A DNA stretch of 40,718 nt. It comes from Deltaproteobacteria bacterium GWC2_42_11 (GTDB lineage Bacteria > Desulfobacterota > GWC2-55-46 > UBA9637 > GWC2-42-11). The stretch covers positions 2,508-43,225 of the forward strand of contig MGPS01000026.1 in the NCBI GenBank assembly GCA_001797495.1. Reading direction: 5' to 3'. The position numbers were made by a program, and so were the translations under genes. Under the pieces are notes generated by a model that did not search any database, had not been told where the DNA came from, and worked only from the letters and a program-made list of their open reading frames with translations. Below are positions 1 through 40,718 of this stretch, one piece after another; the first letter of the stretch is position 1; every line of letters begins with the position of its first letter.

Positions 1-1
1 G

Positions 2-406
2 GAATTTAAGGAGATAAAGGCGGTATTTGATGACCTTTTGACACTTGCCAGGAAAGGTGATATTGAGGGTATAATAAAGACCTTTTCCAAAAATTATATA
101 AATTCAGGCAGGGATTTAAATGATGCTAAAAAGCAGTGGGAGACGATCATTAAGAACTTTACAAATCTGGAACTTTCACATCCCATATTTTCAATAGAGG
201 CGTCAGGCAATTTTGCAAGGATGAGGTGCGAAGGCACCCTTATGGGAAAGCCTAAAAGACCTATTCCGGGAGAGACCGAAGAATCAATAATCATTGATTC
301 GTGGAGCCTTGGTTCGCACAACCTTATAAAAGAGGATGGGAAGTGGAAGATACTGGGTGACCAGGTGCCGTTTGATACAGGGAGGACATTCCATCCGTTG
401 TTTTAA
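2..406 (+). CDS. NTF2/SnoaL-like small protein, 5' end outside window
   Basis: Frame open from the window edge (EFKEIKAVFDDLLTLARKGD...) to the stop at 404-406; C-terminal '...EDGKWKILGDQVPF' resembles NTF2-like folds. Family call is tentative. Confidence 0.5.
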   Translation, partial: EFKEIKAVFDDLLTLARKGDIEGIIKTFSKNYINSGRDLNDAKKQWETIIKNFTNLELSHPIFSIEASGNFARMRCEGTLMGKPKRPIPGETEESIIIDSWSLGSHNLIKEDGKWKILGDQVPFDTGRTFHPLF

Positions 407-576
407 CGGCTTTGTAAAAAGCCCATCTGCTGAGCCTGTTCCGAGCAAAGCGAGGAATCTTGCGGCTTCTTCGCTCAACATACCTGTAGATTGCCCATTT
501 ATGGGCGTATTTAAAGGCGCCGATAAATCGGCAAACTACGACCGCCTTGCATCTGTGGCTTTTTACTTTGCCGTTT
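405..576. repeat. Dispersed palindromic repeat family R, degenerate copy R1
   Basis: Terminal arms AACGGCTTTGTAAAAAGCC / GGCTTTTTACTTTGCCGTTT; interior shares 'GGCTTCTTCGCTCAACATAC' and 'CCGCCTTGCATCTG' with R2. Confidence 0.6.
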
Positions 577-601
577 GCTGGGGGACTTTTCTAAACGCAT
601 T

Positions 602-1261
602 ATGTTTGAAAAAATCACTAGAAGGCTCTTTTTAAAAAGTTCTCTCATATTGGGCAGCGCTATAGTATTCGGCGGCTTTTTGTGGAATAAGGCTGCAAAA
701 GCAAAGGTATATCTGCGTCCGCCCGGGGCAGTTCCTGAAAGCAAATTTACAGGCCAGTGCATAAGGTGTTTTATATGCGGCGAGGTCTGTCCGAATAAAG
801 CAATAAAGTTTGTAGATATTGAAGGCGGCATAACAAACATAGGGACGCCGTATATATCACCAAGGGAACAGGGATGCATCCTTTGTATGAAATGCGGTCA
901 GATTTGTCCAACAGGCGCTTTGCAGAAAATAGAAGATGACTTCAAAAAGATTATTGACAAGGTTAAGATGGGGAGGGCTGTTGTTGATAAGACAATATGC
1001 TATTCCTACAACAATAGAATTTGCGGTTTCTGCCAACAGTCATGTCCGTTTCCTGATATTGCTTTGAAACTTGAGGTCTGGGCAAGGCCTGTTGTTACAG
1101 ATAAATGCGTTGGATGCGGTTTGTGTGAAAAGTCATGTATTCAGGTTCCTCAGGCTATAAGGGTTATACCAAGGGGCGAAGAACATAAAATAGCATTTTA
1201 TGAAAATTACCAGATGCCTATATATGATGAGCATCTGCCCGGCATGCCGCCGGGACACTAA
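602..1261 (+). CDS. NapG/MauM-type ferredoxin protein with several 4Fe-4S motifs
   Basis: CIRCFICGEVCPNKA, CILCMKCGQICP, CGFCQQSCPF and CVGCGLCEKSC clusters; N-terminal TRRLFLKSS resembles a Tat signal. ATG at 602 preferred over the TTG at 575, which lies in repeat R1. Confidence 0.8.
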   Translation: MFEKITRRLFLKSSLILGSAIVFGGFLWNKAAKAKVYLRPPGAVPESKFTGQCIRCFICGEVCPNKAIKFVDIEGGITNIGTPYISPREQGCILCMKCGQICPTGALQKIEDDFKKIIDKVKMGRAVVDKTICYSYNNRICGFCQQSCPFPDIALKLEVWARPVVTDKCVGCGLCEKSCIQVPQAIRVIPRGEEHKIAFYENYQMPIYDEHLPGMPPGH

Positions 1262-1264
1262 AGA

Positions 1265-1340
1265 CAGGTGTTAGGTGTTAGGTGTCAGGTGTTAGTAAAA
1301 GCAGAAACCTGAAACCTAGAACCTGAAACCTAGAACCTAA
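1265..1340. repeat. Heptamer inverted array P1
   Basis: GTGTTAGGTGTTAGGTGTCAGGTGTTAG ... AACCTGAAACCTAGAACCTGAAACCTAGAACCTAA; 7-bp period, inverted arms. Confidence 0.85.
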
Positions 1341-1343
1341 TTT

Positions 1344-2864
1344 ATGCTTCAATACATAAGAAAAATTATACAGATTTCAGTCATAGCGGTAATCCTCTCC
1401 ATTACCATAATGAGTTACTATGGTTATCTTCTGTCTGCAAAGGGGCAGAAGGATTTTATGGATGTGGTGATGGAGGAAAAGGGGCATATTGCAGGCATTT
1501 TATACGGTGCCATAAACAAGGTTGCGGCTCCCTCACCTAATGCTGCCGATGAATTTGTATCTTACATTGACATGTTCAAGGGAGGTGTCTGGTCTTTAAC
1601 AGTATACGGTTTCAATATCACTGACCCTCTGGCAGCGGTCATAGCCACTATATCTGGGAAGGCATTTTATATACCTCTGGCAATTTCTATTATTATACCA
1701 ATGGTATTTATCTTTATATTTGGCAGGGCATTTTGCGGCTGGGTGTGTCCAATGAACCTGTTATTTGAACTGAATGAGAAGGCAAGGCAGAAACTTGAAA
1801 GTTTTAAGGTGCCAATTCTGGATATTACTATGGACAGAAGGTATAAATATGTTGTCCTTTTTTCCATGCTCGTCCTTTCTTTATTCGGGATTCAACTCCT
1901 TCCCTATATCCTGCCTTATGCCCTTGTTAGCAGGGAAATCTATTCTTATATATTCTATACTGCATTCAGTTTTGGAATGGTATTGATATTACTCTTACTG
2001 TTGTTTGAACTTCTGGTATCCAGAAGGGGCTGGTGCAGATATTTATGCCCGGGCGGTGCATTCTTTTCCCTGCTCGGTTTTATCCGTGCTGTAAACGTTG
2101 ATGCAGATTTAAGGAATTGTCCTGTTAATTGTCAGATATGCACAGAGGTGTGCCCAAGAGGGCTGGAACCTCATAAAAATATTATTGGAATGGAATGCGA
2201 CAACTGCGGCTTGTGTATATCAAAGTGTCCTGCGAGTGCAGTCAGATATAAGTTTGGAGTTAGGAGTTTGGAGTTAGGAGTTAAGGCAAAGGCTATTATT
2301 ATTTTATTTTTTTTACTCCTTACTCCTTACTCCTCACTCCTCACTGTCTCTTATGCTGCGCACGCAAAAATCATAAACCCTCATGCAGGGGCGCAAACAC
2401 ACTATCCGCAGAACCCTTCTGAGGAATACATCTCTGAAAGGGATGGATATATTGTAAACTTTTCCGTATTTCAGCATAAGCAGAGTGATTCAACTATAAG
2501 GGTAAAAGCAGTTGCCATAGTAAGAGACAAGGCAGCAGGCAAGCCGTATCTGGGACCGCTCAAGATGGTATTTTACAGAAAATCGCTTTTTAGTTTTAAA
2601 GAGGACATGGTATATGACTTTAAAAAGGATTTTGAAAACAGGTATCCATTTTATGCGAACCTCCCTTATGAGTCAGACTTTAAGGTGAAGGTCTCATTTA
2701 ATAGTAACGGCAAGGATATTGAGTTTGAGTTTCCTATTCGTGTTGGTGAACCAAAGTCCAATCTTATATTTCTTGGACTTATTTCAGTAATACTCATTGC
2801 CTCTGTTATTACAATTGCTCATCTTAAGAAAAAGCAGTCAAAGGTTATTTCTCCTGCTGGTTGA
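1344..2864 (+). CDS. NapH-like polytopic membrane 4Fe-4S protein with C-terminal FixG/CcoG-like soluble domain
   Basis: FCGWVCPMNLLFE, WCRYLCPGGAFF, CPVNCQICTEVCPRG and CDNCGLCISKCPA motifs; multiple TM segments. Confidence 0.75.
   Translation: MLQYIRKIIQISVIAVILSITIMSYYGYLLSAKGQKDFMDVVMEEKGHIAGILYGAINKVAAPSPNAADEFVSYIDMFKGGVWSLTVYGFNITDPLAAVIATISGKAFYIPLAISIIIPMVFIFIFGRAFCGWVCPMNLLFELNEKARQKLESFKVPILDITMDRRYKYVVLFSMLVLSLFGIQLLPYILPYALVSREIYSYIFYTAFSFGMVLILLLLLFELLVSRRGWCRYLCPGGAFFSLLGFIRAVNVDADLRNCPVNCQICTEVCPRGLEPHKNIIGMECDNCGLCISKCPASAVRYKFGVRSLELGVKAKAIIILFFLLLTPYSSLLTVSYAAHAKIINPHAGAQTHYPQNPSEEYISERDGYIVNFSVFQHKQSDSTIRVKAVAIVRDKAAGKPYLGPLKMVFYRKSLFSFKEDMVYDFKKDFENRYPFYANLPYESDFKVKVSFNSNGKDIEFEFPIRVGEPKSNLIFLGLISVILIASVITIAHLKKKQSKVISPAG
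2253..2345. repeat. Heptamer inverted array P2 inside the NapH-like CDS
   Basis: GTTTGGAGTTAGGAGTTTGGAGTTAGGAGTT ... TTTTACTCCTTACTCCTTACTCCTCACTCCTCACTG. Confidence 0.85.
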
Positions 2865-2890
2865 TTTTTTTGGGGGGGGGCGAACCCGCA

Positions 2891-3010
2891 AAGGGGAATG
2901 AAAATCTTGTTAATATTTGCGGCTGACTGTCCCGCCTGCAAACCTGTAGCCTCTAAAAGCCTCCCACCCAAACGGTTTGCCAGCGTGGCAGTCAGCCGCA
3001 GAAAGTATTT
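2891..3010. repeat. Hairpin repeat family H, copy H1
   Basis: Arms TGCGGCTGACTGTCCCGCCTGCAAACC / GGTTTGCCAGCGTGGCAGTCAGCCGCA around the conserved loop GCCTCTAAAAGCCTCCCACCCAAAC. Confidence 0.85.
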
Positions 3011-3030
3011 TAAGAGCAAGAGGGCAAATA

Positions 3031-4398
3031 TTGAAAACAGACCTGCTTAAAAACAGCACAATAAACTCTCTTTTTAAAAAGCGTGCATTTCAGTTTATCC
3101 TTCAATTACCGTTTATCCTGATTTTTACACTTATAGTATCAGCAGGGCTTTACGGCGCTTCTTTAAGCGGCAGTAATATTTCTACTGTTATTACATGGAC
3201 AATCTGGTGGGGCGGAATAATATTTACATTCCCTCTTATGGGCAGGGCATGGTGTTTTGTATGTCCATGGGCTGCTGTTTCTGACTGGGTCCAAAGGCTT
3301 GCATTCTGGAAAAAAAGGGATACAGGACTTGGACTTGATAAGAAATTCCCGGTTGCACTGCGAAATATGTACCCTGTGATTATTACATTTCTGCTTATCA
3401 CATGGGCTGAGTTTTACTTTAGTGCAGTATCAAGCCCTGTTGTTACAGCATACATCGCAATTGTTATCCTGATAGCAGCAATCTTGATATCCATTGTATT
3501 TGAAAGAAGGAGTTTTTGCAGATACCTCTGCCCTATCGGCGGCATGATAGGTGTTTATTCTAAATTCTCCATACTTGAACTTAGGGCAAGGGACAGGGCT
3601 ATTTGCAGGGAATGCCTTACAAAGGACTGCATAAACGGCAATAAAAAAGGATACGGATGTCCTGTATTTGAATATCCTGAGGCAATGGATACAAATGCCT
3701 ACTGCATCCTTTGCACAGAGTGTATAAAGACATGCCCAAAGGATAATATTGCATTGAACATAAGACCAATAACACATGAACTTTCAACATCCACTAACAG
3801 AAGGCTGGATGAGAGTTTTATGATACTTGTTGTCTTTGCAATCACCCTGTTTCACGGTCTTACAATGATACCACCATGGTTTCAGTGGACGGATTTAATC
3901 ATGCTTAATACCGGGATAGCGCCTTATGCACTTGTAACAATTGCTCTCTTTGCATTTGTGGGATTAACAATTTTAGTATATTTTATTTTTGTTTTGTTCG
4001 CTTCTCGCTCCTCACTCCTAACTCCTCACCCTTTCATTGCCTTTGCATATCCCTTAATACCATTGGCTCTCCTTTTTCATTTAAGCCACAATGTCTTTCA
4101 TCTCTTTGGAGAAGGTAAGAATCTTATAATAGTATCTTCTGACCCGTTTGGCTGGGGATGGGATATATTTGGAACAAGAGGATACAGACTGGAGACTATT
4201 TTATCATTTGATATGATATATTATATCCAGATTGCCTTTGCCATCGCAGGATTTGCCTATGCCCTTTATCTATGCCGCAGAACTTCTATGAACGATTTTG
4301 CAGGCAGGGGACTTATTCCATTAAGCATACTGATTGTATGCCTGACAATTATTTATATAGTGATGCTGAATCAGCCGATGGTTATGAGGATGGGGTGA
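3031..4398 (+). CDS. NapH/NosR-like 4Fe-4S membrane protein
   Basis: AWCFVCPWAAVSDW, FCRYLCPIGGMIG, CRECLTKDC and CILCTECIKTCPKDN motifs; polytopic. The upstream part of the supplied ORF (2977-3030) is repeat H1, so the TTG at 3031 is proposed as the start. Confidence 0.7.
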   Translation: MKTDLLKNSTINSLFKKRAFQFILQLPFILIFTLIVSAGLYGASLSGSNISTVITWTIWWGGIIFTFPLMGRAWCFVCPWAAVSDWVQRLAFWKKRDTGLGLDKKFPVALRNMYPVIITFLLITWAEFYFSAVSSPVVTAYIAIVILIAAILISIVFERRSFCRYLCPIGGMIGVYSKFSILELRARDRAICRECLTKDCINGNKKGYGCPVFEYPEAMDTNAYCILCTECIKTCPKDNIALNIRPITHELSTSTNRRLDESFMILVVFAITLFHGLTMIPPWFQWTDLIMLNTGIAPYALVTIALFAFVGLTILVYFIFVLFASRSSLLTPHPFIAFAYPLIPLALLFHLSHNVFHLFGEGKNLIIVSSDPFGWGWDIFGTRGYRLETILSFDMIYYIQIAFAIAGFAYALYLCRRTSMNDFAGRGLIPLSILIVCLTIIYIVMLNQPMVMRMG

Positions 4399-4520
4399 TT
4401 GACGCTGAAAAATGCCCATCTACTGTGTTGTCGCTGCGGCTTCTTCGCTCAACATACTACAAAGTATGCCTCGCTTGAAGCCTTGCTCCGCCTTGCATCT
4501 GGGCAATTTTTGAGCGTCAA
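4399..4520. repeat. Dispersed palindromic repeat family R, copy R2
   Basis: Arms TTGACGCTGAAAAATGCCC / GGGCAATTTTTGAGCGTCAA; inner hairpin CATACTACAAAGTATG. Confidence 0.85.
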
Positions 4521-4564
4521 CTTTAGATACAATGAAGTAATCCATAGTAACAGGGGAGAGTAAT

Positions 4565-5584
4565 ATGCCATACAGCGATGCTGAAATAAACAAAAGGGCC
4601 AGGGAAGAGGCGGTTTTTTTTGAAAGGATAAAGAAAGAGGTCGGCAAGGTTATTGTTGGACACAGGCAGATGATAGACCGCCTCCTGATGGCGCTTCTTA
4701 CAAATGAGCATATACTTATAGAAGGTGTGCCCGGGCTTGCAAAGACCTTGACTATCAAGATACTTGCAGATGTAATGCATCTCCAGTTCAGCAGGATTCA
4801 GTTTACCCCTGACCTCCTGCCTTCTGATTTAATCGGTGTAGTTATATATGACCACAAACAAGGTGAGTTTATCCCTAAAAAGGGACCTGTCTTTGCAAAC
4901 ATAGTCCTTGCGGATGAAATAAACCGCTCACCTGCAAAGGTGCAGTCAGCGCTCCTTCAGGCAATGCAGGAAAGACAGGTTACGATTGGCAACTTCACAT
5001 ATCCCCTTGACGAGCCTTTTATGATACTTGCAACCCAGAATCCCATAGAACTGGAAGGCACATATGCACTTCCTGAAGCGCAGTTGGACAGATTCATGTT
5101 TAAGATAAGGATTGATTATCCTTCATGGGAAGAGGAGAAGGAGATTATGGAAAGGAACGCATTAAGCAGTGGGGCATATAATCCATTTAAGATATGCATG
5201 TCAGACAGCAGCGCACAGATTAGCAAGGTTGTCACATCCGATGAGATAATAAAGGCAAGGGATGTTCTGGATACTATTTATATGGATGATTCAGTTAAGG
5301 ATTACATTATAAATATAGTCCATGCTACGAGGAACGGACAGGCTTATGGTGTTAAAGATATGATTGAATACGGCTCGTCTCCAAGGGGTTCCATCTTTCT
5401 AAATAAGGCTTCAAAGGCTAATGCATTTTTACAGGGAAGAGGATATATAATACCTGATGATGTAAAAGATGTTGCATATGATGTCTTAAGACACAGGATA
5501 ATTCTTTCTTACGAGGCAGATGCCAGGGGTGTGACAGCGGATGATGTGATTAAAGAGATATTGAAAAAAGTGAAGGTGCCGTAA
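4565..5584 (+). CDS. MoxR-family AAA+ ATPase
   Basis: EGVPGLAKTLTIK Walker A, LADEINRSPAKVQSALLQAMQE, LATQNPIELEGTYALPEAQLDRF. Confidence 0.95.
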   Translation: MPYSDAEINKRAREEAVFFERIKKEVGKVIVGHRQMIDRLLMALLTNEHILIEGVPGLAKTLTIKILADVMHLQFSRIQFTPDLLPSDLIGVVIYDHKQGEFIPKKGPVFANIVLADEINRSPAKVQSALLQAMQERQVTIGNFTYPLDEPFMILATQNPIELEGTYALPEAQLDRFMFKIRIDYPSWEEEKEIMERNALSSGAYNPFKICMSDSSAQISKVVTSDEIIKARDVLDTIYMDDSVKDYIINIVHATRNGQAYGVKDMIEYGSSPRGSIFLNKASKANAFLQGRGYIIPDDVKDVAYDVLRHRIILSYEADARGVTADDVIKEILKKVKVP

Positions 5585-5595
5585 AAACGGTTGAA

Positions 5596-5745
5596 ACACT
5601 CATGCCCCTTCGTGACACAAAGGAGCATGAAAATCTTTTTAGTACAGCGGCTGCCTACCTGCCTGCAAACCCGTTGCCTCTAAAAGCCTACTATCCAGAC
5701 GGTTTGCCAGCAGGGTAGGCAACCGTTGTGAGGTATTTTCGGAGC
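5596..5745. repeat. Hairpin repeat family H, copy H2
   Basis: Core GCAAACCCGTTGCCTCTAAAAGCCTACTATCCAGACGGTTTGCCAGC with arms CGGCTGCCTACCTG / CAGGGTAGGCAACCG; bounded by direct repeat AAACGGTTGAA (5585-5595, 5746-5756). Confidence 0.85.
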
Positions 5746-5758
5746 AAACGGTTGAACT

Positions 5759-6637
5759 ATGCTTTCTCACGAAATATTAGAAAACATCAAAAAACTTGAA
5801 CTCCGTACCAGAAGGCTTGTTGATTCTTTTATGGTTGGGGAATATTTTAGCGTTTTTAAAGGCAGCGGTATGGAGTTTTATGAGGTGCGGGAATATAACG
5901 AAGGTGATGATGTAAGAAGTATTGACTGGTATACAACAGCAAGGAAGGGAGTGCCGTTTGTAAGAACATATATAGAGGAAAGGGAACTCCCTGTAATATT
6001 TCTTGTTGATATGAGCGGTTCACAGGATTTTGGTTCGGGGCAGAGGGGTAAACAGGATTTATCCCTTGAGATAGTGGCATTTTTAGGGATGATAGCATTA
6101 AAGAGGAATAATCCTGTGGGCATTATAGGTTTTACAGATACAGTAGAGATATTCCACAGCATTAAAAAGGGCAGGAAAAATTTACTCCGAATTCTTGCAG
6201 CACTTTTATCTGTCAGGTGCAAGTCCAGAAAAACTGATATTTCAAAAGGCATAGATGCAATGAGTATGATTGCAAAAAAGAAAGGGCTTGTGTTTTTAAT
6301 ATCAGATTTTATTGCAGACGGGTTTGAACTCAAATTAAGGGCGCTTGCAAAAAAACATGATGTTGTGCCAATTGTTATTACAGACCCCATTGAAGCGGAT
6401 TTACCCATGAGAGGCTTTGTTGAACTTAAAGACAATGAGATGGGTGAGACTATGGTTATAGATGCAGGAAGCGAGGGTTTACGGGACTGGTTTCATATAA
6501 ATGCCTTTAAACAAAGGCAAGAGAGAAATAGGATATTTATGGATGCAGGGCTTGATTATATAGAGTTGAGGACAGATGTGCCTTTTGCAAGACCGATAAA
6601 AGATTTTTTTTACAGGAGACAACGTGCCAGAGGATAA
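5759..6637 (+). CDS. DUF58 domain protein
   Basis: EYNEGDDVRSIDWYTTARKGVPFVRTYIEERELPVIFLVDMSGS is diagnostic of DUF58; follows moxR. Confidence 0.93.
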   Translation: MLSHEILENIKKLELRTRRLVDSFMVGEYFSVFKGSGMEFYEVREYNEGDDVRSIDWYTTARKGVPFVRTYIEERELPVIFLVDMSGSQDFGSGQRGKQDLSLEIVAFLGMIALKRNNPVGIIGFTDTVEIFHSIKKGRKNLLRILAALLSVRCKSRKTDISKGIDAMSMIAKKKGLVFLISDFIADGFELKLRALAKKHDVVPIVITDPIEADLPMRGFVELKDNEMGETMVIDAGSEGLRDWFHINAFKQRQERNRIFMDAGLDYIELRTDVPFARPIKDFFYRRQRARG

Positions 6638-7580
6638 AGAGTTCGGAGTTAGGGATTCGGAGTTTAGAGTTTGGGTTTGGATGTTCTTATGTTTGTTGTT
6701 TTTACTCCTTACTCCTTACTCTTTACTCATCACTGCAGTTCATGCATCTGTCGTTGTAAATGCAGAGGTTGACAGGAAGGAGGTTTTGATTGGGGACAGG
6801 ATTATCTATACGCTCTATGTAATCGCTGATAAAGGCACTGAACTGGAACTGCCTCTTGACAGTCCTGATTTTACACCATTTGATTTTGTTGGTCAGAGGG
6901 GAATTGAAAAGATTAAAAATAAGGGCAGGATAACCTATAAGATAGATTATGTTCTTGCAGCATATGAGGTTGGGGAACTGGAGGCACCGCCGCAGACTGT
7001 CTATTTCAGGGATATAAAAGGCAAAGAAGGAGAGGTAGCAAGCGAAAGAATCAAAATAACAGTAAAGGGTGTTGTGCCAAAAAACAAGAGAGATAACGAG
7101 ATAAAACCTGTAAAAGAACCTGTAAGTATAGAGGTTAAAAAAAGCGGAGGGGTATTGTGGATACTGCTGTCCATCCTTTTCCTTATGGCAGTTATTATTA
7201 CTTATGCCTTTATATATTTGGTTAAGAATATAAAAAGGCACGAGGAGACAGCATTGCTGTCTTTGAGTCCAAAAGATGTTGCATTAAAAGAACTTAATAG
7301 AATAGAAAAACTTGGACTTATTGAAAAGGGTGATTTCAGGACATTTCACATAATGATTGAAGAATGCGTGAAAAAGTTTCTTTTAAATGGTATATCTATA
7401 TACCAGGCAGGCATGACAACCGTTGAACTTTTAAAATCAACAGAACCCGCAAGAGACATAAAAGAGATACTGCTTGACTGTGATATTGTTAAATTCGGAG
7501 GGTTCATACCTTCTGTTAATGAGGCATTACTTCTGTTAGAAAAGGCAAAGAGTGCAGTTGAGATATATCACAGGGCATGA
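6624..7580 (+). CDS. BatD-like exported/membrane protein
   Basis: Position between DUF58 and VWA genes; N-terminal hydrophobic segment, beta-rich region, TM segment LWILLSILFLMAVIITYAFIYL. Confidence 0.65.
   Translation: MPEDKEFGVRDSEFRVWVWMFLCLLFLLLTPYSLLITAVHASVVVNAEVDRKEVLIGDRIIYTLYVIADKGTELELPLDSPDFTPFDFVGQRGIEKIKNKGRITYKIDYVLAAYEVGELEAPPQTVYFRDIKGKEGEVASERIKITVKGVVPKNKRDNEIKPVKEPVSIEVKKSGGVLWILLSILFLMAVIITYAFIYLVKNIKRHEETALLSLSPKDVALKELNRIEKLGLIEKGDFRTFHIMIEECVKKFLLNGISIYQAGMTTVELLKSTEPARDIKEILLDCDIVKFGGFIPSVNEALLLLEKAKSAVEIYHRA
6638..6735. repeat. Heptamer inverted array P4 encoding the signal peptide of the BatD-like protein
   Basis: AGAGTTCGGAGTTAGGGATTCGGAGTTTAGAGTTTGGG ... TTTACTCCTTACTCCTTACTCTTTACTCATCACTG. 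Confidence 0.8.
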
Positions 7581-8524
7581 TTTTCTCAAACCCATATTTT
7601 TTGTTATTGGTTTTAATAGTCCCCTTCCTGATATGGTATAGATTCAGGATAAATAAGAAGAGGTCTATCCTTCCGTTCTCGTCCATTAAAAATTTCAAAG
7701 GGTATAATTCCAGATTATCAAAATACAGAACCATATTGAAATATCTATGGGCAGCAGTTCTGGTTCTGCTTATTATTGCATTTGCAAGACCGCAGATGAT
7801 GACAAGGGCAGAGGGACTTGCAAAAGAGGGCATTGATATTATGCTTGCAATAGATGTTTCAGGCAGTATGAAGGAAGAAGGGTTGATGGCTCAAAAACTC
7901 AAGGCAGTAAAGACCATAGCAAAGGAGTTTGTAAAAGGCAGAAAGAATGACCGCATAGGTCTTGTTGCGTTTGCAGGCGCTGCCCTAATGGTGTGCCCGC
8001 CCACAGATGACTATAATGTCCTGTCTGATTTTATAGATGGCATTAAGTTCGGCATGCTGCCTGACGGCACAGCCTTAGGTGATGCGGTTGCAGTGGCAAC
8101 TGATATTTTAAGGCATGATACAAGAAGAGGTAAGATAATAATACTTTTAAGTGACGGCATAAACAATTCAGGAAGCATTGACCCTGTTACTGCTGCAAAG
8201 GCTGCGAGGGTAATGGGTGTGAGGGTCTATACCATAGAGGAAGGCTATGCAGTGGAACACTACCTTGTCCAGAGACAGACAAACTGGGGCATGGATATTG
8301 ATTTATTGAAAGAGGTTGCAGAGATAAGCGGAGGCACGCACTTTAAGATCCCTGACGCAAAGCACCTGCTCAATATATATAATGAAATAGAGAAGATTGA
8401 AAAGGAAAAACTCAAATCAGAAAAGGTTGAATACAGGGATGTGTATAAATATTTTTTAATCTTGGCAATAGGGGTGTTTTTAGGAGAGACCATTTTACTG
8501 AATACAAGATTCATGAAGGTTTAA
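7577..8524 (+). CDS. BatA-like VWA domain membrane protein
   Basis: IDIMLAIDVSGSMKEEG MIDAS motif, TM segments at both ends. Confidence 0.9.
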   Translation: MIFSNPYFLLLVLIVPFLIWYRFRINKKRSILPFSSIKNFKGYNSRLSKYRTILKYLWAAVLVLLIIAFARPQMMTRAEGLAKEGIDIMLAIDVSGSMKEEGLMAQKLKAVKTIAKEFVKGRKNDRIGLVAFAGAALMVCPPTDDYNVLSDFIDGIKFGMLPDGTALGDAVAVATDILRHDTRRGKIIILLSDGINNSGSIDPVTAAKAARVMGVRVYTIEEGYAVEHYLVQRQTNWGMDIDLLKEVAEISGGTHFKIPDAKHLLNIYNEIEKIEKEKLKSEKVEYRDVYKYFLILAIGVFLGETILLNTRFMKV

Positions 8525-8527
8525 TCC

Positions 8528-9559
8528 ATGCGTTTTGGGAATCTTTACATATTATTTTTCCTTATAGTAATTCCTTTCCTGCGCATAGTTTATATGAGGG
8601 GATGCAGGCACAAGGAAAGAACCATGAGCCTGTTCGGAATGAAGTGTGTGGATAAGGGATATGGTAATATATGCTTTCTTACCGGCATATTTCTTCTTAT
8701 TATATCTATGGCATCCCCACTTATCGGAAAAGAGGATGTAACATGGGGAAGAAAGAAACTGGATGTTATCATAATAATAGATGCATCGTTAAGTATGACG
8801 GCAAAAGATGCTGATAATATATCAAGGCTTGAAACTGCAAAAGGTATTTCAGATAGACTTATTCAGCAGATAGGAGATGCAAGGATAGGTCTTATTGCAT
8901 TTGCTGCCAAACCGATTGTATTATCACCCCTGACAACCGATGCCTTTCTTGTAAAGACATTCATTGACAGGGTTGATGCGGGTGTTTTTTGGAATCAAGG
9001 GACATCTCTTGAATCTGCACTTGATGAAGGTTCAAAGATGCTGAAGGACAGCAAGGATAGAAAAAAGGCGCTGATAATATTAACAGACGGCGGTGACCCT
9101 GATACTGTTTCTCACGAACTATTAGTTGATATTGCAAGACAGGGGATTAAAATATATACTATTGGTATCGGCAGTGAAAAAGGTTCTCAGATACCTTTGA
9201 TTTCAAAAGATGGTGTTTTTACAGGTTATAAGAAAGATAAATACGGCGAAACAGTTATTGCAAGGCTTAATGAAAGGTTACTGGTCGCTATTGCTGAAAC
9301 AACAAGCGGGAGATATTATAGAGAGGGTTTTTCAGTTGGCAGCCTTTCCATAGAACTTCTCTCAGATGCAGAGATAGAAAGAACAGGTGAAAAGGTTACA
9401 GTCTATAGAAATGTTTTCCAGTATCCGCTTGGTATGGCTATAATATTTCTTGTTCTTGGAAAACTTCTACCCTTTGCAAAGGTGCAGAGGGTGAAATATC
9501 ATAGAACCGCATACTATTTAAAATCAGGAGGTGTATATGGAACATATGGAAGAAAATGA
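8528..9559 (+). CDS. BatB-like VWA domain membrane protein
   Basis: LDVIIIIDASLSMTAKDADNISRLETAK and LIILTDGGDPD; second VWA gene in tandem. Confidence 0.9.
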   Translation: MRFGNLYILFFLIVIPFLRIVYMRGCRHKERTMSLFGMKCVDKGYGNICFLTGIFLLIISMASPLIGKEDVTWGRKKLDVIIIIDASLSMTAKDADNISRLETAKGISDRLIQQIGDARIGLIAFAAKPIVLSPLTTDAFLVKTFIDRVDAGVFWNQGTSLESALDEGSKMLKDSKDRKKALIILTDGGDPDTVSHELLVDIARQGIKIYTIGIGSEKGSQIPLISKDGVFTGYKKDKYGETVIARLNERLLVAIAETTSGRYYREGFSVGSLSIELLSDAEIERTGEKVTVYRNVFQYPLGMAIIFLVLGKLLPFAKVQRVKYHRTAYYLKSGGVYGTYGRK

Positions 9560-9722
9560 GGTGAAAAAGGAAAAGACCCAGAGGGAGATTGAGGAGGAGA
9601 GGGCAGGGGAGATGGCAAAGGCAGTAGTGCACTATGCCAAATGCGGTGAATGCGGGGTAGTCCTTCCGGTTGACCAAATGTCTGACAACGGCAGTTACAT
9701 TGTATGTCCGAAGTGTTTGTAA
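9537..9722 (+). CDS. Small zinc-ribbon-like protein
   Basis: CGECGVVLPVDQMSDNGSYIVCPKC; AGGAGG upstream of ATG; overlaps the end of batB-like. Confidence 0.65.
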   Translation: MEHMEENEVKKEKTQREIEEERAGEMAKAVVHYAKCGECGVVLPVDQMSDNGSYIVCPKCL

Positions 9723-10510
9723 AGGATAGGCAAAGGGCAGAGGGCAGAGGGCAGAGGGTAAAAACTCTATGCCCTATGTTCTATGCGCTATGCTCTGCAT
9801 TTTTTCTCCTCGGCATGGGGATTGGAGATGCGTCTATTGAGAAGGTCAGAGATGGAAACAGGCGCTATCAGGAGAAGAAATATGAGGATGCAATAAATAA
9901 ATATAAAGAGGCGCTAAAGATAAATCCATCGTCAACCATTGCCGCTTTTAACATGGGGGTTGCAAAATACAGTCAGGGTTATTATGCCTCAGCAATAAAT
10001 GATTTTAATACTGTCCTTGCCAGAAAGGATGCAGCCCTTGAGGCGAACACATATTATAATCTCGGCAATGCCTTTTTTAAGGCAAACATGGTAAAACCTG
10101 CTGTCCATTCATATAAAGAGGCAGTGCGGCTTAATCCTTACGACATGGACGCAAGGTATAATCTTGAGGTTGCACTTGAACGTTTAAAGACCGTTGAAAA
10201 AGAAAAATCAGGTTTTTATGCAGGGGATATACCTAACCCCTTGATAAACAAGGGAGGGCTTGAAACAGAGGCTTTGAGCAGCGAGGAGATAGAGGCGAAG
10301 ATAGATGAGGGTGCGATGGAGTTCCAAATGGAAGAGGCAGGCAAGGTCGGTGCAGGCAATGCAAAGAGGGGCTGGCGCGGTTCTTTAAAGGATATGTCAA
10401 AGAAAGAGGCAGAAGATATTCTCCGCACAATTAGGGATAAGGAATTAAATACATTCAAGGAAAAGGTGAGGTTTGAGACAGTCGGTGTCAGTGCAGCACA
10501 GGATTGGTGA
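9704..10510 (+). CDS. TPR-repeat protein (BatC-like)
   Basis: TPR repeats NRRYQEKKYEDAINKYKEALKINPSSTIAAFNMGVAKY and NTYYNLGNAFFKANMVKPAVHSYKEAVRLNPYDMDARYNL. Confidence 0.8.
   Translation: MSEVFVKDRQRAEGRGQRVKTLCPMFYALCSAFFLLGMGIGDASIEKVRDGNRRYQEKKYEDAINKYKEALKINPSSTIAAFNMGVAKYSQGYYASAINDFNTVLARKDAALEANTYYNLGNAFFKANMVKPAVHSYKEAVRLNPYDMDARYNLEVALERLKTVEKEKSGFYAGDIPNPLINKGGLETEALSSEEIEAKIDEGAMEFQMEEAGKVGAGNAKRGWRGSLKDMSKKEAEDILRTIRDKELNTFKEKVRFETVGVSAAQDW
9727..9798. repeat. Heptamer inverted array P5 encoding the signal sequence of the TPR protein
   Basis: AGGGCAGAGGGCAGAGGGCAGAGGGT ... CTATGCCCTATGTTCTATGCGCTATGCTCTGC. Confidence 0.75.
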
Positions 10511-10512
10511 AA

Positions 10513-10597
10513 ATGCAGGACAGAACAGGGCTTCAAAAACCCGTTGCCTCTAAAAGCCCCCCATCCAGACGGTTTTTTCAACCCTATTCTGTCCTGC
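10513..10597. repeat. Hairpin repeat family H, copy H3
   Basis: GCAGGACAGAACAGGG ... AAAAACCCGTTGCCTCTAAAAGCCCCCCATCCAGACGGTTTTTT ... CCCTATTCTGTCCTGC. Confidence 0.85.
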
Positions 10598-10646
10598 CGG
10601 TATAAAGAGATGGAAAGGAACCTCATAATAAAAAAAGGAAGATATA

Positions 10647-11789
10647 ATGCAAAAACTTCAAAAGGCAATAAACCTGTTTGACAATTATTATGACATGATG
10701 GCTGACAGAGTCAGGATGGGTGCATATCAAAAGGCTATCTCAAAGACTGTCAAAGAAGGGGATGTTGTCCTTGATTTGGGGTGCGGTCTTGGGATACTCT
10801 CTTTTCTTGCACTCAAGGCAGGGGCAAAAAAGGTCTATGCCGTTGAAAAGACTGATTCAATAAATCTGGCAAAAGAGGTTGCAAAGAGAAACAAGATAGA
10901 TGACAGGATAATATTTATTGAAGGTGTTTCAATGGACATTACACTGCCAGAGAAGGTAGATGTCATAGTATCAGAGACACTTGGCAGTTTTGCTGTTGAG
11001 GAAAATACACTTGATTTCACAATAGATGCAAGGAAGAGGTTTTTAAAGGAAAACGGAAGGATGATTCCTGAGGCTCTCAAACTCTATCTTGTCCCTGTAG
11101 AAAGTAAAAACGCCTATAAGAAAATGGCATTCTGGAAGGATATAGCAGGCTTTGATTTTTCTTATGCAAAAGAGGAGTTGACAAAAAGGCTCCTGATAGA
11201 AGATATAAAGAAAGAGGATTTTCTGTCAAAGCCTGTGGTTTATAAGGGTATAGACCTTATAGAAACAGAGGACACATCTATAAACGAAAGGGCTGTGTTT
11301 GAATTCTCAAGACAGGGAATCCTGCACGGCTTTGCGGGCTGGTTTGAGGCATTACTTACAGATGATGTTCTGATTGATACATCTCCGTCTTCTCCGAAGA
11401 CCCACTGGCGGCAGGCATTCTTTCCGTTAAAGGAATCTATAAACATCAAAAAGGGCGACAATATAATTATTGATATGAAAGTCATGCCAAAGGGAGAAAA
11501 TACAGACCATACAGTCATAAGTTATGATTATTTCTGTTCACAGGGTGGAGGTGATGATATGCAGGATAGTGGCAAGATAGGACGCAATGCCCCGTGTCCA
11601 TGCGGCAGCGGAAAGAAGTATAAAAAATGCTGTCGTCTGCCTGTGCATCTGCCTGTCGCGGCGACGCAGACAGGTGTTAACACGCAGACAGGCATGCTGA
11701 CACAAGGCAGGGTTGATTTAAAGGGTTTGGTTGATGAGGGTTTTGGAATCGATTTGAAAAAACTGGAGGATATGCGGGAAGTGAAATGA
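10647..11789 (+). CDS. PRMT-like class I SAM methyltransferase with C-terminal SEC-C motif
   Basis: VLDLGCGLGILSFLALKAGAKKVYAVE (motif I), SETLGSFAVEE resembling the PRMT double-E loop; C-terminal GKIGRNAPCPCGSGKKYKKCC. Confidence 0.8.
   Translation: MQKLQKAINLFDNYYDMMADRVRMGAYQKAISKTVKEGDVVLDLGCGLGILSFLALKAGAKKVYAVEKTDSINLAKEVAKRNKIDDRIIFIEGVSMDITLPEKVDVIVSETLGSFAVEENTLDFTIDARKRFLKENGRMIPEALKLYLVPVESKNAYKKMAFWKDIAGFDFSYAKEELTKRLLIEDIKKEDFLSKPVVYKGIDLIETEDTSINERAVFEFSRQGILHGFAGWFEALLTDDVLIDTSPSSPKTHWRQAFFPLKESINIKKGDNIIIDMKVMPKGENTDHTVISYDYFCSQGGGDDMQDSGKIGRNAPCPCGSGKKYKKCCRLPVHLPVAATQTGVNTQTGMLTQGRVDLKGLVDEGFGIDLKKLEDMREVK
11634..11693. repeat. Palindromic insert in the methyltransferase/SEC-C CDS
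   Basis: GTCTGCCTGTGCATCTGCCTGTCGCGGCGACGCAGACAGGTGTTAACACGCAGACAGGC; encodes LPVHLPVAATQTGVNTQTGM. Confidence 0.65.
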
Positions 11790-11804
11790 AACGAGCATCG
11801 GTTA

Positions 11805-11920
11805 TCTGTTCACAAATGCTATATGCGGCTGACTACCCTGCTGACAAACCGTCTAGGCGGGGGCTTTTAGAGGCAACGGGTTTGCAGGCAGGGGAGTCAG
11901 CCGCAGAATAAGAGGTATAT
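11805..11920. repeat. Hairpin repeat family H, copy H4 (core inverted relative to H1-H3)
   Basis: TGCGGCTGACTACCCTGCTGACAAACCGTCTAGGCGGGGGCTTTTAGAGGCAACGGGTTTGCAGGCAGGGGAGTCAGCCGCA. Confidence 0.85.
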
Positions 11921-11924
11921 TCAG

Positions 11925-13310
11925 ATGAAACCAACCTGCCTCTTCATAGCCCCCGGCATAAACTGCCTTACTCATCCGGAGAGATTTACCACAACCTATG
12001 ATTTTCCGAGAGGTCTTTTAAGTGTGGCAACATTTCTGAAGGCAAACGGCATAAAGACTGAAGTCCTCCCACTTGATTATTTTATAAAACCATCTGCTGA
12101 TAAAAAAACTATAGAGAGCCGGATAAGTTCTGTGGTGAGCGATGCAATATCTGATTTAAAGCCTGCATTTATTGGCATAGGTGTTCCATATACCATGCTC
12201 TACCCTTCTGCACTAAAGATTGCAGAGGTCTGCAAAAAGTCAAAACCGGATGCCATTGTTATTTTCGGTGGTCCCCATGTGTCATACAGGGACAAAAAAT
12301 GTTTTGAGGATTCAGGGTATGTTGATGTTGTTGTGAGAGGCGAGGGTGAATGGACAGTCCTTGATGTAATCAATAATATCTTGCAAAAAAAGGGATTTGA
12401 CGGGGTTACAGGAATTACTTATAAAGACAGTTCAGGGGCTGTAATAAGAAATTCTCAAAGAACGCCCGGAGATATAATGGAAATCCCTTTACCTGACTAC
12501 AGCCTTCTGCCAGAGGGTTTTGTTAAAAATATGGCGGTCTCAATTGTTGGCAGCAGGGGGTGCGCATACAAATGCACATACTGCAATGAAAGTTTGTTCT
12601 GGGGGCAGAAAGTCAGGTCTTTCCCTGTAAGTATGGTGTTTGAGGAGATAAAGACACTTGCAGAAAAATACGGGAACTATGCTGTTGGACTTGAAGACAG
12701 TATGTTTAATATGAGGTCAAAATATTTTTTTGAACTGTGCAGTATGCTGGCAGAAATAAAACTCCATCCTGCTTTTTATATTTTATCAAGGGTTGATTCT
12801 GTTACAGAAGATGGATTTAAGGCAATGAAGAGGGCAGGGATAAATAATTTGATACTCGGCATTGAGAGCGCCTCTCCAAGGGTTCTAAAAGCGATGAATA
12901 AAAAAATCATACCTGAACAGGCAGATGGTGCATGCAAAAAGGCAAGAGATAATGGTCTTATTGTTGACACATTCTGGATAATAGGGCATCCGGGTGATAG
13001 CCCTGATGAGGCAACTATTACCATTGATGCAATAAGCAGATTCTATCGTGATGGTCTGCATCAAAATTCAGAAATCGCAATGTTCGTGCCTTATCCCGGG
13101 ACAAAGATATTTGAACACCCAAAGGAATTTGGCCTGGAGATACTTACATATGACTGGGAAAAATGGGCAAGGTTCAATTCAGAACCAGTGTACCAATTGA
13201 AAGAGTTTCCAGCACAGGATATTATGCTATACTGGCTTGCCGCAAACAGGATTGCTGATGAATGGAAGAGGTATAATGCTTCTAAAAAGATAGTCAATGA
13301 AGGAGGTTAA
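11925..13310 (+). CDS. B12-binding domain radical SAM protein (BchE-like)
   Basis: GSRGCAYKCTYCNESLFW radical SAM CxxxCxxC; N-terminal cobalamin-binding-like domain ending PDAIVIFGGPHVSY. Confidence 0.9.
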   Translation: MKPTCLFIAPGINCLTHPERFTTTYDFPRGLLSVATFLKANGIKTEVLPLDYFIKPSADKKTIESRISSVVSDAISDLKPAFIGIGVPYTMLYPSALKIAEVCKKSKPDAIVIFGGPHVSYRDKKCFEDSGYVDVVVRGEGEWTVLDVINNILQKKGFDGVTGITYKDSSGAVIRNSQRTPGDIMEIPLPDYSLLPEGFVKNMAVSIVGSRGCAYKCTYCNESLFWGQKVRSFPVSMVFEEIKTLAEKYGNYAVGLEDSMFNMRSKYFFELCSMLAEIKLHPAFYILSRVDSVTEDGFKAMKRAGINNLILGIESASPRVLKAMNKKIIPEQADGACKKARDNGLIVDTFWIIGHPGDSPDEATITIDAISRFYRDGLHQNSEIAMFVPYPGTKIFEHPKEFGLEILTYDWEKWARFNSEPVYQLKEFPAQDIMLYWLAANRIADEWKRYNASKKIVNEGG

Positions 13311-13311
13311 A

Positions 13312-15033
13312 ATGAGAAATAGAAAGCGGGGCAAGGGGCAGAGGTTGTTAATTCTGCTTTTGTTTTTTACACTGGCAACTGCCAACTGGCAACTGCCAAC
13401 TGCAGCACATGCCTATACGCATGATACATCCCTCATAAAATGGCAGGAGTATTCCGCTCAGGCATTTGATAATGCGGTTAAAGAGAAAAAACCTGCATTC
13501 ATGATTATAACAGCAGTATGGTGCTACTGGTGTCATGTGTATGAGGAGAAGACACTTGAGACAAAAGAGGTGGCTGATTATATAAACAATAATTTTATCC
13601 CAATATTTGTTGATTATGACAGGCGCAAGGACATTGCATCAAAGTATCCTGCGGGCGGACTTCCAACAACAGTGGTTCTTATGCCTGATGGAGAGGAATT
13701 GGTTGCTGTGCCCGGCTATATAGAAAAGGGGCAACTCCTTTTAAACCTTGAGAAGACCCTTGCCTTTATACAAAAGGAATACAAACCAAAGGGAGTTGAA
13801 GAGGCAAAGGATATTTACAGGGAAAGGAGAAACATTGCCAAACTGGACCTGCAAAAGTATTCAGACCATTTTGAGAGGGTTGTAGTTGACAGATACGACA
13901 CCCTGTTTGGAGGTTTCGGTTTGAGGGAAAAGTATATATACGGCAGGGCAGTTGACCATCTCCTTGATATATATGAGTCTAATAAAGACAAGAGGTATCT
14001 GGACATGGCTCTAAAGACCCTTGACAATATGGCAGGAAGGACGCAGAAGACAGTCAAGGCAAAGAGACCATCTTTTAATGAATTAAAAAAACTCAGAGAG
14101 GATGTAAAACAGCCTGACTGGATTAACAAGATTGCCCGACTGCAAACCGATGATAAGATAGTCGGGCTGTTTGAGAAGGTTGAGGGAGGATTTTTCAGGT
14201 ATGCAACCCAGAGGGACTGGAGTGTCCCGCACTATGAAAAGATGCTTGAAGACCAGGCTGATATTATAAAGGCATACCTCCATGCGTTTAAAATAACAAA
14301 GGATAATTTTTACAAAGATGTTGCAGTCAAATCTCTTAAATATGTAACGAGCAGCATGTATAATGAAAAAGATTCCAGATTCTACGGCAGCCAGGACGCT
14401 GATGAGGTCTATTACCATTTTACACTTGAAGAAAGGAAAAAGGTTGCTCCGCCCAGAACTGACACGACATCATATACGCATACAAATGCAAATATGGTGA
14501 TTACGCTCTTATATGCAGGGGATGTTTTAAAAGAGGATAAATATAAGAAGGCAGCGGTGAGGACACTGGACTTTTTTATAAATAACATGATGAGCGAAAA
14601 TGGCGTGTTGAGTTTCTATGACCCTGCAAAAAACAAGGGTTTTCTTGACGGGCAGTTGGAAGACAATGCATGGCTGGCATTGGCGCTTATTGAAGGGTAT
14701 AAGACCACAAAGGAAAAGAGGTTTATTGAAAAGGCAGATGCCCTGATTGCATTCTCTTTAAAGAGCCTTTACAACGAAAAGGAAGGCGGATTTATTGAGA
14801 GGAGGTCTACGGCACGGGAATTCTACAGGGAAAAGGAACTTGTAAGCCTAAAGAAACCTTATGGGCATAACAGCGTTATGAACTATGCCCTCATAAACCT
14901 CTATGAATTGACAAAGAACAAGGAATATCTTGAAAAGGCAAGGGAGGGGTTCGGGCTCTTTTATGAGGATATGAATATGGAGTTCCAGTCCGTCCATTTC
15001 CAAAGGGTGGCGAGGTATCTTTTAAAGCAGTAA
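13312..15033 (+). CDS. DUF255/YyaL-type thioredoxin-fold exported protein
   Basis: WCYWCHVYEEKTLETKEVADYINNNFIPIFVDYDRR; alpha/alpha-barrel-like C-terminal region. Confidence 0.85.
   Translation: MRNRKRGKGQRLLILLLFFTLATANWQLPTAAHAYTHDTSLIKWQEYSAQAFDNAVKEKKPAFMIITAVWCYWCHVYEEKTLETKEVADYINNNFIPIFVDYDRRKDIASKYPAGGLPTTVVLMPDGEELVAVPGYIEKGQLLLNLEKTLAFIQKEYKPKGVEEAKDIYRERRNIAKLDLQKYSDHFERVVVDRYDTLFGGFGLREKYIYGRAVDHLLDIYESNKDKRYLDMALKTLDNMAGRTQKTVKAKRPSFNELKKLREDVKQPDWINKIARLQTDDKIVGLFEKVEGGFFRYATQRDWSVPHYEKMLEDQADIIKAYLHAFKITKDNFYKDVAVKSLKYVTSSMYNEKDSRFYGSQDADEVYYHFTLEERKKVAPPRTDTTSYTHTNANMVITLLYAGDVLKEDKYKKAAVRTLDFFINNMMSENGVLSFYDPAKNKGFLDGQLEDNAWLALALIEGYKTTKEKRFIEKADALIAFSLKSLYNEKEGGFIERRSTAREFYREKELVSLKKPYGHNSVMNYALINLYELTKNKEYLEKAREGFGLFYEDMNMEFQSVHFQRVARYLLKQ
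13371..13403. repeat. Heptamer array P6 encoding the end of a signal peptide
   Basis: ACTGGCAACTGCCAACTGGCAACTGCCAACTG; encodes LATANWQLPTA just before AHA. Confidence 0.75.
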
Positions 15034-15170
15034 GAACAGCCCTAATCGTGCTTAGGCAAAAATAGAACAACCGTTGTCCCGTTTACCTATTGAAAAATAT
15101 GGATGTATCACGTTAAGCGTGATGCAGGAATGAAATGGTTATGGTCAGGCGAGAGATAAGGAGATTTTAA

Positions 15171-16832
15171 TTACTCCCACTCTATTGTGCTTGGGGGCTT
15201 GCTGCTTATATCATATACAACCCTGTTTATCCCGCGCACCTCGTTTATTACCCTTGATGAAATCCTTGCCATTAAATCATAGGGGAGTCTTACCCAGTCT
15301 GCTGTCATGCCATCAACACTCTCAACAGCCCTTACTGCAAGGACATTTTCATAAGTCCTTTCATCACCCATGACGCCTACTGTTTTTATCGGCAGAAGGA
15401 CTGCAAATGCCTGCCAGATTTTTGTGTAAAGTCCTGCATTCTTTATCTCTTCAAGAACAATTGCATCAGCCTTTCTTAAGATATTGCACCTTTCCTCTGT
15501 GACCTCTCCTAAAATCCTTATTGCAAGTCCCGGTCCAGGGAACGGATGGCGGTTTATGACTTCCTCTGGCATGCCTAGTTCCCTGCCCAAAATCCTAACC
15601 TCATCCTTGAATAATTCCCGAAGCGGCTCAACCAATTTTAGTTTCATATTTTTCAATAAGCCGCCGACATTGTGATGGCTCTTTATTGTTGCTGATGGGC
15701 CTTTAAATGAAACGCTCTCAATTACATCTGGATACAATGTTCCCTGTGCAAGAAAACTTACATCATGCCCCTGATCCCCACCCGTCCTTCGGACGGGTAC
15801 CCGCCTTGACCCCTGACCCTTTTTTAACTTCACTGCCTCATCCTCGAATACCCTTATGAATTCATTGCCGATTGTCTTTCTCTTTTTTTCAGGGTCTTCA
15901 ATGCCTTTTAATTTTTTCAAAAATCTTTTACTGGCGTCAATGCAGATTAAATTTATGTGAAAGTGCCTTCTGAAAACTGTCTCAACCTTTTTTGCCTCGT
16001 CTTTGCGCAAAAGTCCATTATCAACAAATATGCAGGTTAATTGATTGCCAATTGCCTTATGAATCAAAACCGCTGTTACTGCTGAATCAACGCCGCCGCT
16101 CAATCCGCACACAACACCTTTGTCGCCAACCTTTTCTCTTATATCATGTATTGATGTCTCTATAAAAGACTTCATTGTCCAGACAGGCTTGCATTTGCAG
16201 ATATTGAATAAAAAGTTTTTTATTATCTGGCTGCCCTTTGGTGTATGGACAACCTCGGGGTGGAACTGGACGCCATATACCCTTTTCCTTTCATTTTTCA
16301 TTGCACAGATTGGCGAGTTTTTGCTGTGCGCAATGGATTTAAAGCCCTTTGGCATCTTTTTAACCCTGTCACCGTGGCTCATCCAGACTATTAATCTCCC
16401 CTTACCCCCCCTTACTGTAATCCCCCCCAACCCCCCTTTAATAAAGGGGGGAGAAGGGGGGATTATGTTCTTAAAAATATCCTTATCATCATCTATAACA
16501 AGTTCCGCGCTTCCGTATTCCCTGTGTGCGGATTTTTCTACCTTTCCACCTAATAGATGCGCGGTTAACTGCATCCCATAGCATATCCCCAAAACAGGTA
16601 TCCCCAATTCAAAAACCTCTTTTGAAATTACAGGTGCGTCCTTGTCATAGACGCTTGAAGGCCCGCCTGAAAGGATTATACCTTTTGGATTAAACCCCCT
16701 TATCCTGTCCAGACCGATATTAAAGGGATGTATCTCGCAGTAGACCTTATGCTCCCTTACCCGTCTTGCAATGAGTTGCGTATATTGAGAGCCAAAATCA
16801 AGTATAAGTACCTTTTGCTGATGTATGTCCAT
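15171..16832 (-). CDS. guaA: GMP synthase (glutamine-hydrolysing), with two unusual in-frame insertions
   Basis: [78 protein letters not shown]. Confidence 0.98.
15765..15822. repeat. Palindromic element inside guaA (ATP-pyrophosphatase domain)
   Basis: TGCCCCTGATCCCCACCCGTCCTTCGGACGGGTACCCGCCTTGACCCCTGACCC; encodes [19 protein letters not shown]. Confidence 0.8.
16393..16465. repeat. Palindromic element inside guaA (glutaminase domain)
   Basis: ATCCCCCCCAACCCCCCTTTAATAAAGGGGGGAGAAGGGGGGAT; encodes [16 protein letters not shown]. Confidence 0.85.
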
Positions 16833-16840
16833 ATAAGTTG

Positions 16841-16939
16841 TAGGATGGGTGAACCCCGCTTAGCGGGGTGAAGCGCAGCGCGACGCATCCTAATAGATTC
16901 CCTGCGAAAGCAGGGGGGAAACCCTCCTTTTCGGGAGGA
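16841..16939. repeat. Three consecutive palindromes in the guaA 5' leader
   Basis: TAGGATGGGT..ACCCCGCTTAGCGGGGT..ACGCATCCTA; TTCCCTGCGAAAGCAGGGGGGAA; CCCTCCTTTTCGGGAGG. Confidence 0.75.
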
Positions 16940-16947
16940 CTCCAGAG

Positions 16948-19434
16948 TTAGAATATCACCTGTTGGGGTTTATACCCTCTTACAGTTATTGAATAGAACT
17001 TAATCCCGTCAACCTCTTTGTAAAGATATCGCTTTATTATCTCCAGACCATAAAAGCCTGTCTCTTTTGCAATGGTTATAAACCTCTCCTCCCTTAATGC
17101 ACCTGAAATACACTCACCCCATAGTTTTTTATCTGACTGCATCTCACAAGGCACATCCTTGTCAGAAACAATGTCAGATATGTAGAACCTGCCGCTGTCC
17201 TTTAATACCCTGTAAATCTCTTTAAATACCCTTTTCTTATCAGGTGAAAGATTTATAACACAGTTAGATGTAATAATATCAGCGGTATTTTCAGGAACAG
17301 GCATGTCCTCAAGGAATCCCTTCTTAAATTCAACCACATCATATCCAAGGTTTTCAGCAACAGTCTTTGAGATAGTCTTTGCCTTATCAAGCATCTCATC
17401 TGTCATATCAATACCTATAACCCTGCCGCTTTTACCTACAAACTTTGCTGCAATAAAACAGTCTATACCTCCGCCTGAACCAAGGTCAAGCAGCACCTCA
17501 CCTTCTTTTACATCTGCGAGGGATACAGGGATTCCACAGCCGTATGAGATTTCTATGGCATCCTGCGGGGTATGGGAGATGTCATCGGCATTATACAATA
17601 TCGGACAGCAGAGTTCCTGTTTCGGTTTTTTAGCAGCATCACCATAAAAATCTTTGACAGATTCGTGGACAGAATTTTGACCCCTGCTTAAAGCCTTCGG
17701 GGGCACCCCGCTTAGCGGGGGCAAGGTTTTGAATTTTGACCCCTGCTTACTGCTTGCAGGGGCACCCCGCTTAGCGGGGGCATGGTTTTGAGTTTCTTCC
17801 ACAGGTGAACAGGAGGCAAATGGAGAGGAACTTCTGCCTTCTGGCTTTTCCACATCCACAGCCAGCACACAACTGCAGTGAAAACCACCCACTTCCACAG
17901 AGGCATCCCTTACAGATACATCAGAAGAGGCACAGGAAGGAAGAGTGCCTGACATGGCATTGAATATCTGAGGCGGCTGATATCTACCATTTTCAGAGAT
18001 ATTTCCGTTAATACCTTTTCTGGCAGATTCCCATAATATATCTGTAAATAATGCCTTATATGCCTCACAATACGGATCTGTTGCCATTGTGCATCCTGCA
18101 CCTGTCCTTAGTTCAAGGTCATAGTATCCCTGACAGAAGCACCCGCCGCCGCATATAAACTTGAGATAACAGTTATTGCACTCAACCCTCTTCTGGACAG
18201 TCAATGCCCTTATTTCCTGCATTACCCTTGAATTCAGCCATATATCTTTAATCCTTGCCCCCTGCCCCTGCTTAGTGGGGTGCCCGCGCTCAGAGGGCAC
18301 CCGCCTTGCCACTGTTTTTATTGAGCCGCAGGCGAATCTCCTGTCACCTGTTAATGCAGCACACGGATAAACATTTCCATCAGCACCTATTGAAAACATG
18401 CTGTAGCAGCAGTTGCACAAATCATTCTTCCTGCCCCTCTTTACCTTTACCCTGACCTTTAATGACTCTTCGTTATCAACGATTATTTTCATAGATTTTG
18501 TTACTTCTCTGAGTTCCCTCATTATATCCCGAAGTTTTTCAGACGAGACAAGGATGTCATCCATGTTATCCTTTGTCCTTCCCCTTGCATGGAGCCAGAG
18601 GATATGGTGGTTGAGTATGCCCATAGAATCCATGAATATGGTTGTGTCAACAATAGCATCCTGATTCAGTTTTGTAACTGTAGTGGTAATAATGGGATTT
18701 ATGCCTATGTCTAAAAACCCTTTGATACCGCGCAAAGCCAGTTCAAAATTACCTCTGCCCCTTATCCTGTCATTTATCTCCGCATTTGGTCCTTCAAGGC
18801 TTATCTGGAACCTTACATCCCTGTCTGCAAAACTTTCAAGTTTTGAAAAATCAAGGATTGTGCCGTTAGTAAGTATAATAGTCTCAGCCTTTGATGAGAC
18901 GTAATCCAGTATATCGTATATATCTTTTCTTAAAAACGGCTCCCCGCCTGTCAGATAGACCCTCTGACACCCCAGTTCAACAGCCTCATCTATAATCCCA
19001 TTTATATCATTGAGAGAAAGTGCATCCTCTGCAGCATGGGGTCCTGCACTTACAAGGCAGTGCCTGCAGGATAGATTGCAGTTCTGGTTTGTATATATCC
19101 ATATCTCTTCCAGTCTGCCAGGCGCTATGGCATCTGCCCTTCCTGTATAGGCAGGTTTTAAACAGGGTTTTTCATAGATCATGGATTTAGCCATCCCGTC
19201 TCTTATAAAATCCATACACCCATGAAAGACATCACTATAGCCTATGTTCCATTCAGATGCGATTTTATTACACACCTCTCCCATGGTGGTTCTGCCATCC
19301 AGATGCCTTAAGATATAGGCACCTGCAGGGTTTGTGCTGACCCAGTTTGGTGATTCAGGGTCTATCACAAGGCAGAGCCCTCCATTTTCTTCAATGTATA
19401 GTTTCTCGGGGGTATAAAAAATTTTGTTTTCCAC
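16948..19434 (-). CDS. PqqD-like + radical SAM + SPASM + ArsM-like methyltransferase fusion
   Basis: N-terminal PqqD-like region; CNLSCRHCLVSAG; SPASM-type cysteines CNNCYLKFICGGGC; C-terminal VLLDLGSGGGIDCF and SNCVINLSPDK, as in arsenite methyltransferases. Confidence 0.85.
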   Translation of the reverse strand: MENKIFYTPEKLYIEENGGLCLVIDPESPNWVSTNPAGAYILRHLDGRTTMGEVCNKIASEWNIGYSDVFHGCMDFIRDGMAKSMIYEKPCLKPAYTGRADAIAPGRLEEIWIYTNQNCNLSCRHCLVSAGPHAAEDALSLNDINGIIDEAVELGCQRVYLTGGEPFLRKDIYDILDYVSSKAETIILTNGTILDFSKLESFADRDVRFQISLEGPNAEINDRIRGRGNFELALRGIKGFLDIGINPIITTTVTKLNQDAIVDTTIFMDSMGILNHHILWLHARGRTKDNMDDILVSSEKLRDIMRELREVTKSMKIIVDNEESLKVRVKVKRGRKNDLCNCCYSMFSIGADGNVYPCAALTGDRRFACGSIKTVARRVPSERGHPTKQGQGARIKDIWLNSRVMQEIRALTVQKRVECNNCYLKFICGGGCFCQGYYDLELRTGAGCTMATDPYCEAYKALFTDILWESARKGINGNISENGRYQPPQIFNAMSGTLPSCASSDVSVRDASVEVGGFHCSCVLAVDVEKPEGRSSSPFASCSPVEETQNHAPAKRGAPASSKQGSKFKTLPPLSGVPPKALSRGQNSVHESVKDFYGDAAKKPKQELCCPILYNADDISHTPQDAIEISYGCGIPVSLADVKEGEVLLDLGSGGGIDCFIAAKFVGKSGRVIGIDMTDEMLDKAKTISKTVAENLGYDVVEFKKGFLEDMPVPENTADIITSNCVINLSPDKKRVFKEIYRVLKDSGRFYISDIVSDKDVPCEMQSDKKLWGECISGALREERFITIAKETGFYGLEIIKRYLYKEVDGIKFYSITVRGYKPQQVIF
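17674..17790. repeat. Two tandem ~59-bp palindromic units in the interdomain linker
   Basis: ATTTTGACCCCTGCTTA...GGGGGCACCCCGCTTAGCGGGGGCAAGGTTTTG repeated at 59-bp spacing. Confidence 0.85.
18255..18315. repeat. Palindromic insert in the radical SAM/SPASM region
   Basis: TTGCCCCCTGCCCCTGCTTAGTGGGGTGCCCGCGCTCAGAGGGCACCCGCCTTGCC; encodes ARRVPSERGHPTKQGQGA. Confidence 0.75.
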
Positions 19435-19572
19435 CTGACATAATCTCCTGAGATATAATTTAGATAAGCAAAAATTTAACAGAGTAACGGGTTCTTTTCA
19501 AGGAAAAGATTGACTTTGATGTTTACTTTGATTATCCTTTGAATTAACCGCTCGTTAATATCAGGGGATGAT

Positions 19573-20613
19573 TTGAAGTCAATAACCTACAAAAGTGCTG
19601 GTGTGGATATAAAAGAAGGGGAAAGATTTGTTAATCTTATAAAACCCCTGGCAGGCACCACGATAAGGAAAGAGGTTCTGGCAGGCATCGGTGGTTTCAA
19701 TGCCTTGTTTGCGCCTGATGTTACAAAATACCAGAACCCTGTACTGGTCTCATCTACAGACGGCGTTGGCACAAAACTGAAAATCGCCTTCATGCTGGAC
19801 AAACACGATACGGTTGGCATAGACCTCGTTGCAATGGCAGTAAACGATATTATTGTAAGCGGTGCTGAACCGCTCTTTTTCCTAGATTACTTTGCCGCAG
19901 GCAGGTTAAATGCAAAAAAGGCGGCACAGGTCATAAAAGGTGTTGCAAAAGGGTGCAGGGAGGCTGAATGCAGTCTTGTTGGTGGCGAGACAGCAGAGAT
20001 GCCTGGTTTTTATAATGACGGTGAATACGACCTTGCAGGTTTTGCCGTAGGTATAGTGGAAAGAGACCGTATTATAGACGGTTCCGGCATAAAAGCCGGG
20101 GACAGGATTATAGGACTTGCATCAAGCGGCCTGCACAGCAACGGCTTTTCACTGGCAAGGAAGGTCATCTTCGATGGACTGAAACTAAAGTGCAAAAGCA
20201 GGATAAACGGCTTAAAAAAAACAGTCGGTGAAGAACTCCTCACTCCGACAAGGATATACGTAAGAGCTATAAAAACAATATTAAAGAACTTCAGGATAAA
20301 AGGGATAGCGCATATAACCGGTGGAGGGTTGACAGGCAATATCCCGCGGATACTCCCCAGGGGCATTAAGGCAGTCATAGAAAGAAAGAAATGGGATATG
20401 CCGTTCATATTCAGGTTTATTCAGGATGCAGGCAAAATCTCCCCAGGCGAGATGTTCAGGACATTCAACTGCGGCATAGGCATGGCTATAATCGTGGATA
20501 GAAACGATGAGGGCAGGATAATGCAGAAACTGAGGCAGATAAACCAAACAGCATATATCATCAGTGAAGTGGAAAACAGAAAAAAAGACGAGGAGAGTCT
20601 TTTAATTGTATGA
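19573..20613 (+). CDS. purM: Phosphoribosylformylglycinamidine cyclo-ligase
   Basis: YKSAGVDIKEGERFV, VSSTDGVGTKLKIAF, VGGETAEMPGFY, HITGGGLTGNIPRILP; apparent TTG start. Confidence 0.96.
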   Translation: MKSITYKSAGVDIKEGERFVNLIKPLAGTTIRKEVLAGIGGFNALFAPDVTKYQNPVLVSSTDGVGTKLKIAFMLDKHDTVGIDLVAMAVNDIIVSGAEPLFFLDYFAAGRLNAKKAAQVIKGVAKGCREAECSLVGGETAEMPGFYNDGEYDLAGFAVGIVERDRIIDGSGIKAGDRIIGLASSGLHSNGFSLARKVIFDGLKLKCKSRINGLKKTVGEELLTPTRIYVRAIKTILKNFRIKGIAHITGGGLTGNIPRILPRGIKAVIERKKWDMPFIFRFIQDAGKISPGEMFRTFNCGIGMAIIVDRNDEGRIMQKLRQINQTAYIISEVENRKKDEESLLIV

Positions 20614-21266
20614 TTAACCTGGGTGTGCTTGTATCAGGCAGCGGCACAAACCTTCAGGCAATTATTGATGCTATAGAGGCAAAGAAACTCCCGGCAAATA
20701 TAAATGTTGTAATCAGCAACAACCCAAATGCCTATGCAGTCCAGCGGGCAAAAATCCACAATATCCCGGTAGAAGTCATACCGAACAGCAGTGCCGCCAC
20801 GCGGGAGGCATACGACAATATTGTTGTTGAGGTGCTCAAGAGATATACTGTCGAGTTAGTAGTTCTGGCAGGGTTTATGCGAGTCCTTACTCAAAGTCTC
20901 ATAAATGCATTCCCCATGCATATTATGAATATCCATCCTGCGCTCCTTCCTTCATTCCATGGTCTGCATGCCCAGAAAAATGCAGTAGATTACGGCGTAA
21001 AGTTTTCTGGCGCAACTGTTCACTTTGTTGACGAAGGGATTGATACAGGACCAATCATAATCCAGGCGGTTGTGCCTGTTTACGATGACGATACTGAAGA
21101 AACCCTTGCAAAGAGGATATTAAAAGAGGAACATAAGATATACCCTTATGCAATTCAGTTGTTTGCAGAAGGCAGGCTCGAGGTAAAAGGAAGGAGAGTT
21201 GTTGTAAAAGATACTGCAAAAACTGAAAATACCTTTTTGGAGAACCCGTCTAGCAATCAAAAATAA
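20610..21266 (+). CDS. purN: Phosphoribosylglycinamide formyltransferase
   Basis: LVSGSGTNLQAIIDAI, LAGFMRVLT, NIHPALLPSFHGLHA; overlaps the purM stop. Confidence 0.96.
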   Translation: MINLGVLVSGSGTNLQAIIDAIEAKKLPANINVVISNNPNAYAVQRAKIHNIPVEVIPNSSAATREAYDNIVVEVLKRYTVELVVLAGFMRVLTQSLINAFPMHIMNIHPALLPSFHGLHAQKNAVDYGVKFSGATVHFVDEGIDTGPIIIQAVVPVYDDDTEETLAKRILKEEHKIYPYAIQLFAEGRLEVKGRRVVVKDTAKTENTFLENPSSNQK

Positions 21267-21269
21267 AAC

Positions 21270-21296
21270 TGGGGACAGATTTCAAATCTGTCCCCA
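21270..21296. terminator. Near-perfect palindrome between convergent purN and glnA, probable bidirectional terminator or repeat
   Basis: TGGGGACAGATTTCAAATCTGTCCCCA followed by AAAAA. Confidence 0.6.
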
Positions 21297-21334
21297 AAAA
21301 GCGGTTTTGAAACCACTCAACTTCACATCTGTTT

Positions 21335-22753
21335 CTAACAATCAAAGTATAGTGCAAACTCATAAGGCACAGGTCTTAACTTAACAGGATTAACCTCTTT
21401 ATCAATCTTATATTCAACCCATGTATCAATGACATCCTGTGTAAACACATCACCTTTTAATAAAAATTCGTGGTCATCTCTTAAGGCATTCAATGCCTCT
21501 TCCAGAGAGCCTGCAGCAGATGGAACCTTTGAGAGTTCTTCGGGTGAAAGTCCATAAATATCCTTGTCAAGCGGTTCGCCCGGATTAATCTTGTTCTGTA
21601 TTCCGTCAAGACCTGCCATAAGCATCGCTGCAAATGCCAGATAGCCGTTGCATGACGGGTCAGGGAATCTTACCTCAATCCTCTTTGACTTTGGCGACGG
21701 AGAATACATCGGTATCCTTATTGAGGCGCTCCTGTTTCTGCTTGAGTATGCAAGGTTTATCGGCGCCTCAAAACCAGGGACAAGCCTCCTGTAAGAATTT
21801 GTCCCCGGATTGCAGAATGCATTTAAAGCCCTTGCATGCTTTAATATACCGCCTATGTAATACATTGCAAGGTCGCTCATCCCGCCGTATTTATTGCCTG
21901 CAAACAGAGGCTTTCCGCCCTTCCAGATAGATTGATGTGTGTGCATGCCGCTTCCATTGTCGCCGAATATAGGTTTTGGCATAAATGTAACTGTCTTATT
22001 ATGTTTCCATGCTACATTTTTTATAATATATTTATACCACATGAGTTTATCGCCCATCTTTACAAGACTGTCAAACCTCATGTCAATCTCAGCCTGACCT
22101 GCTGTTGCCACCTCATGATGCTGTTTTTCTATCTGAATGCCAACCTGCTCCATTACAAGGCACATCTCTGTCCTTATATCCTGCTGGCTGTCTGTTGGCG
22201 CAACAGGGAAATAGCCTTCTTTATGTCTGGGCTTGTAACCAAGATTAGGACACTCATCCCTTCCTGTGTTCCATACGCCTTCAATAGAATCAATAAAATA
22301 ATATCCATGCTGTGCACTCTGGTCATACTTAATATCATCAAAGATAAAAAATTCAGGTTCCGGTCCAAAATATGCTGTATCGCCGATACCTGTTGATTTA
22401 AGATATGCCTCTGACTTTCTTGCGATATTTCTTGGGTCTCTTGAATAGTCTTCCTTTGTAATAGGGTCAACAATGTTGCATATAAGGCTTAACGTAGGCA
22501 CTTCCATAAACGGATCAAGAACAGCAGTTGCAGGGTCCGGGACAACAAGCATGTCGCTTGCGTGTATCGGCTGCCAGCCGCGAATGCTTGAGCCGTCAAA
22601 CCCAAGCCCTTCTTCAAATATCTCCTCATTGAGTTCTGAGACAGGTGTTGAGAAATGCTGCCAGATGCCGACAAAATCCAGAAACTTGAAATCAACCATC
22701 CTGGCATTTTTTTCCTTTGAAAACTGTAAAACTTCTTTTGGTGTCATTTTCAC
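21335..22753 (-). CDS. glnA: Type I glutamine synthetase
   Basis: [58 protein letters not shown]. Confidence 0.98.
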
Positions 22754-22765
22754 TTCCTCCTTTAA

Positions 22766-22858
22766 TTTAGAGTTAAAGAGTTAAGGAGTTTAAAGAGTTA
22801 TAGAGTTGAACATTTTTGCTTTTAAACTCCCTAACTCCAAACTCCTAACTCACAACTG
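22766..22858. repeat. Heptamer inverted array P7 between glnB and glnA
   Basis: TAGAGTTAAAGAGTTAAGGAGTTTAAAGAGTTATAGAGTT ... AAACTCCCTAACTCCAAACTCCTAACTCACAACTG. Confidence 0.8.
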
Positions 22859-22861
22859 TTT

Positions 22862-23341
<480 letters not shown>

Positions 23342-23449
23342 TCAACCATGGACTTTAGTGGATTAAAAATTATGCAGATATTATGTCCAATGCCTATAAA
23401 ATAATCAACTCATTGACTTTTCATGCATGTTCTGATAACTTCGTAGCAA

Positions 23450-23740
23450 ATGGCAATCGTAAATGAACATAACAAAAGATACCTTTACCTGTTTTTTGCA
23501 TTTATAGTAATAATGGTATTCCTCACCGTGTTCAGCGACAAGGGTTTGATAAAGATATACAAACTATCAAAAGAGCGTGACAGCATTAGGACAAACAACA
23601 TGGTATTAAAGTCAAGGAACGAGGAACTGAAAAAAGAGATAGAGAGGCTGAAGACTGATAACAGATATATAGAAGGGGTCGCCCGTAAAGAACTCGGGAT
23701 GGTAAAACCCACTGAAGTTATCTTCCAGTTTGAAAAATAG
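23450..23740 (+). CDS. FtsB/DivIC-type septum formation protein
   Basis: Short single-TM protein with coiled coil, RNEELKKEIERLKTDNRYIEGVARKELGMVKPTEVIF. Confidence 0.8.
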   Translation: MAIVNEHNKRYLYLFFAFIVIMVFLTVFSDKGLIKIYKLSKERDSIRTNNMVLKSRNEELKKEIERLKTDNRYIEGVARKELGMVKPTEVIFQFEK

Positions 23741-23752
23741 GGAAATATCTGC

Positions 23753-24262
23753 ATGAAAGATAGAGAAAGCAAGGTAATAATCCCTTCAAAACTTAAGACC
23801 TTATTAAAAAGATTAAGAAGGCAAAACAAAAAGATTGTCTTTACAAATGGCTGCTTCGACATAATACATGCAGGACATGTAAGATATCTTAAGGGAGCGA
23901 AAAGACTTGGCGATATGCTTATTGTAGGTCTGAACAGTGATTCTTCTGTCAGGAAGATAAAGGGTGATTTTAGACCCCTTATCCATCAGAAAGAGCGGGC
24001 AGAGGTATTATCTGCACTCGAACCTGTTAACTATGTCGTAATCTTCAACGAGACAACACCCCTTAAACTTATAAAGAACATATCACCTGATGTGCTTGTA
24101 AAAGGGGCAGACTGGCGCGGTCATGAAATCGTTGGTTCTGATTATGTAAAGGCAGCAGGCGGCAGGATAGCAAGGATAAGACTTGTAAAGGGGCGGTCAA
24201 CAAGCAGCATAATTAAGAAAATACTTTATACCTACGGCTCTTGTAAAACTTCGGTGGAATAA
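23753..24262 (+). CDS. rfaE2: D-glycero-beta-D-manno-heptose 1-phosphate adenylyltransferase (RfaE2-type)
   Basis: VFTNGCFDIIHAGHVRYLKGAKRLGDMLIVGLNSDSSVRKIKG. Confidence 0.9.
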   Translation: MKDRESKVIIPSKLKTLLKRLRRQNKKIVFTNGCFDIIHAGHVRYLKGAKRLGDMLIVGLNSDSSVRKIKGDFRPLIHQKERAEVLSALEPVNYVVIFNETTPLKLIKNISPDVLVKGADWRGHEIVGSDYVKAAGGRIARIRLVKGRSTSSIIKKILYTYGSCKTSVE

Positions 24263-25043
24263 ACAGGTCAACTCTCCTGTCCACAAACAGGTCATTTTTC
24301 GGTGTTATCCTCTTGTCTCTTGCAAGTTTCGGGTTAATATCTATAACCATTGTCTCAACCTTGTTATCAGATGCCCTACAGAGGACTCTCCCGTCAGGAT
24401 CGACTATCTGACTCTTCCCTATAAACTTAAGGGGGCTGCCTGCAGTCCGGCTCTCTGAGCCGACCCTGTTTGCAGTTACTGCAAACACCCTGTTTTCAAG
24501 ACATCGGGTTATCATTGCCTGCGGACAGTGCGGCAAGACAAGGTTTGAAGGATGGCATATTATGTCCGCACCATTTAATGCAAGCACACGGCATACCTCA
24601 GGGAAGACCCAGTCAAAGCATATCATCATCCCTATCCTCGCAATACCAATATCATGGACTCTAAACCCTGTATTGCCAGGACTGAAAAACCTCTTTTCAT
24701 ACCAGAAAAGGTGCGACTTCCTGTAAGCAGATATAAAACCCCGCGGACCGACCAAGACAGAAGAGTTATAAAACCCTCTTCTCCCCTTCTCCGCAATCCC
24801 GAATACAATAAAGGTCTTCATGCGCCTTGCAGTATCCATGAGCATCCTCGTTGTATAGCCGTCTGGTACACTCTCTGAAAGGAGAGAGACCTCCTTCCTT
24901 GACTTAAACTGATACCCTGTGGAAAAGAGTTCAGGCAAGACAATCAGGTCAGAGTCTAATGATTTTATCTTCTCAACTGCATACTCTACATTTGCAGTGA
25001 TGTTGCCGAAAAGAGGTGATGTCTGAATAAACCCTATTTTCAT
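24213..25043 (-). CDS. Carbon-nitrogen hydrolase (nitrilase superfamily)
   Basis: DLIVLPELFSTGY (catalytic E), YRKSHLFWYEK (K), GMMICFDWVFPEVCR (C). Confidence 0.92.
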   Translation of the reverse strand: MKIGFIQTSPLFGNITANVEYAVEKIKSLDSDLIVLPELFSTGYQFKSRKEVSLLSESVPDGYTTRMLMDTARRMKTFIVFGIAEKGRRGFYNSSVLVGPRGFISAYRKSHLFWYEKRFFSPGNTGFRVHDIGIARIGMMICFDWVFPEVCRVLALNGADIICHPSNLVLPHCPQAMITRCLENRVFAVTANRVGSESRTAGSPLKFIGKSQIVDPDGRVLCRASDNKVETMVIDINPKLARDKRITPKNDLFVDRRVDLFIPPKFYKSRRYKVFS

Positions 25044-25114
25044 ATATCCCCTAAAACAGTAATTGCAATAAACTTAGATTTAATATACAATTTCCAAAAC
25101 AAACCCACACCAAC

Positions 25115-25250
25115 CTTTGGCTTACAAAGGGGTATGAAATTTTGTTGGTTTTGCTGCTGCCTGCCCCGCTGGCAAACCGTTTAGGTGGGAGGTTTTTAGA
25201 GGCTGCGGGTTTGCAGGCGGGGTAGGCAGCAGTAGCAAAAAGATATTTTT
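25115..25250. repeat. Hairpin repeat family H, copy H5 (core inverted relative to flank)
   Basis: ACAAAGGGGTATGAAATTTTGTT flank as in H1/H2; TGCTGCTGCCTGCCCCGCTGGCAAACCGTTTAGGTGGGAGGTTTTTAGAGGCTGCGGGTTTGCAGGCGGGGTAGGCAGCA. Confidence 0.85.
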
Positions 25251-25289
25251 AAAACAATACTTATTTATCATATATCGTGGGAAAAAGAC

Positions 25290-25787
25290 ATGCAAAAACT
25301 TCCGATACTGAAACAACTTGAAGAGGAACTGAAAGGGGTGGGAAGGGAACTCAGAATAGAGGTCCCGAAAGAACTCAGAAAGGCGGCTGCACACGGTGAT
25401 TTAAGGGAAAATGCAGAATACACCGCTGCAAAGGAGAGGCAGTCGTTCCTGCAGGCAAGGCTGGCACACCTGCAGTCAAGGATAAACCTACTGTCAAACC
25501 TCCAACTTGATTCCATACCAAAGGATAAAGTAGGTTTCGGCTCAAAGATATACCTGGAGGATATCAACAGCGGGAGTCCGGTAGTTTATGAACTTGTCAC
25601 ACCTGAAGAGATCGACCCCAGAAACGGAAAGATATCAATAAGTTCACCTGTCGGCAGGGCGCTCCTCGGGAAAACTGAAGGTGATGAAGTGAGTATCAGT
25701 CTCCCTGCAGGGGTAAAGGAATATGCCATAACAAAGGTTATAACCATCCATGAACAATTGGATGACAGAGGCTGGGGACAAATTTGA
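25290..25787 (+). CDS. greA: Transcription elongation factor GreA
   Basis: KAAAHGDLRENAEYTAAKERQSFLQARLAHLQSRI, SPVGRALLGKTEGDEVSISLPAG. Confidence 0.95.
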   Translation: MQKLPILKQLEEELKGVGRELRIEVPKELRKAAAHGDLRENAEYTAAKERQSFLQARLAHLQSRINLLSNLQLDSIPKDKVGFGSKIYLEDINSGSPVVYELVTPEEIDPRNGKISISSPVGRALLGKTEGDEVSISLPAGVKEYAITKVITIHEQLDDRGWGQI

Positions 25788-25797
25788 AATCTGTCCA
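25773..25797. repeat. Palindrome overlapping the greA stop codon, same type as 21270-21296
   Basis: TGGGGACAAATTTGAAATCTGTCCA. Confidence 0.7.
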
Positions 25798-25829
25798 CAC
25801 ACACAAAAAATAACAAAAAGGAGGATATT

Positions 25830-26390
25830 ATGGCAGGACTTATAATCTTGGTTGCCCTCGCAGTTCTGGTTCTGTGGGTTATCTTAATTTACAATGCCCT
25901 CGTAACTCTAAGGAATCAGGTTGAGAATGGATGGAGGCAGATAGATATCCAGTTAAAGAGGAGGCATGATCTCATCCCAAACCTTGTAAACACGGTCAAA
26001 GGTGCTATGGAATTCGAAAGGGAGACTCTTGAAAAGGTTGTTGAGGCAAGGGCAAAGGCTGTAGGCGCTGCAAATATTCAGGAGAAGGGGGCGGCTGAAA
26101 ACATGCTCACGCAGGCACTGGGCAGACTTTTTGCCCTCGTTGAAAACTATCCCACACTGAAGAGCAACGAGAATATCCTTCAACTCCAGGAAGAACTCAC
26201 ATCCACAGAAAACAGGATAGGTTTTGCAAGACAGTTTTATAACGACCTTGTGGCTCAGTTCAACATCAAACAGGATGTATTTCCATCGAATATAATCGCC
26301 TCTGTATTTTCTTTTGAGAAGACTGATTACTTCCAGGCAGAAGAGGCAGCAAGAGAAGTCCCCAGGGTAGACCTGAGCATAAAGAAGTAA
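25830..26390 (+). CDS. LemA family protein
   Basis: YNALVTLRNQVENGWRQIDIQLKRRHDLIPNLVNTVKGAMEFE. Confidence 0.95.
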   Translation: MAGLIILVALAVLVLWVILIYNALVTLRNQVENGWRQIDIQLKRRHDLIPNLVNTVKGAMEFERETLEKVVEARAKAVGAANIQEKGAAENMLTQALGRLFALVENYPTLKSNENILQLQEELTSTENRIGFARQFYNDLVAQFNIKQDVFPSNIIASVFSFEKTDYFQAEEAAREVPRVDLSIKK

Positions 26391-26397
26391 AACCTCT

Positions 26398-27360
26398 ATG
26401 CACGACATCTATTCTCAGCAGAAGCAGAACCGGAGGATTACTGTTGCCCTGATGGTATGCTTTTTTATACTCCTAGGGACACTTGGTTACGCTATAGATG
26501 CCTACTCTTTCGGAACATTTGAACTGACAGGCGTACCTGTAGCGACACTGGTTGCACTGTCCATTGCAGGCATAAACAGCCTTGTGTCCTATTTCTACGG
26601 CTCTAGCATTGTATTAAAATCCCTCCATGCGCAGCCCATTGTTTTTGAAAATCCATCCCATAAACAACTCTACAATGTTGTGTCCGAGATGTGCATTGCA
26701 TCAGGCATCCCGAAACCTAAAATCTATGTCATATCTGACCCTGCGCCTAATGCCTTTGCAACAGGAAGAAATCCGGAGAATGCAAGCATAGGTGTTACAC
26801 AAGGGCTATTGGATACAATGAATAGAGAAGAACTTCAGGCAGTAGTTGCCCATGAAATGGGGCATATAAAAAACTATGATATATTGACAATGACTGTTGT
26901 AACAGTCCTTGTTGGAACTATTGTGCTTTTATCTGACTGGGCGACAAGGTCGTGGAGATACGGCGGGATAAGGACAAAACGAGATTCTAAAAGCAAGGGC
27001 ATGCATCCTGTAATCCTAATCCTCATCATACTTCTAATCCTCATCGCACCTATCCTTTCAAGGATAATTGCAATGTCTGTTTCAAGACAGCGGGAATACC
27101 AGGCGGATACAAGTTCTGCTGAATTCACCAGGAATCCCACTGCACTTGCAAGCGCATTGGAAAAAATAGCACAATCAACATCACCTGTTAAAACAGCACA
27201 TAAGGCTACTGCACACCTTTTTATAAGCGACCCGCTGCACAGGAAACTGGACGATAAAGAGGGTATGTTTGCAGACATCTTTTCAACCCACCCACCGATA
27301 CAGAAAAGGATAGAGAGACTGAAGAGGATGGCATATGGCTATACAACAGCAAGAGGATAA
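26398..27360 (+). CDS. htpX: M48 family metalloprotease, HtpX-like
   Basis: VVAHEMGHIKNYDIL (HExxH), NAFATGRNPENASIGVTQGLL, FSTHPPIQKRIERL. Confidence 0.92.
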   Translation: MHDIYSQQKQNRRITVALMVCFFILLGTLGYAIDAYSFGTFELTGVPVATLVALSIAGINSLVSYFYGSSIVLKSLHAQPIVFENPSHKQLYNVVSEMCIASGIPKPKIYVISDPAPNAFATGRNPENASIGVTQGLLDTMNREELQAVVAHEMGHIKNYDILTMTVVTVLVGTIVLLSDWATRSWRYGGIRTKRDSKSKGMHPVILILIILLILIAPILSRIIAMSVSRQREYQADTSSAEFTRNPTALASALEKIAQSTSPVKTAHKATAHLFISDPLHRKLDDKEGMFADIFSTHPPIQKRIERLKRMAYGYTTARG

Positions 27361-27955
27361 AAGCAGTCTCTGTCCGTCTTGCGGCGGTCAGATGAAACAT
27401 GTATATGCAGAGGCTAACTACGGCAGGTACCTTTTACTTGACCAGTGCCAGGACTGCGGCGGGATATGGTTTGACAGGTGGGAACTTTACCATTTAAAGG
27501 ATGAAGAGGCACACCGTCTTGACCCTGTTGACAAAGAGAAACTACTTATGCCTGCACCGCATTCAGTCGAAGCCGGGATATGCCCTGTATGCCGGGTTAA
27601 GATGGAGTCGTTTAAAGACCCGAACCTCCCCGAAGATGCCAGGATAGAACGATGTCCACAGTGTAATGGCCTATGGCTGAACAGGGGTGAACTTATGAAA
27701 TATGTAAACCACAGGATGTCAATAAAGAAGAAGGGAAATAACACAGCACACCCCATAACTCCCTTAACACCTGAGTTGCAGCAGGAGAGACTAAAGGTCC
27801 TCCAGAACATGGGTAATGTCCTGTCCGCAAAGATAACTTTAGATTCATACGAAGAGGCAGCGCTCGGTGCGGAGGAGATGGACAGGAAAGAACTTGCAAA
27901 GGATATGGTCTTTATAATCCTCCAGATGCTCTTAAGAATGATATTAAAATTCTAA
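27335..27955 (+). CDS. zf-TFIIB domain protein, two zinc-finger modules
   Basis: CPSCGGQMKHV...CQDCGGIWFDRWEL and CPVCRVKM...CPQCNGLWLNRGEL. Confidence 0.85.
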   Translation: MAIQQQEDKSSLCPSCGGQMKHVYAEANYGRYLLLDQCQDCGGIWFDRWELYHLKDEEAHRLDPVDKEKLLMPAPHSVEAGICPVCRVKMESFKDPNLPEDARIERCPQCNGLWLNRGELMKYVNHRMSIKKKGNNTAHPITPLTPELQQERLKVLQNMGNVLSAKITLDSYEEAALGAEEMDRKELAKDMVFIILQMLLRMILKF

Positions 27956-27965
27956 TACAGGGCAG

Positions 27966-29093
27966 TTAAATCCCGAGGTCGGTCCTGAATTCCATAAGTT
28001 TCATAATATCCCGCCGTGTGATTATGCCTGCGAGTCTGTCACCATCCATTGCAATCAGTCTCCCTCTCCCGAGGTTTATCATCTTTGTCAGTACATCCAT
28101 CACACTGTCACCCACCCCTACTATCATCTCATTCATATTACTGTCCATAACATCCCTCACGAGCGTATTCCCCCATTTTTCTTTCGGGACATTCCTTACA
28201 TCATTAAGAGTAAGCATGCCGACTACCTGCCCGTCTGATACAACAGGGAAACCTATAAAGTGATGAACAAAAAAGAAGTCATCCACCACTTTTTCAATGG
28301 TATAGTCATACCTCACAATTATAACATTTCTTGTCATGGCATCATTAACCTCCACGCCTGACAACACATTCTTCAGCAGCACCTGCTGGTAACCGCTTTC
28401 TGCTGCCTGATGCAGAAAGAGACCTATAAATACAGACCACATGCCGCCAAGAAAGTTTGCAGCAAACAGTATCTGCACTATGCCGAAAAATATCAACAGC
28501 ATTGCAAAGCCTTTACCAATGCTGCTTGTCAATGCAGTTGCCTTTCTTATATCATTTGTCTTCCACCACCACAAAGCCCTCAATACCCTTCCTCCGTCCA
28601 GCGGGAAACCAGGGATAAGGTTAAATACCACAAGGACTATGTTTATCAGAACAAGATAATCAAGCACTGCGGTTATAAACGGCGCTGTAAATACTGACTC
28701 AATAATATTTTTTAAAAGCCAGAACAGCGCTGCAAGGAATATGCTGGAAATGGGTCCTGCAATGGCAACCTTGAATTCTACAGCAGGGTCGTCAGGCTCC
28801 CGTGTGAGTCTGGCGACACCGCCAAATATAAAAAGTGTAATTTCTCTTATATCAAGCCCGAGCCTGTTTGCAACATATGAATGGCTGAGTTCATGGAAGA
28901 GGACAGAGACAAAGAGCAGGACAGACGAGACTATGCCCAATATAATGTAAACCATCCTGCCCTGTCCAGGATAGTGCATAGGGAAATACCCCACTGCAAG
29001 ACTCCACACAACAAGGCTGAATATGACAAACCATGTAATATCCAGCGAAATCTGTATGCCAAGTATCCTGAATAATTTTATGCCTTTTGCCAT
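27966..29093 (-). CDS. Site-2 protease (M50) with CBS domains
   Basis: LFHELSHSYVANRLG (HExxH), NLIPGFPLDGGRVLRALWW, C-terminal CBS pair. Confidence 0.92.
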   Translation of the reverse strand: MAKGIKLFRILGIQISLDITWFVIFSLVVWSLAVGYFPMHYPGQGRMVYIILGIVSSVLLFVSVLFHELSHSYVANRLGLDIREITLFIFGGVARLTREPDDPAVEFKVAIAGPISSIFLAALFWLLKNIIESVFTAPFITAVLDYLVLINIVLVVFNLIPGFPLDGGRVLRALWWWKTNDIRKATALTSSIGKGFAMLLIFFGIVQILFAANFLGGMWSVFIGLFLHQAAESGYQQVLLKNVLSGVEVNDAMTRNVIIVRYDYTIEKVVDDFFFVHHFIGFPVVSDGQVVGMLTLNDVRNVPKEKWGNTLVRDVMDSNMNEMIVGVGDSVMDVLTKMINLGRGRLIAMDGDRLAGIITRRDIMKLMEFRTDLGI

Positions 29094-29195
29094 AATCCCG
29101 GTCTTATTCCAGATTTGTTTGCTGCAAGGGGAGCGAAAAACTTAAAACGAAAAATGAAAAACAAAGGTACATTAGTTTTACACTTTTCGCTTTAT

Positions 29196-29456
29196 TTAAA
29201 AATGCCCCATCTTGGGTGGTGCCTTCTTGCATACCCTGTTCAGTTCTTCCAGAAGAGGTTCTTCATGACAATCATGCATTGCAGCAAGGAATTCTATTGA
29301 TTCTGTCCTTGAACCAGGTATGGACAGGCAGTATTCCCCGAGATGTTTCTTAAACACATCTTCTGCTTTCTGGTTAGCCTCAACAACCTCACCGACAATC
29401 ATCTTGCCGTTGATAATACCTTCACCTTCTACTTTGTGATGGTGCTTACCTGCCAT
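29196..29456 (-). CDS. Small hypothetical protein downstream of nuoN
   Basis: 86-aa ORF directly after nuoN on the same strand; balanced composition (MAGKHHHKVEGEGIINGKMIVGEVVEANQKAEDVF...). Confidence 0.55.
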   Translation of the reverse strand: MAGKHHHKVEGEGIINGKMIVGEVVEANQKAEDVFKKHLGEYCLSIPGSRTESIEFLAAMHDCHEEPLLEELNRVCKKAPPKMGHF

Positions 29457-29458
29457 GA

Positions 29459-30898
29459 TTAGTTCCCTCTGAACAGAACCTTTGCTATCTCCATAACCCA
29501 GTCTGTAAATGGTCCCGGATATATGCCAAGAATAAGTGTTGCAATATTTATGCTGTATAAAAGCGCAGTATCAACGGTGCCTATCTTTATAGGCAAATTG
29601 ACCTTAGGCGGTAAAAGATATACCCTCTTTATTACAAGCAGGAAATAGTACATTGCAGCAATCGCCATCAGAACGCCGACAACTGCAAGCCACATAAGTC
29701 CTTCTTTAACAACTGCAGCGATAAGATATAGTTTTGCTATAAAACCGCCGAGCGGAGGCACGCCTGCAAGGGACAAAAGACCTATAAAAAGTGTTGCTGC
29801 AAGGAGCGGTGAACGTCTGCTTAACCCTGCATATGCATCTATGCTGTCACTGCCTTCACTATTGTAAAATATAACAATCGCCAGAAATGTGCCTGATATT
29901 GCAAAAAGGTATGCAAGGAGATAGAACATTACAGAGCCGCTGCCCAGGACAGAACCTGCGGCAATACCCATCAGGAGATAACCTGCTGAACCAATACCTG
30001 CATAGGCAAGCATCCTCTTTATATTCTTCTGCGGCATTGCAGCAAGGTTGCCAAGTAAAAGTGTTGAGGCTGAGATGACAGATATGAATAACACCCACTG
30101 CGGCTTTATACTGCCGAGTGCCGTGAACATCACCCTCATAAGTATTACAAAGCCTGCTGCCTTTGAACCTGCTGCAAGTAAGGCGGTTACAGGCGTGGGT
30201 GCGCCCTGATAGACATCAGGCGCCCATACATGGAACGGTATTGATGCTATCTTGAATGTAAGACCTGTAACAACAAGGATAAGCCCTATTGCCAGGAAAC
30301 CGCTCATTTCCTTGCCTGTCAATATCCTTGATATGCTGGTAAATTCTGTAGAGCCGGTTGCACCATAGAGGTATGTTATCCCGTACAGCAAAAAACCTGA
30401 TGCAAGGGCGCCGGTGATAAGGTATTTTAAACCTGCCTCGACAGAGGCTGATTCCTCCTTTGTATAGCATGCGAGTATATAGAGTGTAACAGCGAGGAAT
30501 TCGAGCGACACATAAAGGCTGATGAAGTCATTTGATGATGCCATGAACATCATCGCAAGAACTGCAAAGAGGATAAGGGCATAAAATTCCCCCTTAAAGT
30601 TTTTTACCTTTTCTTCATATAACATCGCCATGTAGAGTATAACTATGCCTGTCAACAGGAAAAGCACCTTAAAGAATATAGAAACACCGTCTTGTATAAA
30701 GAGTCCAAATAATGTTGTGCCTGTAACACCTGAATTTATTATAAGCACATTTATTGCAGCAAGAGAGCCTATTATGCCAAGTCTTGCAAGGTGTTTTCTC
30801 TCGCTGCCTTTTGGCATAACAAGGTCTATGCCTATGATTACAAATGCAAAGAGTGTTATAAATATTTCAGGTAAAAATAATTTGATGTTCACATCCAT
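29459..30898 (-). CDS. nuoN: NADH-quinone oxidoreductase subunit N
   Basis: ASIPFHVWAPDVYQGAPTPVTALLAAGSKAAGF. Confidence 0.95.
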   Translation of the reverse strand: MDVNIKLFLPEIFITLFAFVIIGIDLVMPKGSERKHLARLGIIGSLAAINVLIINSGVTGTTLFGLFIQDGVSIFFKVLFLLTGIVILYMAMLYEEKVKNFKGEFYALILFAVLAMMFMASSNDFISLYVSLEFLAVTLYILACYTKEESASVEAGLKYLITGALASGFLLYGITYLYGATGSTEFTSISRILTGKEMSGFLAIGLILVVTGLTFKIASIPFHVWAPDVYQGAPTPVTALLAAGSKAAGFVILMRVMFTALGSIKPQWVLFISVISASTLLLGNLAAMPQKNIKRMLAYAGIGSAGYLLMGIAAGSVLGSGSVMFYLLAYLFAISGTFLAIVIFYNSEGSDSIDAYAGLSRRSPLLAATLFIGLLSLAGVPPLGGFIAKLYLIAAVVKEGLMWLAVVGVLMAIAAMYYFLLVIKRVYLLPPKVNLPIKIGTVDTALLYSINIATLILGIYPGPFTDWVMEIAKVLFRGN

Positions 30899-30899
30899 A

Positions 30900-32411
30900 T
30901 CACATGCCTGCCTTTGCTATCGTGCTTACACCGTTTATTTTATCAACAAGGGGTACAACCCCTGTATTTATCACATCTATAAGTATTGCCGGATAAAAGC
31001 CGACTATGAAAAGTACTGCTATCAGCACAATATAAGGGAACCTCTCGACAAATGTCGTTGCATCCTTCAGATGCTCCCACTCTGGCATAGACTGGCAGAA
31101 GAAGACATTCCTCAAAGCCCTTAACATATATGTTGCGGTTATTATGATCCCGAATACAGCAATAACTGTCTGAAATGGATATGTCCTGAATGCACCGATG
31201 AATATCATGAGTTCAGAGACAAAGTTTGCAAGGCCCGGAAGCCCTGAGGATGCAAACCCCATCACAGCAAACGCTACAGCGATAAAAGGCATCTTGTGTG
31301 CCAACCCTGAAAAATCGTATGCCATACGTGTATGAGCCTGGTCATAGACATACCCTATTAAGGCGAATGCGAGCGCTGTCATTATACCGTGGGCAAACAT
31401 AAGCAGGACAGCGCCATTCATGCCGATGTAATTAAGTGTTGCCATGCCTAAAAGGACATAACCCATATGGCTTGAAGAGGAATAACCTATCATAAACTTC
31501 ATATCCTTCCTGGTCATTGCCACCACACCGCCGTAGAATATATTTATAAGGCAGAGTACTGCCACAACAGGCATCCAGAACTGTGCACCCTCAGGAAGAA
31601 GCCCCATCGCTATCCTTATTATACCGTAAGCGCCGAGTTTCATCAGAACCCCTGCATGAAGCATGCTTACAGCAGACGGGGCTGCTGCATGACCTATGGG
31701 CGACCATGAATGGAACGGTGCAAGTGGGACAAGGACACCGAAGCCAAACAGCATCGGCAGGAATACCCATTTCTGATAGTTGGCTTCGAAACTGAGTTTT
31801 CCAATCTGGGTCATATCAAATGTATATTGCCCTGTCATCTGCCCTGCTGTAAAATAAATTGAGAGAATGCCGAGGAGTGCAAACACAGCGCCGAAACTTA
31901 AATACAATGTCAGTTTCATTGTTGCATATTCCCTGTTTGCGCTCCCCCATATTCCTATGAGCGGATACATCGGGATAACAGCAAGTTCATAGAAGAGATA
32001 GAAGAATACGAGGTCAAGAGATGTGAATACGCCAAACACACCGCTTACAAGGAGAAGGAGAAATATATAATGCTCCTTTATCCTGTGCTTTATGCCTACC
32101 CATGAAACGAACACACCTGTAAATATAACAAAGGATGTAAGCACAACCATAGCAACGCTTATGCCGTCAACACCAAGATGGTATGAAATCCCTAAAGACT
32201 TTACCCATTCTATCTTTTCAACAAACTGATAGCCTCCCTTTGCTTTATCGTATGCAAAGAGGATGTAAAGGGCAAACATAAGTGATATTGATGTAGCAGA
32301 AACAGCAATGCCCCTTATCAACTTAATAGATTCCTCTTTAACGAACATGAGGACAATACATGCTGCAAGCGGCGAAAGCATTATTATTGATAGGATTGGA
32401 AGACCTTCCAT
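30900..32411 (-). CDS. nuoM: NADH-quinone oxidoreductase subunit M
   Basis: YHLGVDGISVAMVVLTSF, VPLAPFHSWSPIGHAAAPSAVSMLHAGVLMKLGAYG. Confidence 0.95.
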   Translation of the reverse strand: MEGLPILSIIMLSPLAACIVLMFVKEESIKLIRGIAVSATSISLMFALYILFAYDKAKGGYQFVEKIEWVKSLGISYHLGVDGISVAMVVLTSFVIFTGVFVSWVGIKHRIKEHYIFLLLLVSGVFGVFTSLDLVFFYLFYELAVIPMYPLIGIWGSANREYATMKLTLYLSFGAVFALLGILSIYFTAGQMTGQYTFDMTQIGKLSFEANYQKWVFLPMLFGFGVLVPLAPFHSWSPIGHAAAPSAVSMLHAGVLMKLGAYGIIRIAMGLLPEGAQFWMPVVAVLCLINIFYGGVVAMTRKDMKFMIGYSSSSHMGYVLLGMATLNYIGMNGAVLLMFAHGIMTALAFALIGYVYDQAHTRMAYDFSGLAHKMPFIAVAFAVMGFASSGLPGLANFVSELMIFIGAFRTYPFQTVIAVFGIIITATYMLRALRNVFFCQSMPEWEHLKDATTFVERFPYIVLIAVLFIVGFYPAILIDVINTGVVPLVDKINGVSTIAKAGM

Positions 32412-32459
32412 TAAACCTCCGTATTAAACAGTAATCAGTAAAAGATCATTCTGTTATAA

Positions 32460-32583
32460 GTTTACGCTCAAAAATTGCCCAGATGCAAGGCGGAGCAAGG
32501 CTTCAAGCGAGGCATACTTTTTAGTATGTTGAGCGAAAAAGCCGCAGCGACAACGCAGTAGATAGGCATTTTTCAGCGTAAAC
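32460..32583. repeat. Dispersed palindromic repeat family R, copy R3 (between nuoL and nuoM)
   Basis: GTTTACGCTCAAAAATTGCCCAGATGCAAGGCGGAGCAAGGCTTCAAGCGAGGCATACTTTTTAGTATG ... GGCATTTTTCAGCGTAAAC. Confidence 0.9.
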
Positions 32584-32589
32584 TCCCTT

Positions 32590-34437
32590 TTATAGCACCC
32601 CAAAGAACAAAACCAGCACCACAACGCCTGCAACCATTACAAGGGCATAGTGCTGAAGTTTACCTGTTGTTGTAAGTCTTAAAACCTTGCCTGTTTCTCT
32701 TGTAAGATATGCAAATCCGTTTACAAAGAAAATTATTATAAAATTAACCTCTGCAAAATTGCATATCCTGCCTATACCGTTATAAACCTTCGCCACAATG
32801 ATATTGTCATAAAATTCATCAAAATAAAATTTATTGTGTGCAAGATTATACAATACGTTCTTTGCAAGCGGGTCGCTCTTTAATTCTTTGCAGTAAACAA
32901 TATATCCAAGTGCAATACCTGCAATAACAACTGCTGTTGAAAGCCCTGCAACAAAAAGATTAAAGCCATGTTCCCCATGCCCGCCATGTAATGGTCCTGC
33001 AATGTATGAACCAAAGTTCGGTTCAATCCACGGCATCCCTGCAAAACCAGCAACAACTGCAAAAAAGGCAAGTATGACTAACGGCACTGTCATTACAGAC
33101 GGAGACTCATGAGGATGTCCATGATATCTTCCTTTACCAAAAAATGTTACAAATACAAGCCTTGTCATAAAGAATGCTGACACAAAGGCAACCAGTATGC
33201 CTATTGTAAAAAGGAAATAGTGGTGTGATGTAAATGCTATCGTAAGTATTTCATCCTTGCTCCAGAACCCGCTGAACGGAAATACGCCTGCCATTGCAAG
33301 CGAGCCGAGTATGAATGTAGTACCTGTTGTCTTGAGTTTCTTAAATACATCCCCCATCTCCCATATATCCTGCGTGTGAAGTGCATGAATCACACTTCCT
33401 GCTGCAAGGAAGAGAAGTGCCTTGAAGAATGCGTGGGTTGTAAGATAGAACATGCCTGCTGTCATGCCGCCCACACCCATTGCCATAACCATGTAACCAA
33501 GTGACGAGAGTGTGGAATATGCAATGACCCGCTTTATGTCGTTTTGCGCCACTGCAATAACCGCAGCAAGGAGGGCTGTAAACCCGCCTATGTATGCAAC
33601 CACTTCCATTGCATCAGGTGAAAAATGGTAAAGGAGTGATGTCCTTGCCAAAAGATAAACACCTGCAGCAACCATTGTTGCAGCATGAATCAGCGCTGAA
33701 ACAGGCGTAGGACCTTCCATTGCATCAGGCAGCCATACATGGAGAGGAAACTGTGCAGACTTGCCAATAGCGCCGCAGAATATAAGGAGAGCGGCAATAT
33801 AAATTGTTGATTCAGGTATTCCGCCCTTTTCCAGTATGTGGTTTATCTCTATAAAATTAAATGTGCCTGTTGCCTGAAACAGAACAAATATTCCGAGAAT
33901 GAAGCCGAAGTCCCCAACCCTGTTTACAAGGAATGCCTTTTTTGCAGCATCAGATGCAGACGGCTTTTCAAAATAGTATCCTATCAGGAGATATGATGAC
34001 AGACCAACAAGTTCCCAGAATATATATATCTGTATGAAGTTGTTTGCAAGCACTATACCGAGCATCGAGAATATAAACAGGGACATACACGCAAAGAACC
34101 TTGAATAGCCATGCTCACCGTGCATATATCCCCTTGAATATATGTGTATGAGCGAACCGACAAATGTAACGACAAAGAGCATCAGGATGCTGAGCGGGTC
34201 AAGGAGCGTCCCTATCTCAACATGAAGTCCCGGAATGTTTATCCATGAAAAACCCTGTTCAACAGGTTTCATGTGCGGGTCTTTGAGCAGTGTCAGAATT
34301 GGGTCTATGGACAATATAAAGCAGAGGACAACAGCGCCTATTGAGACATAGGAACTCAAGTCCTTCTGCTTCCTAGTAACAAAGGTGATAAGGACTGCTG
34401 CTATTAAAGGTATGAATAGTATTAGCCAACTTACCAT
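32590..34437 (-). CDS. nuoL: NADH-quinone oxidoreductase subunit L
   Basis: SAQFPLHVWLPDAMEGPTPVSALIHAATMVAAGVYLLAR. Confidence 0.96.
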   Translation of the reverse strand: MVSWLILFIPLIAAVLITFVTRKQKDLSSYVSIGAVVLCFILSIDPILTLLKDPHMKPVEQGFSWINIPGLHVEIGTLLDPLSILMLFVVTFVGSLIHIYSRGYMHGEHGYSRFFACMSLFIFSMLGIVLANNFIQIYIFWELVGLSSYLLIGYYFEKPSASDAAKKAFLVNRVGDFGFILGIFVLFQATGTFNFIEINHILEKGGIPESTIYIAALLIFCGAIGKSAQFPLHVWLPDAMEGPTPVSALIHAATMVAAGVYLLARTSLLYHFSPDAMEVVAYIGGFTALLAAVIAVAQNDIKRVIAYSTLSSLGYMVMAMGVGGMTAGMFYLTTHAFFKALLFLAAGSVIHALHTQDIWEMGDVFKKLKTTGTTFILGSLAMAGVFPFSGFWSKDEILTIAFTSHHYFLFTIGILVAFVSAFFMTRLVFVTFFGKGRYHGHPHESPSVMTVPLVILAFFAVVAGFAGMPWIEPNFGSYIAGPLHGGHGEHGFNLFVAGLSTAVVIAGIALGYIVYCKELKSDPLAKNVLYNLAHNKFYFDEFYDNIIVAKVYNGIGRICNFAEVNFIIIFFVNGFAYLTRETGKVLRLTTTGKLQHYALVMVAGVVVLVLFFGVL

Positions 34438-34446
34438 TTTAAACTC

Positions 34447-34749
34447 CTAGTGTTTCATCTCATCAAGTTCTTCAATATAAACTGTCTTACGCTGCCTATA
34501 GACTGCAACAAGTATCGCAAGCCCTACAGCGACCTCTGCTGCAGCAACAGTTATTGTGAATACAACAAATATCCTCCCTGTCATTGACTGAAGGAAATGC
34601 GAAAATGCAGCAAGGCTTATATTTATTGAGTTAAACATTAACTCAAGCGACATCAATACGATTATTATGTTCCTGCGAAGCAGCACACCTGCAATGCCGA
34701 TGGAGAACAGTATCAAACTTAATATTAGATAATGGGATAAAGTAATCAT
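34447..34749 (-). CDS. nuoK: NADH-quinone oxidoreductase subunit K
   Basis: MITLSHYLILSLILFSIGIAGVLLRRNIIIVLMSLELMFNSINI; residues before this in the supplied ORF are repeat-derived. Confidence 0.93.
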   Translation of the reverse strand: MITLSHYLILSLILFSIGIAGVLLRRNIIIVLMSLELMFNSINISLAAFSHFLQSMTGRIFVVFTITVAAAEVAVGLAILVAVYRQRKTVYIEELDEMKH

Positions 34750-34756
34750 AAAAATA

Positions 34757-34811
34757 CAGTTGGCAGTTGGCAATCGGCAGTTGTGCACACTGCAAACTGG
34801 CAACTGCAAAC
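34757..34811. repeat. Heptamer inverted array P8 upstream of nuoK
   Basis: CAGTTGGCAGTTGGCAATCGGCAGTTGTGCACACTGCAAACTGGCAACTG. Confidence 0.8.
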
Positions 34812-34823
34812 TTTTTTAGTGTT

Positions 34824-35327
34824 TTATTTCCTCTCCTTCATAACCAAAACTATTGCGCCTACCATTGCTACTAACAAGAGCAGGGATATAACCTCAAACG
34901 GAAATACATATTTTGTATAAAGCAGTTCTCCTGTAACCTCTATATTTTTAACAAGTTCTGCCTCAGTATATTTGCCGAGAGGCGCATCAAGTTTACCTCT
35001 TGCAAGTCCAAGTCCAATCACAAATATAAGCCCTACTACAACAATAATTGCTATAGGGCTCTGGTGATGGAGATACTCTCCAAACCTTTCCCTCCCCAGA
35101 TCCAATATCAGCACTGCGAAAAGGAACAGGACCATGACAGCGCCTACATATACGAATATCTGCACAGCAGCAAGAAACGGCGACCGCAGCAGCACAAAAA
35201 GCGCTGCCACCTGCAGAAAGCAGACCATCAGGAATATGGCGCTGTGCACAGGGTTTCTAATAGAGATAACCGCTATTGCAGATGCTAGAGCAACTATTGC
35301 AAATATGTAGAAAAAGATTAGTTCCAT
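34824..35327 (-). CDS. nuoJ: NADH-quinone oxidoreductase subunit J
   Basis: NPVHSAIFLMVCFLQVAALFVLLRSPFLAAVQIFVYVGAVMVLFLFAVLIL. Confidence 0.95.
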   Translation of the reverse strand: MELIFFYIFAIVALASAIAVISIRNPVHSAIFLMVCFLQVAALFVLLRSPFLAAVQIFVYVGAVMVLFLFAVLILDLGRERFGEYLHHQSPIAIIVVVGLIFVIGLGLARGKLDAPLGKYTEAELVKNIEVTGELLYTKYVFPFEVISLLLLVAMVGAIVLVMKERK

Positions 35328-35356
35328 AGTTGTTACAAGTGCCAGTTTCTTTTATG

Positions 35357-35480
35357 GTTCATGCTCAAAAATTGCCCAGATGCAAGGCGGAGCAAGGCTT
35401 CAAGCGAGGCATACTTTTGAGTATGTTGAGCGCAGAAGCCGAAGCGACAACACAGCAGATGGGCAATTTTCAGCGTGAAC
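35357..35480. repeat. Dispersed palindromic repeat family R, copy R4 (between nuoI and nuoJ)
   Basis: GTTCATGCTCAAAAATTGCCCAGATGCAAGGCGGAGCAAGG ... GGGCAATTTTCAGCGTGAAC. Confidence 0.9.
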
Positions 35481-35481
35481 A

Positions 35482-36048
35482 CTACCACCACCTCTTCTTT
35501 TTTGTCAAATCAGGTCTAACCCTGATTCCTTCCTTGTTTCTTTCGAGTTTTGCCTTTACCACATAACCACCTTCAAACTCAGCAGGTATCTCTATCGGCG
35601 CCAGGAGCCTATGTTTATCTGCCTTGGCGCAGTCCAGAGAAAAACATGCAAGTTCATATTCCCTTCCCATCCTTACTGCTGTTGTAGGACAGGCATCTTC
35701 ACATAATCCGCAGAACATGCATCTCACAAGATTTATTTCATATACCTGTGCAACCCTGTCAGTAATACCTATGCCTGTATTATCTTCCATCGGTATAACG
35801 GTTATGCATTTTGTAGGACATGCCTTACTACAAAGTTCACATGCAACGCAAAGTTCTCTCCCCTGTGAATCCCTGTTTAGAGTATGAAGCCCCCTGAATC
35901 TCTGGTATGGAATCCATTTCTCTTCGTCAGGATACCTGATTGTAATGGTCTTTGACACATTGTATTTAAAGGTCAGAGAAAGACCTTTGATGAGGTCAAT
36001 GAAGAAGACCTTTTTCAAAATGTCAACTATCCCTGAATTTGCACTCAT
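35482..36048 (-). CDS. nuoI: NADH-quinone oxidoreductase subunit I
   Basis: CVACELCSKACPTKCI and CMFCGLCEDACPTTAV 4Fe-4S motifs; start moved to MSANSGIVDILKK. Confidence 0.93.
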   Translation of the reverse strand: MSANSGIVDILKKVFFIDLIKGLSLTFKYNVSKTITIRYPDEEKWIPYQRFRGLHTLNRDSQGRELCVACELCSKACPTKCITVIPMEDNTGIGITDRVAQVYEINLVRCMFCGLCEDACPTTAVRMGREYELACFSLDCAKADKHRLLAPIEIPAEFEGGYVVKAKLERNKEGIRVRPDLTKKKRWW

Positions 36049-37037
36049 ATTACAAACAACCCTGTAATTAAGATATTTACAAGCGAAAGCGGCAGCAATA
36101 TCTTCCATCCTATTGTCATCAACTGGTCATAACGGTATCTCGGGAATGTGAACCTCACCCACATGAAAAAATATATAAACGCTGAAACCTTTATGAGGAA
36201 CCAGACAATAGGGGGAAGTATCGCATGCCCGCTCCACCCGCCAAAAAACAGGATAACTGCCAGTACAGACATCAATACCATTGCAACATATTCAGCGAGC
36301 ATAAAGAATGAAAAACGCATTGAACTGTATTCTACATGATAGCCTGCGGCTAACGTGCCTTCATCCTCTGAAAGGTCAAATGGAATCCTGTTTATCTCTG
36401 CCAGACCTGCAATGATGAATATTATGAACCCCAGCGGCTGATAGCATATATTCCATGTGGATACCTTCTGTGAATTGACTATATCAACAAGGCTTAAAGA
36501 GTTTGAAACCATCACAACGCCGATTGCTGCAAAACTTAAGGCAAGTTCATAACTTATCATCTGGGCAGATGACCGCATACTGCCGAGGAGTGCATATTTG
36601 CTGTTAGATGCCCAGCCTCCGAATATAAGCCCGTACACACCTATGCCTGCAACCGCAAGTATATACAATATCCCGACATTCATATCTGATATATAAAGTG
36701 TTATCTCTCTGCCTAAAACTGTAATCTTGTCACCAACAGGCACAGTAGCAAATGTCAGGAATATCGGCACAAGCGAGATAATCGGCGCCAGTTTGAACAG
36801 CCATTTGTCTGCTTTGTCAGGGATAATGTCTTCCTTGAACATAAGTTTTATCATGTCAGCAATAGGCTGCAAAATACCGTGCCAGCCCACCCTGAAAGGT
36901 CCAAGCCGTAGTTGTATATGTCCTGCAACCTTTCTCTCAATCCATGTCAAAGGGATTGGCAGGGCAAAGAGTATGCTGCTCACAAGGATAACCTTGACTG
37001 TTATCAGGGCGACTTCTATGAGTGTGTTTATGTCCAT
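36045..37037 (-). CDS. nuoH: NADH-quinone oxidoreductase subunit H
   Basis: WIERKVAGHIQLRLGPFRVGWHGILQPIADMIKLMFKED. Confidence 0.96.
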   Translation of the reverse strand: MDINTLIEVALITVKVILVSSILFALPIPLTWIERKVAGHIQLRLGPFRVGWHGILQPIADMIKLMFKEDIIPDKADKWLFKLAPIISLVPIFLTFATVPVGDKITVLGREITLYISDMNVGILYILAVAGIGVYGLIFGGWASNSKYALLGSMRSSAQMISYELALSFAAIGVVMVSNSLSLVDIVNSQKVSTWNICYQPLGFIIFIIAGLAEINRIPFDLSEDEGTLAAGYHVEYSSMRFSFFMLAEYVAMVLMSVLAVILFFGGWSGHAILPPIVWFLIKVSAFIYFFMWVRFTFPRYRYDQLMTIGWKILLPLSLVNILITGLFVI

Positions 37038-37042
37038 AGTTC

Positions 37043-37116
37043 CGTTATACGTGAGCGTTATACGTGATGCGTGAAAAATCTCCTTGCGTATAACGCATCA
37101 CGTACACGCATCACGG
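37043..37116. repeat. Short-period inverted array P9
   Basis: CGTTATACGTGAGCGTTATACGTGATGCGTG ... GCGTATAACGCATCACGTACACGCATCACGG. Confidence 0.8.
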
Positions 37117-37122
37117 TATTTT

Positions 37123-37593
37123 CTACCTTCTCCTCCCCCACATATAATTCACCATTTCCATATACCTTGTATTCATGCCGCGGACTATTGCATGGATATT
37201 AAAGACTATCTGCCTCATCAGCCTGTAAACCATTCTGGGCTGTTTATCCACCATGTTTTCAAAGTCTGCCTTTGCTATTGTATATGCCTCTGTATCAGAA
37301 ATTGCTATTATCGTCGCAGAATGGGGCCTCCCATCCAGAAACGACATCTCGCCGAATATATCCCCGTCCTTCATTAATGTCAGGGTAAGGGATTCCCCTT
37401 CCGGGGTTGTCTTACAGACCTTTACCTCGCCTTTTTTAATTACATACAGGAATGGACCTTCCTCATTCTCCCTGAATATCACATCTCCAACCTTGAAGTT
37501 TTTTTTACCTACTATAGGCGATAGTGCCTTCAATTCATCTTCAGTCAAATCACCAAAAAATGTCATATCTCTCAAAGTCTTTGGGTCAACCAT
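37123..37593 (-). CDS. Cyclic nucleotide-binding (Crp-like sensor) domain protein
   Basis: GDVIFRENEEGPFLYVIKKGEVKVCKTTPEGESLTLTLMKDGDIFGEMSFLDGRPHSATIIA; no HTH after the cNMP domain. Confidence 0.92.
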   Translation of the reverse strand: MVDPKTLRDMTFFGDLTEDELKALSPIVGKKNFKVGDVIFRENEEGPFLYVIKKGEVKVCKTTPEGESLTLTLMKDGDIFGEMSFLDGRPHSATIIAISDTEAYTIAKADFENMVDKQPRMVYRLMRQIVFNIHAIVRGMNTRYMEMVNYMWGRRR

Positions 37594-37613
37594 AATGCAC
37601 CTCCATGTTAATA

Positions 37614-37681
37614 CCGTTATACGTGTGCGTTACGCGTTATACGAAAACCAATTTTGCACGCATCACGCTCACGCATCACGG
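37614..37681. repeat. Short-period inverted array P10, same words and orientation as P9
   Basis: CCGTTATACGTGTGCGTTACGCGTTATACG ... GCACGCATCACGCTCACGCATCACGG. Confidence 0.8.
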
Positions 37682-40111
37682 CAGTTTTACTATCTTCACC
37701 CTTGGTATCCCTTCACCCTTTTTATAAAACATGTTTACAGAAACACTGTCAAAATTTTCAGGAACGAAGGCAACACCTTTCTGCGAGCCTTTTGCAATCC
37801 GAAGTTTCATGGCTGCCTCATACCCATTCCCTTTTACAACAACCTTTTCACCATCAACGATACCCGATTCTCTTGCATCATCTTCGCTTATCTCAACAAA
37901 AGGTTCAGGCAGCAACTGCATAAGGATATCAGCCCTCTGCGACAATCTTCCTGAATGGAAAAGATGATTGCCTGTTATCAAAAGGAACGGGTATTCTTTA
38001 TCCTCTTTTATTGACTGCTGACCACTGTTATCTGACCCAGAGAGCAAGGGGACAGTCCCTTTTAAAGAGAGGGACTGTCTCCCGTGACCCGTGACTATCG
38101 CCCCATTTCCATCCAGTTCTTCAAAAGATATATCTTTATAGCCTGCCACCTCTTTTTTAATCTTTTCAAATACCTCTCTTGCAGATTTGTATGCAAAACC
38201 GCCGATACTGCATAAAATATCCAAATCGTCTTTTGAATCTCCAACAGGAGAAATAACCTTTCTAAGCCTCTGAACCCTTCCCTCTTGATTTGTAAATGTT
38301 CCGTCCTTTTCAGCATAACTTGCACCCGGAAGAATAACATCCGCTATCTTTGCTGTCTCTGTTAAGAATGTGTCTTGAACAACTTTAAATTTTATATTTG
38401 ATAATGCCTCTCTTGCAAATCTTGCGTCAGGATGCATTGAAACAATATCTTCTCCAAGCACATAGAGACTATCAATCTCACCTTTTTTGGCTGCATCAAG
38501 CATTTCTCCACAGTCCATTCCGTCTTCTTTAACCTTTTTAAGTCCCGGCAGAAATAAAGGATGTATGCCCATAGCCCTTGCACCGCGCTGGTTGCACCTG
38601 TCAAATAAGGGGAGGCATTTTATATTCTTGCCCGACCTTTTCAATAATGCCTTTAGTGCAGCAATACCTGTCAGCACATCAACTCCATTAGCAAGCCTTA
38701 AAATTTCCGCACCTAAAAACATTGTTATATTTGATGCATTTTTAAATCTTGCTGCTGCAGCATTTATATCACTGGTTGATTCCCCACCATTTTCAATAAA
38801 ATCAGCAATGCCTTTTATAACCTCTCCCTCTGTCCCCGGTTTATATCTCAAAGAGATTGCAGATGAACTATCAAGTTTCATCCTTCTTGGGTGTGCAATT
38901 ATCAAGGTCTTTCTTCTATCCGAAGCAGCCGTTCTTATTAAATAATCTGTTACAGGGTTTTCATCAGATACTGCCGAACCAATGATAAATATTAAATCTG
39001 CCTTTAAGGCATCAAATATTGGAATACCACCGGCTGCAAGGCTGCATGCATCAATCATCGCAGATGTTACCCATTTATTTGCAAATCTGGAATCTAAATC
39101 AATATTATTTGTCTTAAATACCTCTCTAACAAGTTTTTGGAATACGAATAATTCTTCATTTGTATATCTTGCTGACGCAATACCTGCTGTTCTCCTGCCG
39201 CTTCCAAACATCTGCTTTATGACAGACAATGCCTCATCCCATGAGCACTCTGCAAGTTTCCCATCCTTTTTCACCATCGGTTTTGTAATCCTGTCCCGGC
39301 TCTGGATAAAATGATAACCGAACCTGCCTCTCGCACATAGTGTCTCTTTGTTTATACCTGTATTTATCCTGCTTTTCACCCTTACAACTTCACCATTTCT
39401 AATGCCGATTGTAATCTGACAGCCAGTTGCACAATACGGACATACTGTATCAACCTCTTTTAAATCCCATGGTCTTGCCTTATACCTGTAAGGCAAACTC
39501 ATAAATGAACCAACCGGACAAACCTCTATGCAATTGCCGCAGTGGTCGCAGTCAAGTCTGTCATCCATAAAACCTGTTGACTGTATCATCACACCTCTGC
39601 CTATACCGCCGAGCGCCTTTGCGCCGACCACCTCGTCGCATATCCTGACGCACCTTTCGCAGTGGATACACCTGTTATGGTTTTTTACAATAACAGGGCT
39701 TAATATCTTGTCTTTATCATGGAATCTCCGTTTCCATTCACTGAACCCGCTTTGTCTCGGACCGGATTTGAATACAAAGTTCTGTAGTTCGCACTCACCG
39801 CCTTTATCGCAGGTAGGACAGTCAAGCGGATGGTTTGCAAGTAAAAATTCAAGCATGGATGCCCTTGCTGATTTTACAGTCTCATTTTCAGTAAACACAT
39901 CCATGCCGTGAAGCACAGGCGTTACACATGAAGGCTGGAGTTTTTTCTGCCCTGCTATTTCAACAAGGCACATCCTGCACGAGCCAAGCCCTGAAAGCCT
40001 TGCCTGATAGCAGAATGTGGGTATCTCAAACCCTGCCTGCCTTGCAGCATCTAAGATAAGCGTGCCGTCCTCTACAGTTATCTCTTTTCCGTTTATCTTT
40101 ACAGTTGCCAT
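37676..40111 (-). CDS. nuoG: NADH-quinone oxidoreductase subunit G
   Basis: 2Fe-2S CYQARLSGLGSCRMC, CPTCDKGGECELQ, CIHCERCVRIC, CDHCGNCIEVCP; molybdopterin oxidoreductase-like region. Start placed at MATVKINGK. Confidence 0.94.
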   Translation of the reverse strand: MATVKINGKEITVEDGTLILDAARQAGFEIPTFCYQARLSGLGSCRMCLVEIAGQKKLQPSCVTPVLHGMDVFTENETVKSARASMLEFLLANHPLDCPTCDKGGECELQNFVFKSGPRQSGFSEWKRRFHDKDKILSPVIVKNHNRCIHCERCVRICDEVVGAKALGGIGRGVMIQSTGFMDDRLDCDHCGNCIEVCPVGSFMSLPYRYKARPWDLKEVDTVCPYCATGCQITIGIRNGEVVRVKSRINTGINKETLCARGRFGYHFIQSRDRITKPMVKKDGKLAECSWDEALSVIKQMFGSGRRTAGIASARYTNEELFVFQKLVREVFKTNNIDLDSRFANKWVTSAMIDACSLAAGGIPIFDALKADLIFIIGSAVSDENPVTDYLIRTAASDRRKTLIIAHPRRMKLDSSSAISLRYKPGTEGEVIKGIADFIENGGESTSDINAAAARFKNASNITMFLGAEILRLANGVDVLTGIAALKALLKRSGKNIKCLPLFDRCNQRGARAMGIHPLFLPGLKKVKEDGMDCGEMLDAAKKGEIDSLYVLGEDIVSMHPDARFAREALSNIKFKVVQDTFLTETAKIADVILPGASYAEKDGTFTNQEGRVQRLRKVISPVGDSKDDLDILCSIGGFAYKSAREVFEKIKKEVAGYKDISFEELDGNGAIVTGHGRQSLSLKGTVPLLSGSDNSGQQSIKEDKEYPFLLITGNHLFHSGRLSQRADILMQLLPEPFVEISEDDARESGIVDGEKVVVKGNGYEAAMKLRIAKGSQKGVAFVPENFDSVSVNMFYKKGEGIPRVKIVKLP
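38048..38084. repeat. Palindromic insert in nuoG
   Basis: GGGGACAGTCCCTTTTAAAGAGAGGGACTGTCTCCC; encodes GRQSLSLKGTVPL. Confidence 0.75.
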
Positions 40112-40125
40112 AATAAATACCGTCT

Positions 40126-40718
40126 CTACTTCATCCTCTTCATCAGCCATTCATGCATTTCCTGAAGGTTTGTTGTTGAGTCCCACCATCCCTTTTCAAA
40201 TGTAGTATAGTCATAACTTATCATTGCTGTGCCGAACCTTATTGAATTTGCATAGAAGAGCCACTGCTTTATCCATTTCTGCTCAATCTCTTCATCAAAC
40301 GGGTTTGTCCTGTCAGCAAGCCCTGCATCCCATGCCTTTTGCACCAACTGTGTAGCGGCCTGCGTCATCCTGTCTGTCTCTAAAATAGCCGCATCCAGTT
40401 TGGCAAAATGTTTATCTGCCAAGTCTTTAGAGTGGCACGACTGGCAGACTTTCTTCATCTCATTCTGCCGTCTGACTTGCTGCGTTTTATCAATAAGATA
40501 TTCCGAAGCAGGTTCTCCTGCAAAGGTTGTCGGTATGGACTGACCGTCTTTGTTCTTTATCAAATATGTCTTGCCGCTCTTCGGCTGGGGATGTGTATAG
40601 ATAAGCCCAAATATCCTTACCCAAAGCCTTGAGCCGAAGTCATGTGTCCTGTTTGCTATTACTTCGCCATCAGTGCCGACTATAAGGCTGTTGTGGCACA
40701 CACTGCATGTAGGAGCCT
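40126..40718 (-). CDS. C-terminal part of a multiheme cytochrome c, HAO-like octaheme family (5' end outside window)
   Basis: Frame open to the window edge: APTCSVCHN... and CQSCHS heme motifs, then WIKQWLFYANSIRFGTAMISYDYTTFEKGWW typical of HAO-type proteins. Confidence 0.75.
   Translation of the reverse strand, partial: APTCSVCHNSLIVGTDGEVIANRTHDFGSRLWVRIFGLIYTHPQPKSGKTYLIKNKDGQSIPTTFAGEPASEYLIDKTQQVRRQNEMKKVCQSCHSKDLADKHFAKLDAAILETDRMTQAATQLVQKAWDAGLADRTNPFDEEIEQKWIKQWLFYANSIRFGTAMISYDYTTFEKGWWDSTTNLQEMHEWLMKRMK

Follow-up and report, generated by a model that had tools for sequence, protein, structure and literature searches.

Bacterial heptamer repeats are a decades-old finding, and to our knowledge there is no explanation for why the unit has seven bases or why about four units are present. 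Rickettsia palindromic elements and REP/BIME are short palindromic repeats with conserved sequences, some in frame inside genes, unlike the class described here, which conserves its architecture but not its sequence. The Xanthomonas GGGAATC and Nostoc GGGGA(C/T)T arrays use one G-rich word family per genome, are 7-11% intragenic and have been proposed to have a G-quadruplex basis (Rehm et al. 2015, PMC4692102). They resemble the present arrays in their period of 7, mostly four units, genome-wide dispersal and use of the same intergenic places with varying sequence in two related species, and Xanthomonas also has convergent pairs, 70-75 per genome; its arrays are therefore a closer analogue than the cyanobacterial STRR repeats named by the initial annotation. 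In Geobacter metallireducens, heptanucleotides in tandem runs of four or five, or octanucleotide sites paired across opposite strands, likewise occur both in genes and between them, but they belong to a few fixed families (GGGACCG, MTYCTGA, GTTGCTYN) with no word turnover reported, and were interpreted as regulator-binding sites or RNAs (PMC2700814). STRR and Beggiatoa TAACTGA repeats are also dispersed heptanucleotide tandem arrays, patchy across phyla, but they run in direct orientation, use few words and lie mainly between genes, and the Beggiatoa genome has only a single inverted case (PMC4679880); here words are many and pairs predominantly inverted. Template switching at quasipalindromes homogenises inverted-repeat arms and causes multi-base changes, coding genes included, but concerns single ordinary inverted repeats and leaves the 7-nt period, the 31-bp size and kilobase-range sharing unexplained (PMC8604942, PMC8794818, PMC7202029). 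The heptamer excess, the size of four units and the convergent pairs have precedents with single words in Xanthomonas, Nostoc and Geobacter, while many words in one genome, the overwriting of coding regions and in-place word turnover look undescribed.

The window, that is, the whole stretch of DNA that was analysed, comprises 40,718 nt of Deltaproteobacteria bacterium GWC2_42_11 (GCA_001797495.1, contig MGPS01000026.1, positions 2,508-43,225, forward strand). Nine hairpin loci and a half-array near 4004 had been described in it, and all are present (Table 1), with four points of detail corrected. The 13371 locus is one array, and the half-array that faces it carries a different, non-complementary word; the locus at 6638 has a degenerate left arm; the steps are mixed at 22766 (7/8 bp) and at 37043 and 37614 (6/7 bp); and the inverted words have a core common to both arms (e.g., GGAGT/ACTCC), but the other two or three bases often differ.

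Table 1. Heptad arrays and hairpins in the window (positions are those of the window).
Feature	Position	Strand	Arms or word	Gene context	Relatives	Evidence
Intergenic heptad hairpin	1266-1339	.	Purine arm AGGTGTT x4, 1266-1295 (TRF); pyrimidine arm 1304-1339, AACCTGA alternating with AACCTAG		Different arrays at orthologous places	TRF, sequence, pair statistics
Coding heptad hairpin	2251-2345	.	GGAGTT(T/A) arm 2251-2283; ACTCCT(T/C) arm 2313-2345	Within ORF 1344-2864 (Fer4_5 membrane ferredoxin); codes for a charged, then a hydrophobic stretch	L082, GGAGTTC/ACTCCTC; L083, GGGTTCAA/ACTATTC; arms mismatched in one orthologue	TRF, sequence, orthologues, protein alignment
Single pyrimidine array	3998-4029	+	xCTCCTC	Within ORF 3031-4398, transmembrane region	G002, CTCACGA/CTCACGG; at the same codons, with equal length	TRF, orthologue comparison
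Heptad hairpin	6639-6728	.	GGAGTT arm 6639-6680, degenerate; ACTCCTT arm 6702-6728	Signal-peptide region of ORF 6624-7580 (weak BatD match)	TTACCTC in orthologue	TRF, sequence
Heptad hairpin	9729-9796	.	GGGCAGA arm 9729-9758; CTATGCC arm 9767-9796	Signal-peptide region of TPR ORF 9704-10510		TRF, sequence
Short purine half-array	13328-13344	+	GGGGCAAGGGGCAGAGG (GGGGCAA word); faces array 13371-13403			Sequence
Pyrimidine array	13371-13403	+	ACTGGCA/ACTGCCA x4.4	Codes for signal-peptide core of ORF 13297-15033 (thioredoxin-like)	G002, ACTTCTC x4.4; length unchanged	TRF, orthologue comparison
Intergenic hairpin, mixed steps	22768-22857	.	GAGTTAA arm 22768-22807; AACTCCT arm 22824-22857			TRF, sequence
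Heptad hairpin	34757-34812	.	CAGTTGG arm 34757-34783; CAACTGC arm 34784-34812	Placed at start of NuoK-like ORF 34447-34809		TRF, sequence
Intergenic hairpin	37043-37115	.	CGTTATA/CGTGATG arm 37043-37072; ACGCATC arm 37093-37115	Flanked by two minus-strand genes		TRF, sequence
Intergenic hairpin	37614-37680	.	CGTTATACGTGTGCGTTACGCGTTATACG arm 37614-37643; CACGCAT arm 37657-37680			TRF, sequence

A genome-wide excess of 7-bp periodicity was found when imperfect tandem arrays (score of at least 12, periods 4-22) were counted in 1.31 Mb of the same genome (G000). Period 7 gave 150 arrays and period 14 (2x7) gave 100, against 21 for period 8, 19 for 16, 22 for 21 and 1-16 for each of the rest, and second-order Markov sequence gave no period-7 array; tandem units of 7 nt, as in heptameric SSRs, thus stand far above chance and above other periods. 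The arrays consist of a 3-5 nt core in five copies spaced 7 nt, with a length mode of 31 bp (median 32 in coding and 31 in non-coding DNA) and few arrays longer than 37. There is no single fixed word set: the 150 arrays have 89 distinct consensus words, unlike in Xanthomonas and Nostoc, and about half of the arrays (67) lie within genes whose functions are unrelated. Both outcomes that the initial annotation had named as counting against the class, a lack of 7-bp excess and one fixed word set, are therefore absent. Adjacent units share variants in the patterns AABB (79), ABBA (24) and ABAB (16).

Period-7 arrays no more than 120 nt apart form 30 inverted and 3 direct pairs, and in adjacent arrays that face each other the purine arm comes first in 69 cases (R-to-Y) and second in 3 (Y-to-R), so that convergent pairing accompanies a mode of about four units, as in the Xanthomonas/Nostoc type. 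The arms are complementary in 62.5% of facing pairs, compared to 9.5% when arms are re-paired; most of the nulls given here ignore relatedness among sites. The symmetry said to be preserved is widespread without being obligatory: about 38% of facing pairs are non-complementary. Several hairpins have changed both arms and still pair, namely L038:19832 (by score) and L060:6927, L066:4014, L066:8554, L064:8840 and L031:8239 (by eye).

We compared orthologous sites in two sister genera and found the array in the same place at 37 of 51 (3.1% for random intervals). The word at these shared sites usually differs, with a median identity of 0.60 versus 0.46 at mismatched sites, which agrees with a class set by its architecture, in which the word is replaced in place. 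Thirteen comparisons were of equal length and almost all of these were coding; in them, 16 unit positions had changed in every repeat (1.0 expected, maximum 4 in 500 permutations), and 13 were mixed, compared to 48 expected. For example, KdtA of four species carries ACTCATC, GCTCTCC, CCTCCCG and CCTCCTG at the same codons and length, with the CTC core in register, and in PolX the array took the place of equal-length codons found in array-free class-level outgroups. These comparisons show that arrays, some of them in essential genes, persist in place over long evolutionary times while their words turn over.

Arrays up to 10 kb apart also share words more often than expected (13-14% versus 5-7%; 0 of 1000 permutations reach this value in either genome). 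Local base composition was rejected as the cause, both by the near-zero correlation between the GC content of words and that of their flanks (-0.04 and 0.07) and by a GC-stratified permutation. Since units change in concert, pairing arms have changed together and neighbours share words, the word is copied between units, probably between arms and apparently between neighbouring arrays as well. Most of this copying signal, which the initial annotation placed on the hairpin, lies within single arrays and between neighbouring ones, not only across the hairpin, which may itself be the substrate.

For the process behind this copying, we lean towards length-neutral misaligned copying in ordinary replication or repair, by which the word would spread in a genome-wide class of period-7 arrays of about 31 bp. 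The nascent strand would slip by one unit, pick up a few bases from the adjacent unit, from the arm opposite or from another array in the vicinity, and then realign, spreading a variant with no net indel, as in slippage with realignment combined with quasipalindrome template switching. Within genes, purifying selection would discard outcomes that shift the frame or contain stops, and arrays would for this reason be left in signal peptides, transmembrane segments and surface loops. Ordinary replication or repair would suffice, with no need for a dedicated enzyme. For the unit of seven, published work has put forward the contact length of the polymerase as a cause. Against misaligned copying stand the non-complementary facing pairs, some arrays that are identical between genera with flanks only 75-82% identical (L030:11393 and L069:5690), which suggests transfer or constraint, the strict R-to-Y polarity, which simple template switching does not predict, and the sharp 31-bp mode, since free slippage should yield broad lengths and coding length changes.

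One alternative, that heptamer microsatellites grow, shrink and mutate by slippage and drift and that convergent pairs come about by chance or through simple inverted duplication, has in its favour that, according to two papers, no long SSR class is more common than heptamers in many bacteria (PMC4679880, PMC4692102), and that array length differs at one site (82 versus 47 bp) in a Nostoc pair about 92% identical, the one informative close pair among the cyanobacterial loci. However, coding arrays change the words of all units at unchanged length, where a slip by one unit, 7 nt, would put the sequence out of frame, and arm matching and polarity are far above their nulls, so we consider this alternative unlikely. 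It seems equally unlikely that some activity of the cell delimits patches of about 31 nt and overwrites them with repeated 7-nt words, for which the adjacent unit, the arm that faces it or an array nearby would be the source; if it does, genomes keep patches that change words at constant length, even in essential genes. A dedicated writer (a nuclease, polymerase or reverse transcriptase) that rewrites about 31 nt with 7-nt words would account for the sharp size mode, above which there are hardly any arrays, the length-neutral overwriting, the scattered reappearance of the single word tested in different phyla and the lineage restriction (15 arrays in 55 kb of the sister family, 0 in about 80 kb of class-level relatives). 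No candidate gene was found for it among the RAYT and reverse transcriptase families in the genome, and an architecture shared by many phyla points to a generic cause, which leaves such a writer very doubtful. The search for a dedicated enzyme or REP-associated transposase, advised in the initial annotation, gave no match in the genome to Y1_Tnp (RAYT; PF01797) or RVT_1 (PF00078), and both a RAYT and a reverse transcriptase, including one of the diversity-generating or retron type, were rejected as the agent.

This absence also weighs against dispersed palindromic mobile elements (MITE- or REP/RAYT-like) at preferred sites, with different words reflecting different hotspot insertions. In their favour, words recur genome-wide and across genera (31 shared versus 7.3 for letter-shuffled words), some orthologous sites are empty or shorter, and TsaD has a net gain of about 19 residues compared to Thermotoga TsaD. 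However, PolX shows no gain in length against class-level outgroups, there is no conserved palindrome sequence, and the boundary profile has neither terminal inverted repeats nor a conserved motif beyond T-rich flanks, so that a mobile-element boundary motif was rejected. Shared cores in register and differences fixed in every unit would be unexpected from independent insertions, and we regard mobile elements as improbable. Selection for function, through G-quadruplex or hairpin regulators or protein-binding sites spaced 7 nt, is about as improbable. It is consistent with the narrow 31-bp size, the conserved positions and the intergenic enrichment (42 co-directional arrays versus 9 expected), and four units are the minimum for a G-quadruplex (PMC4692102), but the word is freely replaced and many arrays lie in unrelated genes. 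Even the loosest definition, four GG or CC tracts, fits only 78 of 211 arrays, and four GGG or CCC tracts only 20 of 211, unlike the single G-rich word of Xanthomonas and Nostoc; G-quadruplexes were thus rejected as a general cause. Protein-level selection for a 7-residue repeat was rejected as well, since the repeat steps by 7 nt, or 2.33 codons, and arrays also occur, enriched, outside genes.

The word thus changes freely while the arrays keep their period, size, position and facing symmetry, and the copying mechanism can therefore be separated from a sequence-specific function; why the unit is seven, and why there are about four units, becomes testable by watching word changes. If misaligned copying is indeed the process, bacterial proteins, among them a DNA polymerase X, a Kdo transferase and TsaD, would carry peptide segments set by copying at the DNA level, which can mislead annotation and phylogeny.

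The period-7 arrays hold stable positions and a constant size, and their words turn over in concert, match between facing arms and are shared between neighbours. Scanning 1.31 Mb of the host genome (a fragmented draft of 1.75 Mb in 73 contigs), we found 150 such arrays with 89 distinct consensus words, against 1 to 22 arrays for each other period from 4 to 22 except period 14, a multiple of seven (100 arrays); simulated second-order Markov sequence gave none of period 7. Imperfect arrays are most often 31 bp long (4 x 7 + 3), few exceed 37 bp, and coding arrays have a median of 32 bp, non-coding ones of 31 bp. The nine loci and one half-array claimed for the window in the initial annotation were all found, with corrections. 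Read on the pyrimidine strand, arrays tend to stop in phase on an (A/C/T)CT core and array flanks are T-rich, and the array-edge profile showed no boundary motif beyond these. Period-8 arrays are in smaller excess (21, with six inverted pairs), as is period 16; these arrays, e.g. AACTCCTN-type octamers, look like the heptad class with one extra base.

According to a home-made gene caller, 42 of the 150 arrays occupy gaps between co-directional genes (9 expected), 30 fall within the first 40 codons of genes (18 expected) and 67 are internal to genes (111 expected). Window hairpins 6638, 9727 and 13371, named by start position, encode signal-peptide regions, and 2253 and 4004 encode membrane segments. 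Charged residues come from the purine arm (KFGVRS), hydrophobic ones from the pyrimidine arm (LLLTPYSSLLT). Well-known enzymes also carry internal arrays, namely PolX, KdtA, CobQ, PdxA and TsaD, in most cases in variable loops. One tsaD (L063:10557-11621) contains an inserted convergent pair whose two arrays differ in word, making the protein about 19 residues longer there than Thermotoga TsaD.

Among 96 pairs of adjacent arrays no more than 90 nt apart in three family genomes, 69 run from purine to pyrimidine and 3 the opposite way, with loops mostly of 0-15 nt. A separate count gave the same polarity in coding (14 to 0) and non-coding pairs (18 to 1). Symmetry had been described as preserved; the arms are indeed often complementary (62.5% at an ungapped score of at least 10, versus 9.5% when re-paired at random), but pairing is not obligatory, since the orthologue of hairpin 2253 in the compared genome G002 sets GGGTTCAA opposite ACTATTC.

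Orthologous intervals were compared in two genomes from other genera of the family, whose proteins at the first locus are 73 and 72% identical. Of 51 intervals, 37 had an array of 7- or 8-bp units at the same place, versus 3.1% of random intervals, and word identity was below 75% at 24 of these 37 sites, its median being higher at shared (0.60) than at mismatched sites (0.46). In KdtA, the same codons carry ACTCATC in the host and GCTCTCC, CCTCCCG and CCTCCTG in G001, G005 and G003, with equal lengths and the CTC core in register; two further genomes (G004, G009) have AGAAGCA arrays instead. The PolX array appears to have overwritten pre-existing codons, because three class-level outgroups are equal in length and array-free, although the sister family carries a 4-residue deletion there, so that the ancestor may have been shorter and re-expanded later.

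Concerted change was scored at each of the seven unit positions in 13 equal-length array pairs anchored on both sides, nearly all of them coding arrays, in which gain or loss of a net 7 nt would cause a frameshift. Positions were unchanged in 62 instances, mixed in 13 and changed in all units in 16 (42, 48 and 1 expected), the all-changed class reaching at most 4 in 500 permutations under a null that ignores ancestry shared among sites. Two-by-two variant patterns within arrays were AABB in 79 cases, ABBA in 24 and ABAB in 16; this neighbour bias, together with concerted change, indicates that units are copied from adjacent units. Both arms had changed with pairing kept at L038:19832 by score, and at L060:6927, L066:4014, L066:8554, L064:8840 and L031:8239 by eye. 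Arrays up to 10 kb apart on one contig share a word in 13.3% of cases in the host (5.0% permuted) and 14.4% in G001 (6.9%), values reached by none of 1000 permutations stratified by flank GC, a null that likewise ignores shared ancestry; the excess is gone beyond 12 kb. Two Nostoc genomes about 92% identical have an ACTCCTA array of 82 bp (L189:3672-3753) and 47 bp (L223) at one site and different words at a site nearby; hence, turnover is visible at close range.

We infer that misaligned copying with realignment spreads a variant from unit to unit and template switching from arm to arm, with some exchange between nearby arrays; published studies describe template switching that makes the arms of inverted repeats in coding DNA more alike and gives rise to hairpins. 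Such copying would account for word spread, but neither for the 7-nt unit, which earlier work, as quoted in PMC4692102, suggested to reflect polymerase contact, nor for the 31-bp size. A dedicated enzyme or REP-associated transposase had been proposed for searching, and profiles of Y1_Tnp and RVT_1 had no match in the host genome. For single words, an excess of heptamers, a size of four units and convergent pairing have been described before; in the openly accessible papers searched, we found no account of many words per genome, overwriting of coding regions or length-neutral word turnover at orthologous sites.

Class-level relatives had no arrays in about 80 kb and the sister family had 15 in 55 kb; therefore, the trait is lineage-restricted here. 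A cross-phylum survey that followed the single word family ACTCCTN found it in 25 of the phylum's 247 genomes surveyed, and also in Cyanobacteria, Bacteroidota, Clostridia, Chloroflexota, Campylobacterota, Proteobacteria and planctomycetes. In these other groups, arrays with different words lie in nearby sequence too.

The window contains other repeats (see table). The dispersed palindrome (GCGGCTGMCT..CTGCAAACC, a loop with TCTAAAAGCCT, then GGTTTGC..AGTCAGCCGC) is conserved in sequence among its copies, unlike the heptad hairpins, and is a separate element. The longer inverted repeats, some copies of which contain CTTCTTCGCTCAACATAC, may belong to one or two additional families.

Other repeats in the window
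Feature	Positions	Details
Dispersed palindrome, ~100 bp	2911-3007, 5641-5757, 11824-11905, 25137-25249	at least three or four copies
Longer inverted repeats, ~100-170 bp	405-575, 4410-4515, 32459-32584, 35368-35470	e.g. AAAATTGCCCAGATGC ... GCAGATGGGCAATTTT
Inverted repeat, 10-bp period	16418-16465	TAATCCCCCCCAACCCCCCTTT / AAGGGGGGAGAAGGGGGGATTA
Direct repeat, 59 bp, 2.1 copies	17672-17795	inside minus-strand ORF 16948-19434; contains hairpin CCCCGCTTAGCGGGG
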